A DNA stretch of 64,000 bases, from contig OZ037891.1 of assembly GCA_964035575.1 (NCBI GenBank), positions 434,001-498,000 of the forward strand, in the 5' to 3' direction. Positions 1 through 64,000 of this stretch are shown here, one piece after another. The position numbers and the translations under genes are program-made. The stretch comes from Rhynchopus sp. YZ270_cl-10. Taxonomy: Eukaryota; Euglenozoa; Diplonemea; Diplonemida; Diplonemidae. Below the pieces are notes generated by a model. That model was not told where the DNA came from and searched no databases. It worked only from the letters and a program-made list of their open reading frames with translations. How positions within the stretch are numbered: position 1 is the first letter of the stretch; the number at the start of each line of letters is the position of its first letter.

Positions 1-198
1 TTTGTGAAAGGGAAGCCCTTGACTTTGTGAAGATCACCTTCACTTTCTTGATGATTTTAGATGTGGATACTTTTTTTTTTTTTTTTTTGCATTTGGCATT
101 TTTTGTCACACATCCATTAGCCTATTTCCACCCATTGGCCTGGTAGGACTATTCTATTGTGTCCTCAGGGGGGTAAACGTCTCTGCCCTACGAAGTTA
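1..198. other. AT-rich intergenic DNA, no gene seen
   Basis: The stretch holds a poly-T run near 70-88 and no supportable coding region. The left neighbour lies outside the window. Confidence 0.6.
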
Positions 199-540
199 CA
201 CCCTGGCTAGGGTATATAAATGCTGGGCTGGTGGCTTCCCATGCTGTGAAGGATGTTTGCACTCGGAGCATGAAACAACGACCAACAGTCAGGCCAGAGC
301 TTGCTCTGCCACACCTTATACGGTGCACCGCCTGTACGGACCTCTATGTAAAACCCTAAGAGGGTGAGGTCCCACTGTTGGACAGCATAGTACGCCAAGA
401 GAGTGATGTTGCCTCTGTTGTTGTCTCGACAATGATTCACCAAGAGTTGGACGAAGCGTGACAGGGAGTATCTTAAAGCTCGCAAAGGACGGAAAGGTCG
501 GCCTTCCGGCTGACGCAAGCTATTAGGTTTCCTTTCACAC
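199..540 (+). repeat. TATA-bearing dispersed repeat, copy 1
   Basis: The block opens with ACACCCTGG and GGGTATATAAATGCTGGG, then a segment with GTCAGGCCAGAG and CTCTGCCAC. The same order recurs at 35163-35370. Its second half (CACCGCCTGTA, GGTCCCACT, CTCGACAATG, CACCAAGAGTT) recurs at 52418-52600. A TATA-like box plus conserved downstream sequence suggests a promoter-bearing end of a mobile element. The family is unknown, and no LTR pair was found in the window. Confidence 0.5.
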
Positions 541-567
541 CTTCCTGTTGTCCGCAGGGTACTTACG

Positions 568-629
568 CTTTCATCAGGGCTTACATTATACAGTGGGTCG
601 GTCGGAGGTACCTGCATCAATTACTACCA
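568..629 (+). repeat. Family F dispersed element, copy 1
   Basis: It carries CTTTCATC, then ACAGTGGGTCGGTCGGAGGT, then CTGCATCAATTACTA. The other copies are at 7262-7325, 26118-26186 and 50632-50694. This copy lies just upstream of the probable exon at 767-1054, so it may be intronic. Confidence 0.6.
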
Positions 630-766
630 TTTGCAGACGCCCAGCAAATGTTGGGGGTAACCCACCAGTTTTTTTTATAGCCCGCGAATACACCAACCTT
701 TTTAACGTTTGTTGGATATCTCAAGCAACGCCATCTGCACACATCACACACTACCCTCCCCCTCAG

Positions 767-1054
767 GACATCGTCGAGAGCAGGGACCACGTGGAAGGTG
801 CGCTCGCAACAGTCCGCCCGCAGTACACACACAAGATAAAAAGAAGTGGCGAGCTGTTGCTGCAGAAGAAGACCCCTCGGGCACCCGACACACCAAAGAC
901 CACAGAAAACCCGCTGAACCTTCTCAACGAGAGCAGAAAACAGATGAAGGCAAGAACCATGGGGAAGAGCAAAGGGCCGGGGCCTGCAGGACCGGGTATT
1001 GCAAGACGGAAGAAGACACTCGTGTCTGAGACAGACGGGACAAAGGCGAAATTG
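767..1054 (+). CDS. Probable internal exon of an unidentified gene
   Basis: The segment is 96 codons, open in one frame, preceded by a pyrimidine-rich acceptor ending CCCTCAG and followed by a GTATGT donor. Both borders are phase 0, as in all introns that can be read here in the Rheb and kinase genes, and GTATGT is the donor at two of those three. The peptide is basic and Lys/Pro/Gly-rich (for example KKTPRAPDTPKTTENP and GKSKGPGPAGPG), without a domain I recognise. A possible terminal exon begins after TTTCCTGTAG at 1483 and ends in frame at 1503, but it is very short. Upstream exons would lie in the repeat or outside the window. The open frame continues beyond both borders, so it could also be a chance ORF. 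Splice signals and base composition favour a real exon. Confidence 0.4.
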
Positions 1055-1686
1055 GTATGTACCCTTTTGAGGGTTGGGTCAGGACACTCCATGGTGGTCC
1101 CTGCCAACAGGGATGAGATGAGAGAGTTGCGTCGTGGTAATGGTTGTGTAGGAAGTGGGTTGTGTCTCCTGATTCCGGGGGGGTCTTTTTTTTCTGTGAG
1201 GGAGATGCGGTGTCTGCACGCTCACAACGCCCCAAGAGAGGTGGGTGTGGTGCACTGTGTACACTTCGTCGTCAGTCGGTCTGACTAGGGACTAGTTTCC
1301 TTTCCTTCCTTCCTTCCTTCGTCACCTTCCAAAGATCTTCACCTTTTCAAGGTGAAAATCATCTTCTTTTCCTTCCTTTCTCTGGTGTCGGTCGCAGGGT
1401 TGACCCACAGAGAGCGATCGACTCACCCTCTTTCCACCCCTGACAAAGCTTAGTCAATAATGTGGAACTCTCTTTCCTGTAGGTGTGCACCCCTCACGCG
1501 TAAGGCTCTCAATGAACGTATGGGGAGCCAGGCTCTCGTCTCCTTCCACTTCATCCTCTCATTATCGGCACAATGTGCTTCATCGGGGGGGGGATCCGTG
1601 GTAGAGAATATCTGTGTTGTACCTCCTTGGAAGATCTTGTTTAGGGTACTATTTTGCAGAGATGAAACTGGGCGAATGACTCTGGT
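1055..1686. other. Non-coding, possibly intron or 3' flank of the 767-1054 exon
   Basis: It contains a (TTCC)n tract near 1298-1320 and pyrimidine-rich sequence ending in TTTCCTGTAG at 1482. No supportable gene is seen. Confidence 0.4.
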
Positions 1687-1992
1687 TCATGAAACCAGCT
1701 TTTCCCTGCGAAACCTGCGGTCAATTACGTGATAGCCGGGAGACGCATAGTCGGGGGGCACCATCATTGCGTTTAGTTTTCTCCCGTCGCACACGAAACG
1801 CATGTCACCCAACTTCTTGGGAACCGCGAATGCCTTCAGCACAACTTTGGGGTCCGCAAGAGCGCACTCCATGACGCGGTGCTTCAGCAAGATGCCTTTC
1901 ATGTTCCTGGAGAGAGCCTCGCATCCTCTGGGTGGGGAAGAAGCAGTTGCTGGTCCGCAAGAAGCGCTGAAGCGTTTCCTGCAAGTGGACAC
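1687..1992 (-). mobile_element. Reverse-transcriptase fossil
   Basis: The - strand shows the finger-region signature of a reverse transcriptase (FAVPKKLGDMRFVCDGRKLN), which resembles LTR/DIRS-type enzymes more than LINE enzymes. Only a short piece is present and the element is broken. It lies among other retroelement debris, and the exact family cannot be settled by eye. Confidence 0.5.
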
Positions 1993-2236
1993 GGAGAAGG
2001 CGCAAGCTACCCAGGGTGGGGTTATAGTTGTCGTCTGAGTGCCTTCACGTCTCGCATCGTCCGCACCTTTGTGCTAGCAGGGCTGTTTCTCGACCATATC
2101 GTGCGCATAGGTGCTTACCACTCCCGTGGTCACTCAATCCTTTAGAAGGAAAGGCCTAGAGACGTAACACAGGAGGGTTTTGAGACAGACAGAGGGGCTC
2201 AACAAATAAGACCCCTGCCTTCTTGTGCGTGTTTTG

Positions 2237-2922
2237 TCAATCAGCTGCACAACTTCTTCTCCTCCCTCCGACAGCATTGTCCTGACTGGTGTGAAAGCCC
2301 CTCGAAATAAGTTGGCTGAGGCGTTGGACACACACGGCCAGACGTTCGTTCCACTTGACCCACCGCCCGAGCCGCCCCTTGAACGTGTGAAGCGGCAAGG
2401 GATTCGAGCTCACGCAGTCCACCGCTCTAGGCCTGCCATCACCGACACCAATGGAGAAGAAGATGTCCGCCGGTTTGGTGCCTCTGACGATGATGTGCTT
2501 GGTTCCAGTGCCTTTGGTCCCAGCATGCCAATCGCAGCGTCATGCCTGCGAATTGTGCACACCCCCGTGGTTACAGTTGAGGGCGTGTATCCCGAACTCA
2601 TCAATGTGCTGCGCACTGTTCGCAACGGGCCCCATTCCTGTGCACCGCAAGACCCAGTCTGAGACGTACCACTGCTCGAAGCTCCTCCGGGTTGATGGCA
2701 TTCTCTGGGAAGGGTAGTGTCGTAGTTCACGCCCCAGCTATGGGCAGCAGGAGTGAGTTCAACCGAGCACGGTCTTGCACCTTTATCACGCAATTCAGTC
2801 GCGACGCAGGATGATCGAGGCAGAGAGATCTCGCTGCTTGAGGATCTGCTGGGGTTGCTCCTCTGTGTCCACGCGGGCATCGGCGTCCACCACCTCGTTG
2901 TACCTGTAAATGCGCGACTCAC
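2237..2922 (-). mobile_element. Broken retroelement remnant, LINE-like C-terminal region (tentative)
   Basis: On the - strand there is a zinc-knuckle-like motif (FGIHALNCNHGG) followed by KPADIFF and GRPRAVDCVSSNPL. The H-A-L-x-C module followed by a PD...D motif resembles the C-terminal module of restriction-like-endonuclease LINEs. The element is broken and no intact gene is present. Its relation to the RT fossil at 1687-1992 is unknown. They may be separate insertions, because their order does not fit one LINE. Confidence 0.4.
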
Positions 2923-2964
2923 TGTACACTATTCCAACAATTAATTTTTAAAAACTCTAAGGAC

Positions 2965-3015
2965 AGTGGAGCTTGCACACAGGTGGCAACTACACTATTC
3001 CAACAATTTTTTCAA
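2965..3015 (+). repeat. Family D hairpin element
   Basis: Clamp AGTGGAG / CTACACT with inner stem TTGC / GCAA, then CAACAATTTTTTCAAA. A partial copy of the same 3' part (CACTGTACACTATTCCAACA) lies just before it at 2918-2947. Confidence 0.6.
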
Positions 3016-3460
3016 ATAACAATCATCCAACCACCACCCACACAGCTTGCAAAACTGGCAGCAAAGCGTGCAGCACAATAGCAACCCTGACAGCCGGCGT
3101 TCTGCAGGGGGGTTTTGAGTTGGGTTGACGGGGGGGAGGGGTAGTGGCGCGTGCCTGCATCCTGGGGGTGTCTGCACGTTGACACACATTTCATCTTGGC
3201 CCCTATTGTGTTGGTGTCCACAGATACTCTTTGTGACCACCATACCCCCACCGTTCTTGGGATTGGTTCCCACAGTACTGCCACCTGTACAAGGAGAGTG
3301 GTGGCCACGTGACAGTTTCTCATGGGGTATGCGCGGCTAAGCTTGGGAGATAGTCGGGAATGGGGACGGGGGGGTAAACCACACACACAGCAAAAAAAAT
3401 CTTTTGTGCCATGCAATATGGACCGTAACAATGGACTTTTTTGGGCATTTTCTTTTTTGA

Positions 3461-3548
3461 AGTGCAACACTCCGGGGTTCGATACGATAACCCGCGGTGT
3501 TGTCATGTGTCTGCGTTCCTGAGGCGTTTGCACTATTAACTTCACTTT
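3461..3548 (+). repeat. Family G junction element, copy 1
   Basis: Outer stem AGTGCAA / TTGCACT encloses AACACTCCG pairing with CGCGGTGTT around a GGTTCGATACGATAACC loop region, and a second arm (GTCTGCGTTCCTGAGGC). It ends in TTAACTTCAC plus a T run. Confidence 0.6.
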
Positions 3549-4000
3549 TTTGGACAACTTGGGACTTTGTACTGTCCAACATTATTGTACGTTTTATGGT
3601 AATTGATTTCAAAGCTACGCAAATCGAACGAAAAGAAAAGGAAAAAAAAAATATCACGAAAAATGAAAAATAAAGCAGCATCTTCTCTAGTCACAAATAA
3701 TCACCTTACCTCCTTGACCCCCCACCTCCCCCCTTTATTTTTCTAACCCTGTTGTCAAACAAAAATGCAACAACAAGCACGATGGTCACAGTGCAAACGC
3801 GAGGATGTGTATGTGGTATGGGTGTGCAGTGTAATGGGTGGAGGGAGGGGGGGGCGTATGGGTGTTGCCTTCATTCATGCAGCAACCCTGTGCGTGTGTG
3901 TCACCATATACCCATACATCAAGCTCCTTTACTGTCTCTTCCCTCGCTGTCATAGTTTTTTTTTTGAAAAATATTTTCCCCTCTGGACTATTCCCAAAGG

Positions 4001-4075
4001 GCACCGAGGGGTTCGATAACTTAACGGAGCGTCAGTGTGTCTGCGTCCAAGAGGGCGTTGACACGATCAAATTCA
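4001..4075 (+). repeat. Family G junction element, degenerate copy
   Basis: GGGGTTCGATAACTTAACGG is followed by AGCGTCAGTGTGTCTGCGTC and a 3' part matching the other G copies. The outer stem is eroded. Confidence 0.5.
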
Positions 4076-4086
4076 TTTTTTTTTAA

Positions 4087-4115
4087 AAGATGTGTGCGAA
4101 TGTGAGCATTCATCT
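4087..4115 (+). repeat. Family B hairpin
   Basis: AAGATG / CATCTT clamp, short inner stem TGC / GCA around GAATGTGA, followed by TCAAATTT as in most B copies. Confidence 0.6.
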
Positions 4116-4281
4116 TTCAAATTTATTTTTCTTTTTCAAAAAATAACCCCCCCCCATTGTGCGGGAATTCTGAATCAATATTAGAAGAAAAAAAGTGAGG
4201 TTGGTTCCTTTTTTTTTCTCCTCTCTCTTCCACAAAGGTCTGTTTTTGATGTCTGCGTTCACATACATCATAACTTTTTTA

Positions 4282-4351
4282 TTTGATAAATTGTTTGGAG
4301 TAGTGTAGTTGCCTCGGTTGTGTTGCCACAGTTTGTGCAAGCTCCACTGTC
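4282..4351 (-). repeat. Family D hairpin element, reverse orientation
   Basis: Read on the - strand: GGACAGTGGAGCTTGCACAA, TGTGGCAACACAACCGAGGC, AACTACACTACTC and CAATTTATCAAA. It is close to the copies at 27515 and 40928. Confidence 0.7.
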
Positions 4352-4797
4352 CTTTGTACTATTTTTTTTCTCTCAACCGGACCCTACATCACGCAGACTT
4401 AATCAACCTGCGTCTCCAATGATCCTTTCATTCATCTGACTGATGAGCGGAACCACGGTAGAACATATCAGATGCCAACCTCACAAGGATGTAACACTGC
4501 ATGGTTTTGGGGTCCACCCCCACGGTACACCTGTATTCATTGTACCGAAGATACATACTTTTTCTCTCCCCTCATCCCCCCCTCCACAGCAACACAAAAC
4601 ACACAACAAACACACCCCTTTTTCCACCCTTTTTGTGTGTCAAGACAACAACTATTTTCTGAGCCTTTCAAAAAACCCCCTCTCTCTGGGTAATTTTTTA
4701 AAGGCAAATCTTCCTTTCTCTCTCTCTTTTTGAGAATTTCGGTAAAACTTCGGTAAAAACCGCTTTTTTTTTTCTTTTTTTTCTTTCTCCCAACACA

Positions 4798-5886
4798 ATG
4801 TGCGTCCAGAACAGCAGCATGCCTATTGGGCGTACTTTGATTAAGAGCGTTGCACAGAATGTGACCATGGAGAGTGATATGCTTGAGAGCGAGGCGGTGT
4901 TGTGTCTGTTTGGGGATGTGGCTAGGATGGGAGCGGTGCTGCCGATGAAGGCTGCTGCAGGGCATGATGTGCGTCAGGGTGCGTGGACAGCGCTTCCAAT
5001 GTGGTTGCGTCAGGCCGTCCTCGCGGTTGTTGTGCAATGCGAGCAGGGGCCCCAGCAGAACGACACAGAGTCATCTACGATGCCCTCTGTCGCCTCCTCC
5101 ACGTCGCTTGACAACATGACAGCGACCTCCTCGCAGTACCTCATTCAGTGCGATTTCGAATGTATCGAAGTGCCCGAAATCACGCTTGAGGAGTACGCCT
5201 CGGTTCTCTTCACCTCTTTCACCTCGATGATGACCTGGGTGCGTGCCTTTGCGTTGTTGTCTCGGTTCTGCAAAACCTCGGGGGTGCCTTTGAGCATCTT
5301 CACCGCACACCGTCTGCTCCTCACAGCGCTGTACGTCACCGCGAAGTACCAGGGGGTAGGTGTCGACGCAGACCCCTCCTGGGGAATCCGCTCGGACGAT
5401 TTGCTCTCGATGGAGGAGTCCTTCGTGGAGGGGATTGGAGGGGACTTTACGGTCAGTGTGGCGGCGTGCCTCTGTGAGTTGCTGCCCTTTGAGAAATGCC
5501 CGAGGGAGGCCGTGGTGGCAGTAGGCCTTCTGGTCGCGGAGTGCGTGCCCAGGCAGGGGTTCTCGGTGAGGATGCAGAATTGGGCGGGGAAGGTGGTGTG
5601 TCCTCAGGCATGTGCATTGGAGGCGTCGTTGTTGCTGCCGGAGTTTGACCAGATTGAGGAGTGCGAAAGCGTCGAGTGTGACGACATCTTCGAGCACCCC
5701 CGCCCCAGTGAGGTGGAGCAGAGCTCAACCCAAAAGGCCACTGCAGCAGACCAGTCCAAGGCAAGCCTCCGTTCCCTTGGTCTCTCCCAGAGGATCTCCC
5801 AGACTGTCAGCAAGGCAAAAATCCAGTCCAGCACATTAGTCCGCAAGCTCTTCAGGAAGAGCCGGTCAGTAGAAATGGTGGCATGA
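4798..5886 (+). CDS. Cyclin, PHO80/P-U-type-like
   Basis: The protein is up to 362 residues long. Residues about 125-230 look like a divergent PHO80-type cyclin box: EEYASVLFTSFTSMMTWVRA, then FTAHRLLLTALYVTAKYQG, which matches the family's asparagine/histidine-Arg-Leu-Leu-Leu...A-x-K helix. Such cyclins bind and activate a cyclin-dependent kinase in cell-cycle or phosphate control, and they are common in protists including kinetoplastids. The N-terminal 110 residues are Met/Ala/Ser-rich and unassigned. The C-terminus is basic (RKLFRKSRS). The window's first ATG is at 4798, but a CAG acceptor at 4815-4817 right before the in-frame ATG at 4819 makes MPIGRTL a credible alternative start. The gene is intronless as read, and a strong T tract precedes it. 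Partner kinase and exact role are not inferable. Confidence 0.65.
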   Translation: MCVQNSSMPIGRTLIKSVAQNVTMESDMLESEAVLCLFGDVARMGAVLPMKAAAGHDVRQGAWTALPMWLRQAVLAVVVQCEQGPQQNDTESSTMPSVASSTSLDNMTATSSQYLIQCDFECIEVPEITLEEYASVLFTSFTSMMTWVRAFALLSRFCKTSGVPLSIFTAHRLLLTALYVTAKYQGVGVDADPSWGIRSDDLLSMEESFVEGIGGDFTVSVAACLCELLPFEKCPREAVVAVGLLVAECVPRQGFSVRMQNWAGKVVCPQACALEASLLLPEFDQIEECESVECDDIFEHPRPSEVEQSSTQKATAADQSKASLRSLGLSQRISQTVSKAKIQSSTLVRKLFRKSRSVEMVA

Positions 5887-6308
5887 AGAAAGGGACAAAA
5901 AAAAACAACAACAAAAACAACAAAAATATTTAAAATAAACTACCATTTCTGCATTGCCAGTGCCTTTTTTTTTAAAGTGGGAGGGGAAGGTAGAAGGAGG
6001 GAAAGGAAGGGAAGGGAAGGGAGGGGGCTAAAAAATTGAAAAAAGAAAAGAAAAAAATACCCCCTTTGGTGATCAAGGAGAGCAAAAAGAATGGACTCAA
6101 AAAAAAAAATCCTTATGTGATAATGGATTTGTTTTAAAGCAGGTGTACTTAGTCTAATGGATTATTTGTTATAAAAAAGGGCTTATTCTTTTTGCGATCT
6201 TTCCAAAGTCTTCTTGGTTGGTCAAAGGTGGGGTTTGTTTAGTCACCCCCTGTCCCTTTCCAGTTTTCTTCGCTTTCTTGACTCTCATATTTTTTTTATT
6301 TTATTTTA
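5887..6308. other. 3' flank of the cyclin gene
   Basis: Purine-rich (AGGG/GGAA) and poly-A/T sequence follows the stop. No coding sequence or clear poly-A signal was distinguished. Confidence 0.5.
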
Positions 6309-6340
6309 GGTGACTAAGCACGAGAGGCTAAGCTTCGTCC
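6309..6340 (+). repeat. Family A hairpin
   Basis: GGTGACTAAGCACGAGAGGC retains the family clamp, stem start and ACGAGAG loop. The 3' clamp reads TTCGTCC, so part of the outer pairing is changed. Confidence 0.6.
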
Positions 6341-6372
6341 TATGTCCTTTTATTTGTTTATTTTCAATGAGA

Positions 6373-6396
6373 AAGATGTGTGTCACATTCATCTTT
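6373..6396 (+). repeat. Family B hairpin, minimal
   Basis: AAGATGTGTGTCACATTCATCTT: clamp AAGATG / CATCTT with inner TGT / ACA and almost no loop, followed by TCAAAATTTT. Confidence 0.6.
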
Positions 6397-6576
6397 CAAA
6401 ATTTTATTTTTATTTGCAATATTTGGTAACGCATCACACAGACAATACGGTCAAAATGACCTCAGACGTTTTCACATTTTTTATATATTTGCTTTTTGGT
6501 AAAGTTTGTTTTAACACAAAGTAGATATCTTTGCACCTCAAAAAAGGAACGGAAAAAAGAAGAAAAGACTATAGTA

Positions 6577-6630
6577 TAGTGGAGCACACTCTAGGGTGGC
6601 TACACTAATACAACCAAGTTTTCAAAAAAC
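6577..6630 (+). repeat. Family C hairpin element
   Basis: Clamp TAGTGGAG / CTACACTA, inner stem CACTC / GGGTG, 3' tail ATACAACCAAGTTTTCAAAA. An identical stem occurs at 12064 and, inverted, at 48899. Confidence 0.7.
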
Positions 6631-7097
6631 AAACAAACAATGCCTTTCTGAGGTAACAATTGGAGAACAAAAAGCCCTTGTTTTTATTTTTTTTTCCAGT
6701 AGGGTGACAACAAACATTGCACGTTACTTCTTGCCAAGCAACTATGTAATTTTTTTCCAAACCAAATCCAAAAGATGCCAAAGAGATTTTTTTGTATTTA
6801 TTTTTGGGTTTATTTTATTGGAATGTCAAAAAAAATCCAAAAAACAGAGCAAAAAGGTGGTCTTTTTACAGTACATTCATTCATTTTTTTTTATATAGAT
6901 GTCTGTACTGTATTTTGAACCTCTTTTATTATAACGATTGTTCGAAAAAAATGGTGCCGCCTGTAGGGCGCATTTATCTTTTTCTTTCTTCCCCCCCCCT
7001 CGACCACCAACTTTTTTCTGTGTGACATGACAAATAGACTTTAAACTAAGAACAGTGAATCGCTCTACCATTCACAGCCGACTTTACAAAAAAAAAA

Positions 7098-7149
7098 TAG
7101 TGGAGTTCATCCTCGGGTGTCTGCACTAATACACCAAGTTTTCAAAAAA
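7098..7149 (+). repeat. Family C hairpin element
   Basis: Clamp TAGTGGAG / GCACTA, inner stem CATCC / GGGTG with loop TC, tail ACACCAAGTTTTCAAAA. Confidence 0.7.
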
Positions 7150-7201
7150 AACCTCCCTTTTTCCCCCCTCTGACTCACGACTTTAGTCAATCTTACAGAC
7201 C

Positions 7202-7241
7202 TATGTTCTAGGTGATAAACGAAGAGGCTTAGGTTCATCTT
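7202..7241 (+). repeat. Family A hairpin, eroded
   Basis: AGGTGATAAACGAAGAGGCT then TAGGTTCATCTTTACAAA. The clamp is intact and the inner stem weak. Confidence 0.5.
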
Positions 7242-7261
7242 TACAAATTTTTCTTTGTTGT

Positions 7262-7325
7262 GCTTTCATCCGGATAGCTGGCATCGTACAGTGGGTCAGT
7301 CGGAGGTGTCTGCATTAATAACTAC
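7262..7325 (+). repeat. Family F dispersed element, copy 2
   Basis: CTTTCATCCGGATAGCTGGC, CAGTGGGTCAGTCGGAGGTG and CTGCATTAATAACTA. It is very close to the copy at 50632. Confidence 0.65.
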
Positions 7326-7329
7326 ATTT

Positions 7330-8787
7330 TCTCTTTTCCCCTCCGTCTTCCGGAATTGCAAGAAGGAAAACTGCAAAATATCGAAAGTAGAATCTGGAGG
7401 GGGAAAAAGGAGGCAAAATACAGCGTTCCTATCTTCAGAAAAAAATGATATAGATTATGAACAGTTTGCTGTGAAGAACAACCATCGGGAAATGGCAAAA
7501 TAGGGTGAACCACTTTTTTTATTGCCACAAATCCCTTCGGGTTGTTGATTTTTTTTTTTTTTTTTTCTCTTATTCTTCAAGAAAGTCGTCAAAAAATGGG
7601 AGCTTTTTTTCTAAGAGTGTTGCAGGCAAAGGCACGTTCATCTTTTTTTTTCAATTTTTTTGTTTTTGAATAATTTCTCTTTTTTGAGGGAATTCATTCT
7701 CTGCAAAAAAAAAAAAAAAAAAAAAGTTCTCTTATCTTATGGTGAATCACAAAGAGGCCAACTATCTTACCCAAACCTTTTACTCTTTTTTTTTAATACA
7801 CTATTTTGTCATAGTCACCTAGCAATCTTCCTTTACCCACTATCTCCACCCTCCACATTTCCCTTTTTTTTTTTTCTCCCCTTCCCCGCTTTCATTGATT
7901 TGTTTATTCGTTTTCTTCGTTTTTTTTATTAAAATCTTTGCATTGTATTGCTTTTTTTTCTCTTGTTCCCACCCCTCCCCCCATAGATGTTCTGTGCCTT
8001 TCTGTAAGGCATTCAATCATCGTTCAATTTTTCATTTTTTCTTTTTTTCGCCTGACACTTTCGTCTTTCCGCGCATCTTTCTGATCTTACCTTTGTTTCC
8101 CTGCCCTTTCCCCCCCTCCAAAAAAAATTCGTTTTCTTTCCCTTTTTTTTTCAAGGTGATTTAGCATGAAGCTTATGTTCAGCTTGCATTTTTTTTTTCT
8201 TTTTTGTTAAAATATGGGAACATTTTTCGTTTCCCTAAACCTATGCTTTCAATTCATTGAATTGCATATGGAAATGAAATATCTTTTTTTTTTTTTCCAT
8301 TAAAGATGTGTGTGCAGTATAGTCTCTGTAGAGTTACTCACTCTTTATCATCATCGTTTGTATATTCGCACTCCCTAACCACTATTTTCCAAAAAAAAAA
8401 AAAAAAACTAAATACTATGGAAGTAGCAATGATGGGTCACGGACTGAAACGCTGTTTTTTTTTTTGCATAGTTTGGCCTTTTTTTTAAATTTTCCGATAA
8501 AAAAGTGAAAACTAAAAAGGTCGAATGTGTTTTTCTCTTTCGAGGAAACTCTGGTTGCTGTTTTAAAACAAGCGTTTCATTCCGCTCCTTTCTTCCCTCT
8601 GAGAGTTTTTTTTTCCTCCCTCGTTGAGTTACCTCTCACCCCCCTCCCTAGGGCACGAAACAGTGCCTTTATCAAAACAAAAAAGACCCTGCTTCCCAGT
8701 CCACAAAACTTTGTTATTTCAAAGTTTTTTCTTGAAAGGTGCATTGTGCCTTGATGAGGTACCAATCACGTTCCAAGCTTCTTCTTC

Positions 8788-8818
<31 letters not shown>

Positions 8819-10200
8819 GCAAGAAAAATGTGTTGTGATCATAACCTGATTATCCACATTTTGTTTTCCTCCCTCTTTTTTCGTTTAGAAGCGTTTCAGC
8901 ATTTCCAAGATTTTTTTTTTCTTTTGATGAAATATGCAAAATTCCTTGTTTATTTGCAATATTTTCTCTGCCTGTTCAAAGCAGGTAGGTCTTGAAACTT
9001 TTCTTCCCCCTTTTCCATCCCACGTTTGAGCAACCCATCACCTATATTTGGGCATCTATTGACCCTTTTTTTCCTAATTTTAAAAAAAAGTGCTTAATCT
9101 CCTGCACCCACCCCTTTACCCCACACACACCCCCCCATCATCACTATAAGTTCTTTCTCCTCCCACCTTCCTACCCCCCCAAATATTTTATTTTTGTGGG
9201 ATTCTTCACCCTAAGGAGTGAAGACAACAATCACAATTATTTTTTTTCTAAAAATTATGCGACATAGTTTCCGACCGCGCGGGGGGGGGTGCCGCAATTG
9301 CACTCTTTTTTTTGCCGCGCGGCGCGCGGAAAATTTAAAAAAAAAAGAAAAAAAAAAAAGCATGTTTTCCATTTTATTCATAACGATCAACATTTTTAAA
9401 AAATAATATGTCCCATTCCCATCCCTCATTTTCAGCCTTCTTACCCTGTTGTTTTTTTTTTTTTTGAAGATGTGAAAGCACAGCGGGCATATTCATACGA
9501 GAATGTCTACTACTATTTCCTCTCTCCATTTTTTTTTTTGTTTTTTGTTTGAGATTTTTTCAGACACCTTGGGGGAGGGAAATGTTTCCCCCCTGCAAGG
9601 ATCCTCTCTTCAGTTCGAGCTACTACTATAATTGTAACCTCCCCCGCAAAATTCAAAGAAAAAAAAAATGTGAAACCCATTTTTTCATTTTCATCTTTTT
9701 TCTTGTTGCCCCACACTCCCATTGTTGGAGGAGGTATTGAGCGACTGAAGGTTACAACCACAATTTTTTTTTTTTGTTTGAAAAATGGGTTTCGATTTTA
9801 TTTTTTTGTTTTTGGTCCTTTGCGGTACCTGGAAATACATATATGAGTCAGTCCATCACGATTTGTTTTTGTTTCTCCTTTACTTACTCTACTAGATCTT
9901 ATTGTTTTTGTTTTGTTTTGTTTTTTTTTTGTTTTGTTTACATACCAGCAATCCCCTTCTGCCGCTTAGGAAGGGAATGTTATTGCATCTCTGCCCACAA
10001 TTTTTTTTTCCCCTCCCCACTGTGCATAACGCTGACTGCACAGTACAATTTACATAATATAATGCATAAAGATCATCTTACCAACCTTTTTCTCTTCTTT
10101 TACTTAATGTCATATCATACTTATTTCTTGTCACGTTTTTTTTTCAAAAAAACCTCATGTGTTGTCTTAAAAATAACTGCATTGGGATGACCTGCACCTT
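7330..10200. other. Gene-free low-complexity intergenic DNA
   Basis: The stretch is dominated by poly-T, poly-A and CT-rich runs. The open frames here encode Phe/Leu/Lys-rich strings typical of homopolymer DNA and show no domain. A GC-rich palindromic-looking patch (GCCGCGCGGCGCGCGG) is at 9316-9331. Confidence 0.6.
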
Positions 10201-10204
10201 TTGA

Positions 10205-10289
10205 AATTCATTTAGCCTTTCGGGCGACTTTATGTACAGAACCCCGTTCTCAGACAGGGTGATTGTCGATACAAAAAAAAAAAAAAAAA
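10205..10289 (+). repeat. Family E element
   Basis: TTCGGGCGACTTTATGTACA, then ACCCC / GGGT pairing, then GATTGTCGATACAAAAAAAA. Closest to the copy at 20037. Confidence 0.6.
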
Positions 10290-10642
10290 TCAAAATCCGT
10301 ACTCGGTCTTCCTCCCTCATTGACTGTATTGTTGATTCTTTGAGAATCATTGATTCCTCTCATTTGGTTTTGTTTTTTTGTGTTTTTCTTTGAAAAAAAA
10401 AAAATTGGTGTTATGTTTTACGTGTACTTTGACGATGCCCTTCACCCCCTTTTATTTTTTCTTCTTCTTCCTTGAGTTTTATGTGATCTAGTACAAAAGA
10501 AAAATAGTAGTCCTAAAATGCCAGGATACGGCCATACTGCCGAGCAGAGCGAAAGAGAACAGGACTAATTTCAAGTTTTGTGAAGACTGTATGAATAGAC
10601 AGCTACAACTCGCAGATTATCAAAAAAAAAACAAACAAAAAA

Positions 10643-10693
10643 TAGTGGAGTCCATCCTCGGGTGTCTCCACTAATACAACCAAGTTTTCAAAC
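10643..10693 (+). repeat. Family C hairpin element
   Basis: TAGTGGAG ... CCACTA clamp with inner CATCC / GGGTG, then ATACAACCAAGTTTTCAAAC. Confidence 0.7.
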
Positions 10694-10934
10694 AAAAAAA
10701 AAATGCACCATGCAAACCAGCGGTACTAGAGAGGAAGCAGGAAGAAAGAAGTAAAGAAAGGGTTCGTGATGACGTACTACTACAATCTTGAAGTGCACAC
10801 AAAAAATGAACAAAATAAAAAGAAAGAAAAAACAACTCTAACAAAAACCTCAACAGGGGAAAACCCCCTTACATTCCCGCCATCATTTCTACCAAGATTT
10901 TTTTTTTGAGGGAAAGGGAAATAATTTTATGATA

Positions 10935-10976
10935 AAGGTGACTAAACAACGAGAGGCTAAGGTTCATCTTATAAAC
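10935..10976 (+). repeat. Family A hairpin
   Basis: AAGGTGACTAAACAACGAGA followed by GGCTAAGGTTCATCTTATAA. Clamp GGTGA / TCATC with a partly mismatched stem and the GAGAG loop. Confidence 0.65.
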
Positions 10977-12063
10977 TGTGTTTTTTTTTTTTTTTTTTTT
11001 TTGAGGAGGACAAAAAAACCACTCCACATTTCCACAAAGATTTCCTATTCATTTTTTTCATTTTTCATTTATTTTTTTTGCAAATGCCAGTGTCCTTTAT
11101 TGCTGTTTATACCCCTTATAGCGGGTGTTCCCTCTCCACGTATTGCCTTTTTTTTTTCTCTTGTTCTCAAAATAATGCAAAACAAAAAAAAAGGTGCAAA
11201 AGAGCAAGCAAACCTCTCTGCTCCCTGTGCACACACATATTGTATCAATTTTGAAAACGGGAACACTTGTGTTTTTTTTTAAAGTCAATTTTTTTTTTTA
11301 GCTGTGTTGAAATCAACACTCGTTTTTAAACGTAGCGCCACCATCGTGTAACAAAAGATGCCTCAGTGTCTTGCCCTTCTGCCCTTCTGGGAAGACACAC
11401 ACAATCTTTTTGCTTTTGTTTTTTTTGCTTCTCTTTTACCTTAAATGTAGGACTACAGTGTGATGTAGCGGGGGCAAAAAATACCCCTTTTTCTCATGAC
11501 TGGAGTACCCTTTCTTGGTGTATCAATGCGAGACATTCGTTATCGTCACGCTTTTCGCCATCTAAAAGGAAATAGTCATAGGGACATGGCACACCGCTAT
11601 AGCAAAGCTACTCACACGAATTCTACAGAAAAACTGTTTATTATCATCAAGAAACAAACCATATCAACCATTTTGCTTTATATGTGTCCAGACGCGCAAC
11701 AAAAAGTGTCTGCACTTTTTTTTATTTATATTGTTTGGACTTCGCCTCCACCCTTCGATAACCTGACCCCTCATCTACTGTTGTACTAAAGCCAAAGCAA
11801 TACAGAGAACCAACCATTTTTTTTTTTTGTTTTTTTACCACTTTTTTCAACCCTTCATCTGTTGTACAGGAAAAAATGCAATCCAAGATGTCAAAAGGGG
11901 GGAAATGAGGTCAACCAGAGTATTTTTATGTTTCCCATCTCTGGTTATATTGTTGTTGATGCAACAAAGGGAGGGGGAAACACTGAAAATGCAGCTGTAA
12001 GGTATTATTGACCGCTTAGATACAAAAGAACAAAAACAAAAAAAAAAAAAAAAAAAAAAAGGA

Positions 12064-12114
12064 TAGTGGAGCACACTCTAGGGTGGCACACACTAATACA
12101 ACCAAGTTTTCAAC
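12064..12114 (+). repeat. Family C hairpin element
   Basis: TAGTGGAG, CACTC / GGGTG inner stem, then ACACTAATACAACCAAGTTT. It is flanked by poly-A runs on both sides. Confidence 0.7.
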
Positions 12115-12148
12115 AACAAAAAAAAAAAAAAAAAAAAAGAAGTACATA

Positions 12149-12220
12149 GGCTTCGGCCGACATTGAGTACAGATTGTTATACCAGAAAGTATAGCGTGAT
12201 TGTCGATACAACAAAAAAAA
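12149..12220 (+). repeat. Family E element
   Basis: GGCTTCGGCCGACATTGAGT, ACAGATTG, inner ATACC / AGTAT-like stem, then GATTGTCGATACAACAAAAA. Confidence 0.65.
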
Positions 12221-12231
12221 CGTTTAGGAAA

Positions 12232-12287
12232 AGTGGAGGTTTATGCACAGGTTTTGCTGTCTACTACACTGTTTCCAACAATTTTTA
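12232..12287 (+). repeat. Family D element, diverged
   Basis: AGTGGAGGTTTATGCACAGG ... CTACTACACTGTTTCCAACA. Clamp preserved, centre diverged. Confidence 0.5.
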
Positions 12288-12570
12288 TCCCTGAGGAAGT
12301 TAAAAATAAAAAAATCTAAAACCAAAGAAAAAAAGAAAGGGTGCATTGTGTTGACCCTCTCAAATGCTTTCAAGTCTGTGAACTGAAAGTATATGAATCT
12401 AATTTTATCAAAGCAACCACATTGCTTCTGCAACCCAAAAAGGTCGTCTTTGCATAACCAAGGAGACATGGGTGGTTCCATTAGTGCCGCCTATTAGGTC
12501 TCTATTGGTATTGTGAGAGGTACGTTTTCGGGCCTTTTGCAGAAAGTATAATTGTTTTTTTTTCTGAAGG
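12288..12570. other. Unique intergenic spacer
   Basis: A/T-rich with no gene or repeat that I can define. Confidence 0.4.
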
Positions 12571-12578
12571 ATAGCAGA

Positions 12579-13381
12579 CAGGGTATAAGCTTGGATTTTG
12601 GATTTTTTCCAGAATTAGGTTTTTTGAATTTTTTTTTTTGGTGGGGTTATAGCAGGGTATTATATAGCCCCCCTAGCCCCCACCAAAAAGGTGGTTTTGT
12701 GTGAGGCAGTCATTTTTTTCTGTGGGGGAAACGAAGCGAAAAATTTTCTCGGTATTTTGTGACCACGGCAAACCTACACCACCCCAACCCTGCGGAAAAG
12801 CCTCCCCTCCTCTGTGCAACCTTGGTAGCTTTCAGCCACTGGTGATCCGCAATCCGTAGTGGGTGTCAGCCTTATTGTCGGTAACCTCAATACATTTACA
12901 AGAAACTGTGGCCATGGCACCCAAAGGTTCCTGGCGAAGCCACGGTATGCAACATTTCTAAAATCGCGCTTTAAAATTGCACTATTTTACAGGCAAACAA
13001 TGTCATGGGAAGGGTGTGAAAGCTTGCGCCGCAGGCGCACGGTACGCTACTTTATTCTTTTCGCCACATCTTTTTTCTCACTCATAGTTGGGTTCAAGCT
13101 CCGTCCGTCAAATGGAGCTCAACGAACCCTTTTTTGCGGAGCAAAAAAGGAAAAATGGCGCCGCAGGCAAAAAAATTTTAAGGTACAGCCTGGATGGTGC
13201 GGTCAGCAACCCAGTTCCCAAGGGTACTGCGTACTCCCGTGCTTCAACCACGGTTCTTTCCCCCATATTTCCCCCCCCCCCCCCCCCCCCCCGAAATCCA
13301 AATCTATATTTTTTTTTTTCCCCCGAAAAATTTCAGAATTAGGTTTTTGAACCTAATTCTGAGTACCAAGCTAATACCCTG
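12579..13381. mobile_element. hAT-like non-autonomous DNA transposon
   Basis: Ends are CAGGGTATAAGCTTGG and, on the other strand, CAGGGTATTAGCTTGG. An exact 8-bp TSD, ATAGCAGA, flanks it (12571-12578 and 13382-13389). A CAGGG end plus an 8-bp duplication is the hAT hallmark. The 803-bp interior has no transposase. It holds the module with AGGTTCCTGGCGAAGCCACG and the GCGCCGCAGGCGC hairpin (about 12850-13060), which is shared with 22889-23471 and 33489-35816, and a long C run near 13268-13292. Near the right end AGAATTAGG / CCTAATTCT forms an extra fold-back. Confidence 0.85.
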
Positions 13382-13410
13382 ATAGCAGAAGAAGAAAAAT
13401 AGGATAAAAA

Positions 13411-13478
13411 AGTGGAGATTGCACAACTATGGGCAACACAACCCCGAGGCAACTACACTACTCTAACAATTTATCAAG
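13411..13478 (+). repeat. Family D hairpin element
   Basis: AGTGGAGATTGCACAACTAT then GGCAACACAACCCCGAGGCA, ACTACACTACTCTAACAATT and TATCAAG. It sits 30 bp outside the hAT-like element. Confidence 0.7.
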
Positions 13479-14174
13479 AAAAAAACAAAACTCAGATCCA
13501 AGGATGAATGCACTTAACGAAACCACATCGTCAAAGTGCATAGCATTTTGCTTCAAAGGAAATTGCAATCCATTGGGGTTTTTTTTTTCTTCTTCTGTGC
13601 AGCAAAAAAGTGATAAAAAAAATCAACCACCTTGACGTGCGATTGTAGGTACAGCAAAAAAGGAAAGCATCCCCGCTACGTTCTTTTTTTTGATGTCAAT
13701 CGACCAGCAGAGGTTACCAACTTCAAGCATAACGCTGCATCTTCCTTTTTTTGCCGACTTTTTTTTAAAACATTTTTTCTTTTCTAATTAATTCATAAAA
13801 GTACAGTTTCTCTCCCGACTTCAAAGAAAACAACAAACGGATTTAAAGATATCGGATTAAAAAAAAAAATAAATGACAACAACAAATAATGTGAGGGGGG
13901 AACAATCACACCCACATATAATTGTTGTTCATTTTTGTTTTTTTTTTAATTCCTCTCTCTCTCTCTCTCTCTCAACAGAAAAATAATACACACTACCCCG
14001 TAAAGAAACGGGAGGGTGAGGGAATTCAGATGTTTGTTTGGTTTTTTTTGTGTGTTCGTCTTATTCTCTGCCTCTCTTTGAGTTATTGTGGTTTGTAAAG
14101 CAATTTTTTTGTTTAGCCTTATTAAAGGTAGCAATTTGTTTTTTTGTACAGATCCTATTTTTCATTTTTTTTAA
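13479..14174. other. Gene-free A/T-rich spacer
   Basis: Contains a (CT)n tract near 13953-13975. No coding or structured feature is recognised. Confidence 0.5.
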
Positions 14175-14209
14175 AAGACGACTGAGCGCGAGATGCTTCG
14201 GTACGTCTT
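14175..14209 (+). repeat. Family A hairpin with a covaried clamp
   Basis: AAGACGACTGAGCGCGAGAT then GCTTCGGTACGTCTT. The outer clamp AAGACG / CGTCTT replaces the usual AAGRTG / CATCTT by a paired change, and the inner stem is GAGC / GCTT(C) with one G-T pair. Confidence 0.7.
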
Positions 14210-14309
14210 ACTAACCTTTTTTGTTTTGTTTTTGGCATGGCATTTTTTTCTGCCTACACCACGCCCCGCAGTGCTTTTTTTCTTCCTGTACTTTTAAAAA
14301 AATGATCCT

Positions 14310-14715
14310 GGCACCTCGCACCAAGTCCTGGGCTGGACGTTAAATTGCATCCGGGGGCCCTTTTGTGGCACTCCTCCTGAAACTCTATGAAGGTCTGACC
14401 TGAGGGTAAAAGGTGCTGGGTATGCTACCCTGGGTGCTGAAGGCAGGCACACAACATGTGTGGAGGGACCTGCAGAGCCCTAGCCAGTGAAGCCAAGGAG
14501 GCCCCCCTAGGAAACTAGGGAACGGATTGGAAGAGACCTCGCCGGTAGCCGGGAACCCTCCCTGGGCTAGTACAATGATGAAACTTCAATCTAAAGTCCA
14601 CACCCACGTGGCGGCCGCTTTGGCATGCGTCTGTAAGGACAGCCTTGACTGATACTTTCTGTATTAGCACACGATTGCCTCCCTGAAGGCTACGTAGCTA
14701 CCTGAGTACAAAAAT
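14310..14715 (+). other. GC-rich structured block, possible retroelement 5' part or ncRNA
   Basis: Roughly 400 bp of mixed-composition sequence sits between T/A-rich flanks. It contains a perfect hairpin CCCTAG-GAAA-CTAGGG with a GNRA-type loop at about 14507-14522, and several GC helices (for example GCCGGTAGCCGGG). It has no long open frame. It ends near GAGTACAAAAATGCCACC before a T run. It has no second copy in the window. The strand is assumed from reading order only. Identity is unknown. Confidence 0.4.
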
Positions 14716-16203
14716 GCCACCTTTTTTCAGATGTTTGTCCAAAAATCAAATACACGCCGAACATCTGTACATTAAAAAAAGAGGGTTTTTACATCGAGTC
14801 CCAGACCCATCTGCAAGACTCATTATTTATTTTTCTTTATTTTTTTCGCACCTTTAATTTCCATCATCATTTTGAGGTGTTGCCATAAGTGGCAATTCGC
14901 CTCGCATATAATTTTTCACTTCAAGTGTGAACCCAGGTCAGTGTCATAATCTTGTTTTGTTATTTTTAAAAAAAATCGTGTATTAGTGAAAGTGGAGGGG
15001 GGGTATGTGTAGGAGGACCGTAGAATGTAACACACTCCACAACCTTTCACAAAAACACAGCGTTGTGCCGAAAAATGCGTGAAAGACACCAGTTGGGTAT
15101 GTTGTACTTAGCGATATTGTTTTTCCCCCCATTTTTATTTTTATAAAAAGCTGTCCTTGTTTGTCCTGATGAGTCCTTCATCATTTTTTTTTAAAAAGTG
15201 GGTTCCTCATAATTCCATTTGGAATGGGGTGGTCCTATTCTTTAAAATCGTTCGTCAAAGTCTTTTAAAAAAAAAGCTTACTTTGTACTGTTTGTATGTA
15301 ACCCCCTTACAGTGATTTCCCCCCCACGACACACCCGTGTGCTGTTTCCCCTCTACTGCCAATAAGGCCGAATGAGGGCCATGAAAGAAAAAAGAAAAAA
15401 ATGTCAATCCTCTGTACTCTTTATCCTCTCGTTCAATAGGATAACGGTAGCATTGTGGGTATGATTTTTTTGAGCGCTTTTTTTTACTTCTTTCCATTTT
15501 TACCGTTTAGCGGAAATGAACGAAAAAATATGCGAAAAAAAAAAAAAAAAATAGCAAACACGGCATCAAACATGGCTTCCTTCCTCTTTCTTCCCATATT
15601 ACTTCATAAGAAGGTGCGGTTTTTTTTAAATAACGCAAAGTGGGCTGCGATTTTTGATAGTCAGCTACTACATGTGTTTTAGAAAAAAAAATTTAAAAAG
15701 ACTCACAAAAATAAGCGTTGCCGAAGCAACAAACAAAAAAGCAAAAAAAAAAAAACAAAACGGAAATCGTATCAGTCCTCCTTGAGCAAGGAACGGAGAA
15801 TGTACTGGAAAAAAAAATTAATAAAGAATGAATTATGGCAAAGTGAGGTGATCGCTTCACATTTTGTCATTATTATTTTTTTTTCTTCTTCAGATTTTTA
15901 ATATCCTGTGTGAAGCTCTTGTTTTTTTTCCATTGTTGCAAAAAAGAGTTGGTCAAAAAAATGGCAAAGGAAACACGACAAGCTGTGGCGTAGCTGTTAG
16001 GTGGCGCAAGATTGGGAGAAAGAAAAAAAAAACGGGACAGCGGGACATCCCTTTTTTTGCAGTGGGTAATACCAACCAAAAAAAAAGTCTTCCCTACGTT
16101 CCATTTTTTTTCCCCCTTCTGTTCTTCCTCTTCCTCTTCTGTTACTCCCTTTTGTCCCTCTTTGAGAAGAAGGTTTAGTAGGTACCTTATGGCATTTAAT
16201 ACA
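14716..16203. other. Gene-free low-complexity intergenic DNA
   Basis: Poly-A/T runs and CT-rich tracts. Open frames are homopolymer artefacts. Confidence 0.55.
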
Positions 16204-16238
16204 AGGTGACTAAGCACAGGGCTTTGGGTCATTCTTCC
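16204..16238 (+). repeat. Family A hairpin, eroded
   Basis: AGGTGACTAAGCACAGGGCT then TTGGGTCATTCTTCC. 5' half intact, 3' half diverged. Confidence 0.5.
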
Positions 16239-16462
16239 TTTTTCTTTATTTGCAACCTAAACAATAGAAACAAAAACTTCCAGGATTTAATAATCTTCTT
16301 TTCGCAGGCTCTTCCTAAGCAATCTTTCTCTTCTCTTCTCTTTCGAAAAAAAAAAAAAATCTTGTTCTCCTTTCCCCCTTTTTTTTTTGTCTCAGCTTTG
16401 TAGGGTGATATGTACCCATAAGGTACATTCTCCTTTTACTATCATTTCTTTCTTTACAAAAA

Positions 16463-16521
16463 TGGTGTTCCGGAAACACCTGTCAAGGACATTGTCAATA
16501 TAGGCCCCTTCCGGAACACCA
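16463..16521. mobile_element. Fold-back MITE, GGTGTTCCGG type
   Basis: Terminal stem TGGTGTTCCGG / CCGGAACACCA around ACACCTGTCAAGGACATTGT and CAATATAGGCCCC. Related to 38801-38868 and 53313-53380, where the terminal stem is GGTGCT / AGCACC instead. Confidence 0.7.
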
Positions 16522-18135
16522 AAAAAAAAACAAAAGATTATTCATTCAAAAGAGGAGACGACGTTGGTGGACAAAAAAAAAAAAACTCCATTGAAAAATA
16601 TTATCTTTATCATTTCTTTCTTTCTTTTGTGCCTGCTTCCACAAGGAGGTTTTTTTTTTTTTTTTTTGCACAAAACTCTACTAGCTTTTTTTCATTTGAC
16701 TATCCACGGGAGACTTAGGCTCGTCTTACCAAACCAACTCTCTTATATCTCCAAGGTGATTTACTAAGCATATAGCGAGGCTTGAAAGATCATCAACATC
16801 CACACCTTTGCTTTTTGTTATCAGACCTTTTTTCTTTCTTTCTCTCTCTTTTTCGGTCTTCTCCTCGTTGTTGTTATTTTTTTCTAGAAAAAACAATAGA
16901 GGAACCAAGTGTTTTTTTAATTATCAGTATCATGTTTATTGTCGAAAAGGAGGGGACATCAATACAACTACCAGGAAAAGGTGGTACAACACGCCCTTCA
17001 TCCTCAAGAAAGTATCGTTTTAGTTTCTGTCTCTGCTCTCGATTTTTTTTAGAAGAAAAAAAGCCTTGACAATATCCCTCTGTTTGAAACTCCCCCCTTT
17101 ATTTACGTTTTTTTTTTAAAGTTTTTCTTCTCTAATAATATCGTCAAAAATAGCCAAAAAAAAATAGCATTGTCAAACAAATCATTAATGCGGCGTACCA
17201 AAAAAATATGATTGTTTTTTTTCCCCTAGTAGTTTGTTTTAGATTGTGTTTGTCTCAAGGCGGCATTTTGTCTTTTCAAGCTTTCATTTTATTGTTTTTT
17301 ACAAAAATATTTCAACCAACAAATGTACGTTTTTGTTACAAAAAACCCCCATCATAACTCCCTCTTCCTCCACCCTCCTCCCAAAAGGTTGATCACCTTT
17401 GAATAAGGAAACATTGCATAACAAAAAATAATAAAAAAATACCACAAAAATTAAACAACAAAAAAGATAATCGAGGTACATCTGTTTCTCCTTTTTTTAC
17501 AATACCTCGAGTCCCCACTATTTGCCACTCCCCTCGCCATCTCCATACCATATACCCTGGTATACCACAAAAAAAAAAGGGGGCAATTTATTTTTAATAA
17601 TTTCTAACGCGCGCGTTTGTTCCTTCCCTCCTTCAGGGGGAAAAAAATATGTCAGAAAAGTGGGGGGGTTTCTTTGTTTGCCAAGAGAATGCCATTTGAT
17701 GGAAGATAACTCGGTAAAAATGAAAACCCCCCCCCCCCCCCCTTCCACTTCTGATTCCCCCTTCTCTCTCGTCTCTTACAGAGAACAAAAAAAAACGTAA
17801 TGTGCACATGATCGAACAACGTCTCCTTTGATCTGATGTTCACAGAGTGAAGAGGGGGGTGATGGAGGGGGGAAGGTACAAACAAAAAATTAAGAAAAAA
17901 ATCCCCAAAAAAAAAAAAAATTCTCCCTTCTTTAAAAAAAAAAAGAAAGGGGGGTTTTTTTTTGTTCTATAGTTTGCTGACGTAAACTCTAGGAAAAATG
18001 CGATAAAAAAAAGGGGCAAGATAACTACATCTGTGTTCTTATTGTTCCCTCCTCTCCACCTCATTTTTTTTTTTTTTCTCTCTCTCTCCCCTTTTCCCTT
18101 TTCCGTTATCCTATTTTTTTTTTTTGAACCTTTGG

Positions 18136-18166
<31 letters not shown>

Positions 18167-18662
18167 TTCTCCTAAACACAGTTGGTCTTCGAATTGTTGC
18201 AAAGCTCTCAAAAAAAAAAAAAAAAAAATGGTGCAGATAATCTGCGAGCCTCTAGGATCTAGCAAACTCTGGCCTTCTCCTTCGCACAGACTTCCTCCTT
18301 TTTCCTCCTCCTCCTCTTTTCATCCTTTCCCAAGGTTGGGATTTGATTCAGTTGTAACGGATTTGAAAAAAAAAACGTACAATGATGTATGTTTTGTCAA
18401 GTTTTTTTTTAAAAAAGGCAAATAAAAAATGGTGGAACCAAAAACCTCTATAACTATGAGGGGTAACTTAAACGTGATTCCTATTTTTTTGTGTATTTTT
18501 TTTTTCTCCCCCTCAGGGTGTAGGTTATTTCCGGTATCACGTTTTCAAAATTTAGTTCTAAAAATAATTAGCTCACAAAGTTTCTTAATCCTGTTTTCCT
18601 TCTAGGCACTATTTTCAAGTATTATTATTAATTGATCTTTTTGTTTGCTTTTTGCGTTAAGA
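16522..18662. other. Gene-free low-complexity intergenic DNA
   Basis: Poly-T/poly-A runs, C runs and a (TC)n tract at about 18142-18168. A weak family A trace (AAGGTGATTTACTAAGCATA) is at 16755-16795. No gene. Confidence 0.55.
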
Positions 18663-18770
18663 CCACCTGATTTTTACCCCGCGTATAGGGCGTAAGGGCT
18701 GGGGAAAATGGGTGGGGTTTGGCCTATACGGGCCTTTACGCGCCAAAACGCGGGGGGAAAAATCAGGTGG
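18663..18770. mobile_element. Fold-back MITE, CCACCTGATTTTTACCCC type
   Basis: Left arm CCACCTGATTTTTACCCCGC pairs with right arm GCGGGGGGAAAAATCAGGTGG across a loop containing AAATGGGTGGGGTTTGG. The loop motif and arm sequence recur at 35505-35605. Confidence 0.75.
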
Positions 18771-18894
18771 CAAGATCACTCAGAAAAAAAGCGAGAGACT
18801 TAGGTGCATCACAGCAATTTTCTTTTATTTTATTCAACTGCGATTCAATTTCATCTGGAAAAAAAATAAAAATAAAAACTCCAATTCCTTTTAA

Positions 18895-18936
18895 AAGGTG
18901 ACTAAGCACGCCAAGGCTGATGTTCATCTTATAAAC
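18895..18936 (+). repeat. Family A hairpin
   Basis: AAGGTGACTAAGCACGCCAA then GGCTGATGTTCATCTTATAA. Clamp intact, inner stem weakened. Confidence 0.6.
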
Positions 18937-19883
18937 TGTTTGTTGTATTTTAATAATTATTTTAATTGTATTTTTTATCTTTTTGCTCTGCAATATTTTG
19001 TTATAGAACTTTTAAAAAAAGCTGAGTTGAAGAGAGGTGTTACCCTGTTCCACTTTCCCACGACTCCATTGCCACATTTTGACTTTGTTAGTCTCATGGA
19101 TGGTAATTTGGAGGATTAGAATCAGAAGAACAAGGGTCAGTTCACCGCTCTAAGAATTTCTTCTCGCAGAGGCACAAGGGGGGTTTGCATGGCTTTGTAC
19201 GAAGACGCTACTTCAATCTATTCATGTTCGTTGGTGCTTTCAACTTTTTTCTTTTTTTCTTTAAAGATACGGAGTCTTTTTGTTCCTCTGTGTGTGTGTG
19301 CATGGCAAGCCAGGTCTAATTTTCTTTTAATTTAGAAAAGAGTCGAAAGGGAAGAGGTGTTTCCTGGGTGCTGCTTTGTACATTCATTTTAGTCTTTTTT
19401 TTTGTGCGATACCAATTTAAAAACGTTGTAATATCATTTTATATGGTAAAAAAAATACGCGGCCAAGCAGGCTTTTTTTCTTTGCTGTTTTCCGTGTATA
19501 CTTTGCAACATTGTAAATTTCGTTTCTACAAAAAATAAAAAGGGGGCAAAAACAAAACAAACTCTCGATCCAGATGCGAGCACCAAATGTATACGTGATA
19601 GATAAAACAGACACAACACGTTTGTTGTCCCATGAAAAAAAGCGTCCATTTTTTCCTCTTTTTTAGTTTTCTTCTTTCTGTGGAGACTTTTCTGCCACAG
19701 GCAGGTGGTCATCCACGTGAGAGCCCTCCTTAGTGCTGTGCGATGAGTGTTTCTTAGTGAGGGAAAATTTTTCTTTTTCTTTTTTTTTTTTTTCCATGCG
19801 TTTTTTTTTTTTTTTTTTTTTGGGGTGACTAAGTAGACTAAGTACCAAACACTACGGCTTAGTTTCACCCTATATCTGTTTCT
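18937..19883. other. Gene-free intergenic DNA
   Basis: Mixed and T-rich sequence. A diverged family A-like copy (GGGGTGACTAAGTAGACTAA ... CACTACGGCTTAGTTTCACC) lies at 19821-19872. Confidence 0.5.
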
Positions 19884-19915
19884 GAGATGTGCACGTGAAG
19901 GGGCACATTCATCTT
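19884..19915 (+). repeat. Family B hairpin
   Basis: GAGATGTGCACGTGAAGGGG then CACATTCATCTTTAC. Clamp AGATG / CATCT. Confidence 0.6.
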
Positions 19916-20036
19916 TACAACACAAAAAAATTCTCTTTTTTTTTTCTTGCGATCGATCCCTTCATAAATTCAGTTCTTTTTGTGTGAAGGTTAAAGATTT
20001 GTTGTCTGTTTAATAAATGCAAAAAAAAAGGGGCTT

Positions 20037-20113
20037 TGAAATTCATTACCAGTAACCTTCGGGCTACCTTATGTATACAACCCTTCCAGGGTGATTGCTG
20101 ATACTACAAAAAA
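20037..20113 (+). repeat. Family E element
   Basis: CTTCGGGCTACCTTATGTAT, inner stem ACCC / GGGT, then GATTGCTGATACTACAAAAA. Confidence 0.55.
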
Positions 20114-20660
20114 AAGTTTAAATGATCTGTGGGTATCCTAGCTGCAGGACGACAGAACACCTTCTTTCTGATTATTTTTTTTGTCGATGCAACAACAACA
20201 AGGTGATAAGCCATCAAAGTGTTTCCCAATCTGTGCACTTTTCTTTTTTTTTTTTGAGGTTTCTGGCCTCTTATTCTGTTTTCTCTCTTTTATTATAGAT
20301 GTTGAGCCCCAGGTTCTTTCGTCGAAAAAAAAGTAAATGTTCTCTTTTGCGTTTTCAATGCAAAAATATTGTGTTTTTTTAGTATTTTATGGTGTACTTT
20401 AGCGAGGTTCAATTTGTTACGTTTTCTTTGAAAAATAACCACATTTTTTTAGAATGCGTGCCCTTTTATCATTCAATATTTCTTTTTTCTTTTTTTTTAA
20501 ATTTGCGTGCCATTTTCTTTTTTTCTTAGGCGAGTAGGGGAAAACCAGAGTGAAGACTGCCCACATGACAGCTGCACTATGCCAACAGCACTTCCCCCTC
20601 CTCTAACCTATGTTCTTATGAGGAAAAGAAAAGGTGGAAAAGAAACGATAAAAAAGAAAG

Positions 20661-20763
20661 TGCACCTCATAGGTCCACCTGATTTTGACCCGGTAGCAAC
20701 TTCTGCCAAACAGCACCCAATCACCGCCAAAGTCGGGTCAAAAAAAATAAGGATGTAGGTGCA
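20661..20763. mobile_element. Fold-back MITE related to 18663-18770
   Basis: Outer TGCACCT / AGGTGCA and inner CCACCTGATTTTGACCCG / CGGGTCAAAAAAAAT arms. The centre is unrelated to the other copies. Confidence 0.6.
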
Positions 20764-21592
20764 ATCATTATGCGTGCAAACGAATCTGCCCCCTTTTTAG
20801 GTACACTCCCACGAGAGGGCTTTGTATTTCAATTTTTTTTTTTTTTGTAGTATTTTTTTTTTTTTTTTTTGTGCGCAACTAACTGCAAGACTAACTTAAC
20901 GTAACAAGCTAACCCCCTTTTTTTTTATTATAAAATACAGGGACCAAAACAAACACAAGATAAGGTAGAGGGGAAAGCTTGAGGTCGTATTTTTGGTAAA
21001 CCAAAACAATTTCTTGCTTTACCTTGCCCTGTGTATGTTGTACGTCCTGTCACATAAAGGGTTCCGTTGTTCTTGTCAACACAATGACAACCCCACCTGC
21101 TTTCTGCTGTCAAAAGCAAGTACACCGTGTGTGGCCCAGAGAGATATCACAAGGCATGGTTTTGACACCCCTTCCACACATCGTATAAACCTGAAACGAA
21201 AAAAAATGGAGGGGGGGTGGTTGGCCTGTGATCTGATTGCTTTCAGTTGGGAAGGGCTGTAAAAAAACACACACGGATAGATTTTTGCCTTTTTTTTTTT
21301 GAAAAAAAAAATACTTCCCAACCCCTTGGGGTGCAGGAAACATTTTTATTTTTTTTTTTGCCGCCCGCATTGTTGACATACAATTTGTTATTTTATTTTG
21401 AACATCCTTTACAGCGTGCTTTTGTTTTTCAAAGAAATAGTGTGCACGCCACATGGCTCATTTATTTTTTTTTCTTCATTTTCTCTCTTTTTTTGTTTCT
21501 TGTAGGTCACTCCGGTGTGTTTTCATACACAGAGTCACAACTCTTTCGATTATGTGTGATTTTTCTTCTTCTATTGCGTGAGTTCTCCTGGT
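20764..21592. other. Gene-free intergenic DNA
   Basis: Homopolymer runs and mixed sequence around 20930-21260. The open frames there have no recognisable domain. Confidence 0.5.
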
Positions 21593-21810
21593 CAGGGGTT
21601 TATACAGCGCGTTATCTTCAAAAACAAAAGCTCGGAGCAACTCGATCAGGTTTAAAAAAAAAAATTTCCAGCACGCTTCGCATGTAGGAAACGCTTGCAC
21701 CCCTTAAAGGGTAATGAACCACTTTTTTGACCTGACCGAGTTTTCTCCTGTGGAGTAACCTGCAAACTCAGTCAGACTGACCGAGTTTTTATACACTGTA
21801 TAAGCCCCTG
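21593..21810. mobile_element. TIR MITE, CAGGGG ends
   Basis: CAGGGGTTTATACAG on the left and CAGGGGCTTATACAG (reverse complement) on the right, 15 bp with one mismatch. Repeated GACCGAGTTTT motifs lie inside the right half. No clear duplication of the flanks, so it is old or rearranged. Confidence 0.6.
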
Positions 21811-21867
21811 GACTTAGGTATGTAATTATCTCTGTCTTTTAAGCATTTTTTATATGCTCTCTTTTTA

Positions 21868-21899
21868 CGAATGTGTGCGCACAAAGATACATTCATCTG
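21868..21899 (+). repeat. Family B hairpin
   Basis: CGAATGTGTGCGCACAAAGA then TACATTCATCTG. Outer GAATG / CATTC pairing, a covaried clamp variant. Confidence 0.5.
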
Positions 21900-21924
21900 C
21901 CAAGCTTTCATTAGCATTATTTAA

Positions 21925-22053
21925 GGATGGCTCCCGTTAGCGGGTATCGTGTAGTACTGGGTTTTTGCAAAATCTCAGATTCCTGGGTATTACCGGGTTT
22001 TTAATACCCTGGACCCGGTAATTTCCGGTACCCCGTTACCGGGGGTGCTATCC
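21925..22053. mobile_element. Fold-back MITE, GGATGGCTCCCG ends
   Basis: Left GGATGGCTCCCGTTAGCGGG faces right GGATAGCACCCCCGGTAACG on the other strand. The interior has repeated GGGT-TTTT and CCGG steps. Confidence 0.55.
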
Positions 22054-22704
22054 ACGTATTGTTGTTATTATTATTTTAAAATTTATTTTGTTAAAGTGAG
22101 CACCGAAAATGAGAGGCTTAGGATCCTATTAAGGACCTTTGTTTCTTTAAAATTACACCCCGTATAAATCCACCCCGTTTATAACTGAATCAAAAAACCC
22201 CAACCTTCTGACCCGTTTGTCCCCTGTTAGCAAACACCCCACTATAGCTACACGACGGTGAAGTAAAATGACTCCTTTCTCTCCTTTTTTTTCTCCGTAT
22301 ATTTTTATTAAAAAAATCTAGAGCAAAAAAACAAAAAAAAAAAATAGCAAAAGACTCAAACACTCCCGATTTTTCTCCCACACCCCGGTCAATGCGGCAG
22401 AACTGTGTTGGCACCATATCCCCTTCTTTTGTTTTGCATCTTCCAACTGTTGCCTTTTGGGTTCTTCACACCTTAGGAGCGCAACACCCACAAAATGGAG
22501 GCAAATCAAAAGGAAAACAACCCTCTTTTCTTTGGCCTGCGTCTGCCTATGTAGGTTGAGACGCTTGCACTTTCAATTTCTCTTTCTTTAGCAGTGTCTT
22601 AGACACACGAAAAGCCCTGAGGAGAGGAGAGAGGCGGGACTGTTAGAATAAATTTCAACAGATTTTTCTTTTTTCTTTTTTCCCTCCACTTCCCACCCCT
22701 ATTT

Positions 22705-22738
22705 GAGATGTTTGTACAACGAGACGTACATTCATCTT
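22705..22738 (+). repeat. Family B hairpin with TGTAC/GTACA stem
   Basis: GAGATGTTTGTACAACGAGA then CGTACATTCATCTTTC. Inner stem TGTAC / GTACA replaces TGTGC / GCACA, a compensatory G-C to A-T change. Confidence 0.75.
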
Positions 22739-22762
22739 TCAAAATTTCTTTTTCTTCCTTTC

Positions 22763-22797
22763 AGGTTGACTAAGCAAATGTGAGGCTTTGGACTCAC
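22763..22797 (+). repeat. Family A hairpin, diverged
   Basis: AGGTTGACTAAGCAAATGTG then AGGCTTTGGACTCAC. The inner stem AAGC / GCTT is intact. Confidence 0.5.
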
Positions 22798-22888
22798 AAT
22801 ATCAATCCTTGTTTTCTTTTAGGTTTGACATCTCATCTCTCGAGGAGGTCCGCATTTTCTTTTTTTTTTTTTTTTTTTGCAATGCTTT

Positions 22889-23379
22889 CAGCCCCGCCGC
22901 CAGGATTTTGGGTTTTGAAAAAGTTCTGTTGATGGTCCAAAAAAAAATTTTCGCGCTTCGCGCGAAAACCTCTGCAAAGCTCCTTCTCGTGGCCTCCGGC
23001 GGAGAGACGCATGTTCCCCAAGCCCGGTCAGAGTTCCTCCGAATCAGCGACATTTGCTCTTTCCTCTCACCAGGCTGTGCATTGTACTCTTCGGTGGCCG
23101 TCCACAAGCCGTAGGGTGTCAGCCTTCTACGGCGGTCATGACACCCAAAGGTTCCTGGCGAAGCCACGGTACGCAACATTAAAAAAAAAAAATGTTCCCA
23201 TAAAATGGAATTGCGTTGGTGGTGGGAGCTGCTTGCGCCGCAGGCGCACGGTACGCAACTTTTTTTTTTTCTTCCAACACCCGATTTTGACTTTTTTGGG
23301 ACGTTTGAGCACTCACCTCTCCGTATCTTCTTCTCCTGAGATTTTTTGACAAGTAGAACGGGTCTGAACCACTCAACAG

Positions 23380-23413
<34 letters not shown>

Positions 23414-23471
23414 CGTTTTCAAAAAGTTCTGTTGACCATCAACAGAACTTTGCTAGGTGGCGGCCCCCCTG
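22889..23471. mobile_element. hAT-like non-autonomous DNA transposon
   Basis: An exact 8-bp TSD, AATGCTTT, occurs at 22881-22888 and 23472-23479. Ends begin CAGCCCCGCCGCCA and CAGGGGGGCCGCCA. A second, subterminal inverted motif, AAGTTCTGTTGATGGTC, lies near both ends. The interior carries the CACCCAAAGGTTCCTGGCGA module and the GCGCCGCAGGCGC hairpin, plus long T runs. The 583-bp element has no transposase. It is a longer relative of 55314-55611. Confidence 0.85.
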
Positions 23472-23497
23472 AATGCTTTTTTTCTCCAGAACCTTTT

Positions 23498-23525
23498 ATG
23501 TGTACATGAGAAGTGCATTCATCTA
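23498..23525 (+). repeat. Family B hairpin, short
   Basis: ATGTGTACATGAGAAGTGCA then TTCATCTA. It lies 19 bp outside the TSD of the hAT-like element. Confidence 0.45.
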
Positions 23526-24203
23526 ACAAAAAGTTTTCTTTATTGAGATCCTTTCGATCGAATGGCAAAAGTAAAAAAAAAAAATCAATATTAAAAACCA
23601 AATTATGACTTTTTCAATTGAGGGCACCCCCTTTTTGCGCCCCCATTTTTTTTTTTTTTTACCATCTTGCCAGTTATCGCTGTCTGTGTTTTCCTACGCA
23701 CACGCTTTTATCTTACTTCATGTTTTTTTTTCTCTCTCTTTTTCTTTTTCGTTTTTTTTGCAAGCGATGAACGATTTGTACAAGAAGACGTAAGTGCTCT
23801 ATTGAGTCTTATTCGTCCTTCATGGTTTCTTTTATTTTCTGTCTTTTCTTTTTTTTTTTTTTTTTTTTTTTTTTTTCTTTTTTCTCTTTTTCTTTTCTTT
23901 TTGAATTTGACCGCAGCTTTGCAAACGAACATACCCCCCCCTATTTCCCCTCTTTTTTGAGTTTTTCTTTATTTTAAGGTATTTCCGTTCTTTTTACGCT
24001 CTAAGTTGGTTTTGGCATTTTATCAGGAAATGTCATCCCATTTTTTTTTTCTCGGTATGTTATGCTTTCATCCGTAGCTTTGCTTTGGATACACATGCCA
24101 CGAGAGGGCTTTGTATTTCAAAAATCAACTTTTCTTTTTTAAAAAGGTAACCAAGTGTGTAACTTAGGTCAGACCAAAAAAAAAAAAAATTCCCACTTTT
24201 TCT
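23526..24203. other. Gene-free T-rich DNA
   Basis: Long poly-T runs (for example about 23850-23880) and a weak family A trace at 24149-24170. No gene. Confidence 0.55.
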
Positions 24204-24647
24204 TTTACTGGGGGGGGCCGAATAGTAGACCCCGGGTCCACTATTAGGCGAACCGACGGGTATAAATCGGGGGTCTCAGAAAAAAAAAATTTTTTTCCAA
24301 GTTGAATAGTAGACCCCCCCTAAATAGTAGACCCCCCCAAAAATTTTTTTCTGTATTTTTACTAAACCCCTCCTGTCGATGAGGCTGATAGGGTGTGTCA
24401 AAATATACTGATTTTTGCTTCTTTGGATAGATTTGTCACAAAATCTATCCAAAGAAAGAAAAATCAATTTGAAATTTGTAGTTGATCCCCTCTAAAATTT
24501 TTCCGTGACTTCCGCAAAAAGTAAAAAAAAAAACGAAAACCTGGGGGGGGTCCACTATTCAAAGGAAAAAAAATTTAAAAAAACCCAGAATTCCCAGGGG
24601 GGGTCTACTATTCAGGGGGGGTCCACTATTCGGCCCCCCCCAGTAAA
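24204..24647. mobile_element. TIR element with GAATAGTAGACCCC iterons
   Basis: Ends are TTTACTGGGGGGGG and CCCCCCCCAGTAAA. The motif GAATAGTRGACCCC occurs several times near each end in opposite orientations. A central hairpin CTTTGGATAGATTT / AAATCTATCCAAAG divides the element. No coding sequence. No convincing target duplication. Confidence 0.75.
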
Positions 24648-25682
24648 TCAAAAGAAATTGGTTTATTTTATTACTATAAACCCCACCCACCCAAAGATTC
24701 ATACAGTCAGGCAACTCTCTTTTCAAAAACTTCTCTTTTTTTTTAAACCCCCTTTTTTTCTTTTTCTTCCCCCCTCAGTGCGAAACCCTCGGGGTCAACC
24801 CCCCCAGTATATTTGGATTTCCCTTCCTCTCAAAAAAAAAAAATGCAACTTCGTACCGTTTCAGTTCTTGCGCACTATCCGACTGGGGGTGTGGTGGGAG
24901 GTTATAATACACGTTCCTCCCCCCTCCCTCCTTTTAGGGGTAGTCCGGAGGTGTTCAGGTTTAAACCATTTTTTTTTTTTCTCCTGCGTTTCGGATTCAA
25001 CAGTGTCCAGAGTGGGTTTAGGGCTGTTGTACTTACTTCATAGGGATTTAACAAAGGATAAGGTGGTTGTGCTGTGCAAAAAAGAAAAAAAAAAAAAAGA
25101 AAAAAAAAAACATAGTAAAGACTTTTCTCTGTCTGGAGTTCTACTAAAAAATCAGCAGATTCCCCAAAAAGAAGAACGACAAAATATAAGAAAAAAACAG
25201 CTTGGAAAACAGAGAAAGGGAATGGTGCATTGCATCCCACATGATGTTTATGTTATTTCCTACAAAATTTTGTATTGTCATTTTTGCGATACTTTTGCAG
25301 CCCCTTCTCAATGCTGCTGCTTCTCAAAATCTCACTTTGATTTTTCTTTTTTCTGATGCGGCTCAAATAACGGATCTGCAGAAACAAATACGTTAAAAAT
25401 ATAAAAAGCAAAACAATTTTTGGCTCTGTGTGCATCGTAGCGTTTTTTTGTCCAAAAAAAAAAAAAAAAAATGTTGGGAAAGTGTTGTTTTGAACACAAG
25501 GTGGTAATTACACTGTTGGCAGTTTAGCAACAAAATAAACGTAGCGATTTCTTGTAAAGAATGTTGCGTGCCCACCCTATGAGTCGCGTTCCTCTTTCAA
25601 GTTTGTTCGTTTTTTTTTTTTTTTTTTTTTTTTGGTAAAAAAAACAGGTGCGCACCCCCAAAAAATAAGAAGAAAAAAAACA

Positions 25683-25735
25683 ACGTTGAGTACAGACCCT
25701 AGATTCTCCAAGCGGGTCCTAGGTGATTGTAAGAG
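25683..25735 (+). repeat. Family E element, 3' end diverged
   Basis: GTTGAGTACAGACCCTAGAT, stem CCTAG / CTAGG, then GTGATTGTAAG. The usual GTCGACACAA tail is lost. Confidence 0.55.
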
Positions 25736-26117
25736 TTCATTGTTGTATTTTAAAAAAAAATTCTCTTTTGTTTTGCTATTGCTTTTATATCCCTATTTGT
25801 TTCTCTGTCCTCCTTGCGCTGTTCAGGGGGGGGTTTTTTTTCCACCAACATGTCGATTTTTCTTGTGGGTGTTTTTTGTTATTTTTTTTTGGTTTTATTA
25901 AGTTGTTGTCAGATACAAAGATTCCGAGACAGCATTTCCTTAGAAAAAAGGAAAAGGGCAGCACACCTTTTAAAGAAAATATGCCAAAAAAAAAAGGTGC
26001 CGCGCGACAAAAAAAACTAAAACAAATAGCAACCACGAGGGTCGCAAAAAAAAGGGGAGAAAAAGAAGAAAAACAAACAAACACATATTAACGGTTATTT
26101 GGACATGAATGCATTGT

Positions 26118-26186
26118 GCTTTCATCTGGATGCCTATCATAGTACAGTGAGTCAGTCAGAAATAGTCTGTATCAACTACTACATCC
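26118..26186 (+). repeat. Family F dispersed element, copy 3
   Basis: GCTTTCATCTGGATGCCTAT, TACAGTGAGTCAGTCAGAAA and CTGTATCAACTACTA. Confidence 0.6.
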
Positions 26187-27253
26187 ATTCTTTTCCCCCC
26201 ATTTTTTTTGCTCCACACAAGGTTATGTTGGTGACCAAACGAGAGGCGCTTAGGGGCATTAGAGAGTAGAACGTTTTGCTCTCATGAACCTTAGTGAGAT
26301 GTGCCGCTGATGGGCATATTTCAGGGGCGTTTTTCTCTCTTTTTACGCATAGTCCACGTTGCCGGGTTTTTCTGGATTTTGATAGATGCGTCTCGTGACG
26401 CACACTATCAACATTTTTTAAAAAAGGTGACTCAAGCATGTTGAGGCTTCCTCTTGCCGTAGCCATTCCTCCTACCAGGAGGCACAAAAAAAGCTTGCTG
26501 TGCGATAACTGTTATTATAGCTATGATTGATCCGATGTGTGACAACAAAACCAATGCCTTTCTTTTTTGGTATGGGTGTGTGTGTGTGTGTGGTTTTTTT
26601 TGTTTTTTTGGTTAAGCGTGCTAGATTTTTCGTGTATAAGCATGACCGCGACACACCCGTTTTCTGGTACCCTTCTTTTTGAAAAAAAAAGTAACAAAAT
26701 AATCCAAACCGATAGGGTTTGCTTACAAAAACAAAAAGGACAAAATGTATGGCCTTGAAGGCCTAAACAATTTTTTGTTCTTCCCATTTTTTTTATTTAT
26801 TTCGTTGACTTGCCGACAGAACTGTGGGTGTCCTCTTACGATGAGTGTTGCCTGTTTATTGATGACTTTATTTTACCCCTCTTTTTTCAAATATCTTTTG
26901 ACTACCCCCCCTTTTTTTTTTCTTACCTAAACATTCCTCTGTACTTTTCGTTTGAAAGGTGACCGACCACCCGTGAGGCCCGTTCATCTTTTATTATATT
27001 TTATAATACGGTTTCCCTTTTTTTTTGCTACTCCCTTTTCCCTTTTTATTTCAGCTGTGTGTGCACAGAAGGGTACTGTAAGCGTACAAATAGTGGACCG
27101 TAACAAATGTGGAACAAATCGCGAAAAGAAGAAAAAAAGGGAGCGCGTAACATTATTACGGTACACTATTGTTAACGTTTACGGTATTTTTCTTTGGAGC
27201 GTACCCCTTCTCCTGTTTACCCAAAATAGCCTCCCTAAGCCTAGTGGTTGGCG

Positions 27254-27353
27254 GTATTGTGATAATTGCCCATCATAATACATAATACACATCACAATAC
27301 AGCTTGTATTGTGATGTGTATTATGTACTATGACAGGGGAATTATCACAATAC
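27254..27353. mobile_element. Fold-back MITE, GTATTGTGATAATT ends
   Basis: About 100 bp fold into one near-perfect hairpin: GTATTGTGATAATTGCCC opposite GGGGAATTATCACAATAC, with the inner arm ATAATACACATCACAATACA repeated in inverse and a tiny loop. Confidence 0.8.
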
Positions 27354-27514
27354 ATCGAACTACCTAAACCCCCTCCCCTCGGATGATGGTTCCTCCTCCT
27401 ATTTATCGATGTAGATTAAGACGTAACTCAAGGAAACAAAGTTTCTCCACATTCCCTCCTCCACGTTTCCCCCGACAAAAGCACAAAAGAAAAAATTTTC
27501 CCCCAAAAAAAGAC

Positions 27515-27580
27515 AGTGGAGATTTGCACAACTGTGGCAACACAACCGAGGCAACTACACTAACCCAACAATTTATCAAA
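27515..27580 (+). repeat. Family D hairpin element
   Basis: AGTGGAGATTTGCACAACTG, TGGCAACACAACCGAGGCAA, CTACACTAACCCAACAATTT, ATCAAA. Nearly identical to 40928 and 56063. Confidence 0.75.
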
Positions 27581-28378
27581 CAAAAAATTCTCCCCTCACC
27601 CGCCATTCCCCCCGCATTTGATGATGTGTTTAAGAACATCTTTTCTTTTCGTTTTTGAACGTCTTTGTGTGCTTTCTCTATGGAAAGTGTAATGAAGATA
27701 GTTTTATTTTTCATTGTTTTTTGTTCTGCATGGTTTTTTTCTCTCTTTTTTAAAGATGGGTTTTGCTCACCGTTGAGAGGTCATTCCATCATTCACGTTT
27801 TTCTCATTATGGGGAATATTTACCCAACCCACCTCGAATCGCGTTTTATCAGCATCATCACTTTTTTTTTTTATCTCTTTTTTTTTATTTCCCCCTTTGA
27901 AAGATTGACCTCTTTATGCACTACCCATATTTTTTTTAAAACGAAACCACATTTTTTTTTTGCTTTTTTTTTTTTTTTGCAAGAAGCGCGTACATGAGAG
28001 GCTATTCATGAGATTCCCCCCTTTTTTTTTTCAAGATCATAGAAAAAACCCCCCCGATACAATGACCCTCTCCATATACCAACCACAACCCAAATTGAAC
28101 AACGCTGTTATTCCGATTGGTTTTCCTTCTTAGGATCCCTCATAATAGCGTGACGACTCAAAACATGGGACGAACCCATACAAAAAACAAGGATAGAAAA
28201 AACATCTTTGCTGTGTAAAGCATTAGTAGAAGCACCATATCCTTTTTTTTTAAAAAGAAATGGAGTGTGTCCTGAGAGACACATCCATTCACTTTGTTTT
28301 TGTTTTTGTTTTTTTTTTCAAGGGAAATAATTTAAAAAAAAAATTGAAAAAGATAGCAGATCTCAATTAACCCCCTTT
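27581..28378. other. Gene-free T-rich DNA
   Basis: A loose family B-like fold is at 28257-28293 (GAGTGTGTCCTGAGAGACAC). No gene. Confidence 0.5.
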
Positions 28379-29065
28379 GGGGTGGCGACAAGGGGGGTCG
28401 GAACTGGGCAGTCACGAAAAATCACGAAAAATCACAAAGAATCATTTTTCTTCTTTGTGATTCTTTGCGACAGGTCGTGATTTTTTGTGATTTTTTTGCG
28501 ATTTTTTGCGATTTTTTGCGATTTTTTGTGATCTTTTGTGATTTTTTGTGATCTTTTGTGATTTTTTGTGATCGGCATATTTTGAGATGAGCTTTTTTTT
28601 GTCCCACTCTGGTACTGTACTGTGTACTGTACTGTGTATACTGTGTATACTGCGGAAATTGACCAAAAACGAGAACTTGTCCATTTCGGCAAATTGACCC
28701 CACCACTGGCCGGACGGATTCCGGAAATGCAAATGCCGGCGTTTAAAAATTTCACCAATGAAAACAAAACAAAAATTTCCAACAACAAACAACACATGAA
28801 TGCCCCCCAAAACGGCATGACATCTGGTAGAAACAGCCACGCCGAAAAAGTTCAATTTTAAGCGAAACTTACACATACTTACGCAGAACTGAGCACAACT
28901 GAGCACAATTCCACCTCAATTACAGCACAATTGCAGCAGCCCAAAACGGTACACTTTTGTGATTTTTCGTGATTTTTTGTGAATTTTTGTGATTTTTTGT
29001 GATCGACAGAATTTGAAAATATTTTTTGTGAATATTTTTTTCCACACCCCCCCTGTAGCCACCCC
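28379..29065. mobile_element. TIR element with 10-bp subterminal arrays
   Basis: Ends GGGGTGGCGACAAGGGGGG and, reverse-complemented, GGGGTGGCTACAGGGGGGG. Arrays of the 10-mer GATTTTTTGY lie near both ends in the same orientation (about 28485-28575 and 28947-29005). The centre holds TACTGTGTACTGTACTGTG-like steps and the core ATTTCGGCAAATTGACCCCA / CGGACGGATTCCGGAAATGC, which recurs at 32935-33200 and, inverted, at 41425-41665. No coding sequence. Confidence 0.7.
28485..28575. repeat. 10-bp tandem array GATTTTTTGY
   Basis: About nine units in register, with T/C exchanges (GATTTTTTGC, GATCTTTTGT). The unit length equals roughly one helical turn. Confidence 0.75.
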
Positions 29066-29167
29066 ACCCTTGGTTTTTCTTTTTGCTAACTGTAAACCAC
29101 TAGAGCAAATATAAAACCATTTTTTTTCCCAGAAACCGTTATCAAATATCCCCCAGCCCCGTTATTT

Positions 29168-29198
29168 GGTGACCTAAACACAGGTTTAGCTTCATCTT
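29168..29198 (+). repeat. Family A hairpin with CTAAAC/GTTTAG stem
   Basis: GGTGACCTAAACACAGGTTT then AGCTTCATCTT. The stem CTAAAC / GTTTAG replaces CTAAGC / GCTTAG by a compensatory G-C to A-T change. Loop reduced to ACAG. Confidence 0.75.
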
Positions 29199-29611
29199 TT
29201 ATGAATCTTGCATTTGTTTTGTTTTTTTTTTTTATTTCCCCCTCCCTCTGTGCTTGCATCCGTTGCGGTGTGTGTACAAGCTCTACCTATTTGTTAATTT
29301 TCATTTAAATTTTCATTTTTTTTTTTTTTTTTTTTTTTTTTTTGTATGGTTCAAAAAAAGGGCATGAGCAACTGGTATAGATGTCATGCCGTGCTTCACT
29401 CTGTCCATTTCCCTTCACCTAAAAAAAATTCTCGCAATCCAATGCGAGAAACCTATCCACAAACAACAAAACATTGTTACAACTAAAAGGAAAAAAAAGA
29501 GGTCAAAGAAAGATTCGCAAAAAAAAAATGAATTTGGGAGAAAAAAAGTGTACAGAAACCTATTTGTGATTGTCGATTCCCCTTAGAACAACGTCTATAC
29601 TGTGTAGTACG

Positions 29612-29699
29612 AAGTCTCTTCGAGGACAACATTGGGTACAGCACCATATTTACCTACCACGGTGGGTAGTGAAAGGTGATTGTCGACACAACAAAAAAA
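29612..29699 (+). repeat. Family E element
   Basis: ACAACATTGGGTACAGCACC, inner stem CTACC / GGTAG, then GGTGATTGTCGACACAACAA. Confidence 0.65.
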
Positions 29700-30238
29700 A
29701 TGATCACAAAGTGTCAACTGTGTAGTGTTTCAACATTTTTTTTTTTCCTCATCTCCCACCCTTTGCATGATATGCTCGACTGAGATGCGTTTTAGCACGT
29801 TTCAACTACTATATTTTAAAAACACCCAACAACGTAACGTATTGAGGGCAAATCCCTCATCGTTATCTGTTCCTTACAGATGTCTCTACCCATTTTTCCT
29901 GCGAGGTCCACACCATTTTTAAAAGATGAATTATAAAAAAAAAAATCTTTTTCCCTTTTCTTTTCATAACGCACTTCTTTTTTCCCCCTTCCCTCATATT
30001 GGTCCGTTGGCTTTGAACTCTCTTTGCCAAAGCGGCTAAGAAGTTGGAAGGGGAAAAAAAAGGGGTGTATTTTTTTTTTTTTGCTTTTTTGCAGAAGTGG
30101 TTGCTACACTATTCTAACAATTTATCGAAGGAAAAAAGCGGAGTTTTTTTGTGGTTGTTGTGGGTCAAAAAAATGACACTTACAAAGTTAGACCAAAAAC
30201 GCAACTGCACATATCGTCACAGAAAATGACAATGGCTT

Positions 30239-30325
30239 CAAGGGCTTCGGCCAACATTGAGTACAGACCCGAATTCTCCCACCTGGTGGGATTACTCGGC
30301 GATTGTCGACACAATAAAAAAAAAA
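30239..30325 (+). repeat. Family E element
   Basis: GGGCTTCGGCCAACATTGAG, ACAGACCCG, inner stem CCCACC / GGTGGG, then GGCGATTGTCGACACAATAA. Confidence 0.7.
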
Positions 30326-32361
30326 ACATGAACTTTACCACCATGCGTTGTAAGTAATGAGGATGGGTGGGGTGGAGGGAATATCTTTTGTATGGCAGCG
30401 TTTTCTTCCTTTCCCCCCCTCCCACAATATTGACCACTAAGCAAGAGGCTTGTAATCTTGTTGACCTTTCTTTTTTTTTTTTGAAAGATGTAATGTCATT
30501 AAAGGGCATCCATCTTCTGTGTCCTTTTGGCCTTCTTCTTTATTCTTTTTCTCTTTTTGTCGAAGAAAGGGAGTACTTTTGCTGCACGGTGACTGTGTAC
30601 CCCTTATTCTTTTGTTTCAACTCCTTTGTTTGTGGAGGGTTGAAACTTTAATTATGCAAAAAACAAAAACAAAAAAACACGCCGTCTTATTCATTCTTGT
30701 GCCACGCACCCTTTCGCTTTACCTCTATGGAAATTTCTAAACTTATAACCCATTTGAGATATTTGCCAACCGAGTTTTTCAATTTTTTCTTCTTTTTTTT
30801 TAAATATGCCTACATCTGTTGAGGTGTTTGCATTATTTTAAAAAAACTTCACTTTTTGTCAATATTTACAACCCCCTTTTTTGCATAATTATGGCTTTCT
30901 GCTCTCTATTAAATGAGAGACAATGGTACCCGTTTGTCATTCATTTATCCTGGTTGGAACTATTCACACCAGATTTTCCGATATATTTTTTGAATGACAG
31001 GTGAGAAAGTCAGCAATAAAAAAAATACAACAACAAAGGACAGCACGGGGGAACTGCTTATATGGACATCCGATACCAAGAGATTGTCAAAAAAAAGCAA
31101 TTTTTTTTAGTGATATTGACTACAGAACCCGTCTTTTGGTGGGTGCTTGTCGATGGAAGAAAAAAACAAAAAAAAAACGTGATGTAAACTGGACACTACC
31201 TTATTTTTCAAATTCTTCAGTCCAGCGTCCCCTTTCTCAGAACACAAAACACAAAAAAAAAAAAAAAATGCAGAAAGAACAAGAAAACAAAAGCAACAGA
31301 CCATTGTCTGTCTTTTCTGTCTCTCCGAAAAAATTCTTGCTGGTTTTTTTCTCTCTCTTTCTGTCGCGATTTTCCTCTTTATCTTCAACGACATCTATAC
31401 GAAAAAATGGGCGCAGCGTCCAGACCACAGGTCTCGAGATCAATTCTACCTACATCAATACCAATGATATAGTACCTAACCCGTTCCCCAAAAAAACTTA
31501 CAGATTTCAACTATAATTGAATATCATCAAACCCTTTAGCAAATTGCTTCAAAAAAATGACAAAACAAAACAAAACCTTTTTCCCTTTCTCTCAGTCATC
31601 TCTTTTTTTATTGTTAAGGGAATGGCTTTGGTTGGTCCTTGGAGAGCAAGGATTGTTATTAAAAAAAAATGAACCATTTTTTTTATAACCCCGCACAGTC
31701 CAAATGTGCTCACAGATGTTTCTGGAGTGACTGTGTGTTTTCTATTTTTGTTTTTTGTTTTTTTCTTTTTCAAAAATTATTAGTTTTTTTCTCCTCCCTC
31801 ACCTACGACTCATCAATAGCACTTTTTTAAAAATAAGTTATAAAACATCGCGTGTATCTAAAGAATGTTATTGATAATGTGTGATTGTTATTTTTGTTTT
31901 TCACTGTGTTTTTTTTTTGTTTTGTTTTGAAGAACTTTTTCTAGTTTTTACCGTGCGATTTAACAACGGGGGGTGTGTGTTTAACACAGCCCCCCACTCA
32001 TTTTTTAAGTGCTGGAAGCTGGATTCAGCGACTTGCATAACATTTTTTTTTAAAAACTATAAGGGTCTTGCTACCCCTAATTTATTTACCAACTAAATCG
32101 CACAATATGAAACTTTTAGACTCGCATTTTGCTGAGTTTTTTTTTTGCCCCTAATTTTTTCAATTTAAACTATTTATTTCTTCATCCTTTGCGAACTTTT
32201 TTATCCTCACCGGAAGATCCAGTCCTTATTGTAATCGGGCTTCTTGCCAGATTTTTCCCCCCTTTTTTTTTCATAAATCATACATATTTTTTGTTTGATG
32301 TTATCTCCCTCCCCACCTTGTTGCATTGGTGGTAATATATACGATGATTTTCAAAATATGC
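30326..32361. other. Gene-free intergenic DNA
   Basis: A/T runs, a family B fold at 30484-30516 (AAGATGTAATG ... GGGCATCCATCTT) and a diverged E-like segment (about 31105-31155). No gene. Confidence 0.5.
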
Positions 32362-32689
32362 TAAGGGTAGCACAATTAAAAATATTGTTTAGTGTCCTGC
32401 GCGCGAACAGATTTTTGGAAATCCAAAAAAAAAAAATAATTGGGACACACTACAAAAAAAATAATTTTTATGGTTGGTAGGTTGAAGTCAGGACGGACGA
32501 AGTCTCGGAGGGCCCTAAGGGGGAAGGTAGGTAGGCACTTCTGTCTGGGAAAAAGTGACCAGAAAAAAAAAATGTTGGGGTCCCGTGCTCCCAAATGTGC
32601 GAAATAAGCAAGAAATAAGCATTTTTGCGCACACGTGTATAAAAAAAAATCCGCCTCCGGCGGGGTTCGTTTTCGAGGATTTTCAGAGA

Positions 32690-33385
32690 TCTCACGTTAT
32701 GAAGATTTCCTTAAGAAACCATTGAATCTCATATTTCAGAATAATAGTACCTTAGAGTGTTTTTGGACACACATGTAACCCCACCGTGGAGAGCAATCGG
32801 CTCGTGCAATCAAAAGAAAGTGGATAAAAGGTACAAGAATAAAAAAAGTTGGGTACCGTGCGCCTGCGGCGCTGCCTGTTCCCTTCCAGTTTCTACAGGC
32901 AAACACTTGCCCCCTTTACCTTACACTGACGGGTTTTGACCAAAACCAAGAACTTGTCCATTTCGGCAAATTGACCCCACCACAGAACGGACGGATTCCG
33001 AAAATGCAAATGCCGGTGTTTTCACGCATTTTCATGTTTCAAGACGTCAGGATCAGGGAGAGAAAATCTGGTTGTGGGATTTACCTTGGCCCTCTTTACC
33101 CTACATGGATTTTGACCAAAACCAAGAATTTGGCCATTTCGGCAAAGTGACCCCACCACAGTGCGGACGGATTCCGGAAATCCCAATCGCGGTATGTTTT
33201 CGGGCTGAAAACCCACTGTTTTTTCAGGGGAAAAAATTGCTTCCAAATGTCGGAATTTTCCGAATTTTCCTGAAAATGACCCTTGTTTACGAGTATGGGT
33301 TCATATTTTGCGAATATTTAAGTCACTAAAATTTTGTCCATTTTTCCGTATTCACCCCACCACAAGCCGGGATTGGCTCAGAAAT
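32690..33385. repeat. Partial copy of the 36324-37534 element
   Basis: It shares GATTTCCTTAAGAAA, GTTTTTGGACACACATGT, CCCCACCGTGGAGAGCAATC, TTGGGTACCGTGCGCCTGCG and AAATGACCCTTGTTTACGAG in the same order with 36390-37430, but lacks the heptamer array. In its place are two copies of the CATTTCGGCAAATTGACCCC / CGGACGGATTCC core (32935-33015 and 33108-33200). Clean ends were not found. Confidence 0.7.
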
Positions 33386-33488
33386 GCAACAAAACGCCCC
33401 AGAGTTAGGAAATAGCCTGAAAAGAGGGCAAAATAGGTGAGGGAAAAATTATTTTTTTTTGACTAGTTATTTTTTTTTTTTGAATATA

Positions 33489-35816
33489 CATACAAGTATA
33501 ACGGCCGTCACGACGGGAAAATTTTTTTTTTGTCGGGGAGGTCACGGCCGTGAAGAAAATCTGAAAAAATTAACGGCCGTGAAATTTTGCTTTGATCACG
33601 GCCGTGAAATATTTCCACGCTTTTTGCTTGTTTCTTCTTTTTCGTTCGTAGACAGGGCCAGACCCCCTTCCCATCCCTCCCAAGTCATTCTTGGGGGGTA
33701 AAAGCAGCATAAAAGCAGCATAAAAAGTGCAAAAAAAAAAAATCGGCCCCACTGCGATCGGGAAGCTGACGACACGAATGAGCACTTATGGTGGTCCTGC
33801 CCTGCCTGCGATGCTATACGCTCAGATCCTAGTTTCCACTCCGTCACAACTGCTGACAGGTCGCTGTGGCCTAACTGTGTGTCGAACTGTGAGTAGAACC
33901 TACTATTATCCCTACTGCCCTGAAGGATAATATTGATGCTACCTCCAGCGTCTGATGGGGAGCATCCTCAGACACCGGTTGTATCTGAACAACAGCCTCC
34001 GTATCAACAATCTGCCACTCACGCCTGGAGAACAGCTCAGCTGCAACCTTTGTTCCGTTCCCACTATGACTTCGACCGGATTCCACTCTCGCAGGAAATG
34101 GACTTATCCAAACCATCACCTGCGTGCCCTGCGCTCCTGGCTCGCGCCCACGTTTTCACCCCACTGTTAATTGTGTGTTGGAGCGTGTGGCATTTCTGAG
34201 CACTTGTACGTGCTCCCGGTTCTTCAGAGTGGCATATTTCTCGTGTTTCAGCACTTGTAACCGGTTCTTGAGCAAAGTACTCTTCTCATATTTGATGGGC
34301 TTTCCGTTGTGGAGCACACATCAATACTGTGAGACGAACCTCATCTGTGTTGAACCATTTGCAGTGTTCTTCAACTTACAGTGCAAAATCTTCCGACAGA
34401 ATCAGCACACCATTGTCACGCACACTATCTTCCGTCTTTTTTGTCGGAAAATAGACCGCATCACGCACCTCTGGATCTTCTCGCGACGTTGGTGAGATAC
34501 GCGCAGAGGGAGGGGTCCACCCTTTGCTCCCGTGAACTTGTACTGTTTGTCCGATGTTTTTTTTAACCAAAAGAAAACCGACGCAGGAGCTTTTCTTGGA
34601 ACTGTTTTATTCTCCCTACCCCAACAACATCACATTTCAGAAAAACATTGTTTTTTCGTTTTTGTTCACTTTCTTTTCTTCTCCCTCACACCTGTTTGCT
34701 GTGAATTAAATTTTTTCGTTTAGGGTTAGGTCAGGGCATTATATAGGTTTCGGGGGTTTTCGCTGAAACTCGGTCAAACTCGGTCGAGCCCGGGTCCCCA
34801 CCTTAGCTCAAGTTGGGGGCCTCCGGCGGAATGTGTGAATTCCTCGGAGGTCGGCACTTCATTTATATTTGTGCCAGGCACACGTGGTACACGAATTATC
34901 AGTAACCTCAGTACATTCACAAAAGAAACGGCGGTCATGCACCCAAGCGAAGCCACGATACGCAACATTTCTAAAAAATGCGCAGAAGGGTGGCTGCAAG
35001 CTTGCGCCGCAGGCGCACGGTACGCTACTTTTTTATTTTCGTCGTGCTGTATGCTTCCTTTTCCTTCGGCGTTTGACCAATCGAGTCGCGTTCTGGCTGT
35101 GACGGGGTCACTTTGTTCATGAGGCCATTTCTGGTCACTCTCAGAGGCTCGTCCCCTGCCCTCTTTTATACACCCTGGCAGGGTATATAAATGCTGGGTC
35201 AGGTTGGCCCAAATGATGGGTGCTCGCACCCGGAGCATAAATGGCCAGCGGTCAGGCCAGAGTCGCTCTGCGGAGTCTCTCTGCCACGCCTTTGGGTTAC
35301 GGTGTGCTGCAGTACTGTAAGCTCACAACTCTTGAACGGAAGGTGGGCCGCCGGCTGACGAGCGGTTGTTTACCGTCCTCGTTCATGCACACAACACCGT
35401 GGGCACAATACATGTGCCAAAAGGCAACAAGACCCTACAAGGAGTACCCAGTACCCAGCGCAGTTTTCTTAACCGGTCCTCCTGCCCTACCTTCCTTTTC
35501 TTCAAGGGTAAAAATCAGGTGGGTTGTGGGAATATAGGGGGAAATGGGTGGGGTTTGGTCTGTACGTTCCTATCTGCGCCTATCCGCGGGGTAAAAGTCA
35601 AGTGGGACGGTTCTTGAGTGGCGCCTTTTCTCGTACTTCACTGTGTGTTCCTTCAAAGACTTGTACAAAAATTTCACGGCCGTTGTTTTTTTTTAACGGC
35701 CGTGAAATTTTTGTACGCTTTTTTTTCACGGCCGTTTTTTTTTATTTTTCACGGCAACGACGGCAGTGGGTCGAGCATTTTTTTTTCATTTCCGTGACGT
35801 CCGTTTTACTTGTATG
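33489..35816. mobile_element. 2.3-kb TIR element with 6-bp TSD and ACGGCCGT arrays
   Basis: The left end CATACAAGTATAACGGCCGT and the inverted right end CATACAAGTAAAACGGACGT are flanked by the exact duplication AATATA (33483-33488 and 35817-35822). The palindromic motif CACGGCCGTG is repeated at both ends (33500-33611 and 35670-35760). The interior holds a mixed-composition block (33770-34570) that looks like decayed coding sequence I cannot assign, the shared GCGCCGCAGGCGC module (34890-35030), a TATA repeat and a piece of the CCACCTGATTTTTACCC family. It is broken. The superfamily is not assigned because 6-bp duplications occur in several classes. Confidence 0.8.
35163..35370 (+). repeat. 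TATA-bearing dispersed repeat, copy 2
   Basis: ACACCCTGGCAGGGTATATA and AATGCTGGG, then GGTCAGGCCAGAGTCGCTCT, CTCTGCCACGCC and TACTGTAAGCTCACAACT. It lies inside the 33489-35816 element. Confidence 0.6.
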
Positions 35817-36323
35817 AATATACGAGAATCGTCATATAAAAATAAAACTCTGTTTTTAGATAGTGCTTGCCGAATTACTCCCCAGATTCATTCACTCAGG
35901 GACACTAATTCGCTTTCGCGATCAACGAAAAAACTTTCTCTCTTTTTTTCCTTGTTTTCGTTTCTTTTTACTGAATATCTATCTAAAAAAGGAAGAGTTT
36001 TATTTTTGCGTGCGTGCGAACAGATTTTTGGGGAGCGGTGGGACACTAAACAAGGTTTTTAATTGTGCTACCCTAATAAAAAAAATACACAACTTATCAA
36101 AGCTTCTACGAGGGGCAACCCTTTAATTCTACAGAAGCAAAACGCCTTTAAGTTTTTACAGTTTTCACGTCTAATCTTATCCCCTTGAGAGTAAAGGATA
36201 TTGTCCGAACAAAAAAAAAAAAAGCTTTTTAAGCAATTGCAAACGAATGTATGGTTCAAGAAAGGGGAAAGTGGAGCTCCGCTCATGAGTGGATTTTTTT
36301 TTTTTTTCCACTATTCCCACAAT

Positions 36324-37534
36324 CAGGGCGCGCGCTAAATCCACACCCTCACACCCGGTTTTTTCGAGGTTTTTTCGCGGTACAAAAATTTTTTGATTAC
36401 ACGATTTCCTTAAGAAAATCAGAGAATCCCATGTTGTACAGTAAGGGCACTTCAGATAGTTTTTGGACACACATGTGACCCCACCGTGGAGAGCAATCGG
36501 CTCGCGCAATCAAAAGAAAGCAGAAAAAAGGGGAAAGAAAAAAGAAAAAAGTTGGGTACCGTGCGCCTGCGGCGCTACCTGTTCCCTACCCCCCCATGAT
36601 GTACTTATGTATATTCCACCTGATTTTGACCATGTTTGCCGGTGTTTTCCGGTGTTGGCCGGTGAAGTCACGGTACTGTGTACTGTGTACTGTGTACTGT
36701 GTACTGTGTACTGTGTACTGTGTACTGTGTACTGTGTACTGTGTACTGTGTACTGTGTACTGTGTACTGTGTACTGTGTACTGTGTACTGTGTACTGTGT
36801 ACTGTGTACTGTGTACTGTGTACTGTGTACTGTGTACTGTGTACTGTGTACTGTGTACTGTGTACTGTGTACTGTGTACTGTGTACTGTGTACTGTGTAC
36901 TGTGTACTGTGTACTGTGTACTGTGTACTGTGTACTGTGTACTGTGTACTGTGTACTGTGTACTGTGTACTGTGTACTGTGTACTGTGTACTGTGTACTG
37001 TGTACTGTGTACTGTGTACTGTGTACTGTGTACTGTGTACTGTGTACTGTGTACTGTGTACTGTGTACTGTGTACTGTGTACTGTGTACTGTGTACTGTG
37101 TACTGTGTACTGTGTACTGTGTACTGTGTACTGTGTACTGTGTACTGTGTACTGTGTACTGTGTACTGTGTACTGTGTACTGTGTACTGTGTACTGTGTA
37201 CTGTGTACTGTGTACTGTGTACTGTGTACTGTGTACTGTGTACTGTGTACTGTGTACTGTGTACTGTGTACTGTGTACTGTGTACTGTGTACTGTGTCCG
37301 AAAGACCTGAAAATGACCCTTGTTTACGAGTATGGGTTCATATTTTGTGAAAATTTAAGTCACCAAAATTTTGTCCATTTTTCCATATATCCCCCACCAC
37401 AGCCCGGGATTTTATCGGAAATGTAACATGACCCTGATTTTTCTGCCCCCCTTCACATACTTCCTGTAGGTACATTTTTTTGGACCCGATATCCATTTTT
37501 TCGGGAAATTTCCGAAAAGTTAGCGCGCGCCCTG
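36324..37534. mobile_element. hAT-like element carrying a 623-bp heptamer satellite
   Basis: TIR CAGGGCGCGCGCTAA at both ends, with an exact 8-bp TSD CCCACAAT (36316-36323 and 37535-37542). Inside are TTGGGTACCGTGCGCCTGCG (the reverse complement of the shared module), a 7-bp tandem array (36674-37296), and AAATGACCCTTGTTTACGAG. No transposase. A related but array-free sequence is at 32690-33385. Confidence 0.88.
36674..37296. repeat. (TACTGTG)89 perfect tandem array
   Basis: The array spans 623 bp, exactly 89 units, with no variant unit that I can see. Open frames across it (repeating YCVLCTV) follow from the 21-bp period and are not genes. A short, imperfect version lies in the 28379-29065 element. 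Confidence 0.95.
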
Positions 37535-37542
37535 CCCACAAT

Positions 37543-38416
37543 TCATCAAAAAGGAACGGAAAGAATCTAACAGAAAAGAGGAAAAAATAGGAGGTGTGTA
37601 CCAATTGTTCTCTGATCCATCCTTTTTTTTTTTTATATATGAGACCTTGTTTCACTGCAAAACGGAAGTGATTATTCTGCTTTCGATTCATTTAGAGAAA
37701 AAAAAGAAATCGTAGAACAGTTGGTCTTCTTTCTCCCAGTGTCTTTTTGTGTCCGCCGATGAACGGCGAGGCGTTTTTTGCACTGTCAAATTCTCTTCCT
37801 TTTTATTTTTCTTCTTTTCTGACATCATCATTACACCCTAAGAGAGACGTCAATCCGTCTTCCCTTTGGGTTATTTTTTGAGTGTAAATACACACAACTA
37901 AACAGAGGACAGCGCGAACAGAAGAAGGGGGCCATCTGATTTTTTTCAACAATCATTATTTTTCTTTTCTGGTTCGTTTTTTTTAAAGTGGCCAAGCATG
38001 ATAGGCTTATGTCCATCATTTTTCTTATTTCTTATTTTTTGGTACGCGATACAGATTGTGAAAACAAGGGAGCGCTTTCACCGGGTTTCCTATTCTTCCT
38101 TCAAGTCTTTCTTTTTCTTTTTCTTTTTCTGTTCCCCCTTTTTTTTCTTTTCTTTTCTTTTCTTTTGGATATCCGGAGGCCAGTCTTTGACCTCTTCGTA
38201 TATTTCTAAAAAAAGAAAAGGAAAAACCAAATAGAGAGAAAAAAAAAACCTTCACAAATTTGATGTATCACCCATCCTCTCCCAGCAGTTTTACCAATTA
38301 TCCCATTAATACCCACAAAATATGTCGTTTTTTTTTAAAAAAAACACTCACACCAACCACACTTCGTTTTGTGCAAACTCAACCCGTCCTCACAAAGGAA
38401 ACTTTGAAATTCTTAT

Positions 38417-38447
<31 letters not shown>

Positions 38448-38490
38448 TGTGCTGTGCCACATCTCCCTTTCTCTTTCTCACCTATTTTTC
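37543..38490. other. Gene-free intergenic DNA
   Basis: A/T runs, a (TTTTC)n tract near 38110-38165 and a diverged family A copy (AAGTGGCCAAGCATGATAGG at 37986-38005). Confidence 0.5.
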
Positions 38491-38532
38491 AGATGTCTGT
38501 GTATATGTGTGCACGAGAGACACATTCATCTT
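38491..38532 (+). repeat. Family B hairpin with extended 5' arm
   Basis: AGATGTCTGTGTATATGTGT then GCACGAGAGACACATTCATC and TT. GTGT / ACAC stem around GCACGAGAG. Confidence 0.65.
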
Positions 38533-38674
38533 ACAAATTTTCTTTTTTTTTTTTGGAGCACCTTGCCATTTCTTTTTTGTACTATGGTACAAAAAAAAAT
38601 TCTGTACTTCATTGTGAACACAGAAGACGCAACCCTGCAAGAAATCTACTACATTTTGTTTGCGAGGCTTTCAT

Positions 38675-38716
38675 AAGGTGACCGACCACGAGAGGCTTGG
38701 GGTCAGCTTTATAAAC
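38675..38716 (+). repeat. Family A hairpin
   Basis: AAGGTGACCGACCACGAGAG then GCTTGGGGTCAGCTTTATAA. Loop ACGAGAG kept, stem partly mismatched. Confidence 0.55.
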
Positions 38717-38800
38717 TTTCCCCCTACACCTTCAACACCCACCTATTCGATGATGCAAGCAACCGGAGGCTAGGTTCATCCGACCTTTTTTTTTTCCCCT

Positions 38801-38868
38801 CTGGTGCTTTGGGAAGTCGGTCAACGACCTGTCAGCGACCTGTCAATATCGACCCCTCCCGGAGCACC
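38801..38868. mobile_element. Fold-back MITE, GGTGCT type
   Basis: TGGTGCT / GAGCACCA terminal stem around GTCAACGACCTGTCAGCGAC and CTGTCAATATCGACCCCTCC. The core is identical over about 50 bp to 53313-53380. Confidence 0.8.
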
Positions 38869-39021
38869 ACCCTTTTTTTGAGGGCTCAACTTCCCCAAAC
38901 CCAAAGCCCCCATCCTCCCCTCTCACACATCCCAGAACCATCACCACCTCCCACCCTTCCCCCCCTCCCCGCTCGCAATCTGGAAACATCCCACATGCTG
39001 TACATTTAAAGGATCATATCA

Positions 39022-39121
39022 TACCGTACCGGTACCAAATACTGATAAAAATGTTTGACCTTTTCCGGGTTTTCAGGGGAGGTTTGACCTTTTTTACGGT
39101 ATCTGTTACTGGTACGGTAAT
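39022..39121. mobile_element. Fold-back MITE, TACCGTACCGGTACC ends
   Basis: ATACCGTACCGGTACCAAAT faces ATTACCGTACCAGTAACAGA on the other strand. Two GTTTGACCTTTT repeats lie in the centre. Confidence 0.65.
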
Positions 39122-39328
39122 CTTTTTTTTTGAAGGTGAGTAAGCAGACTCATTCATCTTTTTCATAAAAAATAAAAAATTGGTCCAAACAAATTCAAGA
39201 AAAAGAAAAAAAAAATTGCTGCAAAATAAAAAATCGATGGGGGGGAGAGTACAATTTTTCTTCTCTCCAGTGAACATGCCCCTTCTTTTTCAAACAAAAA
39301 ACATTTTCAAACCCCCCCTTTTTTTTTT

Positions 39329-39366
39329 AGGTGACTAAGTAGAGGCTTAGGATCATCTTATCAAAC
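39329..39366 (+). repeat. Family A hairpin, short-loop form
   Basis: AGGTGACTAAGTAGAGGCTT then AGGATCATCTTATCAAAC. Clamp GGTGA / TCATC, stem CTAAG / CTTAG. Confidence 0.65.
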
Positions 39367-39855
39367 CCTTACCCCCCTTTTTTTTGTGCGAATTTATTAT
39401 TATTCCCCATCTCCACCCTTTTGTGGTTTTGCCTGCGTTCTACGCGAGCATTGCTTCATACCCGTCCCTTCCCCAAGTTTTAGTTTGTCGTGATATGCAT
39501 TTTGTCATTTAATCAAATATTCCCTTCCCTTGATTTTATTTGGTGTTTTTTTCTTCCTTTTTTTGGAAAATACAGCAAAAAAAAAAAAAAACGACAAAAA
39601 AATATTGCAGGAAAGCAAAGTGCCCCTCTTCCCCTTCCCCAAATAGCTTTTACTTTTTGCATTTTATTTTTATGGAAGCTAAGCAAATGAGAGGCTTTGG
39701 TTTCTGATCTTATCAATTTGTCTCCTTTACATTTTTTTTAAATATATTTTGTCTCCCTTTTTTTAAAAGCATTTGACAAAAAAGAAAAAGAGAGGAAGTA
39801 GAATCGACGGAAGGTGCGTGCCCTGCAAATTGTTTGACATATTAGTATTTAGTGT

Positions 39856-39925
39856 TACCGAAGTCCTGTCGGGTAACCTGTCAGCCCCTTGTGTCGGTGA
39901 CCTGGCAGTATTGGCACTTCAGGGA
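39856..39925. repeat. Diverged relative of the GGTGCT fold-back MITEs
   Basis: Contains GGGTAACCTGTCAGCCCC and GGTGACCTGGCAGTATTGG between GAAGT and ACTTC. The similarity to 38801-38868 is in the inner CCTGTCAG steps. Confidence 0.4.
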
Positions 39926-40255
39926 ATGCAAAATATTTGTTTTTATTACACTCCCGCACTCATACAATCGAAAAACACAATATTTTTTGCAGAGCGATAA
40001 ACGAAAAAGTTGTTTTTCTTGTCATTGGAGGTCAGATTCTTCCCAAGCTTTTTTTTAAATATATTTTCAAACTCCCCAAATATCAGTCCTCTCCTCGACA
40101 TTGCCGTAGTGTGCCTTCCCCTTCCCTCTGTCAACAGGATATGTAGAAGGACAAATTGCACATTGTCGGCCAGGCCAGAGTTTTCTTCTTTTCTCCCCAA
40201 ATACAAACTTATGTGCGCCGAGAGGAGCATTTCCATTTCAATTCTCTTTTTCGTC

Positions 40256-40299
40256 AGATGAACTAATCACGTAGAGGATTCGGCTCATCTTTATAAAAA
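40256..40299 (+). repeat. Family A hairpin with AATC/GATT stem
   Basis: AGATGAACTAATCACGTAGA then GGATTCGGCTCATCTTTATA. The AATC / GATT pair replaces AAGC / GCTT. Confidence 0.65.
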
Positions 40300-40368
40300 C
40301 CTTTCTCTTCTTCCTTTTAAATCCTAATTATTCAACTAATTTAGGCGATTGTCGACACAACAAAATAA

Positions 40369-40402
<34 letters not shown>

Positions 40403-40690
40403 TATCAATCACTCCCTTTTAGCTCGTGTACTCCGGTGCATTTTCATCTCTGTTCATTGCATTGTTATTCTTATTTTCTTCTTCTGCCGTTTCTCTGTTG
40501 AATCACGCACCCAACATATATATTTTTTTTTCACGAAAAGATGTGGTTGGTTCGTGTTCTTAGAAGAACGAAACCTCTTTTTTGACGTTGGTATTTCATT
40601 TTTCATTTTTTTTTATATACATCAAGGGAAGCGACGAGAGATTCCCTTTTCCTTCTTTTCATTTTTATTTATAAAAAAAAAAGGGGGATA

Positions 40691-40750
40691 TAGTGGAGTT
40701 CATCCTCGGGTGTCTACACTAATACAACCAAGTTTTACCAAGTTTTCAAA
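40691..40750 (+). repeat. Family C hairpin element
   Basis: TAGTGGAGTTCATCCTCGGG, TGTCTACACTAATACAACCA, then the CAAGTTTT tail in duplicate. Confidence 0.7.
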
Positions 40751-40927
40751 AAAGGGGGATATTGTGAAAAAAACGGCAGTAGAGAGGAAAGTGGAGTGTT
40801 GCAATACGGTCAAAGAGAAGGAGGACGAAGTACCGTTCAAATTCAAAAAAAGAAGAAAAATGCATCGCACCGATCCTGTGGTAGGCCATCCCCAGCAGAT
40901 GCTGACCCGGAAAAAAAAAATTGTGGA

Positions 40928-40990
40928 CAGTGGAGATTTGCACAAACTGTGGCAACACAACCGAGGCAACTACACTACTCCAAAAAAAAA
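40928..40990 (+). repeat. Family D hairpin element
   Basis: CAGTGGAGATTTGCACAAAC, TGTGGCAACACAACCGAGGC, AACTACACTACTCC. It ends in poly-A. Confidence 0.7.
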
Positions 40991-41047
40991 ATATCAAAAA
41001 AAAAATTATTTAGTTGTATTGTAGGCTAGTTGACGTCACGGACATTC

Positions 41048-41216
41048 GGGTATGGGAGGGTATGGGAGGATTTGGGAGGGTATGGGACAGTATGGGACGG
41101 TATGGGACTGTATGGGACAGTATGGGACAGTGTGGGAGGATTTGGGAGGGTATGGGACAGTATGGGACGGTATGGGAGTGGTATGGGAGGATTTTTGGAG
41201 GTTTGGGAGTGGTTTG
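41048..41216. repeat. 10-bp tandem array GGTATGGGAC, left
   Basis: About 16 units, variants GGTATGGGAG and AGTATGGGAC. Partner array at 41778-41950. Confidence 0.8.
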
Positions 41217-41777
41217 GGGGTCGTGCGTGCACTTAGGGTAGCTCGACTTTTTTTTCGTTTCCCGCTCGCTGACCCTGAAAAAAAAATGTGCGCGCGCGCA
41301 AAAAAAAAGTTTTTCCTGAAAAAAAGTTGACAAAAAAGTTGTGGGAACAGGGTGATCCTGTGGGTTTTTTATATAAAATCGCCTCAGGGGCCCCAAAAAA
41401 CGGGTGACCCAAAACACAGTTTTTTGGCATTTCCGGAATCCGTCCAGAAAGTGGTGGGGTCGATGTCGAAAATTGGACAATTTTTTGACCACTTAAATTT
41501 TTGAAAATATGAGCCCAGTCACTAATAGCTGGGGCCCATTTTCGGCCAAAAAATGCTGCTGAAAAAAAATTTCAGGTGAAAATTTTTCAGCCCCAAGACA
41601 TACCGCGATTGGCATTTCCGGAATCTGTCCGCGCTGTGGTGGGGTCAATTTGCCGTCGTCCAGCTGCAAATTCACAAATTATGGCCTTTCCGTATACCTC
41701 AAACCCAGACCGGCCCGGTTTGCAGTTCTCGTGTACAATTCGCACGCAAAAGAGAGCAACTCCCACACCGATTAGGG

Positions 41778-41950
41778 GGACGGTACGGGACGGTATGGGA
41801 CAGTATGGGACGGTATGGGACAGTGTGGGAGTGGTATGGGAGGTACGGGAGGGTATGGGACGGTATGGGACAGTATGGGAGGGTACGGAAGGGTATGGGA
41901 CGGTATGGGGGGATTTGGGAGCGTTCGAGGGCGGTACGGGATGGTACGGA
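41778..41950. repeat. 10-bp tandem array GGTATGGGAC, right
   Basis: Same unit and same orientation as the left array, with GGTACGGGAC variants toward the edges. Confidence 0.8.
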
Positions 41951-42028
41951 ACAGGATTTCCCAGAAAATTCCTAAACCGACCCGTGGCGTCAACTAGCCT
42001 AGTATTGCATTTCTTTCTCTATTACTTC

Positions 42029-42068
42029 AAAAGGTTTGACAAGCACGAGAGGGCTTAGGATTCATATG
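42029..42068 (+). repeat. Family A hairpin, eroded clamp
   Basis: AAAAGGTTTGACAAGCACGA then GAGGGCTTAGGATTCATATG. AAGC / GCTT stem with ACGAGAG loop. It starts about 20 bp outside the TSD of the 41022-42001 element. Confidence 0.55.
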
Positions 42069-42563
42069 TCCAAAAAAAAAATCTATATATTATTACTCCC
42101 CTCCTCCTTATTCCCCTTCCCCTGTTTCTGTGCTGAAAGACGTCGTGGGTTTTATTTATTTTTTTGCTCTCTTTTTTGCGGTAGCGGTGGTACCTATTTA
42201 CGCACAAAAAAAATACTTGAACATTTTTTTTTCCCATTCTCTTTTTTTTTTTAGTTAAAAAACTGCGTGGATTCAAAAAAAAGAGATAAGGCAAGGGAGG
42301 GAGTGCTGACCATCACAATATGGGTGGTCGTGTGTTCACCCTTGCACTCTTTTTTTTTTACCCCACTCTGCAGCTGTGGTTTCACAGCTATTGTGTAAGT
42401 TGTAGGAAACGGGAGCGATATTGTTGTTTTGTTCCCCTTTTTTTTCCTCCAACTTTTTTTTATCCTTTTACTTAGAAGGTTAGCTCTAGCAAGGCTGGGG
42501 TTTTTTTGTTTTTGTTTTCATTTTCATATTTTTCATAACTTCACTTTTTTTCTTTCTTTTTTT

Positions 42564-42596
42564 GAGATGTGCGAGCCCGTGGGGCTCTTTTATCTC
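42564..42596 (+). repeat. Family B hairpin with GAGCC/GGCTC stem
   Basis: GAGATGTGCGAGCCCGTGGG then GCTCTTTTATCTC. A GC-rich stem of different sequence stands in the same position of the same scaffold. Confidence 0.65.
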
Positions 42597-42689
42597 AAAT
42601 TCACTCTTTTTTTTAAATACCTGAGTCCTGAGCGACGCTTGGTATCCTCGTCAAACTCAACCCTTCCTTTGTTTTTTTTGATTGTGATC

Positions 42690-42727
42690 AAGGTGACCAA
42701 GCAAGCGAGAGGCTTGGATTCATCTTA
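42690..42727 (+). repeat. Family A hairpin with CCAAGC/GCTTGG stem
   Basis: AAGGTGACCAAGCAAGCGAG then AGGCTTGGATTCATCTT. T-A to C-G compensatory change relative to CTAAGC / GCTTAG. Confidence 0.75.
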
Positions 42728-42951
42728 TATTCCATTTTTTTAAACCAAAAAACCCCCTTTTTTTGGGGGGTGTGTACAGCGATTACACAGTCAAATATTG
42801 CTTCTTCTTTTTTCCCTTTTTATGAAGCATTTTACTTTTTTTTCTACGTTTTGCAAAAACATACGTCATAAAAAGAAGGGAGCATTTTTGTTGATCCCTC
42901 ACCATATACTATCAATTTATTGATTGCATATGATGCAAATACTTCTTATTT

Positions 42952-42983
42952 AGATGGTGTATGCACTAGAGGTATATACATCT
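42952..42983 (+). repeat. Family B hairpin with TGTAT/ATATA stem
   Basis: AGATGGTGTATGCACTAGAG then GTATATACATCT. AGATG / CATCT clamp. Confidence 0.6.
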
Positions 42984-43266
42984 TCCCACTTTTCTTTTTC
43001 TTTTTAAACACAACAAAATTCTCGAACGAAAGAAAAATACCGACCAAAAAACAACATTAGGAACCAAACATACAGACAACTGTCCACACCATGGGGGTGT
43101 CCCCTGGCCACCCCCACCAGAGAAAAAGGATGGGGGAAAAGAAACGATGAAGGGGAAAACCATTTTGAGAGAAGTCGTTGCAAAAAGTGTTTTGTGGCGA
43201 CTTGAATCACTCCTCCAACATCTTTCTTTTTTTCCCCTTTTCAAAATCCAAAAAAGGTGTACGAAA

Positions 43267-43316
43267 GTAGTGCGCACCCCTCGGGTCTCTGCACTGAATA
43301 TAACCAAGTTTTCAAC
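43267..43316 (+). repeat. Family C hairpin element
   Basis: TAGTGCGCACCCCTCGGGTC, TCTGCACTGAATATAACCAA. Inner stem ACCC / GGGT. Confidence 0.6.
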
Positions 43317-43387
43317 AAAATAAAAATAAAATAAAATACGCACACACACACAAAAAAAAAATACCACCAGCACCGCTAGATTTATTT

Positions 43388-43425
43388 CACGGTTGACTAA
43401 GCATGAAGACTTAGGATTACCTCAC
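43388..43425 (+). repeat. Family A hairpin
   Basis: ACGGTTGACTAAGCATGAAG then ACTTAGGATTACCTCAC. CTAAG / CTTAG stem. Confidence 0.55.
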
Positions 43426-43710
43426 CAACTTTTTCTTTTGCTGAAAAAAAAACACGACGATCTCTCGAATTTTTATTGTTTTTGATTTTTATTTATTGAA
43501 TTTGCACAGAACAGGGGACCACCCTCCTCCCCGCCTCCTTCATTTTCATTTTATTTATTTCGCTATCTGGGCAACCCTTTTTTGTGTTGTGTTTTTTTTT
43601 TTTTTTTTGCATTTTCCAACGGAGGGTTTGCACATTGTCTAGCAGCAAAAAAAAAAAACGAAATTGCTCTCAAGGGTTCAGGACGACTGACGTCTATACC
43701 ACAGTACAAA

Positions 43711-43790
43711 AAGGCTTCGGCCAACATTGAGTACAGATCCTAGATTCCCCAAGGTGGATCCTTGGGCGATATTGTCGACACAACAAAAAC
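43711..43790 (+). repeat. Family E element, best copy
   Basis: GGCTTCGGCCAACATTGAGT, ACAGATCCTAG, inner stem CCAAGG / CCTTGG, then CGATATTGTCGACACAACAA. Confidence 0.7.
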
Positions 43791-43823
43791 AAAAAGCAAA
43801 AAACAAAAAAAAAAACAGCCCCA

Positions 43824-43858
43824 TAGTGGAGCACATCTCGGATGTCCACACTACACCC
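43824..43858 (+). repeat. Family C hairpin, GACATCC-like stem
   Basis: TAGTGGAGCACATCTCGGAT then GTCCACACTA. Inner ACATC / GATGT pair covaries with CACTC / GGGTG of other copies. Confidence 0.65.
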
Positions 43859-43971
43859 ACTCTTCCAAAACCAAAAAAAAGCAACATCTAAAAAAAATAT
43901 ATATGGAGGAGTGATGGGAAGGGGTGGGTCAATACCCATGGTAACCTGCCTTACATGCTCTCTTTTATGAT

Positions 43972-44007
43972 GATGTGTGTGTGTGCACGAGAGGCACATT
44001 CATCTTT
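43972..44007 (+). repeat. Family B hairpin, canonical
   Basis: GATGTGTGTGTGTGCACGAG then AGGCACATTCATCTTT. TGTGC / GCACA stem with ACGAGAG loop. Confidence 0.75.
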
Positions 44008-44558
44008 TCAAATTTTCTTTTCTTTTACTCTTTCCTTTTTATATATTATTTCTAAACGAAAAAAAACAACAACAAAAAAACAAAAAAAAAAATTCTACCT
44101 CCCTTCCTTCCCCTCCCCGTCACCGTCCCAAACAAAAAAGGCCAATACCACTTTTTTTTTTTCCAAAAAACCTCCTACTGCAAAGCGTACTCCCTTTCTA
44201 TCTGCTCTCTCTTTTAAGGATCCTGTGAAAGAAAAACCGTGGTTGCTATCTAGTGATAGTGGTCTATAATCAAACAAATTTTTTTCAAACACCACCACAC
44301 TTTTGTACTCCATTAAAAAAAACCCTCCTATTCCTCTATACACCACCAACCAGGAAAAAAAACACACACTTTCGCACTCTCTTTCTCTCTTCTCTCCATT
44401 CCACAACCTTCTCCCCCTCTTCCTCTTCTTCCTCTTCCCCCCTCCACCTTGTACAAAAAAAAAAAAAAATCTTAGACAACAACGGCGCAATGATGTGCTA
44501 AAATAACCTTTTTTTTTCCCTTCTTTTTTTATAAAGATCCACAATTTTTACCTACAGA
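44008..44558. other. Upstream region of the kinesin gene
   Basis: Pyrimidine-rich DNA ending in TTTTTACCTACAG at 44557, one base before the kinesin ATG. This could be a splice acceptor for the mRNA 5' end. No promoter motif is recognised. Confidence 0.45.
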
Positions 44559-47500
44559 ATGCCACGCACCCCTAGTGTAGGGGGTGTGCAACGGGGGAGA
44601 GGTGATTCGGTGGGGGCTGTTCGGAGGGTTGCATCGACTGCGGCGATACCGGTGCGGAGTAGTAGTGTTGTTATAGGGAATGGGAAGCCGAGAAGCTCGA
44701 TGCCGACAACAGCATCAACACGAACCCAAGAGAGAGAAAGCTACGATGCTGTTTCGCCAGGTGGAGTGTCGCAACGTAGTCAGTCTGCAGGGGCGGCAAA
44801 TGGAGGCATGGCGTCTGTCTCGGTGTTGGTGAGGTGCAGACCGCTACCAGCAGCAGAGGAGCAGGACCCCGAGAATTTGTCGCTCAAAATGTTAAAAAAT
44901 TCCGTCGTTGTACAGCCAACCTCAGGGAATAGCAATGCAGACGCACAGCAGCATGCCTTCACGTTTGATAGGGTGTTTTGGAGTGTACCGAACCACAACT
45001 CACCAAACCCATACGCAACGCAGGAGGATGTTCATCACGACGTAGGCGCGCCCATGCTAACAAGCTTTCTAAAGGGGTACAATTCGTGTATTTTAGCGTA
45101 TGGCCAAACAGGGAGTGGGAAGAGCTATTCAATGTTCGGGCCGGAAGATTCGCTTTCCTTTGTGAGCAGCTCGAAACGCAAAAAACGGAGCTCCGATAAA
45201 AATGGTGTAGTGCCGAGGATTATCGCAGATTTGTATGAACACATAAAATGCCGACCGGATATTCATTTTACTGTTGAAATTGCGTTTTATCAGATTTACT
45301 TGGAGAAAGCGACTTGTCTACTAAACCCTGGACAGGGCACACTACGGGTCAGGGAGCACCCTTTGACGGGACCGTATTTAGAAGATTTGACATCCTGTTT
45401 GTGCGAATCCAAGAGAAGCATGATGAAGGTAGTGCAAGAAGGCAACCGCTCCCGCAAGGTGGCACATACCAGGCAAAACGCGGTGTCCTCTCGGTCCCAT
45501 GCGGTTATCTCCATCTCTCTGGCACAGCAGGCCAAAAGCAGTGCGGGGGTCACAACAACATCAAAGCTCTCTCTCGTTGATCTTGCAGGGTCGGAACGCA
45601 TCGCCAAATCTGGAAGCTCTGGGGTAGGGTTCTTGGAAGCTTCGACTATCAACAAAAGTTTGTCAATTCTTGGAAAGGTCATTTCGGTGCTTGCAGGTAA
45701 GGCGTATAAGCGAAATAAAAATGCGGTTCACGTGCCATATCGAGACTCTATCCTGACCTGGCTTCTTCGTGAAAACCTAGGAGGTAATTCGCGTACAATG
45801 ATGCTCGCAACGATCTCCTCTTCCATCACAGACAGAGAGGAAACCCTCAGCACCCTCCGCTATGCAGACCAAGCAAAGCGTATCGTAAACAAAGCCGTCA
45901 TCAACGAAGGCGCCACGAAGAAGATCGTCCAGCAACTCAAATGCGAGATCAACTTCCTCCAGGAGCAGCTTTATAAAGGGACTGACGTGGTTTTGCAACA
46001 AAAACTATCTACTACACGAAAACTTATGGAGCAAATGAGCAAAACCTGGGATGAAAAATGGACTTCTACTCAAGCACTTTTACGAGAAAAGGAGGAGGAA
46101 GCGCAGCAATTACAACAAGAAAACATAGGCATGGCACAAGAACTAAAACGGATGACCAACGAGCTGGCCCGAGCACGCTCTGAAACCGCCGAAGTGATCC
46201 GCATGCGGAAGGACTACGAACGCCTGCAAACCGACTTCACCGACAAATGCGACGAGGTTGCGTACCTCACGGGCCGCACCTCCTCGATGTCCTCTCTCCC
46301 CATCTCCTCCAAGGACTCCTCTGCCTCCACACCCCCCGACACACCACGCCTCGAGGACCACTACCAATACAACCCACGCCTCTCACAACGCACCTTCTCT
46401 GGCAGCGCGGGGAGTGTTCCCGGGCAGTCACAGCCTAGGGCGTCTGCGGAGAAGGGGTACCCTCAGGCTAGGGTGTCACCTCGGATGTCGTCAACATCGC
46501 GACCGTCGCTGACGCTGAGTAGGAGGCAGCCGTCTGCCTCGTCGTCTTCGATGGAGACGGATTCGCCTACGACAGAGGATTCGACTGATATGGACGCAGA
46601 GATTCATGGGCGTTTTCATAAGCATCCGCAGCCAAGGGTCACGTCCGGGTCGGCGTCGTCGTCATCTTCGTCGCAGATCGCAGGGCAGTCTTTTAGTCCT
46701 GCGCAACGGAGTGGGGTGCCTGCACGCTATGGGGGTGGAGGTGGAGGTGGAGGTGGAGGTGGTGGTGGGGGTGGTGGTGGAGGTGGTGGTGGGGGTGGTG
46801 GTGGGGGTGGTGGTGGAGGTGGTGGTGGGGGTGGTGGTGGGGGTGGTGGTGGGGGTGGTGGTGGGGGTGGTGGTGGGGGTGGTGGGGTTGCGTCACTTCG
46901 CCCGCCTCTGCCAGAGAGGGAGAGGGAGAGAGAGAGAGAGAGGGAGAGGGAGAGGGAGCGTTCGCCGGCGAAGGATGGTCGTGTTTCGCACAGTGTTTCT
47001 GAGGACATAAAGGAAACCCTTGGGCGTGTAGGAGGAGGAGGGGGAGGAGGTCGAAGCGGGTCGTTCTTTGACAAGCCCAGACCATCCAGCCCGTTTCCCT
47101 CTTGGAGAGGTGATGCAAATGGCATGCGAGGCGGTACACCCCCAGCCCAAAGTATAGCGCCACACAGAGAGCGGGAGGATTTGAGGTGGAAAAAATGGTT
47201 GGAAAATAAAAAGCTAGGGCGGCCGTCAACCCCGGTAGCGGGCAGCAGCGTCAGCGTGCCCTTGGGGGTCACTTCTACACCGCCAGCGACACGAACCAAT
47301 CGGACTGCAGGGGCATTGGCAGCACGGCCGCTTCTTACTCCAGGGCAAAGTGGGGTGGGGGAACAACGTCAGCCCCTTGCAGGGCATACACCTCGACCTG
47401 CTGCAGCTACATCACGTCAGTACAAAGCCACTGCAACCCGAGCGCCATCCCCTGTAGTAAGGGAGGTGGGAAAACCTGGGGTAGTGACGCCAAAACACAA

Positions 47501-47762
47501 GGACCCAGTCAGGGAGGGGAGTGATCTGGATTCGGATAGCGATGAGGGGAGGGAGGAGATCAAGCGGGCGACAGCGGCAAACACGAAGAGCGCGATTAAG
47601 CTGTCCGAGGATGCAAGACAGCAGATCGATGACGACTACCGCAGGCAGAAGCTAGGCCTTGCGGCACTCCGTCGAGCCCCAGTGCGCAGTACAGGGTCCA
47701 CAACGAGGCGTGGAGTATCCTTTACCACAACATCTCCTTTAATAATCCCTTCCGATGGGTAA
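44559..47762 (+). CDS. Kinesin motor protein, kinesin-3-like
   Basis: The protein has 1067 residues and no intron. The motor domain (about 85-450) has the P-loop GQTGSGKS (182-189), switch I SSRSHA (310-315) and switch II DLAGSE (341-346). LRVREHPLTGPYLEDLTS (262-279) and the post-motor CEINFLQEQL are typical of the kinesin-3 family, which carries vesicles or intraflagellar cargo toward microtubule plus ends. A coiled coil is likely at about 450-570. I see no FHA or PH domain, so family membership rests on the motor only. The motor has a short Lys/Arg-rich insert (KRKKR, 206-210) before KNGVVPR and an unusual IYLEKATCLLNP where most kinesins have IYNE...DLL. The tail is Ser/Pro-rich, with a glycine run of about 50 residues (from about 725) and an (ER)n run (from about 785), both simple-repeat expansions. 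The ATG follows a CAG acceptor-like site by one base. Confidence 0.9.
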   Translation: MPRTPSVGGVQRGRGDSVGAVRRVASTAAIPVRSSSVVIGNGKPRSSMPTTASTRTQERESYDAVSPGGVSQRSQSAGAANGGMASVSVLVRCRPLPAAEEQDPENLSLKMLKNSVVVQPTSGNSNADAQQHAFTFDRVFWSVPNHNSPNPYATQEDVHHDVGAPMLTSFLKGYNSCILAYGQTGSGKSYSMFGPEDSLSFVSSSKRKKRSSDKNGVVPRIIADLYEHIKCRPDIHFTVEIAFYQIYLEKATCLLNPGQGTLRVREHPLTGPYLEDLTSCLCESKRSMMKVVQEGNRSRKVAHTRQNAVSSRSHAVISISLAQQAKSSAGVTTTSKLSLVDLAGSERIAKSGSSGVGFLEASTINKSLSILGKVISVLAGKAYKRNKNAVHVPYRDSILTWLLRENLGGNSRTMMLATISSSITDREETLSTLRYADQAKRIVNKAVINEGATKKIVQQLKCEINFLQEQLYKGTDVVLQQKLSTTRKLMEQMSKTWDEKWTSTQALLREKEEEAQQLQQENIGMAQELKRMTNELARARSETAEVIRMRKDYERLQTDFTDKCDEVAYLTGRTSSMSSLPISSKDSSASTPPDTPRLEDHYQYNPRLSQRTFSGSAGSVPGQSQPRASAEKGYPQARVSPRMSSTSRPSLTLSRRQPSASSSSMETDSPTTEDSTDMDAEIHGRFHKHPQPRVTSGSASSSSSSQIAGQSFSPAQRSGVPARYGGGGGGGGGGGGGGGGGGGGGGGGGGGGGGGGGGGGGGGGGGGGGGGGGGGGVASLRPPLPERERERERERERERERSPAKDGRVSHSVSEDIKETLGRVGGGGGGGRSGSFFDKPRPSSPFPSWRGDANGMRGGTPPAQSIAPHREREDLRWKKWLENKKLGRPSTPVAGSSVSVPLGVTSTPPATRTNRTAGALAARPLLTPGQSGVGEQRQPLAGHTPRPAAATSRQYKATATRAPSPVVREVGKPGVVTPKHKDPVREGSDLDSDSDEGREEIKRATAANTKSAIKLSEDARQQIDDDYRRQKLGLAALRRAPVRSTGSTTRRGVSFTTTSPLIIPSDG
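46731..46890 (+). repeat. (GGN)n microsatellite inside the kinesin coding sequence
   Basis: GGT/GGG/GGA codons in long succession encode the poly-Gly tail segment. A (GAGAGG)n run follows at 46913-46960. Both keep the reading frame. Confidence 0.9.
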
Positions 47763-48733
47763 CCCCACGCAGACCTGTATTTGGTGTTTTAAGTGTTTTG
47801 ATGTGTTTGCACTTTTTAACGTTCTCTTTATTTGATACTGAGAATACACCAGGAGGCGAGAGAGAAAGAGAGAGAGAGAGAGCTGAGAGAGGATGGGGAG
47901 GGTGTGGGGGGAGGAATGTACCTCTGAGCTTTTTAGCCCAGGAAATTTATTTTTTTGGTGAATTTTTGGTCTTCTTTGGAAGATGATAGGAGAGGGGGAG
48001 GGAGGGAAAAGGGGGGGAGAGGGAAAATGGTGAACTATTAACAATGTGTTTTTTCGTGTACATATTCCGCAATAGGAAAATAGAAACCGAACAGACGGAG
48101 AGCTTTTTGTTTTATTTACTCACCCACCATGCTTCAGTGAATAAGATGCAGCAGCTTGCAGAGCGACTAACGAAACACCCCTCTTTTTTTCCCCCCTTGC
48201 TTTATTTAGTCCTCATATACTGAAGCCAGATTTCTATTTTGCTCGTAATATCGAATGGAGGGTGGGGATAAGGGGAGGGGGGTTGGGAGGGAGATACACC
48301 GTGGCCTGGTCATGACCGAGCCCCCCTTGGTTATCTTGACCAGGCTAAAATCCTTGACCAGACCACTGTGTACACGACGACTAATAATATGACAAGCACA
48401 CTTTGACAAGCAGTTCTGCATAACGTTTTGTGTATATTATTGTAATATGCGCTTGTATGTCATGACAAGTGTCGTCGTGTATATTCCTGAAGGGTAACTT
48501 CAGAGCGAACCCGACTGCATTTCTTTTTTTCTTTTTTGGTTCGAATGGTCTATAGCGCCCACTATACCAAATAGCTTGGACTTCTTAGTTGGGCTATGAA
48601 TAGGGTGCCCTTCTGTTTAGATAATATTTTTTTTTTGTTTCCTTTTACTTTTTTTACACCCTCCCCCTTGCCCCATGCTCTCATCACCTGCTAGACTCAG
48701 GGTAATCACCTGCTAGAACAATACCCCCCTTTT
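47763..48733. other. 3' flank of the kinesin gene
   Basis: Purine-rich (GAGA)n at about 47858-47882 and G-rich tracts, then mixed sequence. No gene recognised. Confidence 0.5.
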
Positions 48734-48768
48734 AAGGTGACTAAGCACGCGAGACTTAGTTTCATCTT
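48734..48768 (+). repeat. Family A hairpin
   Basis: AAGGTGACTAAGCACGCGAG then ACTTAGTTTCATCTT. CTAAG / CTTAG stem, full AAGGTGA / TCATCTT clamp. Confidence 0.7.
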
Positions 48769-48898
48769 ACAAAACCCTTTTTAGATGTCCAGTGTTTTGC
48801 GGCTGTTTCGTCTTTCAACATTATTTAGCCTCGGCTACCGTCGTCTGTTGAGCGTTATAACGAGGACCTGATTTATTTTATTGCATTTTTTTTTTTTT

Positions 48899-48946
48899 GA
48901 AAACTTGGTTGTATTAGTGTAGCCACCCTAGAGTGTGCTCCACTAA
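48899..48946 (-). repeat. Family C hairpin element, reverse orientation
   Basis: On the - strand: TTAGTGGAGCACACTCTAGG, GTGGCTACACTAATACAACC, AAGTTTTC. Matches 6577-6630. Confidence 0.7.
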
Positions 48947-48970
48947 TTTTTTTTTTTACCGAACCGAAAA

Positions 48971-49649
48971 CAGGGTCCTCAGCCTGCACCCCCCTGTGGG
49001 AATTTTAGGGGTGCAAAAATTTTTCTGTACAAAACCCTTCAGAAAAGTCCATTCCGAGCTTTCTCCCCACACAAGCGCTCCTCCCTGACAAAGTTGGGAG
49101 AGGCGTGAAAATTCACGGGAAAATGGGGAAACCAGGGCCTGACGCTATTTTTTGGGTTTTTGTGAAATCGTGGTTGGCTCAAAAAATTTTTCCCGCGCCC
49201 GTTTTTTTATTTCACATTGGGGTGTCTTTCCGCGAGCGAAGCGAGCGGAAAAAATTTTTAAGGTGTACCTCCGCGAGCGCAGCGAGCGGAAAATTACACT
49301 CAGTACCCATGCATAAAACGAAATACACTTCCACGTAATCACTTCGCTTGCTTTCCTGGAACTGCTATAGGTGGCGACAATCGCAGGGAGCATCCCTGGC
49401 ACCACTTTCACACATTGTGAGTGTGACAGCCACCGAGTGGTGCTTGGCTGTGTCCGTTGTGGTACTGACGAAAAGCCAGAGAATCCCTGCTGAAGCCTGA
49501 AATCCCCCCTCAAAAAAAATTTTTCGTCCCAAAAAAACTTTTTTTTTTTTTTTGGGGGGGTGCAAAAATATTTTTTGCACCCCCCCGATTTTTCTTTTTT
49601 TTTTTTTTTGGGTGCAAAAAAATTTTTTTGCACCCCCTTGAGGACCCTG
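48971..49649. mobile_element. hAT-like non-autonomous DNA transposon
   Basis: TIR CAGGGTCCTCA and an exact 8-bp TSD ACCGAAAA (48963-48970 and 49650-49657). The interior has CATTCCGAGCTTTC and TTGGGAGAGGCG, the palindrome-rich GCGAGCGAAGCGAGCGGAAA (similar to 53491-54340), and a terminal fold of TGCAAAAAAATTTTTTTGCA. No transposase. Confidence 0.88.
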
Positions 49650-50077
49650 ACCGAAAACGAAGGTGAATGCGAATTCGAAAAATATTAAGTAAAGTTTCAG
49701 TGGTGAGGGAGGGGGAAGGTAGTGCAGAGAAGGAGGACGACAGGGATTCGGACTACATACTATTCATTGGGGAGGGGGAAGGGAGGGGAAAAAACAGGTG
49801 GATATTTTGCACACACCCACTGAATACCCAGCAATGTTTCAAAGAGAGGGACGCAGAAAAATATTAATACAAACATCAAAATTCCCCCCTGTTATACGTT
49901 CCTGTACGACCCCTTTTCTCAAAAGGGATTCAAAAAGAAAAAGGCATACATTACTCGATTCTCTGTTTCTCAGTTTCTCTCCCCTCACAAAATACAACAA
50001 CAGGTGAAAAACACATTTTTTTTTTGTGGTCAATTTTCTCTTTTTTCCTTTTCTTTTTATATGCACTTCTCTGCAGC

Positions 50078-50578
50078 ATGAACCGTTTCAAGGACTTGAC
50101 ACCACCTAGAACACGTGGACGGTCCTCTGTGCATGATGGCTTCTTACCACACGAGTTGCCGGCGCACTTACCTCACCACCACCTCCACGATGAGGAGATG
50201 TGGCTGAGGGGGATGCCCCCACCACCACCTCCAACACCACCACCACTCTCTGAGAGGTTTGCCCCTATGGGTGCGATGCCGTATCCACGCCACCACAGTC
50301 ACCACAGCAGCCACCGCAGCCCCCCCCGCCACACAGCAGTAGAGGTGCTCGACACAACCAACATCGAGCTTCTAGGCGAGCACCCACAGCATCTTCACCG
50401 TACCCAGCAGCGTCGTTCCCCTCTGCGACCTTGGGGTGCGGCACGTCAACCTCAGCCAGTAGAAAGCCCTGTCTTCGGCGACCGTGCTGGAGTAGGCGTC
50501 ACCGCACCGAACGCATACAGCAGCAACAGCAACAAGCTCATGAACTTTGCACTCCGTTCGGTGAGCGGGTTGGTGTGA
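50078..50578 (+). CDS. Hypothetical Pro/His-rich protein
   Basis: The protein has 166 residues from the ATG at 50078, which follows TTCTCTGCAG by one base. An in-frame ATG upstream (50024) would add a hydrophobic leader read from the T-rich acceptor tract and is unlikely. The coding block is GC-rich against T-rich flanks. It contains HHHLHDEE, GMPPPPPPTPPP and HHSHHSSHRS low-complexity runs and a C-terminal SNKLMNFALRSVSGLV. No domain, signal peptide or membrane segment. GTGAGG/GTAAAT follow the stop closely, so a further exon is not excluded. I do not recognise the family. Confidence 0.5.
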   Translation: MNRFKDLTPPRTRGRSSVHDGFLPHELPAHLPHHHLHDEEMWLRGMPPPPPPTPPPLSERFAPMGAMPYPRHHSHHSSHRSPPRHTAVEVLDTTNIELLGEHPQHLHRTQQRRSPLRPWGAARQPQPVESPVFGDRAGVGVTAPNAYSSNSNKLMNFALRSVSGLV

Positions 50579-50631
50579 GGTAAATGAGGAGGGGGGTGGT
50601 GTGGGGTGGGTGGGCACTACCGTAACTTTGT

Positions 50632-50694
50632 GATTTCATCTGGATGGCTGGCATCGTACAGTGGGTCAGTCGGAGGTGCCTGCATCAACAACTA
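50632..50694 (+). repeat. Family F dispersed element, copy 4
   Basis: TTTCATCTGGATGGCTGGCA, CGTACAGTGGGTCAGTCGGA, GGTGCCTGCATCAACAACTA. Confidence 0.65.
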
Positions 50695-50903
50695 TTCCTT
50701 TGTTTTTGTTTTGATTTGTTTTTTGTTTTGCTAATGGATAAGACTAAACCTACTGAGCCGTCCTATTCGGCACATATCCGATACACACTATTGTGGTTTC
50801 CTTTCCCCCCTTCCCGTTCCCTTCAAGCTTTCCCCCCTTTTTGTTATTATTGTATTCCTAGAAGTGATAAGATTTCCCCCTCCTCTTTTTTACTCACACC
50901 CAA

Positions 50904-50980
50904 GCGCAACACTCCGGGGTTCGATAACCCACGGAGTGTCAGTGCCTGCGTCCCAGAGGCGTTTGCACTATCAACTTCAC
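50904..50980 (+). repeat. Family G junction element
   Basis: GCGCAACACTCCGGGGTTCG then ATAACCCACGGAGTGTCAGT, GCCTGCGTCCCAGAGGCGTT, TGCACTATCAACTTCAC. Stem CACTCCG / CGGAGTG. It lies about 70 bp before the FYVE-Rheb start. Confidence 0.7.
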
Positions 50981-51051
50981 TTTTTATGACACAGACCTTG
51001 GTGTATATTTTTTAACACAGAGAGGGGGGTCTGTTTTTTTCAAAACAAATC

Positions 51052-52824
51052 ATGGGTGAGGAGGGTCGCCCGAAGTGGCGGCCTGACACGGACACGTCGG
51101 CGTGCGAGGACTGTTCTGAGCTGTTTTCATTTTTCAACCGGAGGCATCATTGCCGGCGGTGTGGGGGTCTGTTCTGCGGGAAATGCAGCGCGTCGAAGAA
51201 GATGTTGGGGAAGGAGATGGGGTATGGGGCTGAACCGCAACGGGTCTGCAAGGCGTGCGCTCGCGCATTGGAATCTTCTCAGGGGGCAACCAGCACTGCG
51301 TTTAGCGGGGCTGCGTCTGAACGCAAGGACCCTGTTGTGAAGCAACGCAAAATATGTGTTCTCGGGAAGTCGTGGGTCGGCAAGTCTGCGATCTGCGTGC
51401 AGTTCATCGAGGACCGTTTCTCGCCCTACTACAACCCCACCATCAACCACACATACCAACGTAAAATCAAATTCAAAGCGCAGCAGTACCTCCTCAGCAT
51501 CCTCGACACAGCAGGGCAGGATGAGTGCTCCATGTTCCAGCCGCAGTACTCCATAGGCACCCACGGCTACATCATTCTGTACAGCATCAACGACTACCAC
51601 TCCTTTGAGATGGTCAAGTCCATCTACGACAGAATACAAGACTGTAACATCCTAGACGGCGTGGTCCTCATTCTGGTCGGCAACAAAAACGACCTCCCGT
51701 CCTCAGAGCGACAGGTGTGTAGAAGAGGGGGAGGGGGGGTGTAGGTTTAAAATTCTTACCTTTTTCTGACAATGTTTATTGCGTGAAATATTATTTTCCC
51801 AATATTGTACGATTCTGATAAAGGTGGCGTCGCATGAGGATTAGGCTTACCAACTCTTTCAATAGATTGTGATCAAGGTAACTAAATCATGAGGCTTGGG
51901 AGATGGTTTAAACTTTTTTTTGTAGTGCGAAAGTGTCGCGTTGTGTAGTTTCATGTGTGGGGTGGCTTGCAGGGTAGGGGTGATCAATTCACAACAAAAG
52001 ACTCTGCTTTCCATCAATTTGTTGCACCATCTTTCCCCCTATAGGTATCATACGAGGAAGGCCAGCAGCTGGCCACGTCGTGGGGGTTCCCGTTTATGGA
52101 GTGTTCGGCAAAGAAGGTATGTGACTGTTCTTTTATTCCCTGTCGGCAACCCCAAACGCAACAAACACTCCGGGGGTTCGATAACCCACGGAGTGTCAGT
52201 GCCTGCGTCCCAGAGGCGTTGTGCACTATCAACTTCACTTTATTTTTTTGTGAGGAGCGCGGGACTGAGCGGAAATGGTCCCAGCGTCACGGCGCTCGGA
52301 CCATTTCGGACGACTTCTTTATTGAGAAAGATGTGTGTGCACGAGAGGCACGTTCATCCATTCAAGTTTTCTTTATTTATTACCCATTGCAAAACCCCCT
52401 CTGACACATCTTAAATTAGCGGTACACCGCCTGTAAGCCTTATTCATATAAAGCCCTCAGAGGATGGGGTCCCACTATAAGAGAGAGATGTTCTGTCTCC
52501 CGACTGCCCTGTTCTCTCGACAATGTTTCACCAAGAGTTAGGCGAATCGTATGGGGAGAATCTGTAAGCTCACAACTGGGCCGCAGAACGACGGGGCGGT
52601 TGTATTGCTACCCCGCATTATCACACTACGGTACGGCCAAGCCGTTTGTAGCTGTTTGTGGGTTCCTTTTTATTTTTACGCCAAATGGCCAAATTACCAA
52701 ATCACAACGGCAACCTTCTACATTGCTTCTGTGCACCTTGCAACCAACACCACAGGCGGAGAACATCGAAGCTGTTTTCAACCTGATGCTTGAAGAGATC
52801 CTGCGGGCTGAGGAGGAGGCATAG
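51052..52824 (+). CDS. FYVE-Rheb fusion GTPase, three exons, no CaaX box
   Basis: Exons are 51052-51714, 52045-52116 and 52756-52824, all joined in phase 0, giving 267 residues. Residues about 8-70 form a FYVE zinc finger: WRPD, CEDC, RRHHCRRCGG, CGKC and RVCKAC supply the eight cysteines and the basic PI3P-binding patch. From about 99 the protein is a Rheb-like GTPase: G1 GKSWVGKS (105-112), switch I NPTINHTY, G3 DTAGQDECSMF (152-162), G4 NKND (211-214), and exon 2 VSYEEGQQLATSW ... ECSAKK (G5). The Rheb-like DTAGQDE-x-S-x-F and Y-EEG motifs separate it from Rab. Rheb activates TOR kinase at endolysosomal membranes through a farnesylated CaaX tail. Here exon 3 ends EEILRAEEEA with no cysteine, so membrane contact would rest on the FYVE domain (inference). 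Ras positions 12/13 are Ser-Trp, unlike Gly-Gly. Confidence 0.85.
51715..52044 (+). other. Intron 1 of the FYVE-Rheb gene
   Basis: Donor GTGTGT, acceptor TTTCCCCCTATAG, 330 bp. It contains two eroded family A traces (AAGGTGGCGTCGCATGAGGA at 51821 and AAGGTAACTAAATCATGAGG at 51875). Confidence 0.8.
52156..52239 (+). repeat. Family G junction element, intronic
   Basis: ACACTCCGGGGGTTCGATAA, CCCACGGAGTGTCAGTGCCT, GCGTCCCAGAGGCGTTGTGC, ACTATCAACTTCACT. Confidence 0.7.
52328..52358 (+). repeat. Family B hairpin, intronic
   Basis: AAGATGTGTGTGCACGAGAG then GCACGTTCATC. GTGC / GCAC stem with ACGAGAG loop. Confidence 0.7.
52418..52600 (+). repeat. TATA-family repeat, fragment, intronic
   Basis: GGTACACCGCCTGTAAGCCT, GGGGTCCCACT, CTCTCGACAATG, TTTCACCAAGAGTT and TCTGTAAGCTCACAACTGGG match copies 1 and 2, without the TATATAAATGC part. 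Confidence 0.6.
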
Positions 52825-52902
52825 TTTGTTTGTTCGTTTTTTTTAGGCCTCTTTTGGGGAATTGTGCTACACAATTCAGTGGATGTTTAGCGATGGATTC
52901 TT

Positions 52903-52933
52903 AGATGTGTACGCATGAGAAGCACGTTCATCT
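52903..52933 (+). repeat. Family B hairpin
   Basis: AGATGTGTACGCATGAGAAG then CACGTTCATCT. It lies 79 bp after the Rheb stop. Confidence 0.6.
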
Positions 52934-53141
52934 CATGCATTTTTTTTCCTTCTTTTGGGATGACACGGGAGGTGGGGCTTTGAGGGATGAAGTGCAATGG
53001 GTAATTGGATACTGCCTTCTGTTGTGCGAACGCTGCCTTGCAGTACAACTTGAGCAGATTCAAAACCGAATTGAAAAGTGTCGCTTTTGTTTTTTGTACG
53101 TATGTGTGCGAGAGTTTTATCTCTCAAGTTTTTCTTCTGTG

Positions 53142-53178
53142 AAGGTGATTGAACAACAAGAGGCTTAGGTTTATCTTC
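53142..53178 (+). repeat. Family A hairpin
   Basis: AAGGTGATTGAACAACAAGA then GGCTTAGGTTTATCTTC. Clamp partly preserved. Confidence 0.5.
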
Positions 53179-53312
53179 ATGATTTTTTTTTTTCTTTTTT
53201 TCCCCCTAGGGTTTTCCCTCAGGGTGGTAGGATATTTTCCCCCCTTCAGCAGCTTGAAACACTGTAAATTGCACCAAAAAAAAAAAAAGGTCAAAAAAAA
53301 AAGTTTAGTGCA

Positions 53313-53380
53313 TGGTGCTTTCGGAAATTAGTCAACGACCTGTCAGCGACCTGTCAATATCGACCCCTCCCGGAGCACCA
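53313..53380. mobile_element. Fold-back MITE, GGTGCT type, second copy
   Basis: TGGTGCTTTCGG / CCCGGAGCACCA with the core GTCAACGACCTGTCAGCGAC, matching 38801-38868. Confidence 0.8.
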
Positions 53381-53490
53381 GTGTGGTATCTTTTTTTTTT
53401 CACTTTGATAACAGAAGATTGCTTTCTTTGCGATCTTCGTGATAAAAAAGGTGTGGTATTTCAGCAGTAGCAAGACTCTTTCAATATCTG

Positions 53491-54340
53491 CAGGCCTTTT
53501 GCTAACTTTGGGATTTTCCCCCTGAATGGCATGATGGTCAAAAAAAAATAATTTCCTGGAAAAAAAAGTACATTCCGAGCTTTCCCGCCTGGTGAAAGCG
53601 GTCGTCGCGCGCTTCGCGCGCGCCTCCCTGCCAGCCACAGGGTGGAGAGGCGAAGGGTCAGCTTTGCGAGATATAAACAAAAAACGGAATATAATCCTTT
53701 ATTAACGGTCCTTGGTCTTGCGCCTTACGTACACTAACCGTACAAAATCAATACGTCTTCCAGAAGCAGGGGCTGTTGCAACGGTTGGGTTCCTTTGAAA
53801 TAAGAATGGTCAATTTTTTGCAGCTTGGGTCAAGTTTCATTTCTGGCTGCAAAATGCAAGGGAATCCCCTTAGACATTGTAAAATGGCACCGTAGGCAGG
53901 AAGAAAATAGCGTACAGCGAGCGCAGCGAGCAGAAAAATTGTAAGGTGTCATCGTGCCATCGTGCCATCGTGCCATCGTGCCATCGTGCCATCGTGCCAT
54001 CGTGCCATCGTGCCATCGTGCCATCGTGCCATCGTGCCATCGTGCCATCGTGCCATCGTGCCATCGTGCCATCGTGCCATCGTGCCATCGTGCCATCGTG
54101 CCATCGTGCCATCGTGCCATCGTGCCATCGTGCCATCGTGCCATCGTGCCATCGTGCCATCATGCCATCATGCCATCATGCCATCATGCCATCATGCCAT
54201 CTGGGGGGGAAATCCCCAGGTGATGGATAGCGAAAGCCCTGCCCCACCACCCCCCGTGGCATGATGGTGGCATGATGGAAAAAAAAATAAAAAACGCCCA
54301 AAAACGTGGCACGATGGCATGATGGTTAGCAAAAGGCCTG
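53491..54340. mobile_element. 850-bp TIR element with 9-bp TSD and an octamer satellite
   Basis: TIR CAGGCCTTTTGCTAAC, perfect over 16 bp, with exact 9-bp TSD CAATATCTG at 53482-53490 and 54341-54349. A 9-bp TSD fits Mutator-like elements better than hAT, but the interior CATTCCGAGCTTTC and GAGCGCAGCGAGC modules match the hAT-like 48971-49649. GGCATGATGG motifs lie near both ends, and an array of CATCGTGC occupies 53950-54202. No transposase. Confidence 0.88.
53950..54202. repeat. 8-bp tandem array CATCGTGC / CATCATGC
   Basis: About 31 units. The right-most five or so are CATCATGC, matching the host element's own GGCATGATGG motif, and the rest are CATCGTGC. Open frames over it (MARWHDGT or HRAIVPSC repeats) are not genes. 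Confidence 0.95.
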
Positions 54341-54623
54341 CAATATCTGTTTCAAATAAAAAAAAAATTACCCCAAAATTATCCGCAAAAAAAAAAAAAG
54401 CAAATGTGAAGAAAATGTTTAAAAAAAAGCGCTCACACCCTGCACGTAATGTATGCACAGACTCGCCACTATTATTCCCCAAAGCTCACCCCTCCCCGTT
54501 TCTCCCCATTCAGAGAGTTTCTGTTCTGGTACGTTGCTGTATTTCAATTTTTTTTTTTTTTTTTCCTACGAGTATTTTTTTTTTCTTGTGTTTTCTTGTG
54601 TTTTCCACCATATTTTTTTCTTT

Positions 54624-54676
54624 ACGGAGTGTAGTGCCTGCGGTCCCAGAGGCGTTTGTGAACTATCAACTTCACC
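54624..54676 (+). repeat. Family G element, 5' truncated
   Basis: ACGGAGTGTAGTGCCTGCGG, TCCCAGAGGCGTTTGTGAAC, TATCAACTTCACC. The first arm and box are missing. Confidence 0.55.
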
Positions 54677-55313
54677 CCCCCCTTTTTTTTTTCCATTGTC
54701 ATATGACGTGTCATGGGTAAACTGTCTCACCAGAGGCAAACCCTTTTCTTCGTCTTTGCCAGCACAGTATATCATGCAGGCACTGCTTAATCGTATTACA
54801 TGAGTGCCATCTAGAACAGTGGTTAGGATGCTGGCTACAACAGGAGACGGTAAGCGTGAACGAATTTATGTATTTCGCGGAAATGCGAGTGAAATGGAAT
54901 TTTTTTTTTCAAAAAAAAACCTACCAAAAAACTTGGCTCGAAGAGTTGTATTGCCGACTACTTCTTGTCTATGCTAACATTTTTTTTCCATTTTTTTGAC
55001 TTGAAAAAAGCAAAATGGGACAGTACAAAACCCGGGTAGTCCCGGAGATGGGATTCTTCTTAGGCACTGTTTGTCGAAATAAAAACAAAACAAAAACAAA
55101 AAATAAAGTGGTGATTGTCGATCCAACAAAGCAATAAAAATGTCTTATCTCTAAAAAAATTTTCTCGCCTTTTTTTTCAAGGTGCCATTTGATGTACAAA
55201 ACCTACCCTTTATTGATGGGGGTAATTTTGTCGATACAACAAACAATTTAAAAAAAGATATTTGAAACTAGCCAGTATCTTTTGTATTTTTTTTTCTTTT
55301 TTGCAGAGCAATT

Positions 55314-55611
55314 CAGGCTCTCCGCTAGGATTTCCGATTTTGAAAATATTCTGTTGATGGTCCACGTTGGTGGGGTACATGCTTGCGCCGCAGGCGCACG
55401 GTACGCAACTTTTTTTTTTACCAACGCCCGATTTTGACTTTTTTGGGACGTTTAAGCACTCACCTCTCCATATCTTCTTCTCCTGAGCTTTTTTGACAGG
55501 TAGAACGGGTCTGAACCACTTAGCAGAACTTTTTTTTTTTTTCTTTTTTCCCCCATTTTCAAAAAGTTCTGTTGACAATCAACAGAACTTTAGTACCTAG
55601 CGGAGTGCCTG
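55314..55611. mobile_element. hAT-like MITE, 298 bp
   Basis: Ends CAGGCTCTCCGCTAGG and CAGGCACTCCGCTAGG, with exact 8-bp TSD GAGCAATT at 55306-55313 and 55612-55619. It contains TTCTGTTGATGGTCC, the GCGCCGCAGGCGC hairpin and CGCCCGATTTTGACTTTTTT. It is a shortened relative of 22889-23471. Confidence 0.9.
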
Positions 55612-55853
55612 GAGCAATTGTCAGATGACACAAAACAATAAAAAAGGGGGAATGTAACGTGGAGAAGGGGGAGGGATAATGGAAAAATTGAAATCTTTTT
55701 TTGAAGATATCTTCTCAACGTAAAACTCGAGGAATCGATATCTCAAAAGAGGGTTGTTTGATTTTGTTTTTTATGAATTTTTTGTTTTTTGTTTTTTTTT
55801 GTTTTTTTTTGAATTGGGCGACCTTTGTCTCCCCTTTCTGTTCGGCACTCTGT

Positions 55854-55882
55854 AAGATGTGTGTCTGAGACACATTCATCTT
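55854..55882 (+). repeat. Family B hairpin with TGTGTC/GACACA stem
   Basis: AAGATGTGTGTCTGAGACAC then ATTCATCTT. A near-perfect hairpin with a three-base loop. Confidence 0.75.
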
Positions 55883-56062
55883 TCAAATTTTCTCTCTTTT
55901 ATTATTTTTTGGTTAGAACAGTGGGGCATGAAAGAGACAAAGAAAAAAAAAAGAACTAGCAACAAAAGTAGAGGGAGGGGGGAAAAAAATATTCACGTGT
56001 GTTGCCTTTTCGTTCTTGGTGTTCCAGCATGGGCAAAACAAATACAAAAAAAAAAGAGAGAA

Positions 56063-56130
56063 AGTGGAGATTTGCACAACTGTGGGTAACACAACCCGAG
56101 GCAACTACACTAATCTAACAAGTTATCAAA
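56063..56130 (+). repeat. Family D hairpin element
   Basis: AGTGGAGATTTGCACAACTG, TGGGTAACACAACCCGAGGC, AACTACACTAATCTAACAAG, TTATCAAA. Confidence 0.75.
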
Positions 56131-57598
56131 AATTAAAAAAAAATCAATAAAACACAATACGATGCCTTTGGGCGATGCTGAGTACAGGGCCTGCTTCGGT
56201 TGGCGACTGTCAATTGCAACAACAACAACAACAACAACAGCAGCAAAAAAGGGTAGTGAAATGACCTTCTTGGCCGTCTTCATCAAATTTATTAGTTAAT
56301 AACACGATCGTGGGCAACCCCTATGTAATATGCAAAAACTGTTCTGTGCGGGGCTGTATTGACATAGTGTTGTTGATACTGTACAAAAGAGGAGGGAATT
56401 GCAGAAGCATGAGCCTCATCAGATCGTCGAACGCATTTGCGGGCCGGGTTCGCCCTGTGCCCCAGCAGCTGTTGAGTGTCGGTTTTGGCAGACCCGATTT
56501 ACAATATTGTGGGTCGTTTTGTAGAAGCCGACGATCATAACGGCTAACACAACTGTCCCAAATGATGTTTTCAAAAAGAGGGCAGGCATGGGTCAAATGA
56601 TTTCTATTTTTTTTGTTCTCTCTACATTATGTTGTGGTGTTCTTGTTGTATTGCGTCTTGGCCCTTTTAAAGGTTGCAATATGTTTGTGCATGACTAGTT
56701 TTTTTTTTGTTTTTGACGGTTTTTTATAAGTTGTATTTGTGGGTGAAGCGAGTTGAGGATCATCTTACCAACCTTATTCTTTTCTCCTTCTAAGGCATGT
56801 GTACAGTATCACCCTCAGTGACGGTAAACGAAGAAGAAAATATTGTGAGAGTGGAGACTGTTTGTATGGCAGCCACACACTAAACCAACAGAGTATCAAA
56901 AAAGCAAAAGCAAAAACAAAAAAAAAACAAACAAAACGAAGACATTCAACACAAGCTTTGATGTACCTACCTTTTTTTTGAGTGCAGAGCCTTACCCAGT
57001 TGGTGTAAAGGTGATTTGGTCGACAATAAAGGGGGGTTTTTTATGGCAAAAAAAAAAGAAAAAAAAATCGAGAGACAACAAGAGAAAAGAAATTTTTTGT
57101 ATTTCAGTCATCTTTTATGTGCATACCATTGAAGCTCGGGTTACCTCCTTTTTTTTCCTTCTCTACAGTGGTACCGTTGCACTGTTTCTCAGATGAGGCA
57201 CACAACAGATCGAAGAACGCAACAAAAATTACACCATTGGCAGGTAGTCCTCCTCAGGTTCGGTTTTTTTGGCTTCGGGTTCCTCCTCCCCCTCCCTTTC
57301 TTCTTTTCAGCCTGAAGGAGCTTATTATTGTTAGCGGGGACGTTCCAACAGTTCTCTCGTATTGCTGGTTTCATGGCCAATCAGATGTTTTTTTAGTTTT
57401 TTTGTCCTAGAGACGTGCACTAACTTCACTTTTTCCCTCTTTCTCCACCAGAAGGGGAAACGTACACACCACCTCTACACCTTACCCTCCCTTTCTCAAC
57501 GACGCTGATTTGAGCGTCCACTTGCCTTTCCCCCTTGACCCCCGCCCCTCCCCGTCCCCCCCCATACCCCCCCTTTTGTTGTCGTTCCCAACCTTCCG
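56131..57598. other. Intergenic DNA before the kinase gene
   Basis: Holds a diverged E copy (56160-56220) followed by (CAACAA)n, a mixed-composition block 56330-56600 with no recognised protein, a D copy (56850-56903) and an acceptor-like TTTCTCCACCAG at 57451, about 150 bp before the kinase ATG. Confidence 0.5.
56850..56903 (+). repeat. Family D element, diverged
   Basis: AGTGGAGACTGTTTGTATGG, CAGCCACACACTAAACCAAC, AGAGTATCAAAA. Confidence 0.5.
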
Positions 57599-59405
57599 AT
57601 GGCACTAGAAGCGAGAGGCTACGAGGTACTGAAGGTTGTTGGGAAGGGTGCGTTTGGGCAGGCGCTGTTGGTGCGGCATCAAAGCAGCCATGTGGCCTTT
57701 GTGGCAAAGGAGATTGATATGACGAATATGAGCAAACGTGACATCGACGGCAGCAGAAACGAAGTCGCAGTGCTCGCGCAGCTGGACCACCCAAACATTA
57801 CCAAATTCATTGAATCCTTTGAAAACAACAATAAGATCTACATCGTCATGGAATACGCAGACGGTGGGGATTTGGCGGCAAAAATCAAGAAGCAAAAACG
57901 AGAGCTCCGCAAGCCGTTTTCGGAGGACCAGATTCTGACATACTTTATTCAGGTCTGCCTTGCCTTGAAGCACCTCCACAAGAAACACATTTTGCACCGC
58001 GACCTCAAGACTATGAACGTTTTCTTGACCTCCAGCGACGTTGTCAAACTTGGCGATTTTGGAGTCTCCAAGCAGCTTGGCACTGTCGGGCTTGCGAACA
58101 CCGTCTGTGGAACGCCCTACTACTTCTCCCCTGAGATGTGCCGCAACGAGCCTTACAGCAGCAAATGCGACGTCTGGTCTCTTGGTGTCATGCTGTACGA
58201 GCTGATTATGCTGACCAAGCCGTTCCAGGCAAAGGACATCAAATCCCTGATGCAGGTCATCGCACAGGGTGTCTACCAGCCCATCAACGAGAGGCTTGGC
58301 CACTCAGAGGACCTCCGTGAGTTGACAAGGTCTCTATTGAAGCTGGACCCTGCTGAGAGGCCGAACATTCCTGCCATCATGTCGTCCCCCTACATGCAGA
58401 AGAACCTGAAGAACTTCGCGCGCGCCATCCGTGAGAAGGAAGCCAAGCAGGCCTCCTTGCAGAGGGCCGCCAAACCCGTCTCCCGCACCTCATCCAGCAC
58501 CCAGCCTGCGTCCCCGACGGCGTCGCAAAGTGCGTCGGCAGGGAGCAGCCAAAAGATGTCCAAAATGAAGGCAAAGGACATCCAAGCAATGATGAGCGCA
58601 CCCCCGCCGGAGTACCAGCAGGACCTGCAGAGGCACCAGGCAGGGGGCACGCCATCTGCGTCGTCGCCTCCTCGGAAGACGCTGATAGGTGGCGAGCAGG
58701 TTGATACGTCGAGCTGCAGGCCCAACTTCGAGAAGACGATTTCGGACTGCCAGAACCTCGTCCAGCTTGCAGAGGTCGCGCACAACACCGACGGAGCGGA
58801 CCTTGTGGCGGACAAATCCTCAGCACGTCAGAGCAAGGAACAGCTCCAGGAAGTCCTCCTCCAACAGATCGGGCGGGACAAGCTCAAGACCTGTGTCGAC
58901 CTTTACAACTCCTTCGACGTTGACGGCGATGACACAGAATTGCTTCACAAATTGCAGGGCGTTCTGGGGCCGCAGGTATGTTTTGAGCGCTGGGGAGAGA
59001 GGGAAATAAAAGGGTACATTTAAAGGGGGGGGGTTGCCGATTCTGTTGAGTTGTGAGGGTGTGGTGTTTCGAGCTTTGATGTATTGTTTTGAATGGGCAG
59101 TGATTCGGAAAAAAAGGGATAAAAACCCTCCTAAGTAGGGGCTTGAAAAGCCCCAAAATTCACCTTAGTTTTTACCCCCTTGGCCGGGATGTGAGCGTGA
59201 AATATAATAAAAACTCCACATCGGAGGGGTAAAACTCCTTCTTAGTGTTATGAAATTCCAAAATCTTAGTTTTCTCCCGCCTATGCTTCTTGGATGTAGC
59301 AAAAAAGGCCCAAACTTTCTTCAAAAAAAATAATAATATCACATCAATACACAGGCCCTGCAGCTTACGCCATTGATCGAGCAGTACGTTTTCTGTGACA
59401 AATGA
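57599..59405 (+). CDS. NEK-family serine/threonine kinase, two exons
   Basis: Exons 57599-58975 and 59355-59405 join in phase 0 (donor GTATGT, acceptor ATACACAG), giving 475 residues. The kinase domain begins at residue 8: glycine loop GKGAFG (15-20), Lys37 in VAKEI, helix-C Glu55, catalytic HRDLKTMN (133-140), DFG (153-155), GTPYYFSPE (171-179) and DVWSLGVMLYEL. The HRDLK-x-x-N-V-F and LGDFG-x-S-K pattern and the very N-terminal catalytic domain are typical of NIMA-related kinases, which act at basal bodies, flagella and the mitotic apparatus. After about residue 270 comes a Ser/Ala/Lys-rich linker, then a conserved-looking C-terminus (LHKLQGVLGPQ joined to ALQLTPLIEQYVFCDK) seen in protist NEKs. 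Reading through the donor would instead end at 59023 with a non-conserved tail, so splicing is preferred. Confidence 0.88.
58976..59354 (+). other. Intron of the NEK-like kinase gene
   Basis: 379 bp. It contains a fold-back segment at about 59114-59178 (GGATAAAAAC ... GTTTTTACC with inner AGGGGCTTGAAAAGCCCC). Confidence 0.75.
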
Positions 59406-61048
59406 TAAACGGGAGGGATGATAGCGGCTTTATTTTTCTTTTGTGGTTTGTGATATTTGAGGAAAAGTAAAAAAGGTGAAGGGTGGGGAAATTTTTTTTT
59501 AAACAAAGTTTTGACACGGTGATTTGTTTGTCGGTGCTGCAAAAAAAGGGGACATCATACACATAAAGGATAGCTAAGACTGTCTGAGGAACGGCACTAA
59601 ACCAACTGAGAGCAAAAAAGGCAAATGGGATATGGGGAAGGGGTCCAAAAGGAAAAAATGCGGAAACCAGGTGACACAAGGATAGGAAAACCGCCCAAAA
59701 AAACTTTTTTGATGAATTGTGTTCCGTCACCACACCTTTGAAAGTAAGTTGGCGTGACAACTTTGGCGAAAATAAAAATAAACGACCGGCCTCCAAGACA
59801 GAGAAAACATTGCCTGATTGGTTTCTGGAGGCTGTAACCCACATCTTTTGAGAAAGATTTCTGTATTAAGGTCATTCTTTTGCAGCTCTATGTGTCCGCA
59901 GAACTGTTTGTGTACCTGCAACGTTGCCCCCCCTTTTAGAAGGAACAGAGAAGAGCCAAGAGTGTGCTTGAAACAGATTCTTGCGCTCAAAAAAAAATAA
60001 TGATAAAATAAAACAAGTGCGAAGGTGTTCTGTTTCAACCTTAGTTTTTCCCCCCTCACCCCCCTTCACCACCCCCCCCTACTTTTTACCTTAATTTGGT
60101 TTGAAAGATTTTTTAAAAAAAAACAAGAAAACAAAAAAACAAGAATAATATAAAAAAAACGTTCTGTAAAGGGAAGGAGTTAAGGACACCCGATATTCAG
60201 TGCTCATGTGCATTTACTTATTGATGTGTGTGCAGGAGAAGGCACATTCATCTTTTTCAAGGTTTCTTTACTTTTGTGAGAGTTTTTTTCTTTTTTTCTT
60301 TATGTTATTTTTGATACAAAAGCTCGGGAGGTGTGTTTATTATTATTATGATTTTATGTTTTTTGAGGAAAGATACTAGGAAATGGGCAGGTTTTTGGGT
60401 GTGTGATGGACAAAAAAAAAATATATAACAAAAAAAAATTCTTTACAACCCACCTCTTAGGGTGTTCTGCAAGATAAAACAAAGACAGGGTAGGGCCCTC
60501 TCTTCTCTCTCTCTCTCTCCCCCCCCTTTCAACCCCCCTTTCGAATGCTTGCACAGCAATAGATATTTTTTTTTGTAGGTTGGGATGGGGGGGGGGGGTT
60601 TTTTTTTTTGTTGGGCAACTTTCCCCCCAACACGATCTGCTAATTCTCACAAAAGTGGGAATGTACTTTTTTTTTCTCTTTTTCTTTTTTCTGTCGGTGT
60701 ATATAACATCTCAACCTTCATTTTAAGAACTACAACAAACGGAAACGAAGCATGAATATGGCAAAGAGACAAATACACAACAAATGTTTTTTTCAAAAAA
60801 AAGACAAAAAAAAAAAAAAAAAAAACAAACGTAGGCCAAAAAACCCTCCCCATTACCTTCTCTTGAAAACAAAGGGAAAGGCAACGAGGGGACACAAAAA
60901 TATAAAGAGATTGCGAAGATATGGGTAACAAGATCTGTGTGTGTGTGTGGAAAAGGGTTGCGTGGGGAAAGAGGGTAATATCCCCGACAAAAAAAAGGGG
61001 GACAAAAAAATATGGAACTATATGCCCCCCCACAGAAGTTTTCTTTTT
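59406..61048. other. Gene-free intergenic DNA
   Basis: A/T- and C-run-rich. A family B hairpin is at 60223-60254. No gene. Confidence 0.5.
60223..60254 (+). repeat. Family B hairpin
   Basis: GATGTGTGTGCAGGAGAAGG then CACATTCATCTT. TGTGC / GCACA stem. Confidence 0.7.
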
Positions 61049-61626
61049 GGGAAGGCCCATTATTCCAATCCATGTTACAATGTTACTTGAAATGGGGTCC
61101 AAACCCCCCCCCCCCCCCCCCAACGAGCAAAAAAATTTTTGGGAATCACGGTTTCCCCCCTAAGTTACAGGGGGCCCTGTACAAAACCTAAGGGGGGGTC
61201 CGAAAAAATTTTCCCACCCACAAAAAATCAAAAAAAAAAAATTTTTTTTCCGATTCTCGGGAGACTGTGCGTGCTGTGATGGGGTCATTTTGCGCTGAGA
61301 AATGAGTTTTTTTGGCCTAAAATGCATGTGTCAGTTTTTAGGTGAAAATACACCCAAAACTGACACATGCATTTTAGGCCAAAAAAACTCATTTCTCAGC
61401 GCAAAATGACCCCATCACAGCACACACAGTCTCCCGAGAATCGGAAAAAAAAAATTTTTTTTTCGATTTTTTGTGGGCAAAAATTGGTCAAAAAAAATTT
61501 CCGACCCCAATTTGTACCGTTGAAAAAAAAAATATTCCATCCTAAGTAACAAAATTCCCGCCCCCAGACCCCCCCCCCCCCCCCCATTGTTACATTGTAA
61601 CATGGATTGGAATAATGGGCCTTCCC
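61049..61626. mobile_element. 578-bp giant palindromic element
   Basis: Outer arms GGGAAGGCCCATTATTCCAA and CATGTTACAATG are inverted at 61589-61626. A second, nearly perfect pair of arms of about 130 bp (61213-61344 and 61351-61483) contains GTGATGGGGTCATTTTGCGC and its inverse. The unit is one long fold-back. GATGGGGTCA resembles the CCCCACCAC core elsewhere. A 17-base C run lies near each end. No clear target duplication. Confidence 0.8.
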
Positions 61627-61676
61627 TTTCTCTTTTTCTTTTTACTTACCGATACCCCCCCACTCTGAACAGTTTT

Positions 61677-61785
61677 GATTACAGTCATCCAAAGGTTGGT
61701 GGGGTAAAAACGTTGGTGAATTTGGGGGCTCAAAAAAATTTGGTGGGTTTTTACCCCACCAACCTTTGTTGGATGACTGTAACAG
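61677..61785. mobile_element. Fold-back MITE, TTACAGTCATCC ends
   Basis: ATTACAGTCATCCAAAGGTT and GGTGGGGTAAAAAC are inverted at the right end (GTTTTTACCCCACC, AACCTTTGTTGGATGACTGT). The left edge is only about 50 bp from the palindromic element, upstream of the PPR-like gene. Confidence 0.75.
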
Positions 61786-62113
61786 GTCTCCGGGTTTATT
61801 GGTGCACCCAGACTCACAGGCTACGACTGTCATCCAATACCATGCTCATACCGAAACACTATATCGTCCCAAAGTGACAAATTCTGTCTGGGTAAATGAC
61901 CTCATCGATGCAGGGTCTAACGATTGCTGGTTAAAGTGGCTTGAGCAAAGGATGAAATCCATCTTACCCAAACTTTTCTTTCCCCGCTTTCCCTTTATAC
62001 TATCACAAAGAGTTATTTCAAATACCCCTTCCGTAGAATAGACAGCATTTTACCGAACTCTTATCACTCAAATCACCACCCTTTCAGGCCCCCCCTGCAT
62101 CTTACACTACACA

Positions 62114-63448
62114 ATGCACCGGGCCATGCTATGCGAGAATCTTGCACGGAGAGGACACCGCGTCTCTATGGTACGCTTCGCTGCACCCTGCTTCGATCGT
62201 CTCACATCGTCACCGTTACCATCATCATCCCTCTTTCTGCAGACACGATGCAATGTCATGACAGCAATCCCACCCGAACCGCCTCGCAACAAAAGCCTTC
62301 CACGTGACCCAGTTAGCACCACGATAGACTTTGTGGAAACATTACGAAGTGGTGCGGATGAGAGTGTTGTTCTCAATCACATCATCGACAAACACGGAAA
62401 GAATAAGGTAGCCATGCGGCTCATGCCTGAAGTAGTTGCAGGACTTCGGAGGGGGGGAAATTTAGGATCGGGTGTATGCGTGGCGATGCTCCGTCTTTGC
62501 GCGCATGGTGGAACAGATTGGAAACTTCCTTGGGGAGTTTTGCAACATATGCAGAAAGAGAAGATTCCCATTTCGCATAGCGCACTGCACTGTGCAGTTA
62601 AAGCTGCAATCTCTCTAAAACCAGACGGCCCCCAAAAACGTCACCACGCACACCAACGCAAAGAGCTTCTCTCCTTCGCATGCAAGCTGTCCAAACCGGA
62701 CCCCATCCCGCAGCACACCATTCTTCTGCTTCTCTCAATCTTTGTGCCCTGCAATGAGACAGAGTTTAGTGAGGCAAAGAAGGCAGCAGAATATATGGGT
62801 CTACAACCGTCCATAGAGGGTTCAATGTTTGAGCTTCAAAACCAAGCGAAATCTGGGCTGGAGGTGCTAGCTTTGTGGGGGCAAACTCGAGCGGATTTTC
62901 CAAAAATTGCGATTTCTGTGGATTATATGCAGGCAGCTTTGAAAATATGTATTGCCAAAAGAGATTTTGCCTCTGCAGAAAGCTTGTTAACGATTGCGGC
63001 AGGAGAGCCGGTGTTGGTTCCGTCATTGTGGTTGATGCTGTTGAGGGCAAGACATCCGGCATTGAAGGTGAAGGAAACGTATGCGTTGATGCTGTCGTTT
63101 GGTGTAGTACCGACGTATCCTTGCATGCTTCATGTTCTCCAGGTGTACGTCGGAGAGGTGCGTCTGCGGAACGACAGGTGGTACCGAGACGCAACAGCTG
63201 TGGCGGCGGCGATCGTGCATTTGCAGAAGTGGTCTGTTCCCCCAACAGTGTTTGTGCGCACCCTGCAGGACCTCATGGAGAAGACGAACCAGCCCAACGA
63301 GGCCATCGACGCCTTCATCACAACGGACGCAGTCTGGCTGCAGAATTGGCGCAGCTTTCTCAGACCCCTCCCAGTAGAGGGTCGCGGTGCAGCAGTCTCG
63401 CCCTTTGCTAAGAACCCGGCGATAGCAATGATGGGGGAGGTCGTGTGA
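62114..63448 (+). CDS. PPR-like helical-repeat protein, probably organellar
   Basis: The protein has 444 residues and no intron. The body is a series of paired helices with PPR-like spacing and motifs: LPWGVLQHMQKEKIPISHSA, VDYMQAALKICIAKRDFASA, VKETYALMLSFGVVPTYPCM and LHVLQVYVGE. In PPR proteins each pair contacts an RNA base, mostly in mitochondria or plastids, for editing, processing or translation. The N-terminus (MHRAMLCENLARRGHRVSMV) is Arg-rich with one acid, which suits a mitochondrial presequence. In-frame ATGs at about 62168 and 62258 are alternatives. A CAG acceptor-like site (CACCCTTTCAG, 62087) lies 26 bases before the start. The motifs are degenerate, so the precise family is uncertain. 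Confidence 0.6.
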   Translation: MHRAMLCENLARRGHRVSMVRFAAPCFDRLTSSPLPSSSLFLQTRCNVMTAIPPEPPRNKSLPRDPVSTTIDFVETLRSGADESVVLNHIIDKHGKNKVAMRLMPEVVAGLRRGGNLGSGVCVAMLRLCAHGGTDWKLPWGVLQHMQKEKIPISHSALHCAVKAAISLKPDGPQKRHHAHQRKELLSFACKLSKPDPIPQHTILLLLSIFVPCNETEFSEAKKAAEYMGLQPSIEGSMFELQNQAKSGLEVLALWGQTRADFPKIAISVDYMQAALKICIAKRDFASAESLLTIAAGEPVLVPSLWLMLLRARHPALKVKETYALMLSFGVVPTYPCMLHVLQVYVGEVRLRNDRWYRDATAVAAAIVHLQKWSVPPTVFVRTLQDLMEKTNQPNEAIDAFITTDAVWLQNWRSFLRPLPVEGRGAAVSPFAKNPAIAMMGEVV

Positions 63449-64000
63449 AGGTGATCGGGAGAGAGAGAGAGAAGGAGGGAGTAGGGATGTGTCTGCCTGA
63501 CGGTACCGACAGTTATTGCGCTTTTTTCTTTTGACGATTGATCAAGGTGAGAGGCTTAGGTTCATCTTACTCTTTTGTATGAAATCCAGCAACGAAAATA
63601 GCAAAAAAAAAAACGCCTTCCCCTTTTAATTCATACACAATTACACGGTGGTCCTGTTAAGACATGATGTGACGGGCTACAATAGGGTGAAATGATGTGT
63701 ATCGTTTACGACGTAATGACGGAGGGGTGGCGCTGTCTTGATGTCAGGGCCTGACAGGGATTCTGTGTATTATAAGAACCACCCCCAAAGGAAAGCCCCA
63801 AACAACTGAGAGAAGATTTTTTCCCGACAAACTTCCTTCTATTCAGAACACCCTCGTAGCATCCCACCACTCCCCCCACACCCCCCCTACACACACTCTT
63901 TTTTCAAATGCTTGGTATCCCCTTAATATGATTTGTCCCCGCCTTTTTGCTTTTGAATTTGGTTTTGTTTCCACATACCAATGAATTCTCTTGATGTGTT
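63449..64000. other. 3' flank of the PPR-like gene
   Basis: A shortened family A copy (AAGGTGAGAGGCTTAGGTTC, ATCTT) is at 63544-63568, then mixed sequence. No further gene up to the window edge. Confidence 0.5.

Follow-up and report, generated by a model that had tools for sequence, protein, structure and literature searches.

Two related families of tiny hairpins, A and B, occupy essentially one strand of each chromosome arm in the nuclear genome of the diplonemid Rhynchopus sp. YZ270_cl-10 (Euglenozoa): nearly all copies (~99%) point the way their chromosome arm is read. We analyzed these families in a window, meaning a whole stretch of 64,000 nt within that genome (contig OZ037891.1, positions 434,001 to 498,000), and in further loci and genome-wide pattern searches. 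On balance, and with moderate confidence, we regard A and B as two related families of very small non-autonomous mobile elements whose copies are now decaying.

Both families have AAGRTGA/TCATCTT as their clamp and ACGAGAG as their loop, which bears out the fixed ends and ACGAGAG-like loop described in an earlier sequence-only reading of the window. A copy is ~35-75 nt long and consists of the hairpin followed by a short T-rich tail, set in T-rich non-coding DNA. Searches with nhmmer on sequence alone (E<10) returned 24 A and 16 B matches in the window, all on the plus strand; because two of these matches are common to both families they mark 38 distinct places. That the families are real is clear from the matches of at least 6 bits, which number 18 A and 14 B (all plus) in the window against 3 A and 0 B across ten dinucleotide-shuffled windows combined. 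Across the whole genome, one family B pattern gave 2,424 matches (1,244 + 1,180) against 1 (0 + 1) for the reversed control. The hairpins in ten loci had no Rfam match at gathering scores, nor did the stretches with the long form of A or with families D and E at E <=5, and an exact A match was absent from a viral sequence collection. Two Rfam matches in the window fall on a palindrome at 61217-61477, off the hairpins. A looser profile round added a handful of short, incomplete B matches on the opposite strand (a 12-nt piece at 11227-11238 and pieces in loci L020 and L046).

All window copies of A and B located below lie on the plus strand and were found by nhmmer unless stated otherwise. Those of family A include 18895-18930, 38675-38709 and a fragment at 63547-63568; those of family B include 38503-38532, 42957-42984, 60223-60254, a copy near the consensus at 43978-44006, one with the arms TGTGTC/GACACA at 55855-55882, and a diverged copy at 4087-4116 with a fold of -11.2 kcal/mol.

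Mobile elements normally occur in both orientations, with a modest bias at most, and a 99% strand lock is unusual for SINEs or MITEs. When the strand of A/B copies was compared with that of neighboring copies at 461 places, 303 agreed, 3 were opposite and 155 gave no call. Among 371 neighbors the strand switched from minus to plus 59 times and from plus to minus 4 times, the usual pattern being a single minus-to-plus switch per contig. The A/B strand was also the gene strand in 16 of the 19 loci that had a gene call (40 loci in all); C1 and C2 are candidates for loci whose genes run counter to their arm. In the window the direction of transcription is given by a Rheb-FYVE gene on the plus strand, whose nearest named relatives come from diplonemids and whose exon 1 spans 51052-51714 (start codon at 51052, exon end read by eye). 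Other sequences follow the local A/B direction to varying degrees: the few local copies of families D and E show a complete lock, families G and H agree in strand 30:4 over both local sets, and reverse-transcriptase matches agree in 64 cases and disagree in 27. Family F appeared locked locally (14:0 and 13:0), yet among the 100 exact matches listed of 501 genome-wide, 50 agreed with the local A/B direction, 20 disagreed and 30 had no call, and a lock of F was therefore rejected. A skew of T tracts was likewise rejected as the cause of the lock, since sense-strand runs of at least 10 A or T are nearly equal in number in the window (77 vs 86); they are also near equal in C59 left (67 vs 74) and unequal in 30 other loci (A 48 vs T 94).

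The inner stems had been put forward in the earlier reading as changing between copies while pairing is kept, and paired change had been taken to mean that the fold is selected in each copy. Every arm pair quoted there is present at the coordinate given, and a stem check shows compensated pairs in A at 29174-29198 (CTAAAC/GTTTAG, found in the looser profile round) and 42691-42727 (CCAAGC/GCTTGG) and in B at 22706-22738 (TGTAC/GTACA). The selection was partial, however, omitting uncompensated copies such as those at 48735, 10936, 6308, 18896 and 43394. The same check finds incomplete pairing in A at 6308-6341 (CTAAGC/GCTAAG), at 10936-10970 (CTAAAC/GCTAAG) and in the inner stem at 14176-14210, where the clamp is altered to AAGACG/CGTCTT, and a single mismatch (CTAAGC/ACTTAG) in the near-consensus copy at 48734-48768. 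General retention of pairing is not borne out: in the window, 3/18 A copies whose two arms are complete and altered retain all six inner pairs, and 11/50 fetched A copies with a changed stem are fully paired, against 9.2 after re-dealing the arms. All five inner pairs are kept in 4/7 window B copies, and the whole-stem test for B gave 13/23 against 13.0.

Tests for covariation gave a divided answer. Standard pairs show a small excess in per-pair shuffles of all local copies (A, 721 vs 713 expected, sd 2.1; B, 296 vs 290 expected, sd 1.1), and diverged B copies were compensated in 23/37 cases with an altered 3' arm against 9/39 with the 3' arm intact. In near-consensus A copies with G at position 2, the partner was C in 4/22 against 4/72 others, which favors compensation. 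Against these stand the whole-stem results and the near-consensus copies, in which compensated transitions are no commoner genome-wide than expected. For near-consensus A, changes at position 5 were compensated in 0/64 copies with A and 1/34 with T, and C at position 2 in 9/64, with the same partner base in 4/30 others; for near-consensus B the counts were 4/35 vs 4/20. A stricter near-consensus pattern gave 16 matches, with partner T in 1/12 with A by hand count, which is not added to the other counts. Changes of the 5' arm in near-consensus copies are thus mostly left unpaired, which speaks against selection for the fold in each copy, and single transitions that break a pair are about as common as those that keep a wobble (hand-summed counts, 24:16 in A and 10:14 in B). 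We read the near-consensus, transition-ratio and whole-stem results as neutral decay of copies. The covariation in diverged B copies is probably sublineage history; together with the G/C pairing at position 2 of A it fits a fold constraint in source lineages, and it and the small per-pair excess could also reflect selection on old copies.

The earlier reading had left open whether the hairpins are very small mobile elements or recurrent signals, and the first option is the better supported, by the very many scattered copies, the existence of a longer A form, a nested insertion and some flanking duplications. The longer form has a common upstream part (64 matches at <=3 mismatches, with shorter remnants locally), of which GATTGTGATC lies upstream of the copy at 42691-42727; most local A copies begin at the hairpin. 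A MITE-like F copy is nested in an A copy, with GCTTA at either side. Flanking repeats are longer than in mis-paired flanks for A (p 0.007), B (p 0.009) and G (p 0.012), and family H shows no such excess (p 0.85). In the best A case, the 14-nt sequence CCCCCCTTTTTTTT recurs exactly to the left and right of the copy at 39329-39359, a candidate target-site duplication; in the same flank test a G copy in an A-rich tract at 40691-40736 (plus strand) has the exact 14-nt repeat AAAAAAGGGGGATA. The evidence for target-site duplications of A, B and G is weak, being statistical, the repeats are of low complexity, and the A candidates vary in length. The clamp is an imperfect inverted repeat. Together, the weak duplication signals, the longer A form and the nested insertion are what small mobile elements of a non-autonomous kind would show. 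Reverse transcriptases are plentiful, with 150 scored matches and 739 candidates. Several sublineages would have had source copies under a constraint to fold, and these would have spread into T-rich tracts with machinery borrowed from other elements, a non-LTR reverse transcriptase being the most likely lender; an inserted copy would have no job and would decay, and whether it inserts or survives would depend on how it is oriented with respect to transcription or co-oriented replication, leaving copies almost all sense.

A lock of ~99% over whole arms, in copies that otherwise look near neutral, implies that insertion is strand-specific or that antisense copies are strongly filtered out; to our knowledge either would be new for so small an element. 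Strand-specific insertion is a serious candidate that we hold at somewhat under even chances, removal of antisense copies is appreciably less likely, and the remaining probability goes to some other cause. More tentatively, several families of tiny hairpins might be confined to one strand per chromosome arm, through insertion coupled to transcription or co-oriented replication or through a double-stranded RNA purge of antisense copies, and the orientation of dead repeats would then map the polarity of every chromosome. For diplonemids, which are marine, abundant and little studied, the lock offers a cheap read-out of chromosome polarity.

Each hairpin could instead be a working signal in pre-mRNA, for processing, stability or protein binding, and be sense because it acts in RNA. 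That A, B, D and E lie in sense almost without exception suits this, as do the covariation in diverged B copies, the small overall excess of paired cells, and the copies around the Rheb-FYVE gene: B copies at 52328-52359, within predicted intron 2 (exons read by eye), and at 52903-52933, 3' of the stop codon, and an A copy downstream at 53143-53177. We nevertheless consider it unlikely, as near-consensus copies tolerate unpaired stems and whole-stem pairing is at chance. A role as splice acceptor was rejected: the tails resemble a branch site and pyrimidine tract, but the fraction of first downstream AGs that read YAG, 0.55 for A and 0.36 for B, shows no enrichment over control T runs (0.44). 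Less likely still is that antisense copies are lost because they pair with RNA from thousands of sense copies and provoke RNA interference, each family being fixed in its first common direction. This would agree with a lock that is strong in A/B and weaker in G/H, F and reverse transcriptases, and genes for Dicer-like, Argonaute, Piwi and RNA-dependent polymerase proteins are described in Diplonema papillatum (PMC10161547); the full lock of D and E in few local copies argues against it. That the copies are mobile introns (introners) is very improbable: A in sense reads CAAG/GTGACT...ATAAAC-TTTTCTTTT, starting like a 5' splice site and ending like a branch and pyrimidine tract, the orientation is locked, and median introns in six diplonemids are as short as 37 to 107 nt (PMC12621601), but YAG is not enriched, B, D and E lack the 5' signal, and one B copy sits mid-way inside a larger intron.

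Read as mobile elements, A and B are dispersed, short, non-coding and numerous, as SINE-type retroposons are, and they resemble LINE-mobilised SINEs in their A/T-rich target tracts, candidate duplications of variable length and 3' tail; they differ in being far shorter, mostly hairpin and almost absolutely locked. With MITEs they have in common small size, imperfect inverted-repeat ends and nested insertion, but they show no fixed-length duplication and are locked much more strongly than the MITE-like F. The SIDERs of trypanosomatids are far longer than A or B. SIDER/RIME elements are described as short, degenerate retroposons mostly overlapping 3' untranslated regions, SIDERs having a 79-bp retroposon signature and, in part of the copies, 11-19-bp duplications (PMC2323293). 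Like A and B they are many short degenerate non-autonomous repeats in polycistronic euglenozoan genomes, but A and B are mostly hairpin, and the part of PMC2323293 available to us mentions no strand lock. Euglenids and hemistasiid diplonemids have non-canonical introns (PMC12621601) that are likewise short, euglenozoan and paired at their ends, but they are spliced, of which A and B give no sign, and the two Rheb-FYVE introns are GT-AG (read by eye).

Neither the strand lock nor the additional small families (D to H) had been noticed in the earlier reading. On the plus strand of the window, the small strand-locked family E lies at 50637-50694, and D, a small strand-locked hairpin, at 50933-50983, upstream of the Rheb-FYVE start codon. 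The 68-nt MITE-like family F, with ends TGGTGCT/AGCACCA, has a copy at 53313-53379 (plus); its 5-bp duplication is absent there, imperfect at 38802, and present in loci L019 and L050.

The two families of tiny hairpin repeats have the consensus AAGGTGA CTAAGC ACGAGAG GCTTAG GTTCATCTT, then ATAAACTTTTCTTTT (family A) and AAGATG TGTGTGC ACGAGAG GCACATT CATCTT, then TCAAGTTTTCTTTT (family B). The hairpin sites quoted in the sequence-only reading are present in the sequence, and scans of the window scored on sequence alone at E<10 returned 24 A and 16 B matches at 38 places, all on the + strand; at ≥6 bits there were 18 A and 14 B matches, compared with 3 in ten shuffled windows together. Genome-wide (152.4 Mb in 126 contigs), a 19-nt B core allowing ≤2 mismatches had 2,424 matches, compared with 1 for the reversed pattern. 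These comparisons bear out that both families are real and abundant, and if the window is typical, by extrapolation each family's degenerate copies would number in the tens of thousands. For D. papillatum, the number of dispersed repeat motifs is put at nearly 10,000, with ~6,000 copies of the commonest one (PMC10161547). An Rfam search gave no match on the A/B hairpins, a tested role at 3' splice sites found no support, and no naming of such elements was found among the papers listed on diplonemid hairpins, introns, repeats and spliced leaders, the Diplonema genome and its transposable elements, Euglenozoa and Leishmania SINEs and strand-biased SINEs, a set that took in few subscription papers and no supplements.

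The part of these results that deserves follow-up is the strand lock, in which nearly all A and B copies share the strand of their neighbours. In a sense-oriented local set, with the window (434001-498000 of contig C59) taken as + and the left of C59 as -, same:opposite counts were 18:0 for A, 8:0 for B, 11:0 for D, 11:0 for E, 9:0 for F, 11:2 for G and 11:1 for H, the last five being further small repeat families. At 30 other loci, each oriented by an anchoring B copy that was itself excluded from the counts, the corresponding figures were 23:0, 5:1, 8:0, 4:0, 4:0, 5:1 and 3:0. The controls are not all balanced: two were near parity (J 5:7, N 4:4), and K (10:2), M (5:1) and O (5:1) share the sense leaning of F and the reverse transcriptases.

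The lock extends across the genome. Among the matches listed, 461 A/B places on 90 contigs gave 59 minus-to-plus and 4 plus-to-minus switches between 371 neighbours, and leave-one-out agreement was 303 same to 3 opposite, with 155 places lacking a call. For 347 of these places, 46 switches were seen, compared with at least 101 in every within-contig shuffle. The plus-to-minus switches on contigs C42 and C58 are due to places that match a relaxed B pattern and lack the family loop, which leaves exceptions at one place on C1 and two on C2. Among the places listed, the hairpin strand mostly makes one minus-to-plus switch per contig, and many chromosomes seem to be built of two arms whose genes read outwards from a single internal point, with exceptions on C1 and C2. 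Family F has a mild sense bias, agreeing with the hairpin strand at 50 of the matches listed and opposing it at 20 (30 without a call). Reverse transcriptases divided 45:23 in the first 90 rows (22 without a call) and 19:4 in 59 more (36 without a call), or 64:27 summed over the matches listed.

Of 40 loci, 19 gave a gene strand from codon scores and 21 gave none; in 16 of the 19 it was the hairpin strand. The three misses are simple repeats (L006, L026) and a tandem array whose strand was set by default (L041). Pfam domains were found in 8 of 12 ORFs submitted from the hairpin strand and in 0 of 4 long ORFs on the opposite strand of the tested loci. As far as tested, the lock therefore follows the direction of genes. 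In the window itself, 4 of 6 submitted + strand ORFs carried domains (cyclin, kinesin, Ras/FYVE and protein kinase), as did 0 of 4 longer - strand ORFs. For D. papillatum, PMC10161547 describes gene clusters that run in one direction and trans-splicing of a spliced leader.

The sequence-only reading had also proposed that the stems change in compensating pairs, and this holds in part: a small per-pair excess and the diverged B copies speak for it, while whole stems at chance and most conditional tests speak against it. Copies were recruited by sequence-only profiles from ~250 kb, giving 92 rows for A and 76 for B. Among the latter are the anchors of the 30 loci, and because these were fetched by exact match to the loop and 3' arm, the B 3' arm is biased to consensus. 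In per-pair shuffles, A had 721 standard pairs over 12 pairs against 713 expected (sd 2.1, p 0.002) and B had 296 over 5 pairs against 290 (sd 1.1; reached by 0 of 2,000 shuffles), a small, significant excess concentrated in two pairs per family. Slid pairings of the inner stem, run for A only, gave no excess (p 0.12 to 0.73). All inner pairs were kept in 11 of 50 arm-changed A copies, compared with 9.2 for re-dealt arms, and in 13 of 23 such B copies, compared with 13.0. For one B pair genome-wide, a 5' base changed to A was met by a compensating T in 4 of 35 copies, and a 5' C or T had T as partner in 4 of 20 (all 55 matches, counted by hand). At A position 2 (94 of 193 genome matches), C had a compensating G in 9 of 64, and G accompanied other 5' bases in 4 of 30; G had a compensating C in 4 of 22, and C accompanied other 5' bases in 4 of 72, this second comparison leaning towards pairing. 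At A position 5 (100 of 171 matches), A stood with T in 0 of 64 and T with A in 1 of 34. Compensatory evidence for single copies is weak.

With the relaxed B pattern, an uncontrolled count gave T as the partner in 32 of 76. Copies with an otherwise intact 3' arm contributed 9 of 39, and those with changes elsewhere in that arm 23 of 37. This counts against a neutral per-copy reading, and old B copies may themselves be under selection for pairing. In our reading, the covariation of diverged B copies comes from compensated sublineages that predate the near-consensus ones, and the fold is needed by the source element, not by each copy.

Both families look like decayed tiny mobile elements. A longer form of A, starting GCAGCTGATGCTGCGCGATAACGAATGTGATCAA, lies in one fetched locus (L030); a pattern covering the inner part of this form finds 64 genome matches at ≤3 mismatches, and shortened remnants of the form lie upstream of some other A copies. 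Flanking repeats are longer than in mis-paired flanks for A (p 0.007), B (0.009) and G (0.012), with no such difference for H (p 0.85). The best are 14 exact nt at 39329 (A) and 40691 (G), and a further match at 12064, 15 nt long, consists mostly of a poly-A run; because the flanking repeats are low in complexity, the target-duplication evidence is only statistical. One A copy, at locus L050, is interrupted by an F copy that GCTTA flanks on either side. The genome is rich in reverse transcriptases, 150 of 739 candidates having been scored.

Family D, small hairpins strand-locked locally, occurs in the window at 50933-50983, 52190-52241, 54627-54675 and 3507-3548, and a palindrome around TTCGATAACC often precedes the copies. 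Family E, a strand-locked small repeat with a T-rich tail, lies at 576-625, 7267-7324, 26123-26180 and 50637-50694. The 68-nt MITE-like F is found at 38802-38869 and 53313-53379, and at ~4179 of L050 (sense coordinates); its 38-nt end has 501 genome matches at ≤2 mismatches. Families G (6577-6623, 10643-10688, 40691-40736) and H (13412-13475, 27515-27577) are small hairpin elements lying in A-rich tracts, mostly, not exclusively, in sense.

The FYVE-Ras protein at 51052 has diplonemids as its best named relatives (Rhynchopus euleeides, 79% identity; Diplonema ambulator, 76%). Read by eye, this Rheb-FYVE gene has three exons and GT-AG introns, the first containing a degenerate A-like stretch and the second a B copy, with B and A copies downstream of the stop; one D copy ends ~70 nt upstream of its start codon. 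At the left end of C59 (L032-L041), both strands have long open frames, one in L041 of 2,117 codons, and TTCATCTT is absent from either strand; this end looks like a tandem array. A near-perfect palindrome at 61217-61477 has 122-nt arms, 97% complementary, and a 17-nt gap; two Rfam matches on it are probably chance. Long tandem arrays of 14-nt and 8-nt units occupy 36519-37400 and 53890-54250, and the kinesin gene encodes a long poly-glycine tract from a GGTGGT-type repeat (46730-46897).
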